Below are positions 1-64,000 of a stretch of 64,000 bases of DNA, piece after piece (position 1 is the first letter of the stretch; every line of letters starts with the position of its first letter). The position numbers and the translations under genes are program-made. The stretch is from Gammaproteobacteria bacterium (lineage in GTDB: Bacteria > Pseudomonadota > Gammaproteobacteria > Steroidobacterales > GCA-2729495), in contig CP054183.1 in NCBI GenBank assembly GCA_015709695.1, forward strand, positions 1,848,992 to 1,912,991, given 5' to 3'. Under the pieces are notes generated by a model. The model was not told the origin of the DNA. It made no database searches and worked only from the letters and a program-made list of their open reading frames with translations.

Positions 1-3000
1 AAGGCGTGTATCCGTAGCTTGTCGTCCCTCCCGGAAACGGTTCCTGTACTGTCACGAGGTTGCCTTGTGGATTCACCACGAACACTCGGGTACGCCCCTC
101 CGTATCCGTGACCGTCGTGGTCAGTCGGTCGTACATCCAACTAGTCGTTTGCAGGCTGGTGTCCGCCTCACTCACTTGCCGACTCTCGCTCTTTATCCGG
201 CCCACCAGGTCGTAGGTCCGCGTGAGGCCGTAATACATGCCGTCGACCACCCGGTACGGTACGGTCTCGTAAACGAGACGACCCATATCGTCATAGATGA
301 GGATCTGCCGCGCCTGCCCGGATCCACTCGCCAGCAGGTTCGCCTTACCCACCACCCGCCCGTAGGCGTCCCGGTATGACTCCGACCAGAACCCGTCCGT
401 GCGGGTCTCGCGGATCTTGTAGACGGCATTGGACGGCCAGCACCCTGAGCACGCCGTGTACGTGATCGTGGAGCTGCCCGCCGGCCGCGTCTCCGTGATC
501 AGCCGCCCGAAGTCATCGTACGCCCAGCCCGTCGACTGCCCCTGCACGTTCGTCCGCCCGCTCTCCAGGCCAAGGGCGTTGTTCCAGGCGTGGCCCACCG
601 CGTGGGCCACCCCACCCACCTGGATCGTCTCGCTCGTCGGGCGGATGTTCGCCGTATCGGTGTATTGCACCGTCACCTGGCGGCTCGGGGTGGCCGCTCC
701 AGCCACATCCTGCATCATCGTCTGCAGACGCCCGAGGCTGTCATACGCGTAGGTGGTCTGCAGCTGCTTGGCCGTCGTCGTCCCCACCGTCTCCGTCCAG
801 GGGCGGCAGTTGCTGTAATAGCTGAAGGCCACCTGGCGTGCCGGCGGCGTCGTCACCCCGTCGCTCTTCGTCACACTGACCGTCGCCGGCAACCCCAGGC
901 ACCAGGCCGATACCCCGTTGTAGAATGTTCGGTCCGTCGTGCTGCTCAGGGTCGTCACACTCTGCGGCGAGGTGGTGGCCACCTCCTCGTGGCCGGGTGC
1001 CCCGTGGGTGTAGTTCCACGGGTAGCCGGACACGTTGGTCTTGTGCGTCACCGTGCGCGCCAGCTGCCCGTTGTGCGCCCCGCCGCTGTCCACCTCGTAG
1101 CTCTCCGTCACCTCCTGGTCCAGGTGCACGAAGTGGTACTGGTGGGCGCTGCCAGCGCCGTGATTACTGTCGGCCACCCCCGCCGGTACCGGCGTCTGCT
1201 CCGTCCACGTCGGGTCGTAGACCGATACCTTGTTGGCGCCGTTCCACACCGTCACCTTCTCCGGCCGGCCGATGAACGGGAAGCCCTGCTTGTACAGCGT
1301 CTCGGTCACCACACTGTTGCGCGAGTCGGTCTCCTTCACCGACTCGAAGCCGAGGTAGCCCCGGCCCGTGCCGTCCACCTTCGCGTTCCAATAGGCGTAA
1401 TGCGTCAGGAACGTCCCCGTCCCGACCCCGGTGGTCTCCTCCGTCTGGCTCACCACATACGTCGCCCCGCCGCGTACCAGCCGCGTCGTCGGCGGATTCA
1501 CCGTCGCGTTCGCCGTATAGCCCTCACCGGTCCCCGCGTTGTACGCCCAGTTCGTCAGCGCGTGATACGTCGGCTTGAATGTGCCACCCAAACCGTCGGT
1601 GACGCTTGCTAGCAGGTCAGCACGATTCCCGTTCCGGATTCGATGGCGCCATTTGGAACCGTTGTGCATGATCACATCGGCATAGCCATCACCAGTTGTG
1701 TCCGCAATCATCAATGTCGTCACCACGGCCGGGCTATCACCACCCACTCCAATAGATATCGACTCAAAACCATCACCATTCGAACGCCGGATGCACCACT
1801 GGGATCCGCATGCATAGAGCAAATCCTCTCGGCCGTCGCCATCGTAATCAATCGCAGCCATTGAGGCTGCGGGTGCACTGATACTCGCCCACTCAGTGTG
1901 GCCTTTGCCAATACTCAGGGTGTAGCGCCATGTGAAGCAGCCAGCACCACACGTTCCTGACATATACATGAAATCCGTTAGACCATCGCCGTTGATATCA
2001 AGCGGTAGAAATCCACCCCCCGGCCCGGCTTCGACAATAAACATGACCTGAAGGTCATCTCGCGCACTTGGTATCGCCTCCAGGTTCCAAAATGACCGAG
2101 ACACCTCAAATCGTGTAATCGTCCTACTGACCGGCGGTGGAATGTACGTGCTGAGCGTTCGAATCAAATCCGTCCTGCCGTCTCCATCAAAGTCAATTCC
2201 ACCACGTCTTCCCCTGGATGACACATAACTACCTTCTTCGCCAATCAAGCCAGTCTCCTGCTCGCCACCGAATTCCAAGCCTGCATTAATTCGGAGTTTA
2301 TCCGCGTACACCATATCGGACAGGCCGTCACCGTTCACGTCTATCAGAGCGAAACTCCAAGTTGCTGATGCTGATATGTTGGTATTGCAGTCACCACTGC
2401 TGCAGCCAGCTCCGCTGCCGAGATAGACATGCCAGTTTCCATCAGCACCGACCGCCATGAGGTCTGCAAGTCCATCGCCGTCGAATTCGAGCGTATGCCC
2501 AATTAGCTGACCATAGACTGGCCTCGCCAAGTCAATATCAACCGAGAATACGCCGCTTTCTGGATCCGACTTGTAGACATGCCAAGAGCCGGCCACCGGG
2601 ATAAATAGATCGATCGTGCCATTCCCATCGTAGTCACCGTAGGCAGCCCTATCGGCAGGCAGCCCCGGCCCATCTTGTGCGACCGCCAAGCCAACGGCGC
2701 CGTCCTGCCAATCAATTGCTGTAAGGGGCAAACAGTCATTTCCCATCCTGTTGCACTGCTGGATGCTCAGGAGGCGGCTCTTACCGGTGCTGCCGGAGGT
2801 ATAGTTCAGTGTGTAACGGTGGACAGTGCTGCCGCTGAACGAGTAATCGATGTAATGCAGCCGCCGCGTGGCCTGCCACTGCGAGCCCCACACGTAACCC
2901 CCACGCACCGCCCCGGGGAGCACCGTGTTCAGGTCGTCATAGGTAAACTGGATCTTGTACGGTGCGGTGCCGCCGTTGCTCGTCCAAGTCACGTTATCCG

Positions 3001-3670
3001 GTACGTACTCCCCGGTTACCGGCGAGGTGTAGGTGAAGCTGATCTGGTTGCCGAACTTGTCCTGGATCGTATTGAGCGCCCAGACCCGCACCTCCGTGGT
3101 ATTCGGCGCCGTGATCCGCGAGTCCGTGTCGCTGCCGTAGAGGTAGGTCAGACCGTTCGGCAAGCTCACCTGAAAATAGGACGGCCCGGTCCCCTGCGTG
3201 CCAACCGATACCACCTTCTGGTACCAATGCACCTCGGCGCGGTATTCCATGTTATTCGCGCCATACGTACCGCTGGCGATCTGCACGAGCGGTGCGCCAT
3301 CCAGACAGAAGCGGTCCGTCGCACTGTAGGTCACCCCGCCGGCAGCGGACCCGTCCAACGGCTTCGTCCGCGGGCAGCGATGGATCTTGGAGAACCCCGA
3401 CAGCGTCCAGCCGACACCGGCCAGACCATCTCCAGACTGGCTGTCGTAGACCAGCCCGATGTCCGGCTTCAGACCGTTCACCCCGGCCGCCACATCGATC
3501 GGTATCGTGTACGTCGCCGAACCCATCGGGGTTACGTCGCCGCTGCCACCTATGCGGCCGACCGCCGCCTGCGCACCAGCGGGCAGAGCCGCTACCACCA
3601 TGAACGCTGCGGCCAGCAGCCACAGCGACCGGACTGCCCACACCAGGCGATGGATCGCGCGGACGTTCAT
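1..3670 (-). CDS. SpvB/FG-GAP/RHS-repeat secreted protein, C-terminus outside window
   Basis: One frame is open from an ATG at 3670 to the left edge, giving at least 1223 residues. A signal peptide (residues 1-35, hydrophobic stretch ending in AQA) is followed by a SpvB/TcdB-type N-terminal domain (GRIGGSGDVTPMGSATYTIP, then GLKPDIGLVYDSQSGDG). A beta-propeller region follows with seven DxDGDGxxD FG-GAP calcium loops at about residues 345, 396, 445, 490, 555, 605 and 655. RHS/YD repeats come next (YAYDSLGRL near 971, WAYDDFGRL near 1049, YDDMGRLVYE near 1126). In this family the shell encloses a variable C-terminal toxin or effector, which would lie off the left edge. The middle third (about 1600-2750) is visibly more AT-rich than the RHS part, suggesting a mosaic origin. 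The family call is strong; the function is unknown. Confidence 0.9.
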   Translation of the reverse strand, partial: MNVRAIHRLVWAVRSLWLLAAAFMVVAALPAGAQAAVGRIGGSGDVTPMGSATYTIPIDVAAGVNGLKPDIGLVYDSQSGDGLAGVGWTLSGFSKIHRCPRTKPLDGSAAGGVTYSATDRFCLDGAPLVQIASGTYGANNMEYRAEVHWYQKVVSVGTQGTGPSYFQVSLPNGLTYLYGSDTDSRITAPNTTEVRVWALNTIQDKFGNQISFTYTSPVTGEYVPDNVTWTSNGGTAPYKIQFTYDDLNTVLPGAVRGGYVWGSQWQATRRLHYIDYSFSGSTVHRYTLNYTSGSTGKSRLLSIQQCNRMGNDCLPLTAIDWQDGAVGLAVAQDGPGLPADRAAYGDYDGNGTIDLFIPVAGSWHVYKSDPESGVFSVDIDLARPVYGQLIGHTLEFDGDGLADLMAVGADGNWHVYLGSGAGCSSGDCNTNISASATWSFALIDVNGDGLSDMVYADKLRINAGLEFGGEQETGLIGEEGSYVSSRGRRGGIDFDGDGRTDLIRTLSTYIPPPVSRTITRFEVSRSFWNLEAIPSARDDLQVMFIVEAGPGGGFLPLDINGDGLTDFMYMSGTCGAGCFTWRYTLSIGKGHTEWASISAPAASMAAIDYDGDGREDLLYACGSQWCIRRSNGDGFESISIGVGGDSPAVVTTLMIADTTGDGYADVIMHNGSKWRHRIRNGNRADLLASVTDGLGGTFKPTYHALTNWAYNAGTGEGYTANATVNPPTTRLVRGGATYVVSQTEETTGVGTGTFLTHYAYWNAKVDGTGRGYLGFESVKETDSRNSVVTETLYKQGFPFIGRPEKVTVWNGANKVSVYDPTWTEQTPVPAGVADSNHGAGSAHQYHFVHLDQEVTESYEVDSGGAHNGQLARTVTHKTNVSGYPWNYTHGAPGHEEVATTSPQSVTTLSSTTDRTFYNGVSAWCLGLPATVSVTKSDGVTTPPARQVAFSYYSNCRPWTETVGTTTAKQLQTTYAYDSLGRLQTMMQDVAGAATPSRQVTVQYTDTANIRPTSETIQVGGVAHAVGHAWNNALGLESGRTNVQGQSTGWAYDDFGRLITETRPAGSSTITYTACSGCWPSNAVYKIRETRTDGFWSESYRDAYGRVVGKANLLASGSGQARQILIYDDMGRLVYETVPYRVVDGMYYGLTRTYDLVGRIKSESRQVSEADTSLQTTSWMYDRLTTTVTDTEGRTRVFVVNPQGNLVTVQEPFPGGTTSYGYTP

Positions 3671-3834
3671 CAGCCTCACTCCTCACCACCCGGTCGGGTG
3701 ACTGACTGTCGAGTCCGGAGCGCGCGTCCCGCGCTGCAGATAGCGTTCGGAATCCTTCCCCTGCGCCGCTCTAATTACTCGACCTCTGCATCCCCTGTCA
3801 ACGCTTCTCAATCAGCCACCCAGGCAACTTCCCC

Positions 3835-3889
3835 TACGCCTCCTCTCACGTTTCAACTTGGTCACTTTTGCCTCACACATTTGGGTGAA
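3835..3889. repeat. Intergenic repeat, copy 1
   Basis: About 55 bases that reappear at 12175-12227 with roughly ten differences. It lies between the divergent SpvB/RHS gene and the GspC-like gene. The palindrome here (3872-3889, CTCACACATTTGGGTGAA) is imperfect compared with copy 2. Confidence 0.75.
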
Positions 3890-3945
3890 GCCAATGGGCT
3901 GAACTTCCCTCTCTCCACGTCCTGCGTTACGATGACAGGCAAATC

Positions 3946-4992
3946 GTGATTGCCAGCCACAGACGCGCGCGCATCATGACACCACTCACCACGCCCCATG
4001 CAGAAGCAGCCGACCGTGGTGCCATAGTCTGTCTTGCGAACTACTACACCCTTATCGCAACCGCAATTCGAGCCCGTCTCGACGCCACTGGACTAGCCTG
4101 GCGGCGCATGTCGGAGTTGGAACGAACCCTGTGGCTCAATCGCAAGGCCGCCTCGGCGGTCACGCTCCTGCTGGTACCGGCTGTGGCACTGGTCACCATC
4201 CGCTTGGCGCACTCATTCGCTGATGAGGAAACGGTTCACTGGACGCCACCGTCGAGCCCATATGATGCGGCCCGAGTCCCTGGCGCTTCGGACTACAAGG
4301 CCATCTGGTCCTCACACCTGTTCGGCACCCCGGCACCTCGCGTCAATGCACCTGCCGATGTCATTGAAGCACCGCTAACGACGCTGTCGTTCAGCCTGCA
4401 TGGCGTGGTGGCGAGCACCGATGCCCGCTTCTCACATGCCCTCATCGCAGACGGCTCCGGCCGAGAAGGAATCTATTTTCTCGAGAGCGATATTTCTCAG
4501 GGTATCAAACTGGCGGCCATCTATACCGACAGGGTGATTCTGAATCACGCGGGCCAGTATGAAACATTGCGGCTGCCAGAGTACGGCGATTCCCGGCGTA
4601 CTGCTGATCGCCTCGCAGGCGCACCCACAGCCACGGACCCGGAGGAATTATCCGGAGGAGGCCACCCGGAACAGACAGCTCCATCTCCGCCCCGCCTCGC
4701 CGACATCATGACGTCCCGACCGCATGTCACGGGCGGGCGATTCTCGGGACTCGAAGTGTATCCGGGTGAACGCGGCGAGGACTTTTCCAGGCTTGGACTC
4801 AAGCCTGGAGATATCATTACGGAGATCGATGGCCGCAAGCTTACGGCATCGGATCCCACCGCTCCATTTCAGAGCCTCGCCGCAGAAACGTCGCTTACCT
4901 TCACCATCGACCGGCGTGGGCAGACGCTCAAACTCAGGATCGACGATGACCGGCCTGCCAATATGGAGATTAACAGGGTGATGCAGAACTGA
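3946..4992 (+). CDS. GspC-like type II secretion inner-membrane protein with PDZ domain (orphan)
   Basis: 348 residues from a GTG start; an ATG at 3976 is an alternative, and neither has a clear ribosome site. A cytoplasmic segment is followed by one membrane helix (about 65-85), a SSHLFG motif near 126 and a homology region typical of GspC (LHGVVAS, then VILNHAGQYETLRLPE). A C-terminal PDZ domain (about 260-340) has YPGERGEDFSRLGLKPGDII. GspC links the outer-membrane secretin to the inner-membrane T2SS platform. No other gsp gene is in the window, so it may serve a T2SS elsewhere or the neighbouring secreted RHS protein. The last codons come from an insertion sequence: bases from 4974 are IS DNA. 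Removing the IS and one TTAA copy gives a natural end KPRT and stop at 6277-6279, so the insertion only swaps the final few residues. Confidence 0.8.
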   Translation: MIASHRRARIMTPLTTPHAEAADRGAIVCLANYYTLIATAIRARLDATGLAWRRMSELERTLWLNRKAASAVTLLLVPAVALVTIRLAHSFADEETVHWTPPSSPYDAARVPGASDYKAIWSSHLFGTPAPRVNAPADVIEAPLTTLSFSLHGVVASTDARFSHALIADGSGREGIYFLESDISQGIKLAAIYTDRVILNHAGQYETLRLPEYGDSRRTADRLAGAPTATDPEELSGGGHPEQTAPSPPRLADIMTSRPHVTGGRFSGLEVYPGERGEDFSRLGLKPGDIITEIDGRKLTASDPTAPFQSLAAETSLTFTIDRRGQTLKLRIDDDRPANMEINRVMQN

Positions 4993-6259
4993 CGGATTCG
5001 AAGCGGTTGTCATCGATTCGCATGGTTACCTCAGCAGGACTCGCCGTTGTTCCCGGCGCTGGTCGTTCATGCCGCCCGGTCGGGCCGCTGTTCCTACGTC
5101 ACCAGCGGCGCCAGCCGCGCCATCCTGAGCAGGTTGTAGGCGCTGGCTGCGAGGTAGGCGTACAACTGGTTGCGCTCGATGCCGACGAAGCGACTCTTAC
5201 GCAGCCCGCCGACGGTCTTCAGCCAGCCGAAGATCTCTTCGATGCGTTTTCGCTGCCGCTGACTGAGCCGGTAGCTCGCATGCCGGGTGGTGCGGGCATC
5301 GAGGCCCGGCGTGCGGCGGCTCTCGATGCGGGCGATGTGCGGGCGGATGCCTTTCTCCCGCAGGTGCGCGACGAACGCCTTATTGCAGTAGCCCTTGTCG
5401 GCACCGAGCGTGTCGATCGGCACGCGCTTGCGCCGCTGGCGGGCCAGCTGTTGTGCGGCCGCCACCGGCTCGGCGAGCCGGGCATCGGTGATCTGCAGAT
5501 CGGCACACAGCCCGTGACGGTTATCCATGAGGGCATGGCCGGCGAAGCTGAGCTTGGCCGGCTGGCCCCAGCCCCGGCGCATGAGCTTGGCCTCCGGGTC
5601 GGTGCTGCTCTCGTGGGTGGCGTTGGTGCGCCGTTCCCCCTTGAAGTCCACCATGCCGGTGCCGTCGCCGCCGTCCTTCGGCGGCGGGCCGCCCTTCTTC
5701 CTGAAGCTCTTCAGGCTGGCCCAGGACTCGATCAGCGTGGAGTCCACCGTGAAGTGCTCGGAGCCGAGCAGCTGTTGCCCCCGGGCGAGCTTCAGCACCT
5801 GCTCGAAGAAGCGCCGGGCAATATCGGTCGCCACCAGCCGTTCGCGCAGCCGCGAGAAGTTCGACTGGTCGAGCCCGGGGTCGTCCAGGCTCAAATCGAG
5901 GAACCAGCGGTACAGCAGGTTGTAGTCGAGCTGCTCGCAGAACGCCCGGTCCGAGCGCACCGAGTACAGCGCGATCAGCAGCTGCCCCTTCAGCAGCCGC
6001 TCCGGGGCGATCGAGGGGCGGCCGGTCGAGCCGTACAGCTCGTCAAGCTCCCCGCTGATCGCTGCCAGCGCCTGATCGGCGTATGCCTTGATCGAGCGCA
6101 GCGGGTGATCTGCCGGAATCCGGCGTTCCGGCGACACGTAGGAAAACAGACCGGACTGGGGGCTGACTTCGCCGCGCATCGTTCGCGCTCCGACAGATAT
6201 GCTGGCCCGATTATTACCCGCTGTGAACGACGTCGCGAGCGGTGTTTTGCATCACCCTG
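4974..6259 (-). mobile_element. Complete insertion sequence with TTAA target duplication (IS5/IS1182-like)
   Basis: The left end CAGGGTGATGCAGAAC (4974-4989) and right end GTTTTGCATCACCCTG (6244-6259) are inverted repeats matching at 15 of 16 positions. TTAA flanks the element at 4970-4973 and 6260-6263 as a target duplication. Total length is 1286 bp with one transposase gene on the minus strand. A 4-bp palindromic duplication fits the IS1182 group; the family assignment is from memory of the families, while the ends are seen directly. Confidence 0.9.
5094..6179 (-). CDS. IS5/IS1182-type DDE transposase
   Basis: 361 residues, intact. An N-terminal DUF772-type region (LFSYVSPERRIPADHPLRSI; GRPSIAPERLLKGQLL) precedes a DDE catalytic domain. 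Likely catalytic residues are D in FTVDSTLIE (about 143), D in LGADKGYCNKA (about 260) and E in IEEIFGWLK (about 327). It sits inside the inverted repeats at 4974-6259, 85 bp from the right end. All signature residues are present and no frame break is seen, so the element may be active. Confidence 0.95.
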   Translation of the reverse strand: MRGEVSPQSGLFSYVSPERRIPADHPLRSIKAYADQALAAISGELDELYGSTGRPSIAPERLLKGQLLIALYSVRSDRAFCEQLDYNLLYRWFLDLSLDDPGLDQSNFSRLRERLVATDIARRFFEQVLKLARGQQLLGSEHFTVDSTLIESWASLKSFRKKGGPPPKDGGDGTGMVDFKGERRTNATHESSTDPEAKLMRRGWGQPAKLSFAGHALMDNRHGLCADLQITDARLAEPVAAAQQLARQRRKRVPIDTLGADKGYCNKAFVAHLREKGIRPHIARIESRRTPGLDARTTRHASYRLSQRQRKRIEEIFGWLKTVGGLRKSRFVGIERNQLYAYLAASAYNLLRMARLAPLVT

Positions 6260-6302
6260 TTAACAAACCGCGAACGTGAGTCCGTACCATCGGACTCCTG
6301 GC

Positions 6303-7337
6303 CTAATTCAGCCCAGATCGGTGAAGCTCCATGTACCCGCCGAGCCACGAGTCATCCTGGCCCGCGGGCGCCTGGAGATTCGGCGGACCAACCCCAATGC
6401 GATACTCCTGCGTCCAGAAGCCCTGAATAGACGTCACACGGCTTTCACTGTCGGTGGTCACCCGGAGCAGCAGGTTATCCAGTCCCGGATTCTCTCCGGC
6501 TCCCCAGATGCTGATGCCCTTCGTACACTCTCCACCGCCCGTGTTGTCATGGCATTGGTAGCCAGAAAACTCCGCGGTCGTGACGGCGCCAACATTGCCT
6601 CCCAATGCCGGGCTGCGCCCGACAGGCAATTCTCCCGGACTCTGCCAGGTGCCTTCACCCCACTTCCCATCGGTAGTCAGCGCCGCTTCGGCGCTCGGGT
6701 AACAGTCGCCCGGGTCCTTCGTACGACAAATCCTCTTTGGATATCCCCTCGATCCAATAACGTAGTCGAAACCACCTGAGTCGTTCCTCGTCGCGCTCGT
6801 GACCCGGGTGGCAGCCAGCCGGTGAGTCATGGTGCGCCACTCTTCAACCGCCCTCAGCACTTTCGTGGCGGCACCAACCCTTGTTGCCACGCTTCGGACC
6901 GCGGGACCGACTTCGAAGACTGCCGATATCACTGCCTTTCCCGGCGCGCCCGGAGGTCCTGGATCGACGGTAACCACTCCGCTGACCACGGGCGCAATCC
7001 GGCCATCGGCCGGCGATGGCACGTGTGAAATAAGCGCCTCGGGGCTCCCCAGCGCATAGTAGACCGTATTCACCGTAGGCCCGACCCAGGGAATGGCCTG
7101 GCCGCCCAATTCGCCATGAGCATGCTCGTAGGAACAATCCACCTTGTACCAGAACAATGAGATGTGGATGCAGCCGTTCTCCTGACTGCGATTGAAGGTT
7201 CCCTCCACCGGCGTCTCGACGACCGCAGCAAACGCGGGATTCCCCGCCGTTGAAGCAAACAGCACGACAACGACTGCAAGATTACGCGCACCCCATACCA
7301 CCCTCGGCACGCACGCCAAACCGAGCATGTCAGCCAT
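6303..7337 (-). CDS. Secreted protein of unknown function
   Basis: 344 residues starting with ATG at 7337, which overlaps the stop of the GH3 gene by 8 bp. That overlap and a signal peptide (about residues 14-37, ending NPAFA) make this a better start than the longer reading to 7400. The mature part has several cysteines (NGCIHISLFWYKVDCSYE, RICRTKDPGDCYPS, YQCHDNTGGGECTKG), suggesting disulfides and periplasmic or extracellular folding. I recognise no domain. Translational coupling to GH3 suggests a shared task. Before the IS insertion it would have been convergent with the GspC-like gene, 23 bp from its stop. Confidence 0.75.
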   Translation of the reverse strand: MADMLGLACVPRVVWGARNLAVVVVLFASTAGNPAFAAVVETPVEGTFNRSQENGCIHISLFWYKVDCSYEHAHGELGGQAIPWVGPTVNTVYYALGSPEALISHVPSPADGRIAPVVSGVVTVDPGPPGAPGKAVISAVFEVGPAVRSVATRVGAATKVLRAVEEWRTMTHRLAATRVTSATRNDSGGFDYVIGSRGYPKRICRTKDPGDCYPSAEAALTTDGKWGEGTWQSPGELPVGRSPALGGNVGAVTTAEFSGYQCHDNTGGGECTKGISIWGAGENPGLDNLLLRVTTDSESRVTSIQGFWTQEYRIGVGPPNLQAPAGQDDSWLGGYMELHRSGLN

Positions 7338-9084
7338 CCCCGACTTCCACCACGACGCAGGATTCAAGCAGATCCCGCTGCTCGTCACCCAAGACCGCAC
7401 GAGGAACCTTGACCGGCGCGCCCGGCACGCTCCCTTCCTTTTTCGCCTGCAGTTGCAGAAGCTCGGAAAACGTACCGCTCCTGACGATCTTCACTTTCGG
7501 CTCGACAAGGCGCTCCACCGATCGGCCCATCAAGTCGTAGTATGGGTTGACTTCCTTCAGGTTGCGGTCCAGATGTACCGACAGCTCCCTTATATCGTCC
7601 ACCTGTGGCAATGCCCCTTCCAATTCGATGTAGAAGGTGTACTCACCCTGGCCGAGCGGCGTGATGGTGCCCATCACGGAGTAGTCACGCACGCCTGAAC
7701 CCGCAGGACGCCATGCACCCAGCGCCTCTTCGACAGCACGCGCCGTCTGATGCTCCGTGACCTTTTCGCCGACGAGGTTGATCATCGTGCCGCGCCGGTA
7801 CAGAAAGTTGAACACCGGCGCCTGCCCCACCCGGTCGACTACGCGGACGATGTCCCCCATCCGGTACCGGTAGAGACCCGCGCAACTGGTCTGCACGAGT
7901 TCGTATTCGTGTCCCAACTGGACATCCGCCAGGTCGACCGTCCTCGGTACGGCCGCATCGAGCCCTTCGAGCGGCAGGAACTCGAAGAATGCATTCCCCA
8001 CGGCGAGGGCATAGTCATTGCGGCCGTCCAGCTTGAGGTTGATGCCCAGGATCCCCTCGGTAGATGAATGACAGCCTGAATAGAAAAGGATGTCATCGCC
8101 AGCGAGCTGCCGCAGCCGGGGTACGGAAAGCGCAAAGGAACCGGAGGTCACGGTCCTGAAGTACTTCATCCCAGGCCAGAGCCGCCGGGCCATGCCCTCC
8201 ATGCCGTCTGCTAAGACCCGCTCCACCTCGGCAGCGCGTTGCGGGCGAGAGCCGCAGACGCGCAGCACGGCCCCGCGCTCTTCCGCCGTGAGTTTCAGCC
8301 AGGATGGTATGGTCCCGGATCTGAGGTTATCGACCAGCTCGTCCCGATGCTGGTCAAGAAGTCTAAACCATGCCGTCAACTGCGGGGCGAACGGGGTCGA
8401 GATGTACATCGCATCCCGATCGGCAAGACCGAACAGGGCATGCAGATACAGCATTGCTGCTGGATCCTGCACTGCGAACACCGCCTCAGGTGAGGTCCAC
8501 AGCACCGGTATCTGCCGCCGGATTCGCGCCATTCCGGCATTGGGGCCCGAAACGAGGGGCACCTGCAATCCTGGCTCCGCCGGCGCCTGGTAGGTGCCCA
8601 TCAGGCTGATTCCACGCCCCGGGCCTCGCGCTCCTTCGACCCCTCGATCGAGCACCCCCTGCTCCACAAGAGCCACCATGAACACCGTCTTTCCTACTGC
8701 TCGCGCCGAGCGCGGAATGCGCTTCGGCGTACCTGTGGTGCCGGCGCTGCCGACAATGGTTGTAACGGGATCGGCGGTTAGGACATTGGCTTCGCCGCGA
8801 GAGATTCTGGCGACCGGATCAAGGTAATCACAGTACGCCGACAGGGGCACTGCCGCCCGATACGCCGAGACCATGTCCGGACTGGTCAGAATACCGGCAA
8901 AGTCGTGCCGCCGTCCAAACTCGCTCGCTTGATTCCGTTGCAAAATCGACCGCAATTCGCGCAAGTTGATTGCATCGGCGTGCGGCAGACGGCGCTCGAA
9001 CGAGCGGAGCGCCAGCGCGCTGGCGGCATGAAACAGCTTCTTTCGCACGCTCTTCATGGCAAGCAGCGATCCGACTTGGCGCAT
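7330..9084 (-). CDS. GH3-family acyl-adenylating amidosynthetase
   Basis: 584 residues, the usual size for GH3 proteins; an internal ATG at 9057 could be the true start. The three adenylation motifs are visible: phosphate loop SAGTTGTPKRIP (about 113-124), FYSGCHSSTEG (about 334-344) and YRYRMGDIVRV (about 405-415). Plant GH3 enzymes activate carboxylic acids with ATP and join them to amino acids; bacterial members are largely uncharacterised. It follows the SHMT-like pseudogene by 31 bp and overlaps the downstream secreted-protein gene, so it lies in the middle of a minus-strand operon. The substrate cannot be told from sequence. The gene appears intact although its upstream operon partner is broken. 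Confidence 0.9.
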   Translation of the reverse strand: MRQVGSLLAMKSVRKKLFHAASALALRSFERRLPHADAINLRELRSILQRNQASEFGRRHDFAGILTSPDMVSAYRAAVPLSAYCDYLDPVARISRGEANVLTADPVTTIVGSAGTTGTPKRIPRSARAVGKTVFMVALVEQGVLDRGVEGARGPGRGISLMGTYQAPAEPGLQVPLVSGPNAGMARIRRQIPVLWTSPEAVFAVQDPAAMLYLHALFGLADRDAMYISTPFAPQLTAWFRLLDQHRDELVDNLRSGTIPSWLKLTAEERGAVLRVCGSRPQRAAEVERVLADGMEGMARRLWPGMKYFRTVTSGSFALSVPRLRQLAGDDILFYSGCHSSTEGILGINLKLDGRNDYALAVGNAFFEFLPLEGLDAAVPRTVDLADVQLGHEYELVQTSCAGLYRYRMGDIVRVVDRVGQAPVFNFLYRRGTMINLVGEKVTEHQTARAVEEALGAWRPAGSGVRDYSVMGTITPLGQGEYTFYIELEGALPQVDDIRELSVHLDRNLKEVNPYYDLMGRSVERLVEPKVKIVRSGTFSELLQLQAKKEGSVPGAPVKVPRAVLGDEQRDLLESCVVVEVGDG

Positions 9085-9936
9085 TGCCGCCGAGTTGCGG
9101 AAGACACGCGATCCATTATCGCCAAGCCGCCGCAGCCGGGTACGCGGCAGCCTTTTCCCCTATTGCCGCACCCGCCTCCCTCAGAACGAAGGCGCCCGGG
9201 CACTCACCCCCTGTCCGGCATGCAGCCGTTACCGACGGTATGCGGGCTATGCGCCGTGCGAGCTCGGCGAACGTTTCGTTTGGAAGTCCACGTGCAGTCG
9301 CCAACGGCGCACCGAGACGCAACTCGCGGGGTACAGCCATGTCATTGACACTACTGGGCACCCAAGCATAGCTGACGGTGACGCCCACAGTTGCCAGCGC
9401 TTGCTCGGCCTCCGAGGCCGCCAAGCCAAGTCTCCCAACTTCCACAAGCACCACATGCGTATCGGTGCCACCCATGACCGCTGGCAGACCGGCTTCACAC
9501 AGGGTCGCCGCCAAGGTCCTGGCGTTGCCCACGAAAGCTTCTGCGTAGCGCCGAAATGCCGGGCCCGCGCTTTCCATGAAGCAAGCTGCCCTCCCGGCAA
9601 GTAACGCCATATTTTTTGAGATCTGCAGCCCCGGAAACAGGGTCCTATTGACAGCGCTGATCAACTCCCTGCTGAACGCCAAATCGAAATCCTGTCCGCA
9701 CAGCGTCATGTAGGTGCTTGCCGTGGTGGGATGGGAGCAGTTGATGGGCGCGAGATAAGTCCCGGCAGCCACTAGGCTAGCAATGTGGACCATATCCATA
9801 ACCAGCAACGCACCGATTTCGTTTGCCACCCGCCGCAGAGGTGGTTCACGACCAGCACCCGAAAGTCACGACTCATCGCTCGCAGTGCGCTCAACACCGC
9901 CAATTTGGCCATTGGCGGTGACAGGCTGCACGTTAG

Positions 9937-11088
9937 GGAAGCTCTGATCTACCGGTCATGAGAATGGGGATTTCGAACCGAACGCGATGCCTGTCGCTGC
10001 CTGTCGGTGATTTCGACCCCGATTGCGGGTCTGAACGCTGCTTTTGGCGACATTCATCGACACGGATCCTACGCTCGTGCATGCAGCAATTTCCTGCGCG
10101 CCATGAACAGGTTGGCCAACGCCGCGGTCACTTCCAACCGATGCCGGTTCTTGGCCAGCCCGCGGTAGCGCACCTTCTTGAAGCCGAACACGCGCTTGAT
10201 GATGGCGATGCTCTGCTCGACCTTCGCGCGCACCGAGGACTTGCGCCGGTTGCACGCCTTGATCTGCTCATCGATCCGCCCGCCGATGCGGTATCGCCGG
10301 TTGGTGAAGTCCTTGGCTCGGGGCGCAGCCCGGCGGATTTCATCTCCGTGCCCTTGATACGCCTGATCGCCCCACACGCGCGTCTCCTCGCCATGCAGCA
10401 GGTGAGGCAGTGCATCGCTGTCGGCCACGTTGGCGGCCGAAGCGAGGATCGTGTGGATGAACTTCGTCTTGCTGTCTACCCCAACATGCGCCTTCATCCC
10501 GAAGTACCACTGCTGTCCCTTGGCGGTCTGATGCATCTCGGGGTCCCGCTCCTTGTCCTGGTTCTTGGTCGAACTGGGCGCGCTGATGATCGTGGCATCG
10601 ACAATGGTGCCATTGCCGATCTTCATTCCATTCTCCTTCAGGTACTGGTTGGTCGCCTTCAGCAGCGTCTTGCCCAGCCCATTGCGCTCCAGAAGGTGGC
10701 GGAACTTGCAGATCGTGGTCTCGTCCGGCGCCGCTTCGATTCCCAGATCAACACCGGCAAAGCTGCGCATCGTCGCCGAGTCGTACAGCGCCTCTTCCAC
10801 CGCGGGATCGGACAGGTTGAACCACAGTTGCAGAAAGTAGATGCGCAGCATCCGCTCCAGCGGCACCGGCGGTCTGCCGCCCGATGCTCCACCGCCCTTC
10901 GGGTACACCGGATCGATGGCCGCGGCCAGCTCCTTCCACGGCATGATCCGCTCCATCTCGCCAAGGAACTTCGCACGGCGTGTGGTCTTGCCGAACTTCT
11001 CAAATCCACCCAGTGTCTGCTGCTTCATCACGACCTCCGCACGATTAAGCAATCATGCCTCAGCGGGCGGGGGTAAATCAGAATTTCC
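9937..11088 (-). mobile_element. Complete IS5-family insertion sequence with TTAG target duplication
   Basis: Ends GGAAGCTCTGATCTACC (9937-9953) and its imperfect inverse GGTAAATCAGAATTTCC (11072-11088) match at 14 of 17 positions. TTAG lies directly outside each end (9933-9936 and 11089-11092), a YTAR-type 4-bp duplication typical of the IS5 group. Length is 1152 bp with one transposase gene. It is inserted in the SHMT-like gene. Confidence 0.92.
10069..11028 (-). CDS. IS5-family transposase
   Basis: 319 residues from ATG at 11028 (MKQQTLGGFEKFGKTTRRAK, the standard IS5-group start; the frame extends 8 codons upstream). Features include PWKELAAAIDPVYPK, GGRPPVPLERMLRIYFLQ, TIVDATIISAPSSTKN with the first catalytic D, VWGDQAYQG with the second, and KVEQSIAIIKRVFGFKK with the glutamate. 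It is full length and lies within its own terminal repeats. Confidence 0.96.
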   Translation of the reverse strand: MKQQTLGGFEKFGKTTRRAKFLGEMERIMPWKELAAAIDPVYPKGGGASGGRPPVPLERMLRIYFLQLWFNLSDPAVEEALYDSATMRSFAGVDLGIEAAPDETTICKFRHLLERNGLGKTLLKATNQYLKENGMKIGNGTIVDATIISAPSSTKNQDKERDPEMHQTAKGQQWYFGMKAHVGVDSKTKFIHTILASAANVADSDALPHLLHGEETRVWGDQAYQGHGDEIRRAAPRAKDFTNRRYRIGGRIDEQIKACNRRKSSVRAKVEQSIAIIKRVFGFKKVRYRGLAKNRHRLEVTAALANLFMARRKLLHARA

Positions 11089-11404
11089 TTAGCGCTGCTG
11101 GCCCCGAACAAACGGCACGCAGCGTCGTTTGCCTTCTGTTCGACGGCATCCAAACTCGATAATGCTCCCTGGAATCTGGCACCCATGGCGCTCTCCACAG
11201 TCGTTGCCGCGAGCACCGGCCATTGCACTGCCCGCAGAATTGAACCCCAGGGGTAGGCAGGTTCTCCGACGCGTTGAGCTTGATGGACTGGCTGTAGGAT
11301 CGCTCTGCGTTGGCGAGGAGCGCCTCCAGTGAGGCCAGGGCCGGATCGGTATCGCCTTGGGCTGCTAGCTGGTTGGTTGTGAGTAGGGGAGCCACCACCA
11401 CATC

Positions 11405-11962
11405 TCATAGCCTGCGCTTGGTCACCAGCGGTAGCTGCACCACACCGGGAAAGTCGGGAAATATCTGATGCAGGATGGACGAGTCAACGTGCGCACCGTC
11501 TATGAATGCCCAAGACCCTGCCCCTGGCTTACGCACTCCGAACTGGAAATTACGGCTCTCGATGCGCAAGCCGTTAGCTGAAATGATGATCAGAGTTGGT
11601 ACTATCGCGAAATCATGAAACTTGGAATTCACCACTGTGGGCGGCTCAGGGAACGTGAATGACTCGATACGCATGTTCCCCTGCCTGATCCGTTTGACGG
11701 CCATGGCGGCAGCAGAACGCAGCGCATCTGCGCCGCCTGGAGCGGCGCGGATGTCGGCGAAGGTGAATTTCAGAACTCCATCTATATCACCTGAGTAAAG
11801 CGCCTCCATCGCTGCGCGAACGTCCCGCTGGGCGGTGGCGGCAGCATCGCCGGGCTCCGCAGCGTGCACTGGCTCACCCGGCTCCTTAGCATGTGCAAAA
11901 CCGAGTGCAATTGCCAAAATTAGCAGAACAATTCCCGGTAGCACGACACTCCGCAAGCTCAT
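11405..11962 (-). CDS. Secreted or periplasmic protein of unknown function
   Basis: 185 residues if started at ATG 11962, which places a clean signal peptide at the N-terminus (MSLRSVVLPGIVLLILAIAL, cleavage near AHA). The frame stays open to 12058, giving a 217-residue alternative with no better ribosome site. The mature part has RDVRAAMEALYSGDIDGVLK near the N-terminus, a pattern seen in NTF2-like or DUF4440-type small domains; this is only a suggestion. Its stop is 4 bp before the GTG of the SHMT-like pseudogene, so it heads the operon that includes GH3. Confidence 0.7.
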   Translation of the reverse strand: MSLRSVVLPGIVLLILAIALGFAHAKEPGEPVHAAEPGDAAATAQRDVRAAMEALYSGDIDGVLKFTFADIRAAPGGADALRSAAAMAVKRIRQGNMRIESFTFPEPPTVVNSKFHDFAIVPTLIIISANGLRIESRNFQFGVRKPGAGSWAFIDGAHVDSSILHQIFPDFPGVVQLPLVTKRRL

Positions 11963-12174
11963 ATGTCGGTGAGCAATCTTCAGCCACACCCTAGCTGCAC
12001 CACTCATCATGTCGGCAGAAACCGTAGCGGAAAGGTCATCGGAACCAGAGAGCACCATAAAAATTACCGACCCTGTGACCTACCAGTGCATGCAGTCTAT
12101 GCAGTAAGGGTACATGTCTGTCGGTTCTCGCCACCACCTCCACCTGTCCATCAATCCCCGAGAACTCCAGCCCG

Positions 12175-12227
12175 TACGCCTTCTCTCGTTTCAATTTGGT
12201 CATGTTTGCCTCACCCATTTGGGTGAG
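12175..12227. repeat. Intergenic repeat, copy 2, with 18-bp perfect palindrome
   Basis: Matches 3835-3889. Contains CTCACCCATTTGGGTGAG (12210-12227), a perfect inverted repeat with 7-bp arms and ATTT centre. It lies between divergent gene starts (11962/12058 minus, 12358 plus), as copy 1 does. An operator for a dimeric regulator is the simplest reading. No T-run follows, so it does not look like a terminator. Confidence 0.75.
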
Positions 12228-12265
12228 ACGGCACTCGCAGCTATTCCGAGACGCGACTGCGAAGA

Positions 12266-12295
12266 TTGACAGTACAGGGAGAACCGCTGTAGGTT
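12266..12295 (+). promoter_or_regulatory. Candidate sigma-70 promoter for the 12358 gene
   Basis: TTGACA at 12266-12271 and TAGGTT at 12290-12295 are spaced 18 bp, about 60 bp before the GTG start. The position supports the GTG at 12358 over an ATG at 12310, which would leave almost no leader. Confidence 0.4.
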
Positions 12296-12357
12296 CATAA
12301 CCGATAGACATGAAGCCTGCCGAACTCACTCGGCTGCAGTACATTGGGGAGATCGTT

Positions 12358-12735
12358 GTGCTGATCAGTGTCTGGTCGAATCGTCGGACAATTACCGCGG
12401 TTACGCTGCTGTTCTCGTTAATTACGGCATCTGGCGTGCGGGCCAGTGGACACTGCGACTATAAGCAGTTCTCGCCGCGCCTCAATCGCTGGTTTCCGAT
12501 GTGCCAGATGCCAGCAAGTAATGGCACTTGTGAAACGCTCGCGGTCTCAAAAGGGATAAGCGAGGTCAAATATGCCGAAGGTGCCTGTGCAACGCAAGGG
12601 GTAGTTGGCGAGTGCACGACGGGCGACAAGCAGCGTTTTTTCTACTCAGGCAAGTCGTCCTCTCTCTCCACAGGCTGTCAGCGACTTGGTGGTGTTTGGA
12701 ACACCAATCAAAAGCCACAGACCTCATCACCTTGA
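12358..12735 (+). CDS. Small secreted cysteine-containing protein, unknown function
   Basis: 125 residues from GTG at 12358. GGGGAG (12346-12351) lies 6 bp upstream, and the start gives a typical signal peptide (about 28 residues, ending GVRA). An ATG at 12310 is in frame but has no ribosome site. The mature protein is about 95 residues with six cysteines (HCDY, MCQM, TCET, ACAT, ECTT, GCQR), enough for three disulfides. I do not recognise a family. It lies downstream of repeat copy 2, in the same relative place as the GspC-like gene to copy 1. Confidence 0.65.
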   Translation: MLISVWSNRRTITAVTLLFSLITASGVRASGHCDYKQFSPRLNRWFPMCQMPASNGTCETLAVSKGISEVKYAEGACATQGVVGECTTGDKQRFFYSGKSSSLSTGCQRLGGVWNTNQKPQTSSP

Positions 12736-12838
12736 AGCGTTCCCCCAACGACGCGCCGCCATGCGATTCAGAGGTCATTCTTTTCACCAATCTGATGGTG
12801 GCTCGACAACACGGCAGGGCATCGAGAGATCTGCATGC

Positions 12839-13372
12839 ATGGTGTTGGCCATCCTAGTATCACTAATCTTAACGTCACCGACGCTCGCAGGGGATGCGTC
12901 CGCTCCGCCAAGCGGGCCAACTGACCTGGTTCTATACAAACTTCCCACCTGCGGATGCTGCCGGACGTGGATGAAGTACCTTCAAGCCAACGGGTTTAGT
13001 GTCACCAGCTTTGACGTGAATGATCTCGTGCCGCTCCGGCAAGAGTACGGCATTCCCATGGAAGTAGCGGGTTGCCATGTCGCCAGGATCAGCGGCTACT
13101 TGCTCGAAGGTCACTTGTCAGCCGATGAAATCCGGAAGTTGCTGACAAAAAAACCAAATATCATGGGACTAGCAATCAAGGGCATGCCAAAGGGCGCTCC
13201 CGGAATGGATGGCCCCGGGTCGGAGCCCTATGATGTGATTGCATTCCAGCGAAACGGTGCCACCAGCGTTTTTGCATCGCACACCGGCTCGCAGGAACCA
13301 CCAGCCACATCATCCGACGAGCAAGCGCCATCGGCGGAGAGGGAAAGGCAGCCGGCGCTCGAAGGCAAGTAG
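12839..13372 (+). CDS. DUF411 metal-binding exported protein
   Basis: 177 residues from ATG 12839, with GAGAG upstream and a signal peptide to about residue 20; the open frame extends upstream without a plausible start. The DUF411 fold is clear: YKLPTCGCCRTWMKYLQANG with the CxCC metal site, SFDVNDLVPLRQEYGIP, then GCHVARISGYLLEGHLSADE, GLAIKGMPKGAPGMDGPG and YDVIAFQRNG. DUF411 proteins are periplasmic and often found in copper or other heavy-metal resistance loci. No copper gene is adjacent here. The tail after about residue 150 is low-complexity and polar. It is convergent with the molybdopterin hydroxylase. Confidence 0.88.
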   Translation: MVLAILVSLILTSPTLAGDASAPPSGPTDLVLYKLPTCGCCRTWMKYLQANGFSVTSFDVNDLVPLRQEYGIPMEVAGCHVARISGYLLEGHLSADEIRKLLTKKPNIMGLAIKGMPKGAPGMDGPGSEPYDVIAFQRNGATSVFASHTGSQEPPATSSDEQAPSAERERQPALEGK

Positions 13373-13439
13373 ACGGCTTCGTAGTCTGCCGCGGGATTTC
13401 ACCTGAGATTTGTCGCCACGGCAATCGACGGCTTCTGGA

Positions 13440-15698
13440 CTAGAGCCTGAAAGGCATGCTGCGCAGCCGCCGCCCCGTCGCCGCGAAGAGCGCGTTGGCG
13501 AGCGCCGGTGCCAGGCCTGGCACGCCGGGCTCGCCGACACCGCCGGGACGCCCGCCCTGGGGTAGCAGCTGCACGCTGATCTCCGGCGTCTCCGCCAGGG
13601 ACAGCAGCCGGCAGTCGTCGAAGTTGCCCTGCTCCACTACGCCGCCACGGATGCTGATGCGCCCGTAGAGCGCCGCAGAGAGTCCGTCGAGGATGCCGCC
13701 CTCCATCTGCGCGACGACGGTGTCGGGGTGGATGACGACACGCGGGTCGATGACGCAGCTGACGCGCAGCACGCGGAAGCCGGGTTTGTCGCTGCCGGCA
13801 TCGGCATCCACCGCCACCTCGACCACCTGGGCGACGAGGCTGTCGTGGCTTTCGATGAAAGCGAGGCCGCGGCCCTGCCCCGCCGGCAGCGGCTGGCCCC
13901 AGCCGGCGCGCCGCGCGGCCTCGCGCAGCACCGCCTGGTGCTTCGGGCGGCCGTCGAGGTGCGCCAGGCGGAAAGCGAGCGGATCCTGGCCGGCGGCATG
14001 CGCCAGCTCGTCCATGAAGGACTCGATGACAAAGCAGTTCTGGGAGTACCCGGTGCTGCGCCAGAAGCCGACCGGCACGCCGGTCTCGCGCGGCTGGAAG
14101 GCGCAGCGCAGGTGGCGGATGCCGGTGTAGGGCAGGTTGGCCGCGCCGGACATGGCGGCGGCGTCGGCGCGTGCGTCGCCACCGCGTGGCGTCGGCGTCC
14201 TGCGGAAATAGCTGGCGGCGACCGACTGCGACGCCAGCACGTAGTCGAGCACGGCGATGCGCCCGCCGGCATCGAGCCTGGCGCGGGCGCGCGCCACGGT
14301 GGCCGGGCGGAACATGTCGGCGCGCACATCCTCCTCGCGTGAATAGAGGAGCTTCACCGGTCGCCCCGGCCAGGCCCGCGCAGCACCGACCGCATGGCGC
14401 ACGAAGTCCATTTCCGCGCGCCGGCCGAAGCCGCCGCCGAGGAAGCTGCTGTAGACCGTCACCTTCGCCGCCGGAACCCCCGCCACCTGCGCCGCGACGT
14501 CGCGGGCGATGCTCGCCGCCTGCGTGCCGACCCAGAGCGTGACGCCGCTGTCGTCCACCCGCGCGGTGCAGTTCATCGGCTCCATGCACAGGTGCGCGAG
14601 GTACGGCTGCTCGTAGACGGCCTCGACCACCGCGCCTGCCTGCAGCGCGGTGGCGACATCACCCTCTTCGCGGAACACCGCCGGGTCCGGGTCATCCAGC
14701 GCGCGCCGCCAGCTCACGGCCTGCGCAGCGCCGGACAGCGCCAGCCGGTCGGCCGGCTCGGGCTTCAGCGACAGGCGGGCGGCGGCACGCAGCGCCGTCC
14801 AGCTGTCCGCCGCGACCACCGCCACCGCCGTCGAGCCGAGGCGCACCACGCCGGAGACGCCCGGCAGGCTGCTCACCTCCGGCGCGTTGTCGATGCCGGC
14901 GATGCGCGTGCCCACCAGCGGGCTGTGGCGCACGGCGGCGAAGAGCATGCCCGGCAGCACGGTGTCGATGCCGTAGCGCGCCTCGCCGGTGACCTTCGCG
15001 GGGATGTCCAGGCGCTGCGGCGAGGTGCCGACCAGGCGGAACCTGGCCGGGTCGCGCAACGGCAGGTCGCGGGGCACCGGCTCGTTCGCGGCGGCTTCGG
15101 CCAGTTCGCCATAGGTCAGGCTGGCGCCGGTCACGGGATCCACCACCAGCCCGCGGAAGCTCTGCAGCCTTGCTGCCGGCACCGCCCAGCGTCTCGCGGC
15201 CGCTGCCACCAGCATGGCGCGCGCCGCGGCGCCGGCGCCGCGCACGGTATCCCAGGCGTCCAGCATGCTGGCGCTGCCGAGTGTCACGGCATGGCCCATG
15301 GCGTGGAACGCGTCGCGGGCAATGCGCTCCGCGAGGCTGCCGGCCTCCAGTGCCGCCAGCGGTCCGGTGCGCTGCGCGGGACCGAAGTTGTAGTAGGCGC
15401 GATCGACCGGCGTGAACTCGAATCGCACCTGCTGCCAGTCGACGTCGAGTTCCTCGGCCAGCAGCATGGGCAGCGAGGTGGTCACGCCCTGGCCCATCTC
15501 GGCCCGGTGCACCCCGAGGATGACCTCGCCCTCTGCGCCGATCTTCACCCAGGCGTTGACGGCCTTCGCCCCCGGCGTGGAGGCAGCGAAGCGCGCGGCC
15601 GCGGCGCTGTCGTCCAGCCGCCGGGCGATGGCCCATACGGCCAGCCCGCCGCCGGCCGCGAGGCTGCCGAGGATGATTGTCCTGCGCGAGATCGCCAT
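13440..15698 (-). CDS. Molybdopterin-binding large subunit, isoquinoline 1-oxidoreductase (IorB) type
   Basis: 752 residues from ATG 15698; the frame is open far upstream, but that part is antisense to the flavocytochrome gene. A Tat leader (AISRRTIILGSLAAGG) predicts export of the folded, cofactor-loaded enzyme. Molybdenum hydroxylase blocks follow: HRAEMGQGVTTSLPMLLAEE, VTGEARYGIDTVLPGM, EPMNCTARVD, SSFLGGGFGRRAEMDFV, GFWRSTGYSQNCFVIESF and GEPGVPGLAPALANA with the expected catalytic glutamate. These enzymes hydroxylate N-heterocycles, aldehydes or similar compounds. They normally need a small [2Fe-2S] subunit (IorA type), which is not adjacent. The divergent neighbour is a flavocytochrome c, a possible alternative electron route (inference). 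Confidence 0.9.
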   Translation of the reverse strand: MAISRRTIILGSLAAGGGLAVWAIARRLDDSAAAARFAASTPGAKAVNAWVKIGAEGEVILGVHRAEMGQGVTTSLPMLLAEELDVDWQQVRFEFTPVDRAYYNFGPAQRTGPLAALEAGSLAERIARDAFHAMGHAVTLGSASMLDAWDTVRGAGAAARAMLVAAAARRWAVPAARLQSFRGLVVDPVTGASLTYGELAEAAANEPVPRDLPLRDPARFRLVGTSPQRLDIPAKVTGEARYGIDTVLPGMLFAAVRHSPLVGTRIAGIDNAPEVSSLPGVSGVVRLGSTAVAVVAADSWTALRAAARLSLKPEPADRLALSGAAQAVSWRRALDDPDPAVFREEGDVATALQAGAVVEAVYEQPYLAHLCMEPMNCTARVDDSGVTLWVGTQAASIARDVAAQVAGVPAAKVTVYSSFLGGGFGRRAEMDFVRHAVGAARAWPGRPVKLLYSREEDVRADMFRPATVARARARLDAGGRIAVLDYVLASQSVAASYFRRTPTPRGGDARADAAAMSGAANLPYTGIRHLRCAFQPRETGVPVGFWRSTGYSQNCFVIESFMDELAHAAGQDPLAFRLAHLDGRPKHQAVLREAARRAGWGQPLPAGQGRGLAFIESHDSLVAQVVEVAVDADAGSDKPGFRVLRVSCVIDPRVVIHPDTVVAQMEGGILDGLSAALYGRISIRGGVVEQGNFDDCRLLSLAETPEISVQLLPQGGRPGGVGEPGVPGLAPALANALFAATGRRLRSMPFRL

Positions 15699-15779
15699 GG
15701 TCCGCCGGCTAGTATACTGGCGCGGGGTTGGAGGGCCTGCGGCCGTGACGATGCATCCGCGAAGAGGACCACGCGCGTA

Positions 15780-17543
15780 ATGCCGGCCGGGCGCCGCCTG
15801 GCTGCGCTGGCCATCGTCACCGCACTGGCGGTGACGGCCTGCCAGCCTGCCGATCCCGTGGCCGCCGATGCCGACGTCATCGTCGTCGGTGCCGGCATCG
15901 CCGGCCTGGCGGCGGCGCTGGAGGCGGAGAGCCACGGTGCGCGCGTGCTGGTGATCGAGGCGAATTCCGTCGCCGGCGGCCATGCGGTGCGCGCCGGCGG
16001 TTTCGCCCTCGTCGACACGCCGCTCCAGCGCAGCAGGGGCTACCACGATTCCCCCGACATCGCCTACCGCGACCTCATGGCCTGGGGCGAGGATGCGGAC
16101 CCCTGGTGGGTGCGCTTCTACGTCGACAATTCCCGCGAGCAGGTCTACGACTGGCTCACGGCCATGGGCGTGAAGTTCACCGTGGTGGTGCCCGCTCCCC
16201 AGGCCAGCGTGCCGCGCTTCCACTTCACCCGCGGCGCCGCCGTCAATGCCGTCGTGCCCATGATCCGCGAGGCGCTGGCCCGCCCGCGCATCGAGTTCCT
16301 CTGGAATACGGAAGTCACCGAGATCCTCCGCCGCGACGGCCGGATTGCCGGCGTGCGCACCGAGCGCAGCCGCAGCGGCGGCCGGCGCCTGTACCACGCG
16401 CCGGCCGTGATCCTCGCCACCGGCGGCTTTCAGAGCAACCTCGATCTCGTGCGCCGCAGCTGGCGACGTGACCTGCCGGCGCCGGCGCGGCTGCTGATCG
16501 GCGCCGGGCAGTACGCGACCGGCAGCGGCCTGCGGCTGGTCGAGCCCTTCGGCGCCGCCCTCACCCGCATGGATCACCAGGTCACCTTCGTCAACGGCCT
16601 GCCGGATCCGCGTGACCCCGGTGGCGGCCACGGTCTGCTGACGCAGAACCCGGCGGCCATCTGGGTCGATGCCACAGGACGGCGCTTTACCAACGAGGCG
16701 GCCTCGAGCAAGGTCACCGACCGGGCGGTGCTGCGCCAGTCGCCCGCCACGCACTGGCTGGTGTTCGACGCCACCGGCGCCAGGCAGCTGACGATCCGCG
16801 GCGCGGCCTGGCTGTCGGCGAAGACCATCGAGGAGGAAATCCTCGACAACCCAACCCTGGTGAGCAGGGCGGACGACATTGCCGCGCTGGCCGCAGCAGC
16901 CGGCCTGCCGCCCGACGCGCTGGTGGAGACGGTGCAGCGCTTCAACCGCTTCGTCGACCAGGGCATGGACACCGACTTCGGCCGCATTGGCCCCGGCATG
17001 AGCGAAGCCCCGCCGCCGGCGCTGCGCCAGCCGCCGTACTACGCCATCCAGCTGTTCCCGATGACACGCAAGAGCATGGGTGGCCTGGAAATCGACCACG
17101 AGACGCGCGTGCTCGGCGGTGCCGGCCAGGTCATCCGCGGGCTGTTCGCCGCGGGCGAGGCGACGGGCGTGGCCGGCATCAACGGCAGCCATGGCGGCGA
17201 GGGAACCTTCCTCGGCCCGAGCGTGCTCATCGGCCGCGTCGCCGGCCGCAGCGCGGTGGCGCAGGCCCTGGGTCCGCAGGCGCTCGGCAGGCGCCAGGCA
17301 GCGGACGCAGCTCCCGCGGACGCATCGCCGGCCGCGGTCGCTCCCCGGGCCCAGCCCGCAAATCTGCCGGCATTGCTGGCCCAGCAACGCCGCGGCTACT
17401 GGCACTTCGGCGTTTCCCACGCCCTCGTGGTGGAACGCGGCGAGTCCTGCGACAGCTGCCACAAGAGCCCATGGGGCACCGGCCCGGCGACCACGGCGGC
17501 ACAGCGTATCGTGCAGCTGGACAGCTGCGTGCGATGCCACTGA
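15780..17543 (+). CDS. Lipoprotein flavocytochrome c (FAD-dependent reductase/dehydrogenase with two haem c sites)
   Basis: 587 residues. The N-terminus is a lipoprotein signal (ALAIVTALAVTAC; cysteine near residue 20). An FAD-binding fumarate reductase/KstD-type fold follows: dinucleotide motif DVIVVGAGIAGLAAALEAES, GGHAVRAGGFALVDTP, ILATGGFQSN, and near the C-terminal end of the flavin domain GLFAAGEATGVAGINGSHGG and EGTFLGPSVLIGR. After an alanine/proline linker come two haem-attachment motifs, CDSCH (557-561) and CVRCH (583-587, the very last residues). Flavocytochrome c fumarate reductases usually carry haems at the N-terminus, so a C-terminal di-haem tail is unusual. The substrate is unknown. 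The MFS gene starts inside its last codons. Confidence 0.85.
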   Translation: MPAGRRLAALAIVTALAVTACQPADPVAADADVIVVGAGIAGLAAALEAESHGARVLVIEANSVAGGHAVRAGGFALVDTPLQRSRGYHDSPDIAYRDLMAWGEDADPWWVRFYVDNSREQVYDWLTAMGVKFTVVVPAPQASVPRFHFTRGAAVNAVVPMIREALARPRIEFLWNTEVTEILRRDGRIAGVRTERSRSGGRRLYHAPAVILATGGFQSNLDLVRRSWRRDLPAPARLLIGAGQYATGSGLRLVEPFGAALTRMDHQVTFVNGLPDPRDPGGGHGLLTQNPAAIWVDATGRRFTNEAASSKVTDRAVLRQSPATHWLVFDATGARQLTIRGAAWLSAKTIEEEILDNPTLVSRADDIAALAAAAGLPPDALVETVQRFNRFVDQGMDTDFGRIGPGMSEAPPPALRQPPYYAIQLFPMTRKSMGGLEIDHETRVLGGAGQVIRGLFAAGEATGVAGINGSHGGEGTFLGPSVLIGRVAGRSAVAQALGPQALGRRQAADAAPADASPAAVAPRAQPANLPALLAQQRRGYWHFGVSHALVVERGESCDSCHKSPWGTGPATTAAQRIVQLDSCVRCH

Positions 17544-18910
17544 CGCCGGACACCGCGCGCAGCGACGCCGCGCAGGACTACCCCGCGCCAGCCTATGCCT
17601 GGTACGTGGTCGTCGTCCTGACCTTCGGCTACGTGGTCTCCTTCCTCGACCGGCAGATCTTCGCGCTGCTGATCCAGCCGATCCGCGAGGACCTCGGCCT
17701 GAGCGACACCCAGGTGAGCCTGGTCGGCGGGCTCGCCTTCGCGCTGTTCTACACGCTGCTCGGCATCCCCATCGGCCGCCTGGCCGACCGGCGCAGCCGC
17801 CGCGGCCTGATCGCCATAGGCGTCACGCTCTGGTGCCTGATGACGGCCGCCTGCGGCCTGGCACGCAACTACTGGACCCTGTTCCTGGCGCGTGTCGGTG
17901 TCGGCGTCGGCGAGGCGACGCTGAATCCCGCGGCGCTGTCGCTCATCAGCGACTACTTCCCGCGCCACCGCCGCGGCCAGGCCATCAGCTTCTACAACAT
18001 GGGCGTGGGCCTCGGCGTCGGCATCGCCAACATCGTCGGCGCCTGGGCCATCTCCGTGGCGACCGCGGCACCTGCGATGGTGCTGCCCGGCTACGGCCCG
18101 CTCCAGCCCTGGCAGCTGGTGTTCATGTTCGTGGGCCTGCCGGGCCTGCTGGTGGCGCTGCTGATGTTCACCGTGCGCGAGCCGCCCCGCCGCGACCGGC
18201 TGCGCCTCGCCGGCGCCGACGGCACGGTCCAGGAACAGCTCTCCGTGGCAGACGCGCTGCGCTTCCTCGGCGCGCGCTGGAAGACCTACGCCACGCACTT
18301 CGTCGGCATGTCGGTGGTCACCATCATCGGCTATGCGCTGTTCTTCTGGGTGCCGACGATGTTCGTGCGCAGCTGGGGCTGGACGATCCCCGAGAGCGGC
18401 TATGCCTACGGCCTCATCACCCTGGTCTGCGGCCCGCTTGGCGTCAACCTCGGCGGCTGGATCGCCGACCGCCTCTACGCCCGCGGCATGCGCGATGGAC
18501 TCATGCGCACCAGCCTGTTCGCTGCCGCGCTGGTCTTCGTGCCCGCTTCGGTCATCGCACCGCTGATGCCCACGGCAGCCGGTGCCGTCCTGTTCCTGAT
18601 CCCGTCGAGCCTGGCTGGCGCCGCCATCACCGCCACGGGCGTGGCGGCGCTGATGATGATCACGCCCAACCAGCTGCGGGGGCAGGTGACGGCCCTCTAC
18701 TACTTCGTGCTCAATGCGCTGGGCCTGACCATCGGGCCGACGGCCGTGGCGCTCATCACCGACTATGGCTTCGGCGACCCGCAGGCGCTGCGCTATTCGC
18801 TGGCGGTTGTGGGTGCCGGCGCCGGCATCCTCGCCCTCGGCTTCCTCGCCACCAACCTGCGCCTGTATCGTGCCGCCATGCTGGAGGCCGAGGGCTGGGA
18901 CCAGCGCTGA
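17534..18910 (+). CDS. MFS transporter (Spinster-like)
   Basis: 458 residues. ATG 17534 overlaps the end of the flavocytochrome gene by 10 bp, indicating co-translation. Twelve-helix MFS pattern: YVVSFLDRQIFALLIQPIRE in helix 1, GIPIGRLADRRSRRGLIAIG between helices 2 and 3, GEATLNPAALSLISDYFPRH after helix 4, FYNMGVGLG in helix 5 and GGWIADRLYARG in the second half. The FLDRQI and DLGLSDTQ motifs are typical of the large Spinster-like group in Proteobacteria that often accompanies aromatic or steroid catabolic genes. The substrate is unknown. A good guess is that it moves the compound handled by the neighbouring flavocytochrome or molybdenum enzyme. Confidence 0.9.
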   Translation: MPLTPDTARSDAAQDYPAPAYAWYVVVVLTFGYVVSFLDRQIFALLIQPIREDLGLSDTQVSLVGGLAFALFYTLLGIPIGRLADRRSRRGLIAIGVTLWCLMTAACGLARNYWTLFLARVGVGVGEATLNPAALSLISDYFPRHRRGQAISFYNMGVGLGVGIANIVGAWAISVATAAPAMVLPGYGPLQPWQLVFMFVGLPGLLVALLMFTVREPPRRDRLRLAGADGTVQEQLSVADALRFLGARWKTYATHFVGMSVVTIIGYALFFWVPTMFVRSWGWTIPESGYAYGLITLVCGPLGVNLGGWIADRLYARGMRDGLMRTSLFAAALVFVPASVIAPLMPTAAGAVLFLIPSSLAGAAITATGVAALMMITPNQLRGQVTALYYFVLNALGLTIGPTAVALITDYGFGDPQALRYSLAVVGAGAGILALGFLATNLRLYRAAMLEAEGWDQR

Positions 18911-18923
18911 GGACGCCCCTGCT

Positions 18924-19976
18924 TCAGCCGTCGAACGCCGCCCTGACTACCGCCTCGGCCTGCGTCGCCTGGGCCGCCAGCGACGCGGCTGCCGCCATCT
19001 GGCTCTCGGCGCGCCGCTGGTTATGCTCGCTGGCACTGGCGAAGTCGCGGGCGTTCCAGCCGAAATAGCTCTCCTCGAGGGCATCGGCGCAGAAGCGCGC
19101 CGCCAGCTCGACGTAGATCCTGTGCGTGGCCGTCACCAGGCTGCGCCACTCGGCCGCGGTGACGAAGCCGGCGGCCGCTTCCGCGTAGCCGGTCACCGCC
19201 GCGCGGAACAACTCCAGCGAGAAGCAGGCCTGGGCATGGTCTTCGCCGCCGGGGTTGCACCAGGAGCGGAACGCGTCGCCGAGTTCCAGCGGCAGCTGCA
19301 TGTGCGCCAGCGTATCGAGGTCGACCAGGCAGAGGGCATGCTGGCCATCGTGCGAGAAGAGGATGTTGCCGGCCTTGGGGTCCCCGTGGACGATTCGCTC
19401 GGGTACCGCCTCCAGGGCGGGCAGGCCTGCGGCGGCAGCCAGTATGCGCCGCGCCAGCGGTTCCACCGCAGCGTAGCGCCGATGACCGGCGTGGCGGGCC
19501 AGTGCGGCACGCAGATTGGCCAGGTGCCGCGCCGTATCGTGCACGCCCGGCCGCGCGTTCTGAAAGCGATGCCGGAGGGGGCCCAGCGCCCGGTGGAAGC
19601 CCGCCAGCACCCGGCCCGCTTCGCGTGCCTGGCCGGGAAGCCCGAGGCGGTCCAGTGCCACGCCATCGATCCAGGTCAGCGCCCGCCACACCGCAGCGTC
19701 CTGCTCCACCCAGAGCGCACCGGTCGCGGTGCGGACCAGCAGCGGTGTCACCAGCCCCTGCCCGGCCAGGTGGCGCGTGACCACGTCGATGTCGGCATTG
19801 ATCGCGGCCTGGAAGATGGGGTGCAGCCGCTGCAGCACGAACCTCCCCTGCGGCGCATCCACGACGAAGGTCTGGTTGATGAGGCCCGCCCCCAGCGGCG
19901 CCACCGGGCTGCCCGCGGCGCCATAGGCCGCCAGCACCGGCTCGAGGCCTGCGGCAGGCGCCGCGGCAGGCGTCAT
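18924..19976 (-). CDS. Aminoglycoside-phosphotransferase-fold kinase
   Basis: 350 residues from ATG 19976 (a GTG at 19985 is also in frame). Small-molecule kinase fold of the APH/choline-kinase group: INQTFVVDAPQGRFVLQRLH near residue 35, Brenner-type catalytic loop IVHGDPKAGNILF near 195 and metal-binding LVDLDTLAH. The profile (LINQTF, then QRLHPIFQ, then FHRALG) resembles the group that phosphorylates N-acetylhexosamines or homoserine-like alcohols. The substrate cannot be fixed from sequence. It is convergent with the MFS gene (13 bp between stops) and divergent from erpA. Confidence 0.82.
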   Translation of the reverse strand: MTPAAAPAAGLEPVLAAYGAAGSPVAPLGAGLINQTFVVDAPQGRFVLQRLHPIFQAAINADIDVVTRHLAGQGLVTPLLVRTATGALWVEQDAAVWRALTWIDGVALDRLGLPGQAREAGRVLAGFHRALGPLRHRFQNARPGVHDTARHLANLRAALARHAGHRRYAAVEPLARRILAAAAGLPALEAVPERIVHGDPKAGNILFSHDGQHALCLVDLDTLAHMQLPLELGDAFRSWCNPGGEDHAQACFSLELFRAAVTGYAEAAAGFVTAAEWRSLVTATHRIYVELAARFCADALEESYFGWNARDFASASEHNQRRAESQMAAAASLAAQATQAEAVVRAAFDG

Positions 19977-20033
19977 GGCGCCCACGCCCGGCTTCCTTGA
20001 CAGTGCCCGCCCAGCCCCCGGAGACTATGCGGC

Positions 20034-20387
20034 ATGGATACTTCCACGAGCGACGATGCCCCCGGGCTGGTGTTCACGGACGCGGCGGCCGCCAAGGTCT
20101 CGACGCTGATCCGTGACGAAGGCAATCCGAACCTCAAGCTGCGGGTGTTCATCTCGGGTGGCGGCTGTTCCGGTTTCCAGTACGGCTTCACCTTCGACGA
20201 GAACTCCGAGGAAGGCGACACCCACGTGGAAAACCAGGGCGTCACGCTGCTGGTGGACCCCATGAGCATCCAGTACCTCGCCGGTGCGGAGATAGATTAC
20301 AAGGAAGACCTCGAGGGCGCGCGCTTCGTGATCCGCAACCCGGGTGCGGCCACGACCTGCGGCTGCGGCTCCTCCTTCTCGGTCTAG
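20034..20387 (+). CDS. erpA: Iron-sulfur cluster insertion protein ErpA
   Basis: 117 residues, the standard size. A-type carrier with all three cluster-binding cysteines: C45 in [12 protein letters not shown] and C109/C111 in [11 protein letters not shown] at the C-terminus. [20 protein letters not shown] is a clear ErpA signature. It receives [4Fe-4S] clusters from the assembly machinery and passes them to apo-enzymes. Its stop overlaps the stop of the opposing MarR gene by 4 bp. Confidence 0.95.
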
Positions 20388-20983
20388 CGTCTCGCCGGCT
20401 TCTCCCTGCCGCCGGCACCACAATCCTTGCAGTGCACGCACAGCTGCTCGAGCTCGGCAGCGGTCAGCGGCTCGTGCATCAGCCGGCAGGTGAATCCCGT
20501 GTCACTGCAGCCCGAGAGGTGCCCGCACAGGGTGCAGATGCCCGGGACCGGGCGCTCGCGTTCCACCGAGAGCCGGTGAAGCATCAGGCGCAGCCCGCTG
20601 GCGGTGCGATCGCGCTGGGCAGGGGTGAGGGTGTTGGCCGCGTCGACCACAGCCTCGAACGGATCCCTGGCCAGTTGCCGGCGTGCCTTGTCGGTGAGGT
20701 TGAAGGTGGCGCTGCGCCCATCCCGCGTCGAGCGCACGCGGGTCAGGAAGCCGCGCTCCACCAGGCTCTTGACGGTCTGCGAGGCGGTGCCGCGCGTCGT
20801 GGAATGGAACTCGGCGAAGGCCGATACCGTGCGCGAGAAACGGTTGGCGCGGGCGAAGAATCGCAGCGCCATCCACTGGGCAGGCGTCAGGCTCGCCGCG
20901 GAGGATTCGCCGTAGGCCGCCCTGCCGAGTTGCAGCGCCAGCTCGGCCACGCGCCGCTCGGCGCTGAGTTTCTGCCTGGCCAT
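20384..20983 (-). CDS. MarR-family regulator with seven-cysteine C-terminal tail
   Basis: 199 residues from ATG 20983 (the longer frame to 21094 runs into the divergent iscA gene). A winged helix-turn-helix of MarR type spans about residues 20-120 ([39 protein letters not shown], wing [20 protein letters not shown]). The C-terminal 50 residues carry seven cysteines ([28 protein letters not shown]), unusual for MarR and suited to a zinc or iron-sulfur site. It sits between erpA and iscA and is divergent from iscA, with a palindrome over the iscA -35. Inference: it senses iron-sulfur or metal status and controls this island. Confidence 0.85.
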
Positions 20984-20996
20984 GCGCCGATGGTAG

Positions 20997-21029
20997 CGGA
21001 GCCCCAAAATGTTGACAATTTCGGCTCCG
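20997..21029. promoter_or_regulatory. Palindromic operator overlapping the iscA promoter -35
   Basis: Arms CGGAGCC (20997-21003) and GGCTCCG (21023-21029) with inner arms AAAT and ATTT around GTTGACA. A -35-like TTGACA (21012-21017) lies at the centre; TATCCG (21036-21041) is a possible -10. The position between the MarR start and the iscA start suggests binding by that MarR protein, blocking or controlling both directions. Confidence 0.5.
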
Positions 21030-21086
21030 GCCCGATATCCGGTAACATGCGCACATGGTTTTGAGCCGAAACCAGGATCCCCTGCC

Positions 21087-21413
21087 ATGGCCATCCACCT
21101 GACCGAAACTGCCGCCCGCCGGGTCCGCGACTACCTGGCCCGCAACGCCGCTGCCGTGGGGCTGCGCCTCGGCGTGCGCAAGTCGGGCTGCTCGGGCTGG
21201 ACCTATACGGTGGAGTTCGCCGAGGCGGTGGGTGCCGGGGACGTGGAGATGGACGCGGCCGGTGTCCGGCTGGTGGTCGCCGCGGACAGCCTGCCGTTCC
21301 TGGACGGTGCCGAGATCGACTACGTGCGCGAAGGCCTGAACGAGAAGTTCACCTTCCGCAATCCCAACGCTGCCAGCCAGTGCGGCTGCGGCGAAAGCTT
21401 CAGCGTGCAATAG
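21087..21413 (+). CDS. iscA: A-type iron-sulfur carrier IscA/HesB family
   Basis: 108 residues from ATG 21087; an upstream in-frame start at 21009 would put the promoter inside the gene. The three conserved cysteines are C35 (RKSGCSGWTYTVEF) and C99/C101 (SQCGCGESFSVQ). DGAEIDYVREGLNEKFTFRN matches IscA and SufA. No iscS, iscU or fdx is nearby, so isc versus suf origin is not decided; the symbol is the best guess. It is followed after 19 bp by the glutaredoxin fusion, so both act together in cluster transfer. Confidence 0.85.
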   Translation: MAIHLTETAARRVRDYLARNAAAVGLRLGVRKSGCSGWTYTVEFAEAVGAGDVEMDAAGVRLVVAADSLPFLDGAEIDYVREGLNEKFTFRNPNAASQCGCGESFSVQ

Positions 21414-21432
21414 CACCAGGACCTGCAGGACC

Positions 21433-22353
21433 ATGGATACCCAGACCCGCGAGATCATCGAAGACGTGTTGCGGAGCAACCGCGTGGTGCTCTTCATGAA
21501 GGGCCAGCGCCAGCAGCCGCAGTGCGGGTTCTCGGCCAAGACCGTGGCGGCCCTGGACATGCTGCTGCCCGAGTACCTCGACATCAACGTCCTCGACCAC
21601 CCGGAGATCCGCGAGGGCATCAAGGTCTACGGCAACTGGCCGACCATCCCCCAGCTCTACGTCGGCGGCGAGCTCATCGGCGGCAGCGACATCGTGCTGC
21701 AGATGTTCGAGTCCGGCGAGCTGGCCGAGGTGCTCGGCGTCGAGGCGCCGGCCAGTGGCACGCCGCGCGTGGAGGTGGCGGCCGACGCGGCGGCGATGAT
21801 GCGCAGCGCCATGGAGCAGCGTCAGGGCGTGGTGGTGCACCTGCGCATCGATGCCCGCTGGCAGCATGCGCTGAGCCTCGGTCCGGTTGCCGCGGGCGAT
21901 CTCTGCGTCGCCACCGGTGGCATCGACCTCTACATGGAACCCTGGACGGCGGCCCGTGCCGACGGCCTGCGCATCAGCATGGAAGAAAGCCTGCAGGGCA
22001 CCCGCGCCAGGTTCGACAATCCCAACGCGCCGCCGCCCGTGCAGCAGATGAGCGTCAGCTCGCTCAAGGCGCGCATGGATGCCGGTGAAGCGCTGCAGCT
22101 CATCGACGTGCGTGGCCCGGACGAGCGCGAAAAGGCCGCCATCGCCGGCGCGCGGCCCTGGGACGAAGCCACCGACCGCATGCTCGATGCACTGCCCCGC
22201 GATGCCATGGTGGTGTTCCACTGCCACAAGGGCGGACGCAGCCAGAAGGCCGCCGAGTACCTGCGCGGCCGCGGCTTCCGCAACGTGCACAACCTCGCCG
22301 GCGGCATCGACGCCTGGTCGCTGGAAATCGACCCGGCGGTGCCGCGCTACTGA
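21433..22353 (+). CDS. Monothiol glutaredoxin / degenerate IscA-like / rhodanese fusion
   Basis: 306 residues with three parts. Residues 1-105 are a Grx4/GrxD-type monothiol glutaredoxin with the CGFS site at C31 (QPQCGFSAKT), WPTIPQLYVGGELIGGSDI and a glutathione-binding pattern. Residues about 110-205 resemble an A-type carrier (DAAAMMRSAMEQRQGVVVHL, ending RARFDNPNAPPP) but lack all three cluster cysteines. Residues about 205-306 are a rhodanese domain with active-site C264 (VFHCHKGGRSQKAAEY). Monothiol Grx proteins bind a bridging [2Fe-2S] cluster and rhodaneses handle sulfane sulfur. Joining them through a dead carrier domain suggests a scaffold for cluster or sulfur handover to the adjacent IscA. 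Confidence 0.88.
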   Translation: MDTQTREIIEDVLRSNRVVLFMKGQRQQPQCGFSAKTVAALDMLLPEYLDINVLDHPEIREGIKVYGNWPTIPQLYVGGELIGGSDIVLQMFESGELAEVLGVEAPASGTPRVEVAADAAAMMRSAMEQRQGVVVHLRIDARWQHALSLGPVAAGDLCVATGGIDLYMEPWTAARADGLRISMEESLQGTRARFDNPNAPPPVQQMSVSSLKARMDAGEALQLIDVRGPDEREKAAIAGARPWDEATDRMLDALPRDAMVVFHCHKGGRSQKAAEYLRGRGFRNVHNLAGGIDAWSLEIDPAVPRY

Positions 22354-22359
22354 TGCGCC

Positions 22360-23847
22360 TCAGGGCGGCGCCGGGCAGTCCTGCAGGCCGGGGTCGTCAT
22401 CCACCGAAAGGAACCCCACCGGCAGCACGCCACCCAGGCTGTCGGTGATCAGCTCCGTGTAGATGCCACCGGCGGCCAGCGTCATGCGCTTGCTCAGCAG
22501 CACCACCGGCGGACCGGCGGTTGCCGCGGTGTCACCGCGCGCCAGGACCACCTGGTAATCGCCCGGCACCAGCTGCCGGTAGCCGATGTCCGAGCCCAGC
22601 ACCAGGTTGTAGAAATCCGGCTCCTCGTCATCGAGCGCAGCACAGGGCGGGGTGATGTAGAGCTCCAGCCGGTCGGTGGCGGGGTCGCCCTCCAGCGTCG
22701 CCGACGCGGCCAGCGAGAAATCGACGACGCGCAATTGCGCTGCCGTGGCCATGCGCCGCGTGCCCAGCAGGGTCTGCATCCCGGTGGTGGTGGTCGTGTC
22801 GGTGTCGGCAACCAGGCCATCGATCACCATGGTGCTCGCCACGCCGGCAGCCAGCGTCCCGGACAGGGTCCTGGCGCTGACACCGGCATCGGCTGCCTTC
22901 TGGGTCTTGATGCCGTAGGCACCCGGCGCGATGCCATGGAACGCGCCGACGAAGCCGTAGGGCTGGGCGCACTCCTCCAGCACGGTGTCGGTCTCGGTGG
23001 TCAATGGATCGCAGGCTTGCCTCGCGGTGCCATCCACGGAGAGCGCATTGATGAAGCTGTCGATCGCGTAACTGCCAGGCGAGGCGTTGACGAAGCGTGC
23101 CTGGGCCTTGGCCGCCTTGTCCAGGATCAGGGCAGAACCACTTCCCGACAGCACCACGAGGTTGATCCTGCGCGTCGCCGAATCGACCCCCGGGTTGGCG
23201 ATGATCGCCACCGTCCATGCGCCCTCCAGCGGCAGGTACAGCTGGCCCGAATCGAGCAGCACGGTCTGCGGCTGCCCGGCTTCGGTGACAACGATCTGGT
23301 TGTTGCCGCCGGTGACCTCGACCTCGGACGTGTAAGCCTTGTAGGCCAGGCCCGCCGTGAGCTGCGTGCCCGGGTTGGCCAGGGTCCCGGGCGCGAGCAG
23401 GTACACGTCGACCGGCCCGACGGCGGAGCTGGCGTTGATGAACTGCAAGCGGGTCTTGCCCGTGGGCACGCCGCGGGTACGGGTGGCGATCTGCACCACC
23501 TCCTCGGCCTGGCCCGCTGCCTGTCCCAGCACCACCAAGGTCAGCTCGTCGTTGACGGCGAAGGAGTGGCTGGCATCGTGCAGCGTGCGGTAGGCCGGGC
23601 TCGCATCCGCGGGCAGCGCCTCGTCGATACGCACCGCGGTCTGCCCGGCCGCCTGCACCACCCAGGGCGTGCCCGAGCCGTAGTCGTAGCCGCTGGCCCG
23701 GGTCGCGCCATTGACGATCAGCGACATGCGCGATCCGTCCGGCACCGCATTGAGGATCCGCACGGCGCTGCTGCTCGCGTCCTGCTTGTTGACGCAACCG
23801 CCGGTGCCGGCCATCAGCAGCACCACCATCCATGTCCATCGCTTCAT
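22360..23847 (-). CDS. DUF4397-type repeat lipoprotein
   Basis: 495 residues from ATG 23847, with a lipobox (LLMAGTGGC, cysteine near residue 18). Successive beta-rich modules begin with VRILNAVPDGSRMSLIVNG, LQFINASSAVGPVDVYLLAP and ARFVNASPGSYAIDSFI, the pattern of DUF4397 domains in surface lipoproteins of Proteobacteria. Cysteines near the C-terminus (CDPLTTETDTVLEEC and PPCAAL) may form disulfides. Function unknown, probably in the cell envelope. It is convergent with the glutaredoxin fusion (6 bp between stops) and is followed by no coupled gene. Confidence 0.75.
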   Translation of the reverse strand: MKRWTWMVVLLMAGTGGCVNKQDASSSAVRILNAVPDGSRMSLIVNGATRASGYDYGSGTPWVVQAAGQTAVRIDEALPADASPAYRTLHDASHSFAVNDELTLVVLGQAAGQAEEVVQIATRTRGVPTGKTRLQFINASSAVGPVDVYLLAPGTLANPGTQLTAGLAYKAYTSEVEVTGGNNQIVVTEAGQPQTVLLDSGQLYLPLEGAWTVAIIANPGVDSATRRINLVVLSGSGSALILDKAAKAQARFVNASPGSYAIDSFINALSVDGTARQACDPLTTETDTVLEECAQPYGFVGAFHGIAPGAYGIKTQKAADAGVSARTLSGTLAAGVASTMVIDGLVADTDTTTTTGMQTLLGTRRMATAAQLRVVDFSLAASATLEGDPATDRLELYITPPCAALDDEEPDFYNLVLGSDIGYRQLVPGDYQVVLARGDTAATAGPPVVLLSKRMTLAAGGIYTELITDSLGGVLPVGFLSVDDDPGLQDCPAPP

Positions 23848-23878
23848 TCTTCTTCTCCGCCCGGCGGGGTCGCGATCG

Positions 23879-24304
23879 CTAGGGCAGGCAGGTGGAACCT
23901 TCACGAGGCAGCAGCGGGAAGCCGGCCGGCTGCTGAAGTGTGGCGGTATCGGCAGGCGGGTCCACTTCCGGCGGCAGCAGGTACAGCCTGCCGTCATTCT
24001 CCAGCTGCGTGCGGTAGGCACCGCGCAGCATCCAGTCCGTGGCGCGGAACTCGTCCGGCTTGCGATCCGGGGCGATATAGGTGTGGACGCAACCGCTCCA
24101 GAAGACAATCAGTGCGCGTCCGCTGTCGGTCGGATACTTGAAGGTGCCCTCCCGGCCCGGGCGCAGTTCATTGTCCTCGACGAGGACCGTATGGCCGCTG
24201 TTGTTGTAGAAGCGGACCACGGACATCCCGGGCCCCTTCTGGAACAGGCTGCAGGAACTGAGTGCCAGCAGCGCGGCCAGCGGGATGAGCGACCTGATCT
24301 TCAT
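23879..24304 (-). CDS. Small lipoprotein, unknown function
   Basis: 141 residues from ATG 24304. Clear lipoprotein signal (MKIRSLIPLAALLALSSCS, cysteine at 18). The mature part begins VVRFYNNSGHTVLVEDNELR, a pattern of small beta-sandwich envelope proteins. The C-terminus is rich in proline and leucine. It lies 31 bp upstream of the DUF4397 lipoprotein gene and probably shares its transcript, with L,D-transpeptidase upstream; all three gene products go to the envelope. No family recognised. Confidence 0.7.
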   Translation of the reverse strand: MKIRSLIPLAALLALSSCSLFQKGPGMSVVRFYNNSGHTVLVEDNELRPGREGTFKYPTDSGRALIVFWSGCVHTYIAPDRKPDEFRATDWMLRGAYRTQLENDGRLYLLPPEVDPPADTATLQQPAGFPLLPREGSTCLP

Positions 24305-24386
24305 TCTGCATTCTCCATGGCCGGCGCGTCTTCGCCCAGGCGGGGTGTGGCAATCCAGCTGCCTATTGTGCCGGTCCCGGGCCGGC

Positions 24387-26135
24387 TCACAAAGGATCGG
24401 GTGCGAATTTCCCCAGTCCGGCGACCTGGCGGTCGGGCCGCTGCAGGCTGACCGGTCCATCCAGGGCGGCGAGCAGCGCCGCGTCCCGGCCATAGACATC
24501 GCGGTAGAAGCGCGTCACGCCCGAGCGGTCCGCCACCGCGGTGAGGTAGACCAGCAGCACCGGCACCGGCGAGCGCAGCCGGACGCGCCGCGTCTTGCCG
24601 GTGGCGATGGCGGCTTCCAGCGCCTTGCGGTCCCACTGCGGATCATCCAGCACCAGCGCCGCGAGCGCCAGCGGGTCTTCGACGCGGATGCACCCCGAGC
24701 TGAAGTCGCGCTCCGGCTTGTCGAACAGCGCCCTGGCCGGCGTATCGTGCAGGTACACCGCGTACCGGTTGGGAAACATGAGCTTGATGCGGCCGAGGGC
24801 ATTGTTCGGCCCCGGCTCCTGACGCAGCGTGTAGGGAATGCCGCGGCCGTAGGCCGCCCAGTCGATGCCCCGCGGGTCCACCGTCCGCCCGTTGCGATCG
24901 ATGACGCTGATGTTCTCGCGCGCCAGGTAGCCCGGATCGCGCCGCAGCTTCGGCAGGATGTCCTCGCGCAGGATGGTCGGCGGCACCGTCCAGGTGGGGT
25001 TGAGGTCGAGGTAGGTCATCAGCCCGCCGAAGATCGGTGTCTGCCGCGCCGCCCGGCCCACGACCACCCGGCTGCTCCAGACCACGGCATGCTCGCGCAC
25101 GAAAGCGACGCGAAAGCCGGCCACGTTGACCACGACGTAGGTGTCCGGCACATCGTCGGCCAGCCAGCGCACCCGCTCCAGGGACATGCGCAGCTGGTCG
25201 ACGCGGGCCTGTGCGGGCACATTGAGGGCCGCCAGGGTCCTGGCTCCCACGCTGCCGTCACGGGCCAGGGCATGGCGCTCCTGGAAACGCTGTACCGCGC
25301 CGGCAAGGGCGGCATCGAACAACCCGGCATCGCCTCCGTCCGGGCCCGCCGGCAGGTCGCCTTCCAGCGTCAGCCGCTGGCGCAGCACGGCCACGCGGGC
25401 ATCGCGGTCCCCGGTGCGCAGCACCGGCCCGTCGGCCACGAGCGGCCAGCCGCCACCCGCGACGATGGCGCGGTAGTGTGCCAGCGCCTGCTGCAGTTGC
25501 CGGTACCAGGGCCCGCCAGGCAGCCGGCTTTCCAGGAAGCCCTGGAGCGAGGGCGCCGCCACGGCCTCGGCCAGCACGGTGACGGGATCGGCATCGTTGG
25601 CGAAGCCCCGGCGGAAATTCCAGGCCGGCTCCATCGCTGCCGGATCCACCTTGCCGAAGTGCAGCTGATGGCCGTAGCGGATCAGGGCCTCGGTGAGCAG
25701 CAGGTCGAGTTCCGCCCGGGAATCCGGCCCGGCAGCCGCCGGCACCAGCGCCTGCAATCGGCTGGCGAAGAAGTCCTCCGGGTCGAGGCCATGCTCGGCG
25801 GCCCGCCCGATGAGCGTGCGCAGGCCCGCCACGCGGGCCGGGTCGTCCCACGCCGGCTGGTAACCGCGCCGGGCATAGAACTCGGCGAGGATGTCTTCAC
25901 GGCCCAGCACAACGCCCTGCAGCTCGAGCCGGCCAGCCGTACGCAACTCGGTCACCCGCTGGCGCAGCGCGGCAACCAGCGCATCGCTGCCATCTGCCAG
26001 GGCAGGCTGCACCCCCGCCAGCAGCAGCGTCAGCAGCAGGAACAGCCACCGCGGCGGAGAACCGCGGCCCGGCTCATTCACGGAAGTGCGCAGGCCGTCG
26101 TTGCCGCATGAGGCGGCCTCTGGGAGAATCGCCAT
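24387..26135 (-). CDS. ldtD: L,D-transpeptidase of the YcbB/LdtD type
   Basis: 582 residues; a GTG at 26081 would give a shorter leader. A signal anchor at about 28-48 is followed by a scaffolding domain (EFYARRGYQPAWDDPARVAG), a peptidoglycan-binding repeat (about 265-320, LRQRLTLEGDL then RFQERHALARDGSVGARTLA) and the YkuD catalytic domain with the HDTP histidine and SSGCIRV, catalytic C482. YcbB makes 3-3 cross-links in peptidoglycan from the periplasmic side. Divergent from the DUF882 gene at 26185, the homologue of YcbK, which is also next to ycbB in E. coli, so this looks like ancestral order. Confidence 0.92.
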   Translation of the reverse strand: MAILPEAASCGNDGLRTSVNEPGRGSPPRWLFLLLTLLLAGVQPALADGSDALVAALRQRVTELRTAGRLELQGVVLGREDILAEFYARRGYQPAWDDPARVAGLRTLIGRAAEHGLDPEDFFASRLQALVPAAAGPDSRAELDLLLTEALIRYGHQLHFGKVDPAAMEPAWNFRRGFANDADPVTVLAEAVAAPSLQGFLESRLPGGPWYRQLQQALAHYRAIVAGGGWPLVADGPVLRTGDRDARVAVLRQRLTLEGDLPAGPDGGDAGLFDAALAGAVQRFQERHALARDGSVGARTLAALNVPAQARVDQLRMSLERVRWLADDVPDTYVVVNVAGFRVAFVREHAVVWSSRVVVGRAARQTPIFGGLMTYLDLNPTWTVPPTILREDILPKLRRDPGYLARENISVIDRNGRTVDPRGIDWAAYGRGIPYTLRQEPGPNNALGRIKLMFPNRYAVYLHDTPARALFDKPERDFSSGCIRVEDPLALAALVLDDPQWDRKALEAAIATGKTRRVRLRSPVPVLLVYLTAVADRSGVTRFYRDVYGRDAALLAALDGPVSLQRPDRQVAGLGKFAPDPL

Positions 26136-26184
26136 CTTCTGTCAAACAGCCTCGGCTCAGAAAAGAGGCATGCGGGAGGGACGC

Positions 26185-26733
26185 GTGGAGGAAATTCGCA
26201 ACCGTCGCGGCCTGCTGAAGGCCGTCGGGCTGCTGCTGCCCGCGGTGCCGCTGGCACTGTCTCCCGTCGCCGCGCTGGCCCGCACGCGCCGCACCCGGGA
26301 GCTGCGCTTCTACCACACGCATACTAGCGAAAAACTCGCGGTCGTGTATGCCGAGGATGGCGCCTACATTCCGCAGGCGCTCGACGAGATCAACCACCTG
26401 TTGCGCGACTTCCGCAGCGGGGCCGTGCACCCCATCGACCCGCGGCTGCTCGACGTGCTGCATGATGTGCAGGCCATGAGCGGCAGCTCCGGGCGCTACG
26501 AAATCATCTCCGCATTCCGTTCCCCGGCCACGAACGAGATGCTGCGGCACAAGTCCTCAGGCGTCGCGCAGAAGAGCCTGCACCTGCAGGGCCAGGCCGT
26601 GGACGTGCGCCTCGAGGGTCTTGCCACCAGTAACCTGCGCCGTGCGGCCCTGTCCCTGGGCCGCGGCGGCGTGGGCTACTACCCCGACTCGGACTTCGTG
26701 CACCTCGACACCGGGCGCGTCCGCGCCTGGTAG
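26185..26733 (+). CDS. DUF882 / M15-like peptidase YcbK
   Basis: 182 residues from GTG 26185, chosen because GGGAGG (26175-26180) is 5 bp upstream; an ATG at 26170 is in frame but poorly placed. A Tat-like leader (NRRGLLKAVGLLLPAVP) leads into the DUF882 domain: ELRFYHTHTSEKLAVVY, LDEINHLLRDFRSG, IISAFRSPATNEML, SLHLQGQAVDVRLEG and GYYPDSDFVHLDTGRVRAW. The H and D of SLHLQGQAVDVR plus the final H match the zinc site of M15-type D,D-carboxypeptidases. A role in peptidoglycan with the adjacent L,D-transpeptidase is likely. Confidence 0.9.
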   Translation: MEEIRNRRGLLKAVGLLLPAVPLALSPVAALARTRRTRELRFYHTHTSEKLAVVYAEDGAYIPQALDEINHLLRDFRSGAVHPIDPRLLDVLHDVQAMSGSSGRYEIISAFRSPATNEMLRHKSSGVAQKSLHLQGQAVDVRLEGLATSNLRRAALSLGRGGVGYYPDSDFVHLDTGRVRAW

Positions 26734-26749
26734 CCGCCGGCGCCCGGGA

Positions 26750-27820
26750 TCAGGGCTTGCCTGGCACCATGGGCTGGCCCCATTCCGGGTTCCAGTCCAC
26801 GCGGCGCTCCGGCCCGATATCCAGCGACGACACATCCATGACGAAGGTGCGGATGTCGCTCATGAACTTCGCGCCGGTCGCGCGGCCCCAGTTCATCTTC
26901 TTCCCGTCCGGCGAAACCTGCGCCAGGATGTCCATCTTGTCGTAGTAGGTGAGCCGGCGCGGCTCGCCGCCGGCGAGATCGCCGAGGTAGATCTCCCAGT
27001 TCGTCGGCGTCTCGGCGCGCACGAACACGTAGTGGCGGCCGTCGGGCGCCGGCGTCGGATGCCAGTTCATGCCTTCGTCGAAGGTATGGCGGCGCCAGTC
27101 GCTGCCGTCGCGACGGATGCTGAACACCGTCATCGGCGTGGGCTTGGTTTTCTTCTGGTCCGCGGTGCGCCAGGCACGGAAGATGATGTGGTCGCTGTCC
27201 GGCATGAAGAACGGCGCGCCCTCCTCCCAGTCCGCGGCGCGGGTCACCTGCTGCTCGCCGGTGCCGTCGGGACGGATCACCCAGATGTCCATATGGCCGT
27301 CGGTCTGGCGGCCGAAGGTCACCCACTGCCCGTCCGGGGACACGGACACCTCGGCCTCGTAGTACTTGTTGTTGGTCAGCCGCCTGACGTTGTTCCCCTT
27401 CCAGTCCGAGATGTAGAGCTCGGCGCCCTGCGGGTAGTTGTCGGGATCGGTCCAGTCCCCCGCCGGGACATCCAGGTGATCGCGGGTGGACGTCCACACC
27501 ACGCGCTTGCCATCGGGGAAAAAGAAGGAGCAGGCATCCTGGCCACGGCCATTGACCCGCCACAGCTCCTTGCCGTCATCGGAGAAGATCCAGGTGAGAT
27601 TGCCCAGCCCGCCGCGCGCGCCCGGCACCGCCTGCGGGTCGTTCGTCTGCGCAATGAGATGGCGCGAGTCCGGTGCCCAGTAGGCTTCGGCCGCATTGGG
27701 CTTGATGGGCACCATGCGGCTCGGCAGTTCGGCGCCTGTCGCCGGCGCATCGGCCGCGACAGCGGCGAATCCGACGGACATGAAACCCAGGGCCATGCCC
27801 GTGACAATCCTCTTCTTCAT
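26750..27820 (-). CDS. TolB-like/WD40-type beta-propeller exported protein, paralogue 1
   Basis: 356 residues from ATG 27820 with GAGAGG upstream and a signal peptide ending AVAA (about 23). Repeated PD40 blades: AYWAPDSRHLIAQTNDP, FFPDGKRVVWTSTRDH, VSVSPDGQWVTFGRQTDG, FFMPDSDHIIFRAWRT and VSPDGKKMNWGRATG. It closely resembles the gene at 29213-30478: NNKYYEAEV against NNQYYEAEV, SSLDIGPE against SSLNIGPE, and the QDACSFFFPDGKR block. Such propellers often act as binding or scaffold proteins in the periplasm. The Rieske gene lies between the two paralogues in the same direction, so a role with the oxygenase substrate is possible but unproven. Confidence 0.82.
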   Translation of the reverse strand: MKKRIVTGMALGFMSVGFAAVAADAPATGAELPSRMVPIKPNAAEAYWAPDSRHLIAQTNDPQAVPGARGGLGNLTWIFSDDGKELWRVNGRGQDACSFFFPDGKRVVWTSTRDHLDVPAGDWTDPDNYPQGAELYISDWKGNNVRRLTNNKYYEAEVSVSPDGQWVTFGRQTDGHMDIWVIRPDGTGEQQVTRAADWEEGAPFFMPDSDHIIFRAWRTADQKKTKPTPMTVFSIRRDGSDWRRHTFDEGMNWHPTPAPDGRHYVFVRAETPTNWEIYLGDLAGGEPRRLTYYDKMDILAQVSPDGKKMNWGRATGAKFMSDIRTFVMDVSSLDIGPERRVDWNPEWGQPMVPGKP

Positions 27821-27890
27821 CGTTCCTCTCCCCTGCAACAGCTGCGTCCCAGTCCGCGCCCACCGACCCGGTAGCCGGGCCGGCGGTACT

Positions 27891-29048
27891 TCAACCACTC
27901 CGGGCCACGGCATCCGTCGCCGCGGCACCGCGCGCCGCCATCAGCGGCACCGCATCCAGCACCCAGCCCTTCGGCTCCAGGCGCCGCGCCGGGCCCGGGA
28001 TCACGTAGGTCTTGTACGGTCGCTCGCGCGCCACCCGCGCGGTGTCGATGCGCCAGCCGCGTGCCTCCCAGTCCTTGAGCCACTCGCGATATCGGGCCAC
28101 GGCGCGATCGGCGGGCACCAGCAGCTCGTGCGCATTGGTCTCCGGCGTGAATCTCGGCTCGAGGTCTGCCAGCACCACGACGTCCTGGTTGCGCACCACC
28201 GCATTGCGCTCCCTGAAGCGGGCGTCGTGCTCCGGCCCCTGCAGGAAGTTGCGGGTCTGGACCAGGAAGCTGCGCGAGCTCAGTTCGTCGATGGGCGTCT
28301 TGAACGAATTCTGGTTGATGGCGTACTGGGCCGTCGGGCGGATGCGCGTGATCATGCAGGTCGGCCCGTGGTGGAAGGTGCCGGCCTCGATCAGCGCATT
28401 CTCGCTGCGCCCCGATGCCTGCTGCATGCCCGGGTCCTTGAGCGGCGGCGAGAAGTAGGTGGTGATGAACCCACAGCCCCAGGCCTGCTCCTCGATGTTC
28501 AGCTCCGGCACGAAGTAGTCCTCGCGGCTGCCGGAGAAGCCGTGGGTCGGGTGCACGTACTCGTTGTGGGCCGGATCGAGGCCGTTCTCCACCGCGCGGC
28601 GGAAGTCACCCTGGCCGATGCTGTCCTCGCAGCTGGCGTACCAGCCAGGCTGGCCATACTCGGGGATGTCCATGATGGGCGGGCGCTCGGCCTCCGGCAG
28701 GTCGCCGAGAAACACATGCACCAGCCCGTAGCGCTCCTCCACCGGATAGGCATCCACGCGGGCACGCCCGGGAATCCGCTCCTGGCCCTTCGGGCCCAGC
28801 GACGGAATCTTCCGGCACCGGCCTTCGCCGTCGAACTGCCAGCCGTGATAGGGGCACTCGATGCAGTCGCCACGCAGGCGCCCTCCGGCGAGGGATCCGC
28901 CGCGGTGCACGCAGACATTGGCGAGGCAATGCGCCTTGCCGGTACCGTCACGCCAGAGGACGAAGTCCTGTCCCAGCATGCGCAGCTTCAACGGCTGGTC
29001 TGTGACCTTGTCACTCCACTCCGCGGCATACCAGAAATTGATGAACAT
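27891..29048 (-). CDS. Rieske non-haem iron oxygenase, alpha subunit (monocomponent type)
   Basis: 385 residues. N-terminal Rieske [2Fe-2S] site: CVHRGGSL and CPYHGWQF (about residues 46-70). The C-terminal catalytic domain has the mononuclear iron motif NGLDPAHNEYVHPTHGF (about 155-171). Three-component members of this family hydroxylate or demethylate ring compounds, steroids and lignin aromatics and need a reductase; none is nearby. It opens with FINFWYAAEWSDKV, common in vanillate-demethylase-like enzymes. A strong terminator lies upstream, separating it from the propeller at 29213, so it is transcribed separately. Confidence 0.92.
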   Translation of the reverse strand: MFINFWYAAEWSDKVTDQPLKLRMLGQDFVLWRDGTGKAHCLANVCVHRGGSLAGGRLRGDCIECPYHGWQFDGEGRCRKIPSLGPKGQERIPGRARVDAYPVEERYGLVHVFLGDLPEAERPPIMDIPEYGQPGWYASCEDSIGQGDFRRAVENGLDPAHNEYVHPTHGFSGSREDYFVPELNIEEQAWGCGFITTYFSPPLKDPGMQQASGRSENALIEAGTFHHGPTCMITRIRPTAQYAINQNSFKTPIDELSSRSFLVQTRNFLQGPEHDARFRERNAVVRNQDVVVLADLEPRFTPETNAHELLVPADRAVARYREWLKDWEARGWRIDTARVARERPYKTYVIPGPARRLEPKGWVLDAVPLMAARGAAATDAVARSG

Positions 29049-29103
29049 CGCGCAGGCTCCGGGCGAGACGACATGCAGCCCCGGTCATGCCGCCAAAAGG
29101 AAA

Positions 29104-29142
29104 GGGCCCACCCCTCCGGCGGTCAGCCGACGGGGTGGGCCC
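29104..29142 (-). terminator. Rho-independent terminator of the 29213-30478 gene
   Basis: Perfect 11-bp stem GGGCCCACCCC (29104-29114) / GGGGTGGGCCC (29132-29142). On the minus strand it is followed by TTTCCTTTT. It sits downstream of the propeller stop and upstream of the Rieske start. Confidence 0.85.
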
Positions 29143-29212
29143 GGATTCGCGCGGGCGTCCGCCGGATCCCGGGCAGCTGGGATGCGGGCGGCCGCATACG
29201 ACATGGCTGGCC

Positions 29213-30478
29213 CTACTTCTTTCCGGCAGGCCGCTTGCTGAAGGCGGCGATGTCGGGATCCTCGACCCAGCCGGCGGGGCGCTCGGCCTTCGCCGGGATG
29301 CTGCCCTTGAAGTTCTCCGGCCCGATGTTGAGCGAGGAGATGTCCATCACGTAGGTCCAGAGCCCCGACCCCATGCCGGAGCCCTCGCTGCGCGCGAACA
29401 GCAGCTTCTTGCCATCCCAGGATGTCGCCGGGAAGCCGTCGAAGGTCTTGCTCCAGGTGATGCGCTGTGGCTCGCCGCCGGCGAGATCGTTCATGACGAC
29501 CTCCCAGTTGTTGCCGTCGAACACGCGGACATAGAAGAAGTGGCGGCCGTCCGGGGCCGGATACGGGGCCCAGTTCATGTCGTAGGTGAAGGTGCGCGGC
29601 TGCACGTCCGAGCCGTCGGTCTTCATGGTGAAGATCGTCATCGGCGTCTGGTTGCGCTGGCCGGTATCCTTGGCGAGCTTCTCCAGGCGGTTCTTCTCGC
29701 TGGTCTTCCAGGCGCGGAAGATCAGGTGCTCGCCGTCCGGGGTGGGATACGGCGCACCTTCCTGCCAGTCCTCGGTGAAGGTCAGCTGCTGCTCGCCGGT
29801 ACCGTCGATGCGCATCTTCCAGATATCCATCTTGCCGTCGATCTGCCGGCCGAAGAACACCCACTTGCCGTCGAGCGAGGTGGTCACCTCGGCCTCGTAG
29901 TACTGGTTGTTGGTCAGGCGCTTGATGTCGCCGCCCTTGAGGTCGGAGGTGTAGAGCTCCGCGCCCTGCGGGTAGTTGTTGTCGTTCGACCAGTCACCGA
30001 GCGGCATGTCCATGTGGTCGCGGGTGGAAGTCCAGATCAGGCGCTTGCCATCGGGAAGCACGAACCAGGAGCAGGCGTCCTGGCCATGGTCGTTGATGCG
30101 CGTGATCTCCTCGCCGGTGTCGGTGAAGGTGTAGGTCAGCGCGCCACCGACGCGCTCGCCCTCGGGATGCTGGGCGGCCGGATCCTGGGTCTGGGCGATG
30201 ACGTGGAGGTTGTCGGGCGAGTAGTACGCTTCCGCCGCCTGCGGAATGTTCGGGATCTTGCGGACCGGCAGTTCCTTGCCGGCCCATTCCGGCGGCGGGC
30301 CGGTGTCGGCACTGGCCTGGGACACGGCATCCGGCTTCTGCGCAGGCGGCGCCTGTGTCGCGGAACCACCGGCAGCGTCGCCCTGCGGCGTGCTCGCGGG
30401 TTTGCTGCAACCTGCCAGCGCCACGGCCAGCAGGGCCAGGGCGGATGCAGCCCACTTCGAGGTGGAAACGAGTGTCAT
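29213..30478 (-). CDS. TolB-like beta-propeller lipoprotein, paralogue 2
   Basis: 421 residues from ATG 30478. Lipoprotein signal (ALLAVALAGCS, cysteine near 24), then a proline/alanine-rich linker and the same propeller as paralogue 1: AAEAYYSPDNLHVIAQTQDP, QDACSWFVLPDGKRLIWTST, YYEAEVTTSLDGKWVFFGRQ, then PTPDGEHLIFRAWKTSEK and VMDISSLNIGPENFKG. It differs by being lipid-anchored and having a lysine-rich C-terminus. The pairing of a soluble and an anchored version around one oxygenase gene suggests gene duplication with changed localisation. Upstream intergenic DNA shows no clear promoter. Confidence 0.82.
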   Translation of the reverse strand: MTLVSTSKWAASALALLAVALAGCSKPASTPQGDAAGGSATQAPPAQKPDAVSQASADTGPPPEWAGKELPVRKIPNIPQAAEAYYSPDNLHVIAQTQDPAAQHPEGERVGGALTYTFTDTGEEITRINDHGQDACSWFVLPDGKRLIWTSTRDHMDMPLGDWSNDNNYPQGAELYTSDLKGGDIKRLTNNQYYEAEVTTSLDGKWVFFGRQIDGKMDIWKMRIDGTGEQQLTFTEDWQEGAPYPTPDGEHLIFRAWKTSEKNRLEKLAKDTGQRNQTPMTIFTMKTDGSDVQPRTFTYDMNWAPYPAPDGRHFFYVRVFDGNNWEVVMNDLAGGEPQRITWSKTFDGFPATSWDGKKLLFARSEGSGMGSGLWTYVMDISSLNIGPENFKGSIPAKAERPAGWVEDPDIAAFSKRPAGKK

Positions 30479-30689
30479 GACGGCAATCCCCCTTGTTTGG
30501 ATCCTTGGTTGGGAGTGGACTTCGGGAACCGATGGTGAGGGCCGCTGCCCGAAGGAGCACCGCGGATCATAGTAAAAAATGGCGGGCCCGGACAGCAGCG
30601 CGGCGAAACGCCGCGGCAACGGTTCCCGGTATACTCGCCCGCCAGAAGCCCGCGCTTCGCCAACCGCTCCAGCCACCGGAACTCCTGCC

Positions 30690-32144
30690 ATGAACAAGCA
30701 TCAGCAGATCCTCGATCGCCGCAGCCTGCTCGCCGGCGCCGGCGCCACCGCCGCCCTCGCCGCCCTGCCCCGTGCGCTGCGGGCACAGAACCACAGCCAG
30801 GTGCTGGTCCTCGGCGCCGGCCTCGCCGGCCTGCAGGCCGCACTGATCCTGCAGGAAGCGGGCATGAACGTGCGCGTCATCGAGGGCAGCAACCGCGTCG
30901 GTGGACGCGTGCTCTCCCAGCGTGAGGTGCCTGGCAATCCGGAATCCGGTGGCACCTCGTTCGCCCCGGGCTACGCCCGCCTGATGTCGGCCTGCGCCAG
31001 CCATGGCGTCGAGCTGGTGGACCTGACGCCCATCTTTCCGTTCTTCAACCAGCGCGACCTGTTCCTCGGCACCGAGCGCATCAGCGGCAGCGCCTGGGCC
31101 ACGCACCCGAAGAACCCGTTCCCTGAACCGCTGAAGAAAATCCTGCCGTTCCAGTTCCTCGGTGCCTCCATCGGCCCGAAGAACCCGCTGACGACCAACG
31201 ATGCCTGGCTGGCCGCGGCCAACTCCGCACTCGACGTGCCGCTGGAGACCTGGCTGAAGGGCCAGGGCTGGTCCGATGCCATGATCCACATGGGCTACGA
31301 CATCGACCCCGGCTGGGGCGACTCGGCCCGCGATGTCTCCACATTGATGATCCTCGGCGCGCTGAAGTTCGCCCAGACCCAGCGCGAGCTCGCCAAGGGC
31401 AAGCCGGGCTTCTACATCGCCAAGGGCGGCAACCAGTCCATTCCGGAGGCGATGGCCAAAGCGCTGAAGACCCCGGTGGAGTTCCGCAGCAAGGTCGTGG
31501 CGATCGACGCCGGCAAGGCCGGTGTCGAGGTACGCTGCGCGGACGGCAGGAAGTTCCACGCGGATCACGTCGTCTGTTCGATCCCCACCACCGTGCTGCG
31601 CAAGATCAGGATCACGCCGGCGCTGCCGCCGGCGCAGGCCAGGGCGATCGGTGAACTGGGCGTGCAGAGCATCAGCCTGATGCACGTCGTGCCGAAGACC
31701 CCGTTCTGGGAGAAGGATGGCTCGACGCCGGGCATGGCCAGCGACGGCCTCATCAACATGGTGATCGCCGAGCGCAAGGGCGCCGACCCGAAGGAAGTCA
31801 CCAGCCTGACGGTATGGCTGAAGGGGCAGAATGCCGCGAAGATGGACCGGCTCAGCGATGCCGCCGCCAGGAAAGCGGTCGTCGCCGAGTTCGAGAAGTT
31901 GCGCCCGGCCGCACGCGGCCAGCTCGAGGTGCTCGCCTATCACTCCTGGAAGCAGGATGAGTTTGCCCTCGGTGACTGGGCCGTCTGGCATCCCGGGCAG
32001 ATCAGCGCCTTCTCGCAGGTAATCGGCAAGGCCCATGGGCGCCTGCATTTCTGCGGGGAGCACACCGCGGTGTCCAACCGCGGCATGGAGGGCGCCATGG
32101 AGTCCGGCGAGCGGGCCGCCCTGGAAGTCGTGCAGGCCGCCTGA
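30690..32144 (+). CDS. Tat-exported flavin amine oxidase
   Basis: 484 residues from ATG 30690. Leader HQQILDRRSLLAGAGATAAL has a Tat RR motif. FAD-binding: VLVLGAGLAGLQAALILQEA, VRVIEGSNRVGGRVLSQREV and the C-terminal FCGEHTAVSNRGMEGAMESG (flavin-binding near the end). Family: amine oxidase/L-amino-acid oxidase/tryptophan monooxygenase. The substrate may be an amine or amino acid; no catalytic motif decides it. Its promoter region (30479-30689) separates it from the divergent propeller lipoprotein. Confidence 0.88.
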   Translation: MNKHQQILDRRSLLAGAGATAALAALPRALRAQNHSQVLVLGAGLAGLQAALILQEAGMNVRVIEGSNRVGGRVLSQREVPGNPESGGTSFAPGYARLMSACASHGVELVDLTPIFPFFNQRDLFLGTERISGSAWATHPKNPFPEPLKKILPFQFLGASIGPKNPLTTNDAWLAAANSALDVPLETWLKGQGWSDAMIHMGYDIDPGWGDSARDVSTLMILGALKFAQTQRELAKGKPGFYIAKGGNQSIPEAMAKALKTPVEFRSKVVAIDAGKAGVEVRCADGRKFHADHVVCSIPTTVLRKIRITPALPPAQARAIGELGVQSISLMHVVPKTPFWEKDGSTPGMASDGLINMVIAERKGADPKEVTSLTVWLKGQNAAKMDRLSDAAARKAVVAEFEKLRPAARGQLEVLAYHSWKQDEFALGDWAVWHPGQISAFSQVIGKAHGRLHFCGEHTAVSNRGMEGAMESGERAALEVVQAA

Positions 32145-32187
32145 CCGGCGACGCCGCGGGCCGTCCGCTGTCGCGCCCGGCCGCGGC

Positions 32188-32985
32188 TCAGTCGCGCAGG
32201 GCCCAGACCGTGGTGCCCGCGGTCGCCATGTGTGCCAGCAGACGCGCCGGTGGCAGGGCGCGGATCGCGCCCACCACCGTCGCCTGCAAACCGCCGAGCG
32301 GCTGCTGCGCGAGGACATCGAAGCGGTCCAGCGTCTGGAAGCCTCGCGCGCGCAACCAGCGCGACAGGCCGTAGTACGAGAACCAGTTCACCGCCGGGTA
32401 ACGCGCATGGTTGGCCCATTGCGGGTGCGTCGTCAGCGACCGGCGCACGCACCAGCGCTTCACCGGCCCCGGGTACCAGGAGTATCCGGGCAGCGTGAAT
32501 TCCTCCTGCCGCGGGCACAGCCAGCTGGTCGTCGACAGGTAGAGCAGTCCCCCCGGCCGCAGCGTGCGCACCGCTTCCCCGAGGCAGGCCTCCCACTCGG
32601 CCACATGCTCCAGCAGTTCGGGAAGCAGCGCCACGTCGACGCTGGCGGAATCGTAGGGCAGTGCCGTCGCCGAGCCGACATCGAAGCGGATCGGCAGCGA
32701 ACGCTCCGCGGCGCGTCGCCGGCCGAGCACGACCAGCGGTTCGTTGACGTCGATCGCCGCGACCTGGTGGCCCAGCCCGGCCCAGAGCATGGCCTGGGTG
32801 CCGGCGCCACAACCGATGTCGAGAACGCTGAAGGGTCCGTGGCGGCCGCGCCGCGCCAGCAGGGCCAGCGCGCGGTCACGCACGCGCTCGAAGCGCTGCA
32901 CCGTCCCGGCGGACAGGCTCTCGCGCGCGTAGTAGTCGAAGAAGCTGGGGTCCGAGCTGTGGTCGAATCCCGTGGGCTGTGGCAT
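32188..32985 (-). CDS. SAM-dependent methyltransferase (class I)
   Basis: 265 residues. SAM motif I VLDIGCGAGTQAMLWAGLG (near 55), acidic loop AAIDVNEPL, motif II-like DVALLPELLEHVAEWEACLG and GGLLYLSTTSWLCPRQEEF. UbiG/UbiE-like fold, but the C-terminal half (VKRWCVRRSLTTHP, NWFSYYGLSRWLRARGFQTL) is like methyltransferases acting on lipids or polyprenyl compounds. Substrate unknown. It stands alone, convergent with the amine oxidase and divergent from TerC. Confidence 0.82.
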   Translation of the reverse strand: MPQPTGFDHSSDPSFFDYYARESLSAGTVQRFERVRDRALALLARRGRHGPFSVLDIGCGAGTQAMLWAGLGHQVAAIDVNEPLVVLGRRRAAERSLPIRFDVGSATALPYDSASVDVALLPELLEHVAEWEACLGEAVRTLRPGGLLYLSTTSWLCPRQEEFTLPGYSWYPGPVKRWCVRRSLTTHPQWANHARYPAVNWFSYYGLSRWLRARGFQTLDRFDVLAQQPLGGLQATVVGAIRALPPARLLAHMATAGTTVWALRD

Positions 32986-33113
32986 GAGCTGCTTTCGTGA
33001 TTCCCCGCCGGACGGCTGCCCGCGAACCTAACAGCAAAGCACCGGCCGGCCAAGTGCGGGGGTCGCAGCCCGCCCATCACGCCCGGGCAATCCAGTAGAC
33101 TGTGCCCCACGCC

Positions 33114-33839
33114 ATGGATGTCACCAACCCGGAATTCTGGATCGCCATCGGGCAGATCATCCTCATCGACATCCTGCTCGGTGGCGACAACGCCGTGGTG
33201 ATCGCGCTCGCCTCCCGCCGCCTGCCGCAGGAGCAGCGCCGGCAGGCGATCTTCTGGGGCATCTTCGGCGCCGTGGCGCTGCGCGTGGTGCTGATCTTCT
33301 TCGCGCTCCAGCTGCTGCGGGTTCCCTTCCTCAAGCTGGGCGGCGGCCTGCTGCTGCTGTGGATCGGCGTGAAGCTGCTGCTGCCGCAGGAAGAGGGCGC
33401 AGGGCGCGACATCGATGCCAGCGCCAACCTGCTCGGCGCGATCAAGACCATCATCGTCGCCGACGCGGTGATGAGCCTGGACAACGTCATCGCCATCGCT
33501 GCCGCCGCCAAGGACCACGTCGGCCTGGTGGTATTCGGCCTGGTCATCAGCGTGCCGATCATCGTCTGGGGCAGCCGCTTCGTCCTCAGGCTGATGGACC
33601 GCTTCCCCATCGTCATCGTCGGTGGCGCAGCCCTGCTCGGCTGGATCGCCGGCGACATGATCGCCCACGACGTCGCCATCCACGATCATGTGGCAGGCTT
33701 GCTGCCGGGTCCGCTCGCCTGGGCGCCGCCGGTGGCGGGGGCGCTGCTGGTGGTGGTCATCGGCAAGCTCCTGGCGGCCCGCCGCCCGCCCGTCGCGGCG
33801 GCCGGCCCGGTGGACCTGGCGCGCCGGGATACCGAGTGA
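33114..33839 (+). CDS. TerC-family membrane protein (YjbE type)
   Basis: 241 residues from ATG 33114. Seven or so membrane helices, with the acidic motif DILLGGDNAVVIALASRRLP near residue 20 and the repeat DAVMSLDNVIAIAAAAKDH near 125. These two blocks, GGDN and SLDN, are typical of TerC. The family is tied to tellurite resistance and to manganese export or metal loading of secreted proteins. It leads a four-gene plus-strand operon with Usp, DUF1330 and PAP2 (gaps of 10, 19 and 6 bp). The C-terminal tail is alanine-rich. Confidence 0.9.
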   Translation: MDVTNPEFWIAIGQIILIDILLGGDNAVVIALASRRLPQEQRRQAIFWGIFGAVALRVVLIFFALQLLRVPFLKLGGGLLLLWIGVKLLLPQEEGAGRDIDASANLLGAIKTIIVADAVMSLDNVIAIAAAAKDHVGLVVFGLVISVPIIVWGSRFVLRLMDRFPIVIVGGAALLGWIAGDMIAHDVAIHDHVAGLLPGPLAWAPPVAGALLVVVIGKLLAARRPPVAAAGPVDLARRDTE

Positions 33840-33849
33840 GGAGACCGAC

Positions 33850-34278
33850 ATGCTGATCCTGCTGGTTGCCGTCGATGGCTCGGCCTACTCCGACCGCGCC
33901 CTGGGCTACGCCATGGCAAGGGTGGCGAACTCGCGCGAAGCCGTGGAACTGCGGCTGCTGAACGTGCAGCTGCCGCTCGGCGGCGTCAACGTGAAATTGT
34001 TCATCAGCGCGGAGAGCCAGCAGGAGTACTCGCGCGAGCAGGGCCTGGAGGTGCTGGCCGCATCACGCGAGCGCCTGGCGCAGGCCGGCATCGCCTGCCA
34101 GCACCACATCGGCGTCGGCGATCCCGGCCAGGTCATCGCCGACTACGCCCGCAGCACCGGCTGCGCCGAAGTGATCATGGGCACCCAGGGCCGCGGCGCG
34201 CTGGCCGGGGCGGTGATGGGCTCGGTGGCACAGAAGGTGGTCAACCTGTCGCCGGTGCCGGTGGTGCTGGTGAAATGA
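33850..34278 (+). CDS. Universal stress protein UspA family
   Basis: 142 residues, one Usp domain. LLVAVDGSAYSDRALGYAM at the start and GTQGRGALAGAVMGSVAQKV at the C-terminal nucleotide-binding motif (GxxGxGxxxGxxxGSVxxKV), so ATP binding is expected. GGAG is upstream of ATG 33850. Coupled to terC. It probably supports stress or metal response. Confidence 0.92.
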   Translation: MLILLVAVDGSAYSDRALGYAMARVANSREAVELRLLNVQLPLGGVNVKLFISAESQQEYSREQGLEVLAASRERLAQAGIACQHHIGVGDPGQVIADYARSTGCAEVIMGTQGRGALAGAVMGSVAQKVVNLSPVPVVLVK

Positions 34279-34297
34279 CCTGATCGGGAGCCGTCAC

Positions 34298-34735
34298 ATG
34301 GCCGAAGACATCCATGTCGATCCCACCCGTGCGAGCTTCGATGCCTTCAAGGCGTTGCCGCGCGACACGCCGATCCACATGCTGAACCTGCTGCGGTTCC
34401 GCAGCCTGGCCGAGTACCCGGCCGGACACGGCCATGCCGGCCGCGGCCTGACGGGAGCCCAGGCCTACGACGAGTACGGGCGCGCCAGCCAGCCGGTCTT
34501 CGCCAGCGTCGGTGGCCGCATCGCCTGGCGCGGTCGCATGGAATGCATGGTCACCGGCCCGCAGGACAAGCAATGGGACCTGGCGTTCATCGCCGCCTAC
34601 CCGAATGCGGCTGCGTTCCTCGCCATGATCACCGATCCCGCCTACAAGCAGGCCGTCGTGCACCGGCAGGCGGCGGTGCTCACCAGCCGGCTGATCCGCT
34701 TTGCGCCGCTGCCGGCAGGCGCCAGCTTCGGCTGA
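34298..34735 (+). CDS. DUF1330 family protein
   Basis: 145 residues. MLNLLRFRSLAEYPAGHGHA, AYDEYGRASQPVFASVGGRI, WDLAFIAAYPNAAAFLAMIT and DPAYKQAVVHRQAAVLTSRL match the DUF1330 dimeric alpha-beta barrel fold, which resembles EthD and other small cytoplasmic enzymes of uncertain activity. It is in the terC-led operon, 19 bp after usp and 6 bp before the PAP2 gene. Confidence 0.82.
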   Translation: MAEDIHVDPTRASFDAFKALPRDTPIHMLNLLRFRSLAEYPAGHGHAGRGLTGAQAYDEYGRASQPVFASVGGRIAWRGRMECMVTGPQDKQWDLAFIAAYPNAAAFLAMITDPAYKQAVVHRQAAVLTSRLIRFAPLPAGASFG

Positions 34736-34741
34736 GGAGGC

Positions 34742-35515
34742 ATGACCATGGACAGGCAGATGATCCGCCGGCTTGCTGCATCCACGCTCGCTGCGGTGCT
34801 GCTGGCCGCATTGCCCGGTTGCGCCACGGCCCCCGCCGCAGCGCCGGATGCCGTGTCGGCCGCCAGTGTCCGGCGAGCCCCGGCCACACGCTATCTCGAG
34901 GCGGGCCAGCCCGATCTCCTGCGCTTCCTGCCGCCACCGCCGGCCGCCGACTCGCCGGAGCAGGCCCGGGATCTCGCCGCCGTGCTGGCGAGCCAGGCCG
35001 CGCGCACCCCGGCGGAGGTCGAAGCCGCGCGTCGCGACCAGACCGTCTCGGTCGCGCACTTTGCCGATGTCCTCGGACCCGCATTCACCGCGGAGAACCT
35101 GCCACGAAGCTTCGCGCTGGCCGGCAAGGCCTGCCGCGAAACGAGCTTCGCGGTGGCGGCGGCCAAGCGCCACTGGGATCGCCCGCGGCCGTTCAGGGCC
35201 AGCGCGGAAGTCAGGCCCGTGATCGGCAACGTCAGCGAGGGCTCCTACCCGAGCGGCCACGCGGCCTGCGGCTACCTGTGGGCCATCCTGCTGGCCGACC
35301 TGCTGCCGGCGCAGCACGATGCGCTGTTCGCCAGGGGCATCGCCTATGGCCAGAGCCGGGTGGTCGGCGGCGTGCACTACCCGACCGACCTCGCTGCCGG
35401 CCGCCTGGCAGCCGCCGTGGTCGCCGCGCAGATGTTTGCCAGCGCGACCTTTCGCGCCGACCTCGAGGCAGCAAGAACGGAAATGGCCGCGGCCGGCCTG
35501 GCGCCGACCCCCTGA
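34742..35515 (+). CDS. PAP2 acid phosphatase (class A type), lipoprotein
   Basis: 257 residues from ATG 34742 (second ATG 34748). Lipoprotein signal ending LLAALPGC. All three PAP2 catalytic motifs are present: KRHWDRPRP (KX6RP), SEGSYPSGHAACG (PSGH) and SRVVGGVHYPTDLAAG (SRX5HX3D). These non-specific acid phosphatases act in the periplasm on phosphomonoesters. The last gene of the terC operon; the convergent lipoprotein gene ends 14 bp away. Confidence 0.92.
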   Translation: MTMDRQMIRRLAASTLAAVLLAALPGCATAPAAAPDAVSAASVRRAPATRYLEAGQPDLLRFLPPPPAADSPEQARDLAAVLASQAARTPAEVEAARRDQTVSVAHFADVLGPAFTAENLPRSFALAGKACRETSFAVAAAKRHWDRPRPFRASAEVRPVIGNVSEGSYPSGHAACGYLWAILLADLLPAQHDALFARGIAYGQSRVVGGVHYPTDLAAGRLAAAVVAAQMFASATFRADLEAARTEMAAAGLAPTP

Positions 35516-35528
35516 CCGCGCGCGGGAG

Positions 35529-36299
35529 TTACTGCTGCGGCACCTGGATCCGCGCCAGCGTGGCACCCGCCTGGTCGTTGCGCAGTTCGTACTCGGCCAC
35601 GGAGGTCGTGATCCGCCCCCCGCCCGGTCCGGGCTGTACCCCCGTGATCCGCAGCAGGACGTCGGCGGAAACGTTGGCGTAAGGCCCGATCCGGTCCCGC
35701 ACTCCCTGCGCCTCGGCTGCCGGCACCTTCCAGGTCTGCGCGACCAGGCCGTTGTCGAATCCGACATCCACCTTCTGCCCGAACGCGCTGTAGGTCACCA
35801 GCGAACTCGGTGCCAGCGCCCTGACGGTGAACTCGCCGTAGGTCGGGTCGTAGTCGCTCAGATTCGCGGCCATGGTCACGCGGAGCAGGCCGGCGCCACG
35901 TACCGCAGCCGCAGCCGCCTCCAGCTCGGCCCTCACCGCCGCACGCTGGGCAGCCTTGTCGATCGCCGGCGCGAATCTCACGCGGTTGTCGTCCTCGACC
36001 CAGCGGTCGAGTGGCAGGGGCAGGCCCGCAAGGTCGTAATAGAGGAGCACCATGGTGCTCTCGTCCGGGTTGACGAGCTGGCCACTGCGGCTGGCGAAGG
36101 CACCGCCACCCGTGAGTGCCGCCGGGACTTGCGGCGCCGCTGCAGCAGACGAGCCAGGCGCGCCGGCCGCGGGCGCTGCGCCGGCCGCGGCATCGGCAGC
36201 GGTGGCACCCGGCCCGGGAGCGGCCGCCGGCGGAGCCGGGTTGCCGCATCCGGCCATCGCGCAGGCGAGGATGGCGAGTCCCGAAAGTCTTCGCATCAT
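35529..36299 (-). CDS. Lipoprotein, unknown function (DUF4852-like)
   Basis: 256 residues from ATG 36299. Lipobox MMRRLSGLAILACAMAGCG (cysteine at 18), followed by an alanine/proline linker to about residue 60. The folded region has MVLLYYDLAGLPLPLDRWVE, a long helix EDDNRVRFAPAIDKAAQRAA and a mostly beta C-terminus ending LARIQVPQQ. It resembles DUF4852-type proteins but I am unsure. Eleven bp after the stop of the second lipoprotein gene at 36311, so both are one transcript and may form a complex. Confidence 0.65.
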   Translation of the reverse strand: MMRRLSGLAILACAMAGCGNPAPPAAAPGPGATAADAAAGAAPAAGAPGSSAAAAPQVPAALTGGGAFASRSGQLVNPDESTMVLLYYDLAGLPLPLDRWVEDDNRVRFAPAIDKAAQRAAVRAELEAAAAAVRGAGLLRVTMAANLSDYDPTYGEFTVRALAPSSLVTYSAFGQKVDVGFDNGLVAQTWKVPAAEAQGVRDRIGPYANVSADVLLRITGVQPGPGGGRITTSVAEYELRNDQAGATLARIQVPQQ

Positions 36300-36310
36300 G
36301 GTGACTGACC

Positions 36311-37291
36311 TCACAGGGTGGGCGAGCCGGCGTTCTTCGACGCTTCCTCGACCGCTTTCGAGCGCTTCTGCTGCTCGGCCTGCTCGAGGGCCTGCTCGGT
36401 CGAGGTCACGAGCTGGTAGCCGCCGGCCTGGTCGACCACGCCGACATCCATGGAGCGGGCAAGGCCAGGATTGTCCTGCATGGGAATGACGTGCGCCTCG
36501 ATCACCAGGCCGCAGTCGGGCGAGAGGTTCACGCCGCCGGATGCGCCCGTGCCCACGCAGCTGTTGAACAGCGGCGAGGTCTCGGTGACCGGCCGGCCGC
36601 GCGGGTCGTAGATCCAGCGCATCCAGCGCTGGCCCGGCTGGTCGATGTTCATGCCCGGATTGCCGTACTTCTTGATGAGGGCATCGGCGACGGCGGGCAT
36701 CGCGGGATTCTTGCCCTCGGCGAACCATTCCTCGCGGCCGGCGGCAATGACCTTCTCCGCGCCGGGCAGGCCCATCGTGGTGACCGTCCACTTCGCCTGC
36801 CCCGGCTTGAGGTCGTAGCGCACCGCGTTGCCGCTGCGCGCCATCATGTCGTCCTGCATCTCCTCCATGATCTGCTTGCTGGTCTTCTCCACCCTCGGCT
36901 CGGCCAGGCGCGCCGTGAAGCCCTGGCGCAACGGCGTCCCGTAGGTCTGGATGTTGAAGCCGCCGGTGCCGCCGCTGGTGACGACCATGAGTTCGTTGCT
37001 GCACATCACGACGTTGGCCGCCTCCTCGTAGGTCATGCCCGGCCGGACCCCGACCACGTCGGCGACCGGCGCGCCGGCAGCCGGCGCCGGTGTCTTCACC
37101 TCGGCCGGGCAATCGACGTCGCCCCGCACCTCCTCGGCGACTTCCTCGGCCGTGGCATTGCCGGATGCGGCTGGCCTCGGCGCCGAACCCGTCGCGGCCG
37201 GCCCGGCGCCAGGCGTCGCGTCATTCTTGCCGCCACAGGCGGCGAGCAGGATCATCGATGCGAGAGCGATGAGGACATTCACGGTACGCAT
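36311..37291 (-). CDS. Lipoprotein, unknown function
   Basis: 326 residues from ATG 37291. Lipobox LIALASMILLAACG, then low-complexity linker to about 55. The mature part has GVRPGMTYEEAANVVMCSNE, the phrase of a SmpA/BamE-like fold, and later TSPLFNSCVGTGASGGVNLS and PDCGLVIEAHV. The GMTYEEAANVV phrase fits a small outer-membrane-associated domain of the BLIP/BamE type; this is only a resemblance. A lysine-rich helix ends the protein. First gene of a two-lipoprotein transcript. Confidence 0.65.
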   Translation of the reverse strand: MRTVNVLIALASMILLAACGGKNDATPGAGPAATGSAPRPAASGNATAEEVAEEVRGDVDCPAEVKTPAPAAGAPVADVVGVRPGMTYEEAANVVMCSNELMVVTSGGTGGFNIQTYGTPLRQGFTARLAEPRVEKTSKQIMEEMQDDMMARSGNAVRYDLKPGQAKWTVTTMGLPGAEKVIAAGREEWFAEGKNPAMPAVADALIKKYGNPGMNIDQPGQRWMRWIYDPRGRPVTETSPLFNSCVGTGASGGVNLSPDCGLVIEAHVIPMQDNPGLARSMDVGVVDQAGGYQLVTSTEQALEQAEQQKRSKAVEEASKNAGSPTL

Positions 37292-37412
37292 GCTGTCTAC
37301 CCCCCTGGTTGTCAGCAGTGGCCGCAGGCTGTCCCGGCGGGACGATGCGGCGCAGCATGGCGGCATCTTAATGCAAGGCAGCTCGTCCGGAGCAAGTGCC
37401 CCGGCCAGTCGT

Positions 37413-38102
37413 TCATTCAGGGCCGGCCGGTGCACCCGCTGCCGTGGGGACCGGCAGCAGCGACACATCGTCGAGCCCGTTGCTGTTGTCACCGGCCGGG
37501 TCGCGGTTGATGAACGCAATCGTCATGGTGCTGCCCGCGGCGACCACCGGCATCCGGAACCGTCCCCAGCCCTGCTGGCCGGCAATGGACCGGTCATTGC
37601 GCGCGGTGCCGAGTGACTGGCCATCGACGAATACCTCGATGGTGCTGGAGGTGCCGAACCCGGCAGCGGCCACGTTGCCCACCCAGAACGCCAGCTCGTA
37701 ATTTGCACCCGGTTGCGTCCTGACTGTCTGCTGCACGCCCGCCGGCTGGTTGGTGCCTGGCCCGGTCATGTCCAGCCACTGCTGGCCGCCATGGGCGAGG
37801 AAGCGGATGCCGCTCTGCGCGTAGTCGCCGCTGATGGGCGAGACGATGCCGGTACCGACCACCTCCCAGCCATCGAAGGCCTGGCCGACCGGCACGCTGA
37901 GGTAGCGGCCCCTGGCCACGACGGGCTGCTCGAAGCCCCCGTTCGTGATCAGGTTGCCCGCCTGCCCGGCCTTGCCAAGGGCACCGAGGATATCCGTGAG
38001 CTTCCTGAGACTGTCATCGCCGTGCCCGGCACGCGGCATGGCGAGCGATATGGCCAGGGCGAAGGTCAGGCCCAGGGCGGGAATCCGAGAGTCCAGGCGC
38101 AT
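37413..38102 (-). CDS. DUF642 / choice-of-anchor-C-type secreted protein
   Basis: 229 residues with a signal peptide ending AGHG (about 28). A galactose-binding-like DUF642 module: NLITNGGFEQPVVARGRY, FDGWEVVGTGIVSPISGDYA, GQQWLDMTGPGTNQPAGVQQ, TVRTQPGANYELAFWVGNVA and GLDDVSLLPV at the end. Many relatives carry a PEP-CTERM or other sorting tail; none is present here, so it is probably released. Role unknown, possibly carbohydrate binding. Confidence 0.75.
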   Translation of the reverse strand: MRLDSRIPALGLTFALAISLAMPRAGHGDDSLRKLTDILGALGKAGQAGNLITNGGFEQPVVARGRYLSVPVGQAFDGWEVVGTGIVSPISGDYAQSGIRFLAHGGQQWLDMTGPGTNQPAGVQQTVRTQPGANYELAFWVGNVAAAGFGTSSTIEVFVDGQSLGTARNDRSIAGQQGWGRFRMPVVAAGSTMTIAFINRDPAGDNSNGLDDVSLLPVPTAAGAPAGPE

Positions 38103-38224
38103 GTACCGCTCCCGTTCTTGTTCTTGTGCCGCCGATACTACTCCAGGAACCGGGCACAGGGCAGCAGCTGGACGCCGCCATCGCCGTTCTGCACACTGCG
38201 CCGCCCCGGAGAACGGAGGCGACC

Positions 38225-39466
38225 ATGCCCACCCTGATCAAGCCCCTGCGCGGCCTGCGCCCGGCGGATGGCCGCGCCGCCGACGTCATCGCCCCGCCCT
38301 ACGACGTGCTGAACTCCGCCGAAGCGCGGCTGCGCGCGGCCGGGCGGCCGGCTTCGTTCCTGCATATCTCGAAGCCCGAGATCGACCTGCCGGAGGACAT
38401 CGATGTCCATGACCCGCGGGTCTACGCCAGGGGTGCGGAGAATTTCCACGCCATGGTGGCCAGCGGCGTGCTGGTGCGCGAGCCCTCGCCCCGCTACTAC
38501 GTCTACCGCCTGCGCATGGGTGCGCATGTGCAGACCGGCATCGTCTGCACCGGCAGCGTCGCCGCCTACGATGCCAACCGCATCCGCAAGCATGAGTACA
38601 CCCGGCCGGACAAGGAAGACGACCGGGTGCGACAGATCACGGCGCTCAACGCCCAGACCGGCCCGGTGCTGCTCGCCTACCGCGCCAGTGATACGGTGCG
38701 CGGCATCCTCGCCGAGGTCGCCCGCGGCAGGCCGCTCTGCGAGGCCACGGCCGACGACGGCATCGTGCACACGCTCTGGCGCGTGGACGACGCCGGCACC
38801 GAGCGGCGCCTGACCGGCCTGTTCGATGCCATGGACGCGCTCTACATCGCCGATGGCCACCACCGCTCGGCCGCGGCCTCGCGGGTCGCGGCAGAGCTGC
38901 GCGGCCGCAGCGGGGCTGCAGGCGGCGAGCAGCCCTTCGAATATTTCCTCTGCGTCGCCTTCCCGCACGACGAGATGCAGATCCTCGACTACAACCGCGT
39001 GGTCAGGGATCTCAACGGCCACAGCCCGGAGGCGTTCCTCGCGGCCGTGGCATCACGCTTCGACGTCGAGCCGGCCACCGGCCAGGCGCGTCCGCGCCAG
39101 GCCGGCGAGTTCGGCCTGTTCCTCGCCGGACGCTGGTATCGGCTGCGCATCCGGCCGCAGCATGTGCCGGCGGATCCGGTGGCGAGCCTCGATGTCAGCC
39201 TGTTGCAGGACAACCTGCTGCAGCCCCTGCTCGGCATCCACGACCCGCGGACCGACCGGCGGATCGACTTCGTCGGCGGCATGCGCGGACTGGGCGAACT
39301 CGAGAAGCGCGTGGGCAGTGGCGAGATGGCGGTGGCCTTCGCGCTGTACCCCACCAGCATGGCGGCGCTCATGGCGGTGGCCGACGCCAACCAGGTCATG
39401 CCGCCGAAATCCACCTGGTTCGAGCCGAAGCTGGCCGACGGCCTGGTCTCCCACGTCCTCGATTGA
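38225..39466 (+). CDS. DUF1015 family protein
   Basis: 413 residues, start preceded by GGAGG. Strong family blocks: IKPLRGLRPADGRAADVIAP, APPYDVLNSAEAR, FLHISKPEIDLPED, RIRKHEYTRPDKEDDR, ALYIADGHHRSAAASRVA, DEMQILDYNRVVRDLNG and the C-terminal FALYPTSMAALMAVADANQV with MPPKSTWFEPKL. The DGHHR pattern and the last block resemble an uncharacterised SerC-linked kinase-like family (DUF1015 genes often sit next to serC or serA in other genomes). Neither is present here. Function is unknown. Confidence 0.9.
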   Translation: MPTLIKPLRGLRPADGRAADVIAPPYDVLNSAEARLRAAGRPASFLHISKPEIDLPEDIDVHDPRVYARGAENFHAMVASGVLVREPSPRYYVYRLRMGAHVQTGIVCTGSVAAYDANRIRKHEYTRPDKEDDRVRQITALNAQTGPVLLAYRASDTVRGILAEVARGRPLCEATADDGIVHTLWRVDDAGTERRLTGLFDAMDALYIADGHHRSAAASRVAAELRGRSGAAGGEQPFEYFLCVAFPHDEMQILDYNRVVRDLNGHSPEAFLAAVASRFDVEPATGQARPRQAGEFGLFLAGRWYRLRIRPQHVPADPVASLDVSLLQDNLLQPLLGIHDPRTDRRIDFVGGMRGLGELEKRVGSGEMAVAFALYPTSMAALMAVADANQVMPPKSTWFEPKLADGLVSHVLD

Positions 39467-39468
39467 GC

Positions 39469-39909
39469 TCAGACCGGTCCGTAGACCGGGGTCCAGGCAA
39501 CACGGCGCCGGGCCCGGCGCTCTTCCACGGTCTCCGGGCCGCAGCGCTGCGGCCTGGCGCTGGCCAGGCCGCGCGGCCGTTCACGCAGCGCGTTGACGTG
39601 GATACTGGCGACGGCGCCGCTGCCGGTCATCAGCACCGCGGCGATGCACACGCCGCACTCCCTGCAGATGAGGTAATCGGCCGTGCGCAGGCCGAAGCGA
39701 TAGCGGCGCAGGCGATCGGGATACACGTAGCGGAAGTGCACCGCTCCGGCAGGATCCGCGGTGGCGAGTGCCCCGTGGCCGCGGCAGAAGCCGCACTGGC
39801 AGGCCTGCACCACCCAGGCGCGTGGCGAGCGGCGCGTCTCGAAGGTGAATTCCAGCGCCCCGCAGTGACAGCTCCCGTCGTAGCCACGCAGTGCGGGAGC
39901 GGCGCCCAT
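39469..39909 (-). CDS. GFA/CENP-V-type zinc protein
   Basis: 146 residues. Zinc-binding cysteines typical of glutathione-dependent formaldehyde-activating family: GSCHCGALEF, ACQCGFCRGHG and ICRECGV. The fold is also that of CENP-V. Real activity is unknown for most members. Its stop is 2 bp from that of DUF1015 (convergent) and the start is 6 bp after the upstream membrane protein gene, with which it may be co-transcribed. Confidence 0.88.
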   Translation of the reverse strand: MGAAPALRGYDGSCHCGALEFTFETRRSPRAWVVQACQCGFCRGHGALATADPAGAVHFRYVYPDRLRRYRFGLRTADYLICRECGVCIAAVLMTGSGAVASIHVNALRERPRGLASARPQRCGPETVEERRARRRVAWTPVYGPV

Positions 39910-39915
39910 GGCCCG

Positions 39916-40827
39916 TCAGGGCGCCGTGCCCGCCGGGGCCGGCACCGGGCGATCCACCGCCATCGGCGCCTCGCTGGAGGCCGGCTCGTCGGGTGCGGGC
40001 GCGAGGAATTCCGCATGGGCGTAGCCCGAGGGGATGGCGAACTCGGCCGCCGCCAGGTCGCGCTGGGCCAGTTCCACGACTTCGCGATCCACGCGCTCGC
40101 GCTCTGGCGGCGTGCCGCCGGGTCCGCCCTGGCGTTCCCGCTGGATGATCTGCCTGAGCATCAGGCCGTGCGCCTGCATGCGCTCCACCGCGGCACGCAT
40201 GTCCGGCGCCGCCCAGCCGATGCCGGCATCCTCGCTGACCCGCAGGCGCAACCAGGTTGCCGCCAGGTGCGCCCCGCCAGGCCACGGTGCGGCCCAGAAC
40301 TCATGGCGCTCCTCCCACTGGCGGCTGCCTTCCGGCGCCGCGGCCGCCGGCGGCGTGTGCTCCAGGTAGCGCAGTCGATAGACATAGTGGCGTGTCGCCA
40401 AGCCGTGGACCACCGGGCCGGCCTCATCCAGGTCCTGCAGCAGGCTGACCTCGGCAATCGTCTGCACGGCGGCGTCACCGGGAATCTCGGACACGGGCTC
40501 CATGCCGGTGGTATCCAGCGGTGTCACCATGCTGCGTCCCGGGTCCACCTGGAAGGCGTCGTTGCCGTTGGCGATGATGTAGGAGCCAGCCGGCGCCAGG
40601 CTGTCGCCGCCCTCGCGCACCACCACCTTGCAGTCCGTGCCGGCAGCGAAGACTTCGCGCACCTGGCGGAACGGGCCGGTTGCGGCCTCGATGGCCTCGG
40701 ACTCGCGGAACACCAGGGCGGCGGATGCCGCGGCCATGCCCATCGGCACGAACAGCAGCAGCGCAGCCGCCGCGGCCCGCCAGCCCGGGGGATGCACTCC
40801 TGCTGCCACGCGCGCAATGCGAACCAC
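39916..40827 (-). CDS. Exported or membrane-anchored protein, unknown function
   Basis: 303 residues. Hydrophobic segment at about 18-38 (AAAALLLFVPMGMAAASAAL) may be a signal anchor. The mature part is all soluble: FRQVREVFAAGTDCKVVVRE, then SYIIANGNDAFQVDPGRSM, then QTIAEVSLLQDLDEAG and RLRVSEDAGIGWAAPDMRAA, with a proline-rich acidic end. No family recognised. Upstream of the GFA gene by 6 bp. Confidence 0.6.
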   Translation of the reverse strand: MVRIARVAAGVHPPGWRAAAAALLLFVPMGMAAASAALVFRESEAIEAATGPFRQVREVFAAGTDCKVVVREGGDSLAPAGSYIIANGNDAFQVDPGRSMVTPLDTTGMEPVSEIPGDAAVQTIAEVSLLQDLDEAGPVVHGLATRHYVYRLRYLEHTPPAAAAPEGSRQWEERHEFWAAPWPGGAHLAATWLRLRVSEDAGIGWAAPDMRAAVERMQAHGLMLRQIIQRERQGGPGGTPPERERVDREVVELAQRDLAAAEFAIPSGYAHAEFLAPAPDEPASSEAPMAVDRPVPAPAGTAP

Positions 40828-40934
40828 CGCTGACCCGCTTCCCGGCCCTGGATGGCCGGCCCGTGGCCATTCTCCGCCCTGCGGGCGGGCCCTGACAACG
40901 GCCGGCTGCGGGCAGCCCGGACAGCCTCGGCCCG

Positions 40935-41264
40935 TCAGGCAGCGGTATCGCCGGTTCGCAGTGCGGGCGGCTGCCGGCGCTCGCGGCGGATGAGGCTCAG
41001 GTTGCGCCCGTAGACCAGGAAGCCAAAGGCCTGGCCGAGCGTGAACACCAGGTCGTGCCGGTGCAGGGCGTAGGCCAGCAGGATCACCGAGCCACCGATG
41101 CTCAGGTACCAGAAGCCGAGCGGCACGATGCTGCGCCCCTGCCGTTCACTGACCAGCCACTGCACCACGAAGCGACCGGCGAACAGCGCCTGACCCAGCA
41201 AGCCGACGCTCACCCAGACGGTATCGGTGGTCAGATGGGAAAGCAGGCCATCGATGAGGCTCAT
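40935..41264 (-). CDS. Lipid-A-disaccharide synthase N-terminal-domain membrane protein
   Basis: 109 residues from ATG 41264 (the longer reading to 41297 lies in the glycosyltransferase). Three or four helices; VSVGLLGQALFAGRFVVQWL, SERQGRSIVPLGFWYLSIGG and FTLGQAFGFLVYGRNLSLIR are the LAB_N family blocks. It overlaps the GT2 gene by 4 bp. In related genomes this protein accompanies GT2 and PMT-type glycosyltransferases in lipid A or other lipid-linked sugar modification, which fits here. Confidence 0.88.
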   Translation of the reverse strand: MSLIDGLLSHLTTDTVWVSVGLLGQALFAGRFVVQWLVSERQGRSIVPLGFWYLSIGGSVILLAYALHRHDLVFTLGQAFGFLVYGRNLSLIRRERRQPPALRTGDTAA

Positions 41265-42010
41265 GACGGGGATGACTCCGGTTCCTCGACCTGCCACTCG
41301 GTACGGCGGTTGCGGCGACCGAGCCAGGCCACGCCAAACAGGTCGACGACGCCGACGAACAGGCGGTTGGCCACGCCGTACTTCGACTGCCCGCGCAGCC
41401 GCGGGCGATGATTGACCGGCACGGACAGCACCTGCCCCCCGCCCTGGCGCACCAGCACCGGCAGGAAGCGGTGCATGTGGTCGAAGTACGGCAGGGCCAG
41501 GAATGCGTCGCGGTGCAGGAGCTTCAGCCCGCAGCCGCTGTCCGGGACGCCATCGTGCAGAAGCGCATTGCGCGCGGCATTCGCCACGCGGGACGATGCG
41601 CGCCGCAGCCAGTGGTCACGGCGCCCGGCGCGGCGATCGCCGATCACCAGCTCCACCCTGGCCGGCAGCCCGGGCCCGCGCAGCCGCGCCAGCATCCGCG
41701 GGATGTCGGCGGGATCGTTCTGCCCGTCGCCATCGAGGCTCGCCACCCAGGGGAAGCGCGCCGCGCGCACGCCGGTGACCAGCGCGGTGCTCTGTCCCGC
41801 GCGGCATCGGTGCCGCACGACACGGACCCGGGAACCGAGCTCCGCGCGCGCCTGGTGCATCTCCGCCAGCGTCGCATCGGTGCTGGCATCGTCCACCATC
41901 ACCAGCTCGAAGTCCTCGCCGTCCAGTGCAGCGAAGACTTCGCGGGCCAGCGGCAACACGTTGCCGCCCTCGTTGAAGAACGGGATGACCACCGATATGC
42001 CCGGGCTCAT
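41261..42010 (-). CDS. Family 2 glycosyltransferase (dolichol-phosphate mannose synthase-like)
   Basis: 249 residues. SVVIPFFNEGGNVLPLAREV at the start, VMVDDASTDATLAEM (DDAS nucleotide-sugar site), VASLDGDGQNDPADI (DxD metal site) and GQSKYGVANRLFVG near the end. Lacks the C-terminal membrane helices of ArnC or GtrB, so it is like the soluble DPMS enzymes, making undecaprenyl-phosphate sugar for the neighbouring transferase. Its start overlaps the stop of GT39 (ATGA) and its end overlaps the LAB_N gene: one operon. Confidence 0.92.
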   Translation of the reverse strand: MSPGISVVIPFFNEGGNVLPLAREVFAALDGEDFELVMVDDASTDATLAEMHQARAELGSRVRVVRHRCRAGQSTALVTGVRAARFPWVASLDGDGQNDPADIPRMLARLRGPGLPARVELVIGDRRAGRRDHWLRRASSRVANAARNALLHDGVPDSGCGLKLLHRDAFLALPYFDHMHRFLPVLVRQGGGQVLSVPVNHRPRLRGQSKYGVANRLFVGVVDLFGVAWLGRRNRRTEWQVEEPESSPS

Positions 42011-43620
42011 GTTGCATGCCTCCGCTCGCCCTCCCAGGCCAGGCCGGGACCGCAGCTCCACAGCCGCAGGGTCAGACCGCGGAAAGGCGCGTGATAGAGC
42101 GGCGCCGCACCCGGTCTCGGGGGACTGCCCGGCTGGCGCCGGTCGATCACCAATCCCTCCGGGTGCCGCGCGCACCAGCCCGCTACGCCACCGGCACCCA
42201 CGTTCTGGACCGGAACCGTCAGGCGGGCGAAGAAGCCGAACTCGCCGTTGTAGGCAGAGGTGCTGGCCAGCGGAGCCCCGGCGCTGGCATAGCGTCCGAT
42301 GACGCGGGCCGCAGGCCCGACGTCGTAGCGGGTCGCCAGCGGCGCGGTGACGAAGATCACCAGCAGCAGCGTCAGCACCAGGCTGCCCCCCGCCGCCATC
42401 CAGCGCACGCCAGCCAGCGGCGGCAGGCGGCGCAGCGCCAGGGCCACCGCCACGGCGACAGCGGCCAGGCCACAGACTAGCGCCCAGGGCAGTGATACCG
42501 CCGCCGCGCCGCCGGCACGCAGGATCACAGCAGCGGCCGCAACAATCGGCAGGGCGATCCAGACCAGGGCCGGCACGGCCAGCGGCACGGCTTCTCCATC
42601 CCGGCTGGCTGCAGCCAGCCCGGCGGCTGCCAGCAGCACCACGCCCGGCAGCCAGGGCAGCAGGTAGTGGATCTGCTTGCCGCTGATGGCGCTGAAGCCG
42701 ATGAACACCGGCACCAGCCCGCAAAGCAGGAAGCGCAGGCCGCGGTCACCCTGCTCCAGCAGCCGGCGCACCCCCGACCAGACCCGCGGCCAGATGCACC
42801 AGGGCAGCGCCAGCAGCGGCAGCGCCAGAAAATAGAACCACCACGGGCGCCGGTGCGCGAAACTGTCGGTGACCCGGCCGGCGGTCTGGGTCCAGAGGAT
42901 TTTCTCCCGATACGCGTCGCCGCCGAACAGTGCCGCCGGCACCACCCACAGGCCGGCCAGCAGGATGCCGCCCGCCACGGCCGCTGCCGTGCGCCGGTAC
43001 CAGCGGCGCAGATCGCTGGCGGATGCCAGCCAGAGCGGTGCCAGCAGCGCGGGCGGCAGCAGGTGGAGCAGGATCACGGGTCCCTTCGCCAGGACGCCGA
43101 GGGCGATGGCCAGCCCATACAGCGCATGCCCGCGCCAGCTGCCCGATGCCGCCTGCACCAGCCCGATCAGGCCGAGCAGCACGCAGCTGGCGAGCAGCAT
43201 GTCGAACATCAGCGCCACGGCGAAGATCATCCAGGCCAGCGTGCCGGCCATCATCCAGGTGGCGAGCTGGCGCAGCTGCGGCAGCCGCGGCCAGAGGTGC
43301 GAGGCCAGCACTCCCACCAGCGCGGTGTTCGCTGCGGCGAGGAGCGCGGGGATCAGCCGCGGCCACCATTCGCTGACGCCGAACAGAGCCCAGCCGGCGT
43401 GGATCATCCAGAAGAACAGCGGCGGCTTGTCGGAGTAGGCCTCGGTGTTGAGCACCGGGACCAGGAAATGCCCCTGGGACCACATTTCCCAGGCGACGTT
43501 GATGTAGCGGGTTTCGACCGGTGGTATCAGCGGGCGCAGCAGCAGCGCCAGCGAGGCCGGCAAGGCCAGCACCAGCACCCAGCCCCAGCGGCCGGGCGCG
43601 CCTGCATATGGTGGATCCAT
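42007..43620 (-). CDS. PMT/ArnT-type glycosyltransferase family 39
   Basis: 537 residues, 11-13 helices. LIPPVETRYINVAWEMWSQG with the conserved acidic residue of the first luminal loop, NTEAYSDKPPLFFWMIHAGW (typical YxxKPPLxFW), FLALPLLALPWCIWPRVW and SGKQIHYLLPWLPGVVLLAA. These proteins move a sugar from undecaprenyl phosphate to lipid A or another periplasmic acceptor. It is the first gene of the GT39-GT2-LAB_N operon. The C-terminal part is a soluble periplasmic domain. Confidence 0.93.
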   Translation of the reverse strand: MDPPYAGAPGRWGWVLVLALPASLALLLRPLIPPVETRYINVAWEMWSQGHFLVPVLNTEAYSDKPPLFFWMIHAGWALFGVSEWWPRLIPALLAAANTALVGVLASHLWPRLPQLRQLATWMMAGTLAWMIFAVALMFDMLLASCVLLGLIGLVQAASGSWRGHALYGLAIALGVLAKGPVILLHLLPPALLAPLWLASASDLRRWYRRTAAAVAGGILLAGLWVVPAALFGGDAYREKILWTQTAGRVTDSFAHRRPWWFYFLALPLLALPWCIWPRVWSGVRRLLEQGDRGLRFLLCGLVPVFIGFSAISGKQIHYLLPWLPGVVLLAAAGLAAASRDGEAVPLAVPALVWIALPIVAAAAVILRAGGAAAVSLPWALVCGLAAVAVAVALALRRLPPLAGVRWMAAGGSLVLTLLLVIFVTAPLATRYDVGPAARVIGRYASAGAPLASTSAYNGEFGFFARLTVPVQNVGAGGVAGWCARHPEGLVIDRRQPGSPPRPGAAPLYHAPFRGLTLRLWSCGPGLAWEGERRHAT

Positions 43621-43758
43621 GCGCGTTGGACGTCCCGGCGGGCCCGGATCAGTCGCCGCCGGCCGGCCATGCCTTCACCGGGCCGGCTGGCGCGGTTGTG
43701 CTGCGGTAGCCCCGGCCGCAGAATCCCCGGGGTTCAGGCAAATCACCCTGAGAGGAGA

Positions 43759-43965
43759 ATGACCTTGAGCGTTGCCAAGACGATAGAGATCATCGCCAGC
43801 TCGAAGAAGGGCTTCGACGACGCCATGCGCAATGGCCTGAAGACCGCCGGCAAGACCCTGAAGAACGTCTCCGGCGCCTGGATCCAGGACCAGGACGTGG
43901 TCGTCAGCAGCGGCCGCATCACCGAGTACCGCGTGCGCATGCGCGTCACGTTCGTCCTCGAGTAG
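43759..43965 (+). CDS. Dodecin (flavin-binding)
   Basis: 68 residues with AGGAG 5 bp upstream. SVAKTIEIIASSKKGFDDAM, then NVSGAWIQDQDVVV and ITEYRVRMRVTFVLE match dodecin, a twelve-subunit flavin store. The ITEYRV strand and the central W are typical for stacking flavins. It has its own promoter region (43621-43758). Convergent with the hydroxyacid kinase operon. Confidence 0.93.
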   Translation: MTLSVAKTIEIIASSKKGFDDAMRNGLKTAGKTLKNVSGAWIQDQDVVVSSGRITEYRVRMRVTFVLE

Positions 43966-44003
43966 CGGCGGCCGGTGCCGGCCGGCCGCGCGCCGCCCGC
44001 GGG

Positions 44004-44384
44004 CTAGCGGCTTGCGCCTGGCGGCTCCGTGGCGCGCAGGTACGCCGAGTAGCGCGGATTGTCGATGGCGAGTTTCGCCAGCACCGTCTTGCGCAGGTGC
44101 TGCAGCAGCGCCGGGTCGTCCACGGCGATGGCCTGGCTGCGGATGCGCTCGCAGAGCTGCGCATTGAGCGCGGCGGCATCACCATCCTCGCCGAGCATCG
44201 CCGCGAGGCGTGTCCGCTCGCCGGCGAGCAGCGTTTCGCCGTGTTCCACCTCGCGCCGCACCAGCCGCAGCAGGCTCAGCGCGATGCGCGTCTCGTAGGT
44301 AGCCGTTGCCGCATCCCTCTCGCCCTCCAGCACGCCGAGGATGGCATCGAGCAGGCGCAGCCGGTCCGGCGGATTCAGCGGCAT
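44004..44384 (-). CDS. DUF6285 protein, LvaB-like partner of the hydroxyacyl-CoA kinase
   Basis: 126 residues. All-helical: MPLNPPDRLRLLDAILGVLE, RIALSLLRLVRREVEHGETL and LQHLRKTVLAKLAIDNPRYS. ATG 44384 shares one base with the stop of the kinase gene (TGATG), so translation is coupled. The gene pair kinase plus small helical protein matches LvaA-LvaB of Pseudomonas putida levulinate catabolism, where both are needed to phosphorylate 4-hydroxyacyl-CoA. That role here is inference from pairing and family. Confidence 0.8.
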   Translation of the reverse strand: MPLNPPDRLRLLDAILGVLEGERDAATATYETRIALSLLRLVRREVEHGETLLAGERTRLAAMLGEDGDAAALNAQLCERIRSQAIAVDDPALLQHLRKTVLAKLAIDNPRYSAYLRATEPPGASR

Positions 44385-45373
44385 CACTCCACTCCCTCGA
44401 TCAGGTCGAGCAGGTCGAGCTCGGTCTCCGCCACGCGGCGACCGATCGCCGCGCGTTCGATCAGCGGCACCTCGCCGGTGATGAACTGGTTGCCGAACCA
44501 CTGGCAGATTATGCCCCAGCGCAGGGTACCGAAGACTTCCCAGAAACGGACCCGCTGCCGGTCCACGGCGGTTGCCGTCGCCGCCTCGTAGGCCTGGAAC
44601 AGCTCCTCGCGCCCGCCGAAGCCGCCCACCGGCTGCGCGATCTGCCCGAAGCGCCAGGCATTGAGGCACATCCAGCCGAGGTCCTCGAGCGGATCGCCGA
44701 GATGCGCCGCCTCCCAGTCGAGCACGGCGACGAGCCCGCCGCCGTCGACGATGAAGTTGCCGTTGCGGAAATCCCCGTGCACCAGCCGCTGCTCCACCGT
44801 CGCCGGCAGGCGTTCCTGCAGCCAGGCAAAGGCCAGTTCGAACACCGGCAGCCGGACGCCGAAGCCATCGTGCGCGCGGCGCAGGCGGCCGATCATCGCC
44901 GTCGGCTGCTCTGCCGGCAGCGGCGGCAGCCCGTCGCGGCCCATGCGATGGATGTCGGCCAGCGCACGGGCACACTGTCCCGCCAGCTGCCCGCGGGCGC
45001 GCGCCAGCTCCGGGGCTCGCGTGATGCGCTGGCCCAGGGTCTCGCCGGCCACGAAAGCGGAGACGAAGCCCTCGCCGAGGCCGTCGGCGGCCTCGAGGAT
45101 GAGGTCCACCCGTGGCGTGGCGATTCCCGCATCGTGGGCCGCGCGCTGCACCAGCCCCTGCGTGCGCTTGTCGAGTGCGGCGGTGAACTGCTTCTCGCCG
45201 GTAAACCGCTGCAGGATCATCGGCTCGCGGGCACCGCCGGCGATGCGCTCGAAGCGCCAGGTCTCGGCCGAGGCGCCTGCGGACAGGCGCTGCAGTCCAT
45301 CGATGCGTACCGCGGTTGCGGCCTGGCGCCGGTAGGCTCCAGCCAGGCGCTCTGCGAGCTCGGCCCCGTCCAC
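44384..45373 (-). CDS. APH-fold kinase, LvaA / ACAD10-11 kinase-domain type
   Basis: 329 residues. LSAGASAETWRFE near the N-terminus, catalytic loop RLVHGDFRNGNFIVDGGG, metal-binding AVLDWEAAHLGDPLEDLGWM and C-terminal helices FGNQFITGEVPLIERAA. This is the phosphotransferase group fused to acyl-CoA dehydrogenase in ACAD10/11 and separate in LvaA. In those, it phosphorylates the 4-hydroxyl of an acyl-CoA for later elimination. The ACAD2 gene at 50370 has the matching ACAD11-like C-terminus. SDR1 lies 3 bp upstream. Confidence 0.85.
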   Translation of the reverse strand: MDGAELAERLAGAYRRQAATAVRIDGLQRLSAGASAETWRFERIAGGAREPMILQRFTGEKQFTAALDKRTQGLVQRAAHDAGIATPRVDLILEAADGLGEGFVSAFVAGETLGQRITRAPELARARGQLAGQCARALADIHRMGRDGLPPLPAEQPTAMIGRLRRAHDGFGVRLPVFELAFAWLQERLPATVEQRLVHGDFRNGNFIVDGGGLVAVLDWEAAHLGDPLEDLGWMCLNAWRFGQIAQPVGGFGGREELFQAYEAATATAVDRQRVRFWEVFGTLRWGIICQWFGNQFITGEVPLIERAAIGRRVAETELDLLDLIEGVE

Positions 45374-45376
45374 GGC

Positions 45377-46168
45377 TCAGAGGCTGCTCAGCAGGTGCCC
45401 ACCATCGGCCACCACGACCGTGCCGGTCATGAAGCTGCCGGCCCTGCTCGCCAGCAGCAGCAGCGGCCCCGACAGCTCCTCGAGGTTGCCGGGCCGGCGC
45501 AGCGGAATGTTGGCGACGATGCGGCGGCCTTCCTCGGTATCGAGGAAATCCGCGGTGATGTCCGTGCGGAAGTAGCCCGGCAGCAGCGCGTTGACGCGGA
45601 TGTTCATGCGCGCCCATTCCAGCGCCAGGGCATGCGTCAGGTGGATCAGGCCCGCCTTGGATGCCATGTAGGCCGCCACCGCCTTCTGCGCGCGCAGGCC
45701 GAGGATCGAGGCGACGTTGACGATGGCACCGCCCTTCTCCGCGCGACCCGGTTGCAGGGCGAAGGCCCGCGCCGTCATGAACGCCCCCTTCAGGTTGGTG
45801 TCCACGACCGCGTCCCAGTCCGCGGCGGTGAGTTGCGTTGCGAACATGGGGCGATTGATCCCCGCGTTGTTCACCAGGATGTCGGGCAGGCCGAGCTGCG
45901 CGCTGACCTCGTCCAGCGCCGCCTTGATGCTCGCCTCGTCGGTGACGTCCATGGCGACGCAGATGACGCGGCGGCCCGTGCCGGCGAGCAGCTGCGCCGT
46001 CTCGGCCAGCTTGTCGCGCCGGCGCGCGCACAGCGCGATGTCGGCACCGGCCTGGGCGAGCGTGGCGGCAAAGGCGCGGCCGAGGCCGCTGCCGCCGCCG
46101 GTGACCAGCGCCACCTGGCCGTGGAGGTCGAACTGGTGCGGGACTGGCGTGGTTTCAGCTGTGTTCAC
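45377..46168 (-). CDS. SDR oxidoreductase 1 (LvaD-like position)
   Basis: 263 residues. Classical SDR: VALVTGGGSGLGRAFAATLA, VAMDVTDEAS, ILVNNAGINRP, VNVASILG and the YxxxK active site AYMASKAGL. The C-terminus NALLPGYFRTDITADFLDTE is typical of 3-hydroxyacyl or secondary alcohol dehydrogenases. Divergent from SDR2 with a GTCAA-N5-TTGAC operator between. First gene of the operon SDR1-kinase-DUF6285, so it probably acts on the same hydroxy or keto acid. Confidence 0.9.
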   Translation of the reverse strand: MNTAETTPVPHQFDLHGQVALVTGGGSGLGRAFAATLAQAGADIALCARRRDKLAETAQLLAGTGRRVICVAMDVTDEASIKAALDEVSAQLGLPDILVNNAGINRPMFATQLTAADWDAVVDTNLKGAFMTARAFALQPGRAEKGGAIVNVASILGLRAQKAVAAYMASKAGLIHLTHALALEWARMNIRVNALLPGYFRTDITADFLDTEEGRRIVANIPLRRPGNLEELSGPLLLLASRAGSFMTGTVVVADGGHLLSSL

Positions 46169-46226
46169 GGCAATGCTTCCGCCTGCTGGCTGACACTGGA
46201 CTAGTAGACGAGAGGCGGTCTAGCAT

Positions 46227-46241
46227 GTCAATGTATTTGAC
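46227..46241. promoter_or_regulatory. Operator site A, GTCAA-N5-TTGAC
   Basis: GTCAATGTATTTGAC, perfect arms, centre TGTAT. In the divergent region of SDR1 (start 46168) and SDR2 (start 46293), so one site may control both operons. Confidence 0.7.
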
Positions 46242-46292
46242 TATCTGCCAGCAGCACTTCCGGCAGCACCACAACGGCAGCAAGGGGACAGG

Positions 46293-47204
46293 ATGGGCGG
46301 CAGCGTGACCCAGGCGGCCGGCGCACTGCGCTTTGACGGGCGCACCGTGGTGGTGACCGGCGCCGGCTCCGGGCTCGGCAGGGCCTATGCCCTGGAATTC
46401 GCGCAACGCGGTGCGAACGTCCTCGTCAACGATCCCGGCGTGGCTGCAGACGGCACCCGCAGCGCCATCGCCGTGGCGGATTCCATCACCGTCCGGGGTG
46501 GACGGGCCGTGGCCAATACCGACTCGGTGCTCGACGGCGGGCACATCATCGCGGCGGCGATGGATGCCTTCGGCAGCGTCGACGTGCTCATCAACAACGC
46601 CGGCATCATCCGCGACCGCAGCTTCGGCAAGATGACCGAGGACGACTGGCGGGCCGTCAATGACGTGCACCTGACCGGCGCCTGGCGCATCACCCGGGCG
46701 GCATGGCCGCACATGACCGGGAGGCAGTTCGGGCGCATCCTGTTCATCGCCTCGGCGGCCGGCCTCTACGGCAACTTCGGCCAGGCCAACTACGCTGCCG
46801 CCAAGCTCGGCCTCGTCGGCATGATGCGCACGCTGGCGCGGGAAGGCGCGGCGAAGAACCTGCTGAGCAATGCGGTGGCGCCGCTGGCCGCCACGCCTTT
46901 CACCAGCGGCGTCATGCCCGCGGAACTCGCCGCGAAGCTGCAGCCGGGGCAGGTGGTGCCGCTGCTGGTCGTGCTGGCCCACGAGGACTGCCGCGAGAAC
47001 GGCGCGCTGTTCGAGGCGGGCGGCGGCTGGTTTGCCGGCCTGCGCTGGCAGAGGAGCCGCGGCCTGCGGCTGGACGCCGGCGACGCACTCACTGCCGAGG
47101 CGGTCCTCGCCCGCTGGGGCGAGGTGACCGGCTTCGACACCGATGCCGACTACCCGCAGGCTGTCGAGGATTCGCTGCGCCGGGCGCTGGGAGCCAGGGC
47201 ATGA
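46293..47204 (+). CDS. SDR oxidoreductase 2, MFE-2/17beta-HSD4-type 3-hydroxyacyl-CoA dehydrogenase
   Basis: 303 residues. RTVVVTGAGSGLGRAYALEF, a long NDPGVAADG insertion, VDVLINNAGIIRDRSFGKMT, DDWRAVNDVHLTGAWRITRA, FGQANYAAAKLGLVGMMRTL and NAVAPLAATPFTSGVMPAEL match the dehydrogenase part of multifunctional enzyme 2. In other organisms this domain is joined to a MaoC hydratase; here a separate MaoC gene is at 59591. It oxidises (3R)-hydroxyacyl-CoA with NAD. The first gene of a plus-strand operon with ATGA overlaps. Confidence 0.9.
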   Translation: MGGSVTQAAGALRFDGRTVVVTGAGSGLGRAYALEFAQRGANVLVNDPGVAADGTRSAIAVADSITVRGGRAVANTDSVLDGGHIIAAAMDAFGSVDVLINNAGIIRDRSFGKMTEDDWRAVNDVHLTGAWRITRAAWPHMTGRQFGRILFIASAAGLYGNFGQANYAAAKLGLVGMMRTLAREGAAKNLLSNAVAPLAATPFTSGVMPAELAAKLQPGQVVPLLVVLAHEDCRENGALFEAGGGWFAGLRWQRSRGLRLDAGDALTAEAVLARWGEVTGFDTDADYPQAVEDSLRRALGARA

Positions 47205-47998
47205 GCGCGCAGCGGCAGCTCGCGCTCGAGCGCGACGGCGCCGTCGCCGTACTGCTGCTCGACCGCCCGGAGGCGCTGAATGCCTTCACGCGGCAGCTGC
47301 GCGGGGAACTCGGCGAGGCGCTCCACCGCCTTGCCGGCGACGAGGCGATCCGCGCCGTGGTGCTGGGCGGCCGTGGCCGTGCCTTCTGCGCCGGAGCGGA
47401 TCTCAAGGAAGCCGGCTCGGGGAATGTCGAGCGCGAGCTGCTCGAGGAATACCTGCCCTGCTTCGAGGCGATCGCCGCGATGGACAAGCCGGTGATCGCC
47501 GCCGTCGCCGGCCCGGCCTCGGGGGTGGGCATGTCGCTCGCCCTGCACTGCGATCTGCTGCTGATGGCCGAGGACGCCTACCTCAGCGCCGCCTTCAGCC
47601 GCATCGGCCTGGTGCCCGACGGCGGCGCCAGCTGGCTGCTGGTCCGCCAGCTGGGATATCGGCGCGCGCTGCAGCTGGCGCTGGAGTCCGAGCGCATCCC
47701 GGCCGCTCGTGCACTGGAACTGGGACTCGCCAACCGGGTGGTTCCGGCGGCGGAGCTGATGGCGGAGGCCGTGCGCTGGGCGGGCCGGCTGGCTGCCCTG
47801 TCGCCCGCGGCCGTGGCGGGCACCAAGCGCCTCATGCGCCTGGCGGCCCAGGCCGGTTTCGACGAGGTCTTCCGCCGCGAGGCGGTGCTCCAGGAAGCAT
47901 GCGGGGCGAGCGCATACTTCCGCGAGCGCCTGGAGGAATTCCGCAACAAGCGTCCTGCCACGAAGTCGGTGGCGGGCAAGGATGGGGAGCGACGATGA
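47201..47998 (+). CDS. Enoyl-CoA hydratase/isomerase family protein
   Basis: 265 residues. Crotonase fold: VLLLDRPEALNAFTRQLRGE, VLGGRGRAFCAGADLKE (oxyanion hole), AAVAGPASGVGMSLALHCDL and FSRIGLVPDGGASWLLVRQL with the second glutamate-equivalent replaced by aspartate (PDGG). It lacks the classical second Glu, so it may be an isomerase-like or other crotonase. Starts on the stop of SDR2 and ends on the start of ACAD1. Confidence 0.9.
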   Translation: MSAQRQLALERDGAVAVLLLDRPEALNAFTRQLRGELGEALHRLAGDEAIRAVVLGGRGRAFCAGADLKEAGSGNVERELLEEYLPCFEAIAAMDKPVIAAVAGPASGVGMSLALHCDLLLMAEDAYLSAAFSRIGLVPDGGASWLLVRQLGYRRALQLALESERIPAARALELGLANRVVPAAELMAEAVRWAGRLAALSPAAVAGTKRLMRLAAQAGFDEVFRREAVLQEACGASAYFRERLEEFRNKRPATKSVAGKDGERR

Positions 47999-49179
47999 GA
48001 CAGGGACACTTCGACGACGACCACGAGATCTTCCGCGAAGCCACGCGCCGCTTCTTCTGCAACGAGATCGCCCCGCATGCCGAGGCCTGGCGCGCACAGG
48101 GCCAGGTCGACCGCGAGGTCTACCGCAAGGCCGGCGAGCAGGGACTGCTGTGCATGTTCCTCGATCCCGCCTACGGCGGCGCCGGCGTGGAGGACTTCCG
48201 TTACGAGCAGATCGTCATGGAGGAAAACTTCCGCCATGGCGATGCCGGGCTGTTCCTGCACTTGCACAGCCGGCTGGTGGCGCCCTACATCGCCGTGCTC
48301 GGCACCGAGGAACAGAAGCAGCGCTTCCTGCCTGCCTGTGTCCGCGGCGAGACCATCCTCGGCATCGCCATGACCGAGACCGGCGCGGGCAGCGACCTCG
48401 CCGGCATGCGCTGCCGCGCCGAGGATCGTGGCGACCACTACCTGCTGAACGGCCAGAAGACCTACATCTCCAACGGCATCATCGGCGACCTGTTCGTCGT
48501 GGCGGCGCGCACCGACCCGACCGTGCCGCGGCAGATCGGCCTGTTCCTGGTCGAGCGCGGCATGGAAGGCTTCTCGCGCGGGCGCCGGCTGAAGAAGATG
48601 GGGCTCGATGCCCAGGATACGGCCGAGCTGTTCTTCGACAACGTGCGGGTGCCGAAGGCCAACGTGCTCGGCGACCCGAAGCGCGGCTTCTACTACCTCA
48701 TGCAGTTCCTCGCCGAGGAACGCCTGCTCGGCGCCTGCACCTACGTCGCCAATGCCCAGGTGGCCTTCGACATCACCTTCGACTTCATCCGCGAACGCCG
48801 CATGTTCGGCCAGACGGTGGCCGACTTCCAGGTCAACCGCTTCAAGATGGCCGACATGCGCACCGAGCTGGATGTCGCCCAGGTGTTCGTCGATACCTGC
48901 GTGCGGCGCCACAACGCCGGCCAGCTCACGGCCGACATGGCCGCGCGCGCCAAACTGTTCGCCAGCGAGGTCGAGGGGCGCGTGCTCGACGAGTGCGTGC
49001 AGCTGCACGGCGGGGCCGGCTACATGGAGGAGTACCCGATCTCGCGCATGTACCGCAACGCGCGCGTCTCGCGCATCTTCGCCGGCTCCTCGGAGGTGAT
49101 GCGCGAGATCATCGCCCGGTCGATCGGCCTCGACCCGCGGAAGAAATCCGCAGGTCCGGGCGGCGGCAAGGCGTCATGA
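47995..49179 (+). CDS. Acyl-CoA dehydrogenase 1
   Basis: 394 residues. TETGAGSDLAGMRCRAEDRG, GQKTYISNGIIGDLFVVAAR, MGLDAQDTAELFFDNVRVPK, RRMFGQTVADFQVNRFKMAD and VQLHGGAGYMEEYPISRMYR followed by FAGSSEVMREII. The usual YEGT glutamate is alanine (FAGS), as in isovaleryl-CoA-type dehydrogenases, so the base lies elsewhere. Long-chain or branched-chain acyl-CoA is plausible. Overlaps neighbours on both sides by 4 bp. Confidence 0.93.
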   Translation: MRQGHFDDDHEIFREATRRFFCNEIAPHAEAWRAQGQVDREVYRKAGEQGLLCMFLDPAYGGAGVEDFRYEQIVMEENFRHGDAGLFLHLHSRLVAPYIAVLGTEEQKQRFLPACVRGETILGIAMTETGAGSDLAGMRCRAEDRGDHYLLNGQKTYISNGIIGDLFVVAARTDPTVPRQIGLFLVERGMEGFSRGRRLKKMGLDAQDTAELFFDNVRVPKANVLGDPKRGFYYLMQFLAEERLLGACTYVANAQVAFDITFDFIRERRMFGQTVADFQVNRFKMADMRTELDVAQVFVDTCVRRHNAGQLTADMAARAKLFASEVEGRVLDECVQLHGGAGYMEEYPISRMYRNARVSRIFAGSSEVMREIIARSIGLDPRKKSAGPGGGKAS

Positions 49180-50336
49180 GCCAGGGTCCGCTCGCCGGGC
49201 TGCGCATCATCGAGGTGGCCGGCCTCGGTCCCGGGCCGTTCTGCGGCATGATGCTCGGCGACATGGGTGCCGAGGTGCTGCGCATCGATCGCCCGGGCAC
49301 CAGCGCACAGCAGCGTCTAGACCCCCTGTGCCGCAATCGTCGTTCGCTGCTGCTGGATCTCAAATCCCCGCGCGGGGTCGACGTGCTGCTGCGGCTGGCA
49401 GCCGGCGCCGACGCGCTCTTCGAGGGCTTCCGCCCGGGCGTCGCGGAGAGGCTGGGCTTCGGCCCGGAGGACTGCTTCGCGCGCAATCCGCGGCTGGTCT
49501 ATGGGCGCGTCACCGGCTGGGGCCAGGATGGGCCGCTGGCATCCGCTGCGGGCCACGACATCAACTACATCGCGCTGGCGGGGGCCCTCGCCGGCATCGG
49601 CCAGCCCGGTGGTCCGCCGGTGCCGCCGCTGAACCTCGTCGGCGACTTCGGCGGCGGTGGCATGCTGCTCGCCTTCGGCCTGGTCTGCGCACTGCTGGAG
49701 GCGCGCCGCACGGGGAAGGGACAGGTGGTGGACGCGGCGATGATCGATGGCAGCAATGCCCTCATGGCCACCTTCCACGGCATGCGGGCGATGGGCCTGT
49801 ACGACGACCGCCCGGGGACCGGCTTCCTCTCCGGTGCCGCGCACTACTACGGTACCTACGAGACCCGCGACGGCAAGTACGTGGCCATCGGCCCGCTGGA
49901 GCCGCAGTTCTATGCCCTGCTGATCGAGAAGGCCGGCCTCGATCCGGCGCGCTTCGCCGCATGCGGCTTTCGCATGGAATCGGGCCAGGCCAGCCGGGAG
50001 AACTGGCAGGCATTGCGGGCGGAACTGGCGGCAGTCTTCCGCAGCCGTACCCGCGAAGAATGGTGCGCTCTGCTCGAAGGCACGGACGCCTGCTTCGCAC
50101 CGGTGCTGACCGGGCCGGAAGCGGCGCGCCATCCGCACCATGTCGCACGCCAGTCGTTCATCGAGGTCGGCGGCGTGCTGCAGCACGCGCCGGCACCGCG
50201 TTTCAGCCGCACGCCGCCCGGCACTCCGCAGTCCCCACCCCTGCCGGGCAGCGACTCGCGCGACGTGCTGTCCGGAGCGGGCTTCGCTGCCGCGGAGATC
50301 GATGAGCTCGCCCGGGCCGGCGTGATCGGCGGCTGA
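49176..50336 (+). CDS. CaiB/BaiF family III CoA transferase, alpha-methylacyl-CoA racemase-like
   Basis: 386 residues. LAGLRIIEVAGLGPGPFCGM, MLGDMGAEVLRIDRPGT, RRSLLLDLKSPRGVDVLLRL, ARNPRLVYGRVTGWGQDGPL, GHDINYIALAGALAGIGQPG and GGGGMLLAFGLVCALLEARR. GHDINYIALAG is the signature of alpha-methylacyl-CoA racemase rather than of formyl- or succinyl-CoA transferases. Racemisation of 2-methyl groups is needed before beta-oxidation of branched isoprenoid or sterol side chains. Member of the SDR2 operon. Confidence 0.9.
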   Translation: MSQGPLAGLRIIEVAGLGPGPFCGMMLGDMGAEVLRIDRPGTSAQQRLDPLCRNRRSLLLDLKSPRGVDVLLRLAAGADALFEGFRPGVAERLGFGPEDCFARNPRLVYGRVTGWGQDGPLASAAGHDINYIALAGALAGIGQPGGPPVPPLNLVGDFGGGGMLLAFGLVCALLEARRTGKGQVVDAAMIDGSNALMATFHGMRAMGLYDDRPGTGFLSGAAHYYGTYETRDGKYVAIGPLEPQFYALLIEKAGLDPARFAACGFRMESGQASRENWQALRAELAAVFRSRTREEWCALLEGTDACFAPVLTGPEAARHPHHVARQSFIEVGGVLQHAPAPRFSRTPPGTPQSPPLPGSDSRDVLSGAGFAAAEIDELARAGVIGG

Positions 50337-50369
50337 GGCGGTCCCCACTTCACAGCCAACGAGAAGACC

Positions 50370-51566
50370 GTGAACAAACCCGACTGGAAGGACCTGCGCC
50401 GCCGCGTGCTGCGCTTCGTCGAGGATCGCGTCTATCCGGCCGAGACGGAACTGGACCAGGGCACGCGCACCCAGCGCAACCTCGTCATGGCCCGGCTCAT
50501 CGAGGAAGCCAAGGCGGCGGGCCTCTGGGCCCTCGGCCACCCGCGGGAGATCGGCGGCCAGGGCATGCCCTTCCTCGACTATGTGCACGTGAACGAGGTG
50601 ATCGGCCGCTCCTTCCATGCCATGCAGGCACTGGGCACGCTGTCGCTGCAGGACTCGCTCATGTTGCATCGCCACGCGGCCCCGCAGTGGCGCGAGCGCT
50701 ACCTGGCCCCGCTGGTCGCGGGCGAGATCATCCCGAGCTTCGCAATGACCGAGCCGGACGTCGCCAGCTCCGATCCGACCCAGCTTCAGACCACCGCCAG
50801 GCTGGAGAACGGGCAGTGGGTGATCAACGGGCGCAAGTGGTTCACCACCGGCGCCGGGGATGCGGAGTACACCACGGTCATGTGCCGGACGGAGACCGAT
50901 GGCCCGCGCCACGAGTGCTTCAGCATGATCATCGTGCCGACCAGCACGCGGGGCTACCGGATCGTGCGCGAGACGCCACTGCTCGGCATCGCAGGGGGCC
51001 ACTGGGAGGTCGTCTACGACGACGTGCGCGTCCCGCAGGAGAACCTGCTCGGCCCGCGCGGCAAGGGCTTCAGCATCGCCCAGCAGCGCCTGGGACCGGG
51101 GCGGATCTTCCACTGCATGCGCTGGCTGGGGCAGGCGCAGCGGGCCTTCGACCTGATGTGCCGGCGGCTCAACGAGCGCATCGCCTTCGGCGAGCCCCTC
51201 GCCCACAAGCAGCTGATGCAGAGTCATGTATTCGAGAGCGCGGCGGAGATCCAGGCCTGCCGCATGCTGACTCTCGACGCCGCCCGGCAGCTCGACGCCG
51301 GCCTGGAAGCGCGCGAGATGATCGGCACCATCAAGGTGGTGGGCGCGCGCATGCTCCACAACGTCATCGACCGGGCGATCCAGGTGCACGGCGCGCTCGG
51401 CCTCACCGACGACACGCCGCTCAGCCGGATGTACCGGCATGCCCGCGAGGCGCGCATCTACGACGGCCCCGACGAGGTCCACATCCAGTCCGTGGCGCGA
51501 CGCTACCTGAAGCAGTACCGGGCCGGCGGGCCGGGGGTCGACTTCGGCGATGCCGACGGCGGCTGA
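50370..51566 (+). CDS. Acyl-CoA dehydrogenase 2, ACAD10/11 or LvaC-like
   Basis: 398 residues from GTG 50370 (GAGAAG upstream). MTEPDVASSDPTQLQTTARL, NGRKWFTTGAGDAEYTTVMC, HWEVVYDDVRVPQENLLGPR, GPGRIFHCMRWLGQAQRAFD and AREARIYDGPDEVHIQSVAR. The DGPDEVH C-terminal motif is that of ACAD10/11, whose kinase domain resembles the neighbour at 44384. In P. putida, LvaC has the same partner kinase. So this enzyme may remove phosphate from a 4-phosphoacyl-CoA rather than simply dehydrogenate (inference). Confidence 0.9.
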   Translation: MNKPDWKDLRRRVLRFVEDRVYPAETELDQGTRTQRNLVMARLIEEAKAAGLWALGHPREIGGQGMPFLDYVHVNEVIGRSFHAMQALGTLSLQDSLMLHRHAAPQWRERYLAPLVAGEIIPSFAMTEPDVASSDPTQLQTTARLENGQWVINGRKWFTTGAGDAEYTTVMCRTETDGPRHECFSMIIVPTSTRGYRIVRETPLLGIAGGHWEVVYDDVRVPQENLLGPRGKGFSIAQQRLGPGRIFHCMRWLGQAQRAFDLMCRRLNERIAFGEPLAHKQLMQSHVFESAAEIQACRMLTLDAARQLDAGLEAREMIGTIKVVGARMLHNVIDRAIQVHGALGLTDDTPLSRMYRHAREARIYDGPDEVHIQSVARRYLKQYRAGGPGVDFGDADGG

Positions 51567-51587
51567 GCCACGCCAGTCGCGGATTCC

Positions 51588-51602
51588 GTCAACCATATTG
51601 AC
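51588..51602. promoter_or_regulatory. Operator site B, GTCAA-N5-TTGAC
   Basis: GTCAACCATATTGAC, perfect arms. Twenty-two bp after the ACAD2 stop and 95 bp before the VOC gene, so it marks a separate promoter for VOC. Confidence 0.7.
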
Positions 51603-51696
51603 AATTCTTCCGCGCCGTGGGACGCTTCCCGGGCGATGGATGCCCGGCCCTGCCCCGGGCGCCGCCCCACGCAGCAATCAGAGGGAGCATTCACCG

Positions 51697-52302
51697 ATGA
51701 GCAACGCAGCCCAGACAGCCAGCACTGGCGCCCTCGCGCCGATCAGCAGCATCCATCACGCGGCCTACCGTTGCCGCGACGCCGAGCAGACCCGGTGGTT
51801 CTACGAGGATGTCCTCGGCCTGCCGCTGGTGGCGGCGATCATCAACGAGAAAGTCGCCGGCCTGGAGAAGGACATTCCCTACCTGCACCTGTTCTTCGCC
51901 CTCGCCGACGGCAACACCATCGCCTTCTTCGACGAGCCGGACGGCGCCTCCGAGGGGCAGTTCCAGCGCACCGCGGGCTTCGACCGCCACGTGGCTTTCC
52001 TGGTGAACACCGAGAAGGAGCTGCTCGAGTGGCAGAAGCGCATCAACGCGGCCGGCGTCAGCTGCCACGGGCCGGTGGACCACGGCATCGTCCGCTCGAT
52101 CTACATGTACGATCCCAACGGCCTGCAGACCGAAATCTGCCTGCGGGCACCGGGTTATGACGCAGCCATGGCCGAGCAGAAGAAGGTCGCCGGCGAGAAC
52201 ATCCGCAAGTGGAATGCCCGCACACGCGCCACCAAGGAGGCCAAGTTCGGAGCGGCCGCCCTCGACCGGCGTACCGCACAGCCCTCCACCAGGAAGAAAT
52301 AG
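51697..52302 (+). CDS. VOC-superfamily (glyoxalase/dioxygenase fold) protein
   Basis: 201 residues with GAGGGAG upstream. ISSIHHAAYRCRDAEQTRWF, YEDVLGLPLVAAIINEKVAG, YLHLFFALADGNTIAFFDEP, FDRHVAFLVNTEKELLEWQK and MYDPNGLQTEICLRAPGYD. The H near residue 20, second H in DRHVAF and the E of TEICL fit a metal site. Probably a dioxygenase or isomerase for the regulon substrate; the activity is not decided. Followed by a good terminator. Confidence 0.85.
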   Translation: MSNAAQTASTGALAPISSIHHAAYRCRDAEQTRWFYEDVLGLPLVAAIINEKVAGLEKDIPYLHLFFALADGNTIAFFDEPDGASEGQFQRTAGFDRHVAFLVNTEKELLEWQKRINAAGVSCHGPVDHGIVRSIYMYDPNGLQTEICLRAPGYDAAMAEQKKVAGENIRKWNARTRATKEAKFGAAALDRRTAQPSTRKK

Positions 52303-52382
52303 TCCGGGCCAGGGTGCAGCCCGCCAGACAGCCGCTTCCGACTGGTCAGAAATGGGGCGGGAATGACCCCTGCCGGGACGGC

Positions 52383-52426
52383 AGCGGGACCGGCGGATAC
52401 CTGCCACCGCCGGTTCCGCTGTTTTT
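52383..52426 (+). terminator. Rho-independent terminator after the VOC gene
   Basis: 14-bp stem, 52383-52396 with 52407-52420 (one G-T pair), 10-base loop and TTTTT at 52422-52426. Nothing else is visible in 52303-52595 apart from the leader of the MarR gene; no GTCAA-N5-TTGAC site. Confidence 0.88.
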
Positions 52427-52595
52427 ACGCACTATCGCCACCGGATGGACGGAACAGGCGGAATTCGGCCGCGCAACGCATTAACATAGCGGCCAGCCGC
52501 AGCAGCCCCGGACGAACGATCCGCGCGATCGATCACCGGCCCGGGCTTCGCGGTTCCACCTGAGTTTCCGGGTCGCATGCCCAGCGCGAGGCCAC

Positions 52596-53102
52596 ATGCC
52601 GGTACCTGACAAGTCGTTGATGAGGGGATTGCTGCACGCCTTCTACTGGTGCGACGAAGGCCTGCAGAAGAGCCTGGCCGCCGATGGCTGGCCGTCGCTG
52701 TCCCGCACCCAGTCGATGATCATGGTGAACCTGTCCGATGGCATCACGCGGCCGTCGGACCTCGCCCGTGCCATTGGCGTCAGCCGGCAGGCAGTCCAGC
52801 GCACCCTCGTGGAAATGGAACGTGACGGCCTGGTGAGACTGGTGCCCGATCCGGCCGACGGGCGTGCCAAGATCGTCGAGCCCAGCAAGGACGGCAAGGG
52901 CATCTACACCGCAGCCTTGCGCACCATCGCCGCCATGGAAGCGGAACTCGAGCGACGGCTGGGCAAGAAGGCCATCAGCGACCTGCACCGGATGCTCTAC
53001 GCCGACTGGGGGCCGGTCATCGTCACCACCCGCGCCAGGCGCTCATCACGGCCACCGACCCCGCGGATCAGGACCTCGCGCTGGCGCAAGAGCAATCTCT
53101 GA
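52596..53102 (+). CDS. MarR-family transcriptional regulator
   Basis: 168 residues. SLSRTQSMIMVNLSDGITRP, DLARAIGVSRQAVQRTLVEM (recognition helix) and LVRLVPDPADGRAKIVEPS (wing). C-terminal dimer helices (KGIYTAALRTIAAMEAELER). The tail RARRSSRPPTPRIRTSRWRK is arginine-rich and may add DNA contacts. It is the only regulator inside the catabolic island and is flanked by operator-bearing genes, so it is the best local candidate to bind GTCAA-N5-TTGAC, but its own promoter has no such site. Confidence 0.85.
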   Translation: MPVPDKSLMRGLLHAFYWCDEGLQKSLAADGWPSLSRTQSMIMVNLSDGITRPSDLARAIGVSRQAVQRTLVEMERDGLVRLVPDPADGRAKIVEPSKDGKGIYTAALRTIAAMEAELERRLGKKAISDLHRMLYADWGPVIVTTRARRSSRPPTPRIRTSRWRKSNL

Positions 53103-53121
53103 GCCCGGACGGGCTGCCTGC

Positions 53122-54156
53122 TCAGTAGGCTGCCAGGTCCTCGCCGAGATCGACCGGCCCCTGGTAGTGCTTGCGGATGCCGGCGATGATCGCGTCGCGG
53201 TCGATCGCCTCCACCCCCGGGGCCGTGCCGAAGTGCGTGAGCACCACGCGCTTCACGCCGGCAGCTGCGGCCAGGCGGCCGATGTTCTCGGGCGTCAGGT
53301 GTTCCTTCTCCATGTGGTCGATCAGCGGCTGCTGGTCGACCCCGGTGGCCGCCTTGCGTGCCTGCAGGCTGGCGATCACCGAATCCAGGTCGATCAGCTC
53401 GCTGACGAGGACGTCGGCACCCCGTGCCAGCTCCTCGACGGCCCGGCTCGGGCCGGTGTCGCCCGTGATCACGACCGAACGACCAGGCATGTCGAAGCGG
53501 TAGGAATAGGCACGATCGATGCCATGGTCCGTCCTGGGCATTTGCATCGTGCTGTAGTGGGAATTCTCGACGGCGCGCACGGTGATGGTGCCGTCGCGAT
53601 ACACCTCGCGTGCGGTCGTCACCTCCCAGTCGTGCCCGGAGAACACCGAGGCCATCTCCGGCAGTCCCGGGATCTGCAGCCGATAGATCACTTCCCCGGT
53701 CTTCAGCGCCTGCAGCGTGTCGTGGACCAGGGACTGCGTCCCCGGCGGTCCGTAGATTTCCACCGGCTTCTGGCGGCGATCGGTCCAGTCGAGGGCAAGG
53801 AAGCCCATGAGGCCGGCAGTGTGGTCCAGATGCAGGTGGGTGAAGAACACCGCATCCACGGCGCTGGGCTTCACGCCGGCCCGTACCATCTGGCGGGGCG
53901 TGCCCTCGCCGACGTCGATGAGATAGGCCCGGGTCCCGACCTGCAGCAGCGTGGCCGGCTGCGAACGCCCGATGCGGGCGATGGGGCCGCCGCCGGTGCC
54001 GAGCAGCACGATCCGGCTGGTCGCCGACGCGGGTGACCCCGCGGCAGGGGCGGGTTTCGCCCGGGAGTCCGCGGCCTGCGCCGCCAGCGCCCCGCCGGGA
54101 ATCATGAATACGGAGGCCAGAATCAGGCCAGCCAGCCGGGAGATGTTGCTGTTCAT
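53122..54156 (-). CDS. Exported metallo-beta-lactamase-fold hydrolase (RNase Z-like)
   Basis: 344 residues with a signal peptide to about 28. Metal motif FFTHLHLDHTAGLMGFLALD, further ITGDTGPSRAVEELARGADV (aspartate ligand) and VVLTHFGTAPGVEAI (histidine). Fold matches tRNase Z/arylsulfatase-like group; export excludes RNA work. Likely an esterase or sulfatase-like hydrolase on an external substrate. Downstream of the TonB receptor on the same strand, with a strong hairpin between. Confidence 0.87.
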   Translation of the reverse strand: MNSNISRLAGLILASVFMIPGGALAAQAADSRAKPAPAAGSPASATSRIVLLGTGGGPIARIGRSQPATLLQVGTRAYLIDVGEGTPRQMVRAGVKPSAVDAVFFTHLHLDHTAGLMGFLALDWTDRRQKPVEIYGPPGTQSLVHDTLQALKTGEVIYRLQIPGLPEMASVFSGHDWEVTTAREVYRDGTITVRAVENSHYSTMQMPRTDHGIDRAYSYRFDMPGRSVVITGDTGPSRAVEELARGADVLVSELIDLDSVIASLQARKAATGVDQQPLIDHMEKEHLTPENIGRLAAAAGVKRVVLTHFGTAPGVEAIDRDAIIAGIRKHYQGPVDLGEDLAAY

Positions 54157-54215
54157 CGATACCCCCCTGTGCAGCGACTGCGGGCAGTGCGCTGCGCATG
54201 CGTCCTTCTCGTGCA

Positions 54216-54246
54216 GACGCCGGCGGGAACCGGACCCGCCGGCGTC
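54216..54246 (-). terminator. Perfect 12-bp hairpin after the TonB receptor gene
   Basis: GACGCCGGCGGG (54216-54227) pairs with CCCGCCGGCGTC (54235-54246), 7-base loop. No T-run on the minus strand. It could end or stabilise the TonB receptor transcript before the hydrolase gene. Confidence 0.5.
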
Positions 54247-54260
54247 CATCATGCGCCTGA

Positions 54261-56462
54261 TCAGAAGTTGTAGGTCACCTCGACACCGATTTCGCGGAAC
54301 CGGTCGGTACCGTCGACGTAGGTGGTGCGCCCCGCAATGATGTTGGCGGGGAACGGGAACGGGTAGTTGTGCGACTTGGTCTTCTCGTCGGTCAGGTTCC
54401 TGCCGTACAAGGCAAACAGCCAGCGGTCGTCGTCGGGACCCACGGCCACCCGGGCATCGATCCAGGTCGTGGCATCCTGCTTGTTGTAGGCCGGGCCCCT
54501 GTCGCCAGCGGTGTCCAGCCACACATCGTCACGATACTGGGCGGACAGGGTCGCCCTGAGCAGCATGCTGTCGGCCAGTATCTGCTCGTAGGTGAGGGAC
54601 AGGTTGCCGCTCCATTCCGGCGCCCAGCCCAGTTGCGCGCCCTTGAGGTTGTTGGTCGCCGGGTTGCACGTCGGGTTGTCGAACGGACATGGGGCCCCGG
54701 GGAAGTCATCGTACTGGGCATCGAGGTAGGCAAAGCCGCCCTGCAGGGTCCAGGGCTCGGCGATGCGCCAGGAGCCGTCGACTTCCACGCCCTTGGAATT
54801 GGCCTTGGCGGCGTTCTTCAGCGAGAACGCCGTGCCCGTCCACTGCGAAACCTGCAGGTTCTCGAAGTCGGTGTCGAAGACCGTCACGGCAACGAAGGCG
54901 CGGCCATCCAGCAGCTGCGCCTTGACGCCCGCCTCGATGTTCTCCGAGGACTCACCCTTGATTTCCCAGGTGGCCGCAGTCAGGTCACGCGCATTCCCCT
55001 GCCAGCCACCGCTCTTCGAACCCTCGGCATAGGACAGGTACACCATCAGGTCCGTGCTGGGCTCCCACTTCAGCTTGACCGCCGGGTCCAGCGTGCTGTC
55101 GGTCCGGCGTCCATTGAGCGTCTGGGCACCCCAGCTTGGCGGCGTCACCCCGGAAATGGTGTGCCGCTCCTGCATGGCACTCTTGCTGTCATCGGTATAG
55201 CGCAGGTCGCCGGTGAGGCTCCACTGATCATTGATGTTCCAGGTCAGGCTGCCGAACAGCGAATAGACATTGTCGTCCTGACGGTAGGTGACCTGGTGCT
55301 TGGCAGTGGCAGACGTGCTCAGCGGGATCTGCACCTGGCTCATGGCGACCAGCGGGTCGATCTCGTTGTAATGGAAATATCCGCCAAAGAAATACTCGAA
55401 CAGTCCGCCGGCCGGCGAGGTGTAGCGCAACTCCTGCGAGAACTGCTGGAAGTCCTCGCGGAAATTGGTCAGCCAGGCGTTCTGCGGCATCTGGTCTGCA
55501 TTGATCCACTTGTCGTAGTTGAAGGTCGAGTAGGCAGAGATCGAGGTCAGCATGCCCTGGCCGATGTCGAAATTGAAGGTCAGCTCGAAGTTGGCCGCCT
55601 CGCTGTGGTCGACATCCTTGTGCCACATGCCGCCCTCCTCCTTGCGGTCATCGATGGAGTAGTACTCCGGCATCAGGTAGCGCTGGTAGTTGCTGCCGTA
55701 GGTATCGAAGTTCGCATACTCCAGCTTGGCCAGCGCCGAGATGGCATCGGTCGGCTGCCAGGCCAGGGAGCCGCGGATCAGGAAGTTCTCCGACTCCGGC
55801 TCGTCATCCCCGGTGATGGTGTTCTTCAGGTAGCCGCCGATGTCCTTGTAGTTGACCGCGAGGCGGCCCTGCAGCCCGTCCATGAGCGGACCGGAGACCA
55901 CGCCGTCGAGTTCGTAGGAGTCGTACTCGAACTCATAGCCCGCCTTGACGTGCGCGACGAAGTCCTTGGTCGGCTTCGCCGTGGTGACGCTCACCGCGCC
56001 GGCGCTGGTATTGATGCCGAATATCGCGCCCTGTGGTCCGCGCAGGACTTCCACCCGCTCGACGTCGAGGAAGGGTGCCATGAACTGCCGGGCGCGGCCG
56101 CTGTAGACACCGTCGACGAACAGCGCCACGGACTGCTCGACCGTGAGGTTGCCGGCGGTCGAGCCGATGCCGCGCACGAACACCGCGTTGTTGCCCGGCG
56201 TGGAATTGATGTAGAGGGACGGTACCAGGCGGTCCATGTCGTCCAGCGCGGTGATCTTGAAGTCCTCGAGGACGTCGCCACTGACGACTGCCACCGACAC
56301 GGGAACGTCGACGAGGCGTTCCTCGCGCTTCTGCGCCGTGACGATGATCTCCGGCAGCGCAAGACTGCTGCCCTGCTGCTGGGCCTGAACCGCCGGACTG
56401 GCCATGGTGGCCAGGGCGACTGCTGCGCCGATAACGACACTTCCCATCCTGAACTGAGACAT
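54261..56462 (-). CDS. TonB-dependent outer-membrane receptor
   Basis: 733 residues from ATG 56462 with signal peptide to about 28 (AVQAQ). TonB box-like EIIVTAQKREERLVDVPVSV (about 38-57), plug domain VFVRGIGSTAGNLTVEQSVA, VDGVYSGRARQFMAPFLDVE and RVEVLRGPQGAIFGINTSAG. The barrel ends TDRFREIGVEVTYNF with the C-terminal aromatic. This receptor type (AQKREERLxDVP) is common where bacteria take up hydrophobic or aromatic carbon sources. Operator C lies 105 bp upstream, so uptake is tied to the regulon. Confidence 0.95.
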   Translation of the reverse strand: MSQFRMGSVVIGAAVALATMASPAVQAQQQGSSLALPEIIVTAQKREERLVDVPVSVAVVSGDVLEDFKITALDDMDRLVPSLYINSTPGNNAVFVRGIGSTAGNLTVEQSVALFVDGVYSGRARQFMAPFLDVERVEVLRGPQGAIFGINTSAGAVSVTTAKPTKDFVAHVKAGYEFEYDSYELDGVVSGPLMDGLQGRLAVNYKDIGGYLKNTITGDDEPESENFLIRGSLAWQPTDAISALAKLEYANFDTYGSNYQRYLMPEYYSIDDRKEEGGMWHKDVDHSEAANFELTFNFDIGQGMLTSISAYSTFNYDKWINADQMPQNAWLTNFREDFQQFSQELRYTSPAGGLFEYFFGGYFHYNEIDPLVAMSQVQIPLSTSATAKHQVTYRQDDNVYSLFGSLTWNINDQWSLTGDLRYTDDSKSAMQERHTISGVTPPSWGAQTLNGRRTDSTLDPAVKLKWEPSTDLMVYLSYAEGSKSGGWQGNARDLTAATWEIKGESSENIEAGVKAQLLDGRAFVAVTVFDTDFENLQVSQWTGTAFSLKNAAKANSKGVEVDGSWRIAEPWTLQGGFAYLDAQYDDFPGAPCPFDNPTCNPATNNLKGAQLGWAPEWSGNLSLTYEQILADSMLLRATLSAQYRDDVWLDTAGDRGPAYNKQDATTWIDARVAVGPDDDRWLFALYGRNLTDEKTKSHNYPFPFPANIIAGRTTYVDGTDRFREIGVEVTYNF

Positions 56463-56566
56463 GACACCTCCCCGGTGAACCCGACCCCTGCATACAAGCG
56501 CCTCGCAGGCCAGCCGCGCGAAGCGACAGGCCCGGAAGCAATGCAATGATTTAAGTCACTCCTTTT

Positions 56567-56581
56567 GTCAACCTACTTGAT
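56567..56581. promoter_or_regulatory. Operator site C, GTCAA-N5-TTGAt
   Basis: GTCAACCTACTTGAT, one mismatch to the perfect palindrome. Upstream of the TonB receptor (start 56462); the CoA ligase gene ends at 56611 on the same strand. Confidence 0.6.
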
Positions 56582-56610
56582 CAATCACAGGCTGTCAATC
56601 GGTGCCGGCA

Positions 56611-58122
56611 TCATTGATTGCAGACCCTGCCACTGCCCGACAGGTGCTCCGCCACCCGCGCCTTCTGCACCTTCCCCATCGAATTGCGGGGCAACTCGCT
56701 GGCGAAGGCAAACTGGCGCGGCACCTTGTACCCCGCCAGCCGCGACCTGCAGAACTCGAGCAACTGCCGGGTGTCCGGCGCCGGGTCGTCCACCACCAGC
56801 AGCGCACCGATGCGCTCGCCCCAGCGCTCGTCGGGCAGACCGACTACCGCGCATTCGCGTACCGCGGGATGCTCGAGCAGAACTCGCTCGACCTCCATGG
56901 TGTAGACGTTTTCGCCGCCGGTAATGATGACGTCCTTCTTGCGGTCGACGAGGCACAGGCGCCCGTCGGGCTGGAAGACGCCGATGTCGCCCGACATGAG
57001 GTAGCCCCGGTGGAAGGCTGCCGCGGTCGCCTCGGGGTTGCCGAGATAGCCGGCGAAGGGTACCGGCCCGCGCACGCCGATCTCGCCGGCCACGCCGACG
57101 CCGCAGGGTTCGCCATCCTCGCCGAACAGCGCCACGTCGGCGCCGAGCGCCGGCCAGCCGACACTGTTGGGCAGCAGGTCGTCGGCCTGCTTGACCTCGT
57201 AGGTGGCGAACGAGCCCTCGGTCCAGCCATACATCTCGGCAATCTTCGCCGCCGGGAACATCTGCATGATGGTGCGCAGCAGGCTGGCCGTCACCGGCGC
57301 ACCGGCACTGATCAGGTGGCGGGCGGCACCCATGGGCGGACGGCCGCGCTGCTCCCACTCGTCGGCCAGCATGCGCAGCATGGTCGGCACCAGGAAGGCG
57401 AAGCTGCAGTGCCGGTCGAGTTCATCGAGCGCCATGGCCGCGGAGAACTCCGGCATGATCCGCACCCGCGCGCCGATGGTCAGCCCCGCGAGGGCGAAGC
57501 CGGCGTAGGAGATGTGGAACATCGGACCCGCGATGAGCACGACATGCTCGCCAGAGAGGCCGAATGCCCAGCCCCAGCGGTAGTTGTTCATCGTGTAGTA
57601 ATCGTGGGTGTAGACCGCGCCCTTGGGAAAGCCGGTGGTGCCGGAGGTGTAGCCGACCACGCAGGGTTCGGCACCCGCATCACGGCGCCCGAGCTCGGGT
57701 CGCGCGGCATGCGCCGGGGTCGGCAGCGCTGCGGCATCGATGACCTCCAGCGGCAGGCCGCTGGCCGCCTGGCGCGCGATGCCGAGGAACTGCCCGGCGG
57801 TGAGCAGCAGCCGGCAGTCGGCATCGATGAGGATGTGGCGCATCTCCGGTGCCGTCAGCCGCCCGTTGAGGGGTACGGCGACGACACCGGCAATCTGGCA
57901 GGCGGCGAGCGCCAGGGCCGCGTCCGCGCCGTTCGGCAGCAACAGCGCCACCATGCGGCCGTGGCGGCCGGCAGCACAACCCGACACCGCGTCCGCCAGG
58001 CCGCGGATGCGACGCCAGACCTCGCCATAGGTCAGGGAAACGCCGCCGACCACCTCGATGGCGGTCCGCTCCGGAGAGGCAAAGCAGCGCAGGACGATGC
58101 TGTCGGCTATGCCCAGCAGCAT
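56611..58122 (-). CDS. Acyl-CoA synthetase 1 (AMP-binding)
   Basis: 503 residues from ATG 58122, 2 bp after the ketoacyl synthase stop. AMP-binding motif VGYTSGTTGFPKGAVYTHDY, YGWTEGSFATYEV, GDIGVFQPDGRLCLVDRKKD and the C-terminal lysine region ELPRNSMGKVQKARVAEHL. CoA ligase of medium or aryl/branched acids. Coupled to KAS and regulated by site D region. It activates the substrate before beta-oxidation. Confidence 0.92.
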   Translation of the reverse strand: MLLGIADSIVLRCFASPERTAIEVVGGVSLTYGEVWRRIRGLADAVSGCAAGRHGRMVALLLPNGADAALALAACQIAGVVAVPLNGRLTAPEMRHILIDADCRLLLTAGQFLGIARQAASGLPLEVIDAAALPTPAHAARPELGRRDAGAEPCVVGYTSGTTGFPKGAVYTHDYYTMNNYRWGWAFGLSGEHVVLIAGPMFHISYAGFALAGLTIGARVRIMPEFSAAMALDELDRHCSFAFLVPTMLRMLADEWEQRGRPPMGAARHLISAGAPVTASLLRTIMQMFPAAKIAEMYGWTEGSFATYEVKQADDLLPNSVGWPALGADVALFGEDGEPCGVGVAGEIGVRGPVPFAGYLGNPEATAAAFHRGYLMSGDIGVFQPDGRLCLVDRKKDVIITGGENVYTMEVERVLLEHPAVRECAVVGLPDERWGERIGALLVVDDPAPDTRQLLEFCRSRLAGYKVPRQFAFASELPRNSMGKVQKARVAEHLSGSGRVCNQ

Positions 58123-58124
58123 GG

Positions 58125-59438
58125 TCAGCCCTGCCGAGTGGCGGAGCGTGGGCCGGGCGGCGCACGGCTGACCAGCAGCGCCGAGTTCTGGCCGCCGAAA
58201 CCGAAGGCATTGATGCCGACCACCGCGACCGGCATCTCTCGCGGCTGCCCGAGCACGACATCGAAGCCGATCTCGGTGTCGAGCCGCGAGGTGTTGGCCG
58301 TGTGCACCACGCGGCCCTCGCCCATCGCCAGCAGCGCGGCGACCAGCGACAGCCCGCCCGAGGCCGCCGCGGCATGGCCGAAATGGCCCTTGATGGAAGT
58401 GACGGCAAGAGGCCTGCGCCGCCCGCCGTAGACGCTGTTGATGGCGCGGATCTCCGGCGTGTCTCCGACCGGCGTACCGGTGGCGTGCGCATAGAGCGCA
58501 TCGACCTCCGCCGGCGCCAGCTGCGCATCCTCCAGCGCGAGGCGCATGGCCTGCGCCTCCCAGCGGCCCGTGGGCTCGGGCGCCGAGGGATGGAAGGCGT
58601 CGGCGAGAGAGCCGTAGCCGCGCACGTAGCCGAATATGCGCGCACCCCGCTGCGCGGCGAGGTCGGCGCGCTCCAGCACGAAGGCCGCGGAGCCTTCGCT
58701 GGTGACGATGCCCGAGCGTTCGGCGTCGAAGGGCATGCAGGCACGTCGCGGGTCCGCCGAAGGCGACTGCATGCCGAACATGGCCGGGGCATAGACCATG
58801 GCGGGGACGAACCCGCCGTCGGCGCCGCCGGAGACGAGACTGTGGCCGGCCTCGGTGCCGCCGACGATGGCGGCATCGGCGCGGCCGCCGGCGATGAGGC
58901 CGCTGGCGATGCCGAGGGCGTCGATGCTCGATGCGCAGGCGGTGGAGACGGTGAGGCTGGGCCCATGCAGGCCGTGCAGCATGGTGATCTGCGCCGCGCC
59001 CATGTTGCTGAGCGCCTTCATCATCGTCTTGCGCGGGAAGGCGGCCGGCCCCCGCAAATCGATCTCGTGCTGGGCGCGCATCAGCGACTGCACGCCGGAC
59101 ATGCTCGTGCCCTGGACCACCGCGGTGCGCAACGGATCGGGCTGCAGACCCGACTGGCGCAGGGCCTGTGTGGCGGCGGCGATGGTCCACTGGGCCAGCA
59201 CGTCGGTGCCGCTGCAGACCTTCTCGTCCATCCAGGCGCCGGGGTCGAAGTCCCTGACCATGGACCACCAGACGCTGCGCCCTGCGGGGTCCCCTGGCAG
59301 GGGCACGGCCTCGATCACCAGCCTGTCGTCCAGAAGCCCGCGGTAGAACACCCCGGGATCGCAACCATACGCGGACACCACGCCCATGCCGGTGATGGCC
59401 ACCGCCGGTCGCGCGCTGCCTGTGCCGGAATCCGCCAT
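58125..59438 (-). CDS. Beta-ketoacyl-ACP synthase family protein (FabF-like)
   Basis: 437 residues. Catalytic triad: C168 in VSTACASSIDALG, histidine in HATGTPVGDTPEIRAINS and histidine in SIKGHFGHAAAASGGLS. GINAFGFGGQNSALLV ends it. Complete active site. No acyl carrier protein, malonyl transferase or fatty-acid-synthase gene is present, so it sits in a catabolic cluster. It may catalyse condensation on CoA thioesters or release in a thiolase-like way. First gene of the minus operon, with site D upstream. Confidence 0.9.
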   Translation of the reverse strand: MADSGTGSARPAVAITGMGVVSAYGCDPGVFYRGLLDDRLVIEAVPLPGDPAGRSVWWSMVRDFDPGAWMDEKVCSGTDVLAQWTIAAATQALRQSGLQPDPLRTAVVQGTSMSGVQSLMRAQHEIDLRGPAAFPRKTMMKALSNMGAAQITMLHGLHGPSLTVSTACASSIDALGIASGLIAGGRADAAIVGGTEAGHSLVSGGADGGFVPAMVYAPAMFGMQSPSADPRRACMPFDAERSGIVTSEGSAAFVLERADLAAQRGARIFGYVRGYGSLADAFHPSAPEPTGRWEAQAMRLALEDAQLAPAEVDALYAHATGTPVGDTPEIRAINSVYGGRRRPLAVTSIKGHFGHAAAASGGLSLVAALLAMGEGRVVHTANTSRLDTEIGFDVVLGQPREMPVAVVGINAFGFGGQNSALLVSRAPPGPRSATRQG

Positions 59439-59512
59439 CCGCCATCTCCCGGTCAATGGGCGGGCACGGCTGCCGCCCATCATGGGGACGCTATCCTGCA
59501 CTCCCCTTGCTT

Positions 59513-59527
59513 GTCAATTTCGTTTAC
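59513..59527. promoter_or_regulatory. Operator site D, GTCAA-N5-TTtAC
   Basis: GTCAATTTCGTTTAC, one mismatch; the outer bases extend the dyad, GCTTGT against ACAAGC. Between the divergent ketoacyl synthase (59438) and MaoC (59591) starts. Confidence 0.6.
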
Positions 59528-59590
59528 AAGCTGCTAGGCTGCGACCGAACGACGCGCGGGCATCGCCACGCCAGCCACGGGAGGTCCCCC

Positions 59591-60070
59591 TTGCCGATCC
59601 TCGTCAGCACCGCCGGGCTCGCCGCGTATGTCGGCCGACGGCTGGTCGCCGAGAACTGGTTCGAGATCGACCAGGCACGGATCGACCGCTTCGCGGAAGT
59701 CACCGGCGACCACCAGTTCATCCACGTCGATCCCGTCGCTGCACGCGCCACGCCCTTCGGCTCGACCATTGCCCACGGCTACCTGACGCTGTCGCTGCTG
59801 CCGCTGCTGCTCGAGCCCATCCAGTTGCAGCCCGAAGGCGTCAGCTGGGGCCTCAACTACGGCCTCGACCGCTTGCGCTTCCTGGCGCCGGTGCCGGCGG
59901 GTGCCGCGGTGCGCGCCGTGTCCACGCTGCTGGCCGTGGAGAACAAGGGCGGCGGCCGGCTGCTGATGCGCTCGGAGGTGGCCGTGGAGATCCGCGGCTC
60001 GGACCGCCCGGCGCTGGCGGCTACCACGCTGGCGATGTGGGTCCTCGGGGCGGCGCCCGCGGCCGGATGA
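59591..60070 (+). CDS. MaoC-like enoyl-CoA hydratase 2
   Basis: 159 residues. TTG start at 59591 because GGGAGG lies 6 bp upstream and the homology begins there; the longer frame would cover site D. FIHVDPVAARATPFGSTIAH followed by GYLTLSLLP is the hydratase 2 motif (catalytic D and H). It forms (3R)-hydroxyacyl-CoA, the right product for SDR2. 4 bp before the QOR gene. Confidence 0.92.
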   Translation: MPILVSTAGLAAYVGRRLVAENWFEIDQARIDRFAEVTGDHQFIHVDPVAARATPFGSTIAHGYLTLSLLPLLLEPIQLQPEGVSWGLNYGLDRLRFLAPVPAGAAVRAVSTLLAVENKGGGRLLMRSEVAVEIRGSDRPALAATTLAMWVLGAAPAAG

Positions 60071-60074
60071 CACC

Positions 60075-61088
60075 ATGGCTGCGGGCATGAGGGCCATGCT
60101 CTGCCGCCGGCTCGGCCCGCCCGGGGTCCTGGAGCCCGGCACCGTGCCGCTGCCTCAGGCCGCGACCGGCCAGGTACGCATCCAGGTCGAGGCCTGCGGC
60201 ATCAACTTTCCCGACCTGCTGCTGGTCGCCGGCAAGTACCAGGAGCGGCCGGCCCTGCCCTTCATTCCCGGGGGCGAGGTCGCCGGCGTCATCGATCAGC
60301 TGGGCGCCGGTGTCACCGGCCTCGCGCTGGGCCAGCCGGTGATGGCGGCGACGTTTCTCGGCGGACTGGCCGAGTACGCCGTGGCACGGGCCCGCGACGT
60401 CGACCCGCGCCCCGCCAGCCTCTCGCCCGAGGCGGCCGCCGCCTTCCCGGGTGCCTACGGCACGGCGTATCACGCCCTCGTGCAACGCGGCCGCCTGCAG
60501 CCCGGCGAGACCCTGCTGGTGCTCGGTGCCGCCGGTGGCACCGGCACTGCCGCCGTGCAGATCGGCAAGGCACTCGGCGCGCGGGTCCTGGCCGCGGCCG
60601 GCAGCGAGCGGAAGCTCGACTTCCTGCGCGCGCAGGGCGCCGACGCCGTCATCGATTACCGCGACGGCGCACTGCGCGATGCGGTGAAGGGCCTGACAGG
60701 CGGACGCGGGGCGGACGTGATATTCGACCCTGTCGGTGGCGAGGCCTTCGACCAGGCGAGCCGCTGCCTCGCCTGGAACGGGCGCCTGCTGGTGATCGGC
60801 TTCGCCAGCGGCACCATCCCGCGCTTCCCGGTCAATCTCGCCCTGCTGAAAGGCTACGCGGTCGTCGGCGTGTACTACGGCCGCTTTCGCGACGAGCAAC
60901 CCGCGGAGGCGGCCGCCAACATGCGCGCGCTGCGCGCCCTGCTCGACGCCGGTCGCCTCGCGCCACCGATCCACCAGGTCTTCCCGCTGGAACAGGCAGC
61001 CCTCGCCCTCGCCTGCCTGCAGGAGCGCAACGTCGAGGGCAAGGTCGTCGTCAGCCTGCGTGGCAGTACCCCAACCAGCGCGGCCTGA
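60075..61088 (+). CDS. NADPH:quinone oxidoreductase-like zinc-independent MDR protein
   Basis: 337 residues. GINFPDLLLVAGKYQERPAL near the start, IPGGEVAGVIDQLGAGVTGL, GLAEYAVARARDVDPRPASL, VLGAAGGTGTAAVQIGKALG (NADP motif), and IFDPVGGEAFDQASRCLAWN. No structural zinc cysteines. Family includes quinone reductases, enoyl-reductases and crotonyl-CoA reductases; role in the pathway could be enoyl-thioester reduction. Second gene after MaoC. Confidence 0.9.
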   Translation: MAAGMRAMLCRRLGPPGVLEPGTVPLPQAATGQVRIQVEACGINFPDLLLVAGKYQERPALPFIPGGEVAGVIDQLGAGVTGLALGQPVMAATFLGGLAEYAVARARDVDPRPASLSPEAAAAFPGAYGTAYHALVQRGRLQPGETLLVLGAAGGTGTAAVQIGKALGARVLAAAGSERKLDFLRAQGADAVIDYRDGALRDAVKGLTGGRGADVIFDPVGGEAFDQASRCLAWNGRLLVIGFASGTIPRFPVNLALLKGYAVVGVYYGRFRDEQPAEAAANMRALRALLDAGRLAPPIHQVFPLEQAALALACLQERNVEGKVVVSLRGSTPTSAA

Positions 61089-61099
61089 GGCCAGCAGGC

Positions 61100-62662
61100 C
61101 TACACCTGGCGGGGCCGCGAATCCCAGTAGGCCGCCCGCAGTTCGCGCTTCAGGATCTTGTTGGCACCGCTCAGCGGAAACGGCTCGCTGCGGAAATCGA
61201 CGCTGCGGATGCACTTGTAGGCAGCCAGTTGCCTGCGGCAGTGGGCGATGAGTTCGACGCCGCTTGCGCTGCATCCCTCGCGCAGGCGCACCACGGCATG
61301 CACCCGTTCTCCCCAGCGCTCGTCGGGAATGCCGAACACGGCGCACTCCGCGACCGCGGGATGGGAATACAGCGCATTCTCGACTTCCTGGCTGTAGACG
61401 TTCTCGCCACCCGTGATGATCATGTCCTTGATCCGATCGACGATGTAGAGGAAGCCGTCGGCGTCGAGGTAACCGGCATCGCCGGTGTGGAGCCAGCCGC
61501 CGCGCTGGGCCTTGGCGGTTTCCTCCGGCAGGTTCCAGTAGCCGGGTGACACGGTGAGCCCGCGCACGCAGATCTCGCCGACCGCGCCGGCAGGCAGCAC
61601 GGCCTCGTCGTGGTCGAGGATGACCACCTCGGTGCCGGTGATCGGCTGGCCGGCAGAGCCCAGCTTGCTGCTGCCATCCACGGCGATACGGTGGTCCCGG
61701 GGCTTCAGGATGCTGATGTTCGGCCCGCCCTCGGTCTGGCCGTAGACCTGGTACAGCAGGGTCTGCGGCATGACCGCGAGCGTACGCCGCAGCAGCGTTT
61801 CGGAAATCGGCGAGCCGCCATAGGAAATGCGGCGCAGGCTGGAGAGGTCGAAGTTCGCGATCTCGGGGTGGGCCACGATCGCATTGATCATCGTCGGCAC
61901 CAGGGCCGCCTTGGTCACCTGCTCGGCCTCGATCATCTGCAGAACGGCGCGTGGATCGAAGCGCGGCATCAGGCACAGGCCGGCGCCGAGGGCTGCCGCC
62001 GCGATGGCGTTCAGCCCGCCGACCAGGTGGAACATCGGCGCGACGACCAGCAGCACGTCATCGCGGCCGACACCGATCTCCAGGATCCACTGCAGCGTAT
62101 TGGTGATCATCCCCTGGTGAGTCAGCATCACGCCCTTCGAACGACCGGTCGTGCCACCGGTGTAATAGAGCGCGAACAGGTCGCTGCCGCCGCGCCCGGC
62201 GTCCGCCGCGGGTTCGCAGGCCGCGAGCAGCCCCGCCAGGCCCAGACAGTCTCCGGGGGTCTCGCTGGCGCCGCCGGCGTAGACCAGTTGCACGAGACCT
62301 GGCGCCAGGGCCTGCAACTGTCGCGCCGCGCGCAGGAAGCCATCGTCGACGATCAGCAGCCGGCTGCCGGAATCGGCCAGGCAGTGGGCGATCTCCTCGC
62401 CGGCGAGGCGGGTATTGATGGGTACCACCACGCCGCCTGCCCAGGGAATCGCGAACAGCAGCTGGACATAGAGTTCGCTGTTGGCGGCGAGGATCGCCAC
62501 GCGGTCGCCGGGCGCCAGCCCCAGCCGCTGCAGCGCGGACGCGAGGCGTTGCACGCGATCGAGGGTTTCCGCCCAGCTTGTCTGCCGGCCCTCGAAGCGC
62601 GTGGCGATGCCGTGGCGGTTGACCAGTGCGGCACGCCGGAGCATGTTGGCGAACGAGTACAT
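61100..62662 (-). CDS. Acyl-CoA synthetase 2 (AMP-binding)
   Basis: 520 residues. ALYYTGGTTGRSKGVMLTHQ, YQVYGQTEGGPNISILKPRD, LHTGDAGYLDADGFLYIVDR and DMIITGGENVYSQEVENAL. C-terminal FPLSGANKILKRELRAAYWD lysine present. Long-chain or phenylpropanoid-type acid ligase. It shares motif order with CoA synthetase 1 but is clearly a different subfamily. Follows the second MBL gene after 200 bp without a visible feature. Confidence 0.92.
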   Translation of the reverse strand: MYSFANMLRRAALVNRHGIATRFEGRQTSWAETLDRVQRLASALQRLGLAPGDRVAILAANSELYVQLLFAIPWAGGVVVPINTRLAGEEIAHCLADSGSRLLIVDDGFLRAARQLQALAPGLVQLVYAGGASETPGDCLGLAGLLAACEPAADAGRGGSDLFALYYTGGTTGRSKGVMLTHQGMITNTLQWILEIGVGRDDVLLVVAPMFHLVGGLNAIAAAALGAGLCLMPRFDPRAVLQMIEAEQVTKAALVPTMINAIVAHPEIANFDLSSLRRISYGGSPISETLLRRTLAVMPQTLLYQVYGQTEGGPNISILKPRDHRIAVDGSSKLGSAGQPITGTEVVILDHDEAVLPAGAVGEICVRGLTVSPGYWNLPEETAKAQRGGWLHTGDAGYLDADGFLYIVDRIKDMIITGGENVYSQEVENALYSHPAVAECAVFGIPDERWGERVHAVVRLREGCSASGVELIAHCRRQLAAYKCIRSVDFRSEPFPLSGANKILKRELRAAYWDSRPRQV

Positions 62663-62862
62663 GTGCTATGGATCCGTCCCGGCATCCGCGGGGCTGCCAG
62701 CGGATGATTGCCTTGCTGCAAGGCATCCCCGGACCATATATCCCTGCATCCCGTTCGTCCACCCGGGCGAGGCGACTGTCTGGCTGTGGAGCACGGCGGA
62801 GGGCCATGCGTTCCACCTGGCGCCGGCTGCGGCCTGGTCCAGACTGACCCGCCGCCGGGACC

Positions 62863-63942
62863 TCAGGGCCGGCGGAAGCGGAAGGTGCCGCCGGCGTCCC
62901 GCTCGCGCAGCAGCTGGCCGCCGCGATACAGATGGTTGAGGTGCGCGATCGCTTCGCTCATCGCGAAGTACAGCTGGTGCGCGTTGAGCCGGCGGCGGAA
63001 CAGCGACGCGAGGACATCGGCCGCGGTCTGCGGCTCCACGCAATGGCGCAACAGCAGTTCGAAGCGCTGCGCATGGTGGCCAGCGAGCGCCTCCAGGCGT
63101 GGCTGCAACCCCGTGAACGGCTGGCCGTGCGCCGGCAGCACCAGCGTCCCGGCCGGCAGCACGGCAAAACGCTGCAGCGAGGCCAGGTACTGGCGGATGG
63201 GATCGGCATCGGGCTCGACATGCCACACGCCGATGTGCGGGGTGATGGCAGGCAGCACGTGGTCGCCGGAGATCAGCAGCCCCAGTTCCGGACAATGCAG
63301 CGTGGCGTGGTCCGGTGAATGCCCCTGGCCGGTGATCACCCGCCAGTCCTGGCCGCCAATCCGGAGCACGGCGCCGTCATGCAGGGGCTTGAACCCGGCT
63401 GGCAGGCCGGAGATGGCACGCCGGTAGGTCCCGCCCCAGGCCTGCAGCGCCCCGAGGCGCTCGCCCTGCAGGCCATGGTGGCGGAAAAACGCCAGCCGGC
63501 TGCCGTCGCTGTCGAAGCTGTCGTCGGCGACGGCCTGCCCGGCCATGCGGAACTCCGGGGTCGTCATCCACAGCTCGCAGCCGAAACGCCCGACCAGCCA
63601 GGCAGCCAGACCGAAGTGGTCGGGGTGGTGATGCGTGACGATGAGGCGCCGGACCGGCCGGCCCGCCATCATGCCCGCGTGCAGCGTCTGCCAGAGTTCA
63701 CGGATCTGCGCGGTGTCGAGCCCGGTATCGACGATGGTCCAGCCATCGCCGTCCGCCAGCAGCCAGAGGTTGATATGGTTGAGGATGAACGGCAGCGGCA
63801 TCCGCAGCCAGTGGACTCCGTCGGCAACCGCCACCGATCCGCCCGGCTCAGGCAGGGTCGCATGCGGGTAGGCGATGGCGTCGGACGCCATGCTGCCGGT
63901 GGCTGTGTGCGTGCGGCCGTAGGCCATGGGTCTGGGGAGCAA
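62863..63942 (-). CDS. Metallo-beta-lactamase-fold hydrolase 2
   Basis: 359 residues in the longest reading; ATG at 63927 and 63891 are alternatives without clear ribosome sites. LRMPLPFILNHINLWLLADG, DGWTIVDTGLDTAQIRELWQ, LIVTHHHPDHFGLAAWLVGR (HxHxDH metal site), ITGQGHSPDHATLHCPELGL and LLISGDHVLPAITPHI. Glyoxalase II/thioesterase-like fold with a C-terminal extra domain. Likely acyl-CoA thioester or lactone hydrolase. Site E is upstream. Confidence 0.88.
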   Translation of the reverse strand: MLPRPMAYGRTHTATGSMASDAIAYPHATLPEPGGSVAVADGVHWLRMPLPFILNHINLWLLADGDGWTIVDTGLDTAQIRELWQTLHAGMMAGRPVRRLIVTHHHPDHFGLAAWLVGRFGCELWMTTPEFRMAGQAVADDSFDSDGSRLAFFRHHGLQGERLGALQAWGGTYRRAISGLPAGFKPLHDGAVLRIGGQDWRVITGQGHSPDHATLHCPELGLLISGDHVLPAITPHIGVWHVEPDADPIRQYLASLQRFAVLPAGTLVLPAHGQPFTGLQPRLEALAGHHAQRFELLLRHCVEPQTAADVLASLFRRRLNAHQLYFAMSEAIAHLNHLYRGGQLLRERDAGGTFRFRRP

Positions 63943-63980
63943 TCCGGCGACGCGTGGCCGCGCCCTGGTACGGCATTCTA

Positions 63981-63995
63981 GGCAATCATATTGAC
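63981..63995. promoter_or_regulatory. Operator site E, GgCAA-N5-TTGAC
   Basis: GGCAATCATATTGAC, one mismatch; 39 bp upstream of the longest reading of the MBL-fold gene. The next gene beyond the right edge is unseen. Confidence 0.6.
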
Positions 63996-64000
63996 ATTCT

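What the first reader, a model, noticed from the sequence alone, without database searches (positions are those of the whole stretch)
46227..63995. Five-site palindromic operator defines an acyl-CoA catabolic regulon
GTCAA-N5-TTGAC occurs at 46227, 51588, 56567, 59513 and 63981, each between genes and upstream of a catabolic operon or the TonB receptor (two perfect sites, three with one mismatch). I did not see it in the intergenic regions I checked outside the island. It ties uptake, CoA activation, beta-oxidation and hydrolases to one regulator. The MarR gene at 52596 is the local candidate but lacks a site of its own, so the regulator could lie outside.
Basis: partly seen in the sequence, partly recalled or inferred. 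Interest (0 to 1): 0.78.

Follow-up and report, generated by a model that had tools for sequence, protein, structure and literature searches.

The report
MarR repressor regulon for acyl-CoA catabolism
A short mirror-image DNA signal really does mark a block of fat-like-compound breakdown genes, and comparison with distant bacteria points to the small repressor protein encoded inside the block as the one that reads it; this is an uncharacterised but ordinary kind of bacterial gene switch.

Summary
In the 3.1-Mb genome the perfect 15-mer occurs four times, all within 23 kb: window 46227 and 51588, plus two just past the window end (window-equivalents 64084, 69332). Relatives keep most sites in the same promoters. 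Homologs 38-48% identical occur in Phenylobacterium, Novosphingobium, Sphingopyxis, Hephaestia and Henriciella. In 25 such loci GTCAA-N5-TTGAC ranked first of all 5-base half-sites with spacers 0-12: 25 copies, all intergenic, in 19 loci, 0.04 expected. It lies within 400 bp upstream of the MarR gene in 14 of 27 loci (8 perfect). In the window the MarR gene sits behind site 51588, so autoregulation is plausible. Two further conserved sites lie 115-119 kb upstream of the window. The island holds an ACAD11-like acyl-CoA dehydrogenase, an APH-family kinase and a DUF6285 protein, suggesting 4-hydroxy(oxo)acyl-CoA or lactone breakdown. Binding and inducer are untested. Verdict: an apparently undescribed MarR regulon of a known kind.

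The parts
46227..46241 (.). Operator 1 (perfect), between the divergent SDR1/APH/DUF6285 and SDR2-ECH-ACAD1-CaiB-ACAD2 genes
   Evidence: perfect at the same place in 6 of 6 cluster-bearing genomes
51588..51602 (.). Operator 2 (perfect), upstream of VOC and then MarR; right half TTGACA looks like a -35
   Evidence: perfect in 5 of 5 genomes with the ACAD2-VOC junction; G005, without VOC there, has a one-mismatch site before MarR
56567..56581 (.). Operator 3 (one mismatch), upstream of the TonB receptor gene
   Evidence: kept in G002; G004 has a perfect site in the region; G006 has none with N5 and at most one mismatch, only a GTCAA-N6-TTGAC; no TonB gene called at this place in G003
59513..59527 (.). 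Operator 4 (one mismatch), between KS/ACS1 and MaoC/QOR
   Evidence: one-mismatch site of the same type in G002 and G003
63981..63995 (.). Operator 5a (one mismatch), MBL2/thiolase intergenic region; a perfect partner 5b lies at window-equivalent 64084, beyond the window
   Evidence: 5a in G000, G002, G003, degenerate in G004 and G006; 5b perfect in G000, G002, G003, G004, G006
52596..53102 (+). MarR-family regulator (168 aa), proposed reader of all operators
   Evidence: Pfam MarR_2 E 1.1e-11; AF2 model pLDDT 84.7, pTM 0.65, the 50 listed Foldseek matches include many named MarR-family regulators; conserved in the 6 cluster genomes
51697..52302 (+). VOC (glyoxalase-fold) protein; by my count a VOC gene directly flanks a site in 13 of 27 alphaproteobacterial or unclassified MarR loci
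44004..44384 (-). DUF6285 protein (126 aa), LvaB-like by size and position only
44384..45373 (-). APH-family phosphotransferase, perhaps LvaA/ACAD11-kinase-like
   Evidence: weak
45377..46114 (-). Short-chain dehydrogenase SDR1
46293..47204 (+). Short-chain dehydrogenase SDR2
47201..47998 (+). Enoyl-CoA hydratase
47995..49179 (+). Acyl-CoA dehydrogenase ACAD1 (ordinary type)
49176..50336 (+). Family III CoA-transferase (CaiB-like)
50370..51566 (+). Acyl-CoA dehydrogenase ACAD2, ACAD11-like
53122..54252 (-). Metallo-beta-lactamase-fold hydrolase MBL1
54261..56462 (-). TonB-dependent receptor
56611..58122 (-). Acyl-CoA synthetase ACS1
58125..59438 (-). Ketoacyl synthase (KS)
59591..60070 (+). 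MaoC-like hydratase
60096..61088 (+). Zinc-type oxidoreductase (QOR)
61100..62662 (-). Acyl-CoA synthetase ACS2
62863..63927 (-). Metallo-beta-lactamase-fold hydrolase MBL2

Best explanation
The 15-mer GTCAA-N5-TTGAC is the operator of the MarR-family protein encoded at 52596-53102. A MarR dimer most likely binds each site and represses the surrounding promoters, including the one behind which its own gene lies. When a pathway compound (perhaps an acyl-CoA made by ACS1 or ACS2) builds up, the dimer lets go, and uptake (TonB), CoA activation, beta-oxidation and hydrolase genes switch on together. Shown here: site positions, conservation, clustering of all perfect sites of this genome in the island, and association of the motif with this MarR subfamily in two proteobacterial classes. 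Inferred: binding, sign of regulation, autoregulation and inducer.
For: All 4 perfect genome matches lie in 23 kb. The same slots keep sites in relatives while much of the flanking spacer diverges. The MarR profile hits 6 of 40 family genomes searched, all in one genus, the same 6 of 10 genus genomes that carry ACAD2. Pfam names no other regulator among the 28 proteins scanned. Distant MarR homologs carry the motif nearby: 25 of 25 copies intergenic, 19 of 25 loci, top of the half-site/spacer enumeration; the runner-up reaches 7 loci and is in the same register. In 18 such genomes 20 of 67 perfect matches fall in the 0.35 Mb of MarR loci, out of about 76 Mb; the reversed control has 0 in those loci. 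A site with at most one mismatch lies within 400 bp upstream of the aligned MarR start in 14 of 27 loci, 8 of them perfect; one pair is a duplicate and one locus has no upstream sequence.
Against: No binding data. In G072 (L103) the MarR homolog is present but the genome has no perfect site and the locus none with one mismatch; L093 and the short L091 have none either, and L088 no intergenic one. The perfect motif is not enriched over whole genomes: 67 (three counted twice because contig ends repeat in G060) against 112 reversed-control matches in the 18 genomes. Many Phenylobacterium loci are close kin, so 25 loci are not 25 independent tests. The promoter scan found no consensus promoters in 45900-64000, so operator-promoter geometry is by eye. 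MarR and cluster are present or absent together in the genus, which does not by itself single out MarR. In G003-G006 a paralog, MarR-B, lies near part of the cluster and could read the same sites.
Confidence: 0.83

Rival explanations
1. A regulator encoded elsewhere (for example a TetR) binds the sites, and the MarR gene is only one of its targets.
For: Adjacent genes are not always the regulator; in G000 no site with at most one mismatch lies directly before the MarR gene.
Against: It would have to recognise the same motif around this MarR subfamily in both Gamma- and Alphaproteobacteria. Pfam names no second regulator in the 28 scanned proteins of the island and its downstream flank.
Confidence: 0.09
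2. The MarR protein binds the sites but acts mainly as an activator, or as both activator and repressor.
For: Some MarR proteins activate (PMC4737184, passage seen).
Against: Sites appear to overlap likely -35 elements or follow a likely -10 (by eye), which favours repression.
Confidence: 0.12
3. The palindrome is just two back-to-back -35 elements (TTGAC) of divergent promoters, with no dedicated regulator.
For: TTGACA is the -35 consensus (recalled; also the scan's model); several sites lie between divergent genes.
Against: No other spacing of the GTCAA half-site appears among the 25 top patterns listed. Site 51588 lies between two genes of the same direction; at 46227 the forward -10-like box precedes the site.
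Confidence: 0.03

Closest known systems
CouR of Rhodococcus jostii (MarR family; PMC4737184, abstract and passages seen)
   Same: MarR fold (6c2s and 5cyv among the Foldseek matches); inverted repeat with a 5-bp spacer overlapping the -35; one operator serving divergent promoters; several target operons; CoA-thioester catabolism.
   Different: The CouR box is cATTGA-N5-TCAATg, the half-sites facing the other way from GTCAA-N5-TTGAC; 17 and 22% identity in the two structural alignments; other pathway genes.
lva operon of Pseudomonas putida (levulinate; PMC6692424 and PMC11342911, passages seen)
   Same: APH-family kinase next to a small protein, an ACAD11-type dehydrogenase, short-chain dehydrogenases and acyl-CoA synthetases.
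   Different: lva has LvaR, described as a sigma54-dependent protein; here a MarR is proposed. Here the genes are spread over several operons with TonB, VOC, MBL and CoA-transferase genes. No Lva protein sequence was compared directly.
Saro_0803 of Novosphingobium aromaticivorans (MarR-like; PMC10046596, passages seen)
   Same: MarR-like regulator of a catabolic gene in an alphaproteobacterium.
   Different: Its promoter holds GCAATA------TATTGC, not GTCAA-N5-TTGAC.

Membership tests
MarR family | Winged helix-turn-helix MarR domain | tested here: met
   Window protein: Pfam MarR_2 45.1 bits, cut-off 27; 5 of 8 members of A1 match at 1e-5; AF2 model and Foldseek matches to MarR-family structures
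MarR family | Binds an inverted repeat as a dimer | not testable with these tools
   Association only
MarR family | Palindrome in the promoter of its own gene or operon (frequent, not universal) | tested here: met
   Site upstream of the homologous MarR gene in 14 of 27 loci, at most one mismatch; in the window only through the VOC-MarR arrangement, with 293 bp between VOC and MarR
CouR-type regulator | Operator ATTGA-N5-TCAAT | tested here: not met
   Half-sites face the opposite way
Lva/ACAD11 4-hydroxyacyl-CoA module | ACAD11/LvaC-type acyl-CoA dehydrogenase | tested here: met
   Nearest by sequence only: best solved matches are ACAD11 at 258.5, 256.2 and 255.0 bits, then 240.7 for a putative ACAD (4hr3), then 180.9; LvaC itself not compared
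Lva/ACAD11 4-hydroxyacyl-CoA module | LvaA-type acyl-CoA kinase | tested here: inconclusive
   APH family; ACAD11 is only the fourth-best solved match, E 8e-6 over a short stretch; the best, 9o56, is named aminoglycoside phosphotransferase
Lva/ACAD11 4-hydroxyacyl-CoA module | LvaB partner protein | tested here: inconclusive
   DUF6285 protein of similar size beside the kinase; no LvaB sequence compared
Lva/ACAD11 4-hydroxyacyl-CoA module | Sigma54-type LvaR regulator | tested here: not met
   None among the 28 scanned proteins

The most novel reading that the evidence does not exclude
A MarR subfamily with its own operator code (GTCAA-N5-TTGAC) has spread between Alpha- and Gammaproteobacteria and, in this genus, controls a TonB-fed pathway built around an ACAD11/LvaC-type 4-hydroxyacyl-CoA step and a VOC enzyme of unknown reaction, sensing a pathway acyl-CoA.
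Probability: 0.35. Interest if true: 0.6.

Novelty: new member of a known kind. Interest (0 to 1): 0.47.

Why it matters
It gives an apparently uncharacterised MarR subfamily a predicted operator, a predicted regulon and a testable substrate class, in genera from MAGs to named strains (Hephaestia caeni DSM 25527, Novosphingobium arvoryzae, Henriciella pelagia). The regulator-operator pairing could make it usable as a sensor once the inducer is known, and it ties a VOC enzyme of unknown reaction to acyl-CoA catabolism.

Tried and rejected
Rejected: a chance motif. An outside regulator as the favoured reader. A second MarR as the main regulator: MarR-B, 35-36% identical over alignment A1, lies near part of the cluster in G003, G004, G005 and G006, but the profile finds only one match each, MarR-A, in G000 and G002.

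Led nowhere: consensus promoter scan (0 found, 1.0 expected) and terminator scan (2 found, 5.3 expected) over 45900-64000. Literature: the operator in six written forms, 0 papers; MarR with GTCAA/TTGAC/palindrome, 75 papers, 25 listed, listing only seen; MarR family with Novosphingobium/operator/repressor/VOC, 4 papers, of which passages of two were read (PheR is IclR-family); Phenylobacterium with MarR/regulon terms, 4 papers, listing only; MarR with CoA-thioester terms, 6 papers, passages of two read. The held library lacks most subscription journals, so this does not prove that the motif is unpublished. NCBIfam gave no model over its cut-off for the MarR, VOC or DUF6285 proteins. The substrate could not be settled: in L077 (a MAG labelled uncultured Alphaproteobacteria) the VOC site faces an APH/enolase/2-hydroxyacid-dehydrogenase operon, so the pathway seems to differ between lineages.
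Full report
The motif. In the whole genome (one contig, 3,105,498 bases) the perfect 15-mer occurs 4 times, all within 1895218-1918337; the reversed control occurs twice. Two of the four lie past the window, at window-equivalents 64084 and 69332. With one mismatch allowed the pattern is not enriched genome-wide (58 against 77 control), so single-mismatch sites need other support. I placed 57 of the 58: the 4 perfect ones are intergenic; of 53 with one mismatch 41 are genic and 12 intergenic. Those 12 are three in the island, two distal (1729883, 1734097), one at window 13001 and six unexplained.

The island. Genes were called with my own hexamer caller and named by Pfam: DUF6285, APH kinase, SDR1 | site 46227 | SDR2, enoyl-CoA hydratase, ACAD1, CaiB-type CoA-transferase, ACAD2 | site 51588 | VOC, MarR, MBL1, TonB receptor | site 56567 | ACS1, ketoacyl synthase | site 59513 | MaoC, QOR, ACS2, MBL2 | sites 63981 and 64084 | thiolase, FadJ-like, flavodoxin-fold reductase, SDR3 | site 69332 | a DAP-dehydrogenase-like protein. 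MarR is the only regulator Pfam names among the 28 proteins scanned in those three calls.

Relatives. Five same-genus genomes (G002-G006) carry the cluster, G005 in pieces. The 46227 slot is perfect in 6 of 6 genomes, the window's included. The 51588 slot is perfect in 5 of 5 with the ACAD2-VOC junction; G005 lacks VOC there and has a one-mismatch site before MarR. The 64084 slot is perfect in G000, G002, G003, G004 and G006; in G005 a perfect site (C69:30129) lies about 270 bp upstream of the thiolase ORF as called (which looks short), just outside the stretch I fetched. The 59513 slot has a one-mismatch site in G000, G002 and G003; no ketoacyl synthase gene was called in G004 or G006. Slot 69332 is perfect in G000 and G002, the two where both flanking genes were found. 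Site 63981 has one mismatch in G000, G002 and G003 and is degenerate in G004 and G006. The TonB slot is weaker: one mismatch in G000 and G002, a perfect site in G004, and in G006 only a GTCAA-N6-TTGAC. Alignments show several operators as islands of identity. Both distal sites have counterparts: 1734097 in G002 beside an 88%-identical synthetase (one mismatch there too), 1729883 in G003 beside an 80%-identical 174-aa protein (perfect there).

The regulator. The MarR profile hits 6 of 40 family genomes at E 1e-15 or better: G000 and G002-G006; ACAD2 hits the same 6 of 10 genus genomes at E 1e-100. A search of GTDB genomes gave 34 loci: four MarR-A orthologs, three MarR-B, and 27 with record titles of Alphaproteobacteria or unclassified Pseudomonadota. 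I tested 25 of those 27 (dropping L085, a duplicate of L083, and L100, overlapping L099). Counting every 5-base half-site with spacers 0-12, GTCAA-N5-TTGAC came first: 25 copies, all intergenic, 19 of 25 loci, 0.04 expected from base composition. The next best, CGTCA-N7-TGACG, reached 7 loci and is in the same register; the first unrelated patterns reached 6. In 18 of these genomes 20 of 67 perfect matches lie in the 352 kb of loci, where the reversed control has none; over the whole genomes the reversed control is commoner (112). A site with at most one mismatch lies within 400 bp upstream of the aligned MarR start in 14 of 27 loci, 8 of them perfect, seven at -89 to -91. By my count, a VOC gene directly flanks a site in 13 of the 27. 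Against: L103 has the MarR but no perfect site anywhere in its genome; L093 and the short L091 have none in their loci; L088 has no intergenic one. In A2 only L103 carries T in place of A in the RQA stretch of the putative recognition helix, which may or may not matter.

Mechanism. By eye, a box TGGAC(n)-N18-TAGCAT directly precedes sites 46227 and 64084 in G000, and TTGACA formed by the right half-site reads as a -35 for the VOC promoter and for the reverse promoter at 46227. The consensus scan found none of these, so they are weak candidates. They favour repression by occlusion. CouR gives a worked precedent: an inverted repeat with a 5-bp spacer over the -35, released by p-coumaroyl-CoA (PMC4737184, abstract and passages); its half-sites face the other way. 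A review calls induction by CoA-thioesters an emerging shared property of MarR proteins of lignin-derivative catabolism (PMC5487221, passages).

Pathway. ACAD2's best solved relatives are ACAD11 (258.5 bits; 4hr3 at 240.7; the rest from 180.9 down). The APH protein matches the ACAD11 kinase part only weakly, as fourth-best solved hit. LvaA and LvaC, and ACAD10/11, phosphorylate 4-hydroxyacyl-CoA and then eliminate phosphate (PMC11342911, passages); LvaB is a 12-kDa LvaA partner (PMC6692424, passages). That DUF6285 corresponds to LvaB is my guess from size and position. A 4-hydroxy/4-oxo acid or lactone substrate is thus plausible, not shown. The VOC protein's best solved relative is 9u42, named only Glyoxalase.

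Verdict. A real regulon; the local MarR as regulator is well supported by comparison, not by experiment. The regulon appears undescribed in the searches made, within a library that lacks many journals.

Noticed in passing
L059:8884 and L059:13098 (genome 1729883, 1734097): Two intergenic one-mismatch sites with counterparts in G003 and G002, beside two 174-aa proteins, a thioesterase-like gene and an acyl-CoA synthetase 53% identical to ACS2: likely distal regulon members.
   Followed up: partly
L049:3697-4260, L052:11409-11954, L053:3774-4328, L119:9303-9863: A second MarR (MarR-B, about 34-36% identical to the window MarR) lies near part of the cluster in G003, G004, G006 and G005; in G003 it has a one-mismatch site upstream.
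   Followed up: partly
window 50370-51566: ACAD2 is closest to ACAD11 among solved structures, a hint of 4-hydroxyacyl-CoA chemistry.
   Followed up: partly
L077:10514-16904: In an alphaproteobacterial MAG the VOC-side site faces an operon of APH kinase, enolase-like and 2-hydroxyacid dehydrogenase genes, with another MarR and a MetE-like gene nearby.
   Followed up: no
genome 489116 (L012): One-mismatch site GTCAGGAAAATTGAC in a divergent intergenic region, unexplained.
   Followed up: no
L103:10001-10390: MarR homolog whose genome has no perfect site; its recognition stretch reads RQT where the other 26 rows of A2 read RQA.
   Followed up: partly
G006 TonB/QOR intergenic region (L053, between 10883-11875 and 12249-14435): A GTCAA-N6-TTGAC inverted repeat, a spacer-6 variant of the motif, where the other genomes have an N5 site.
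   Followed up: no
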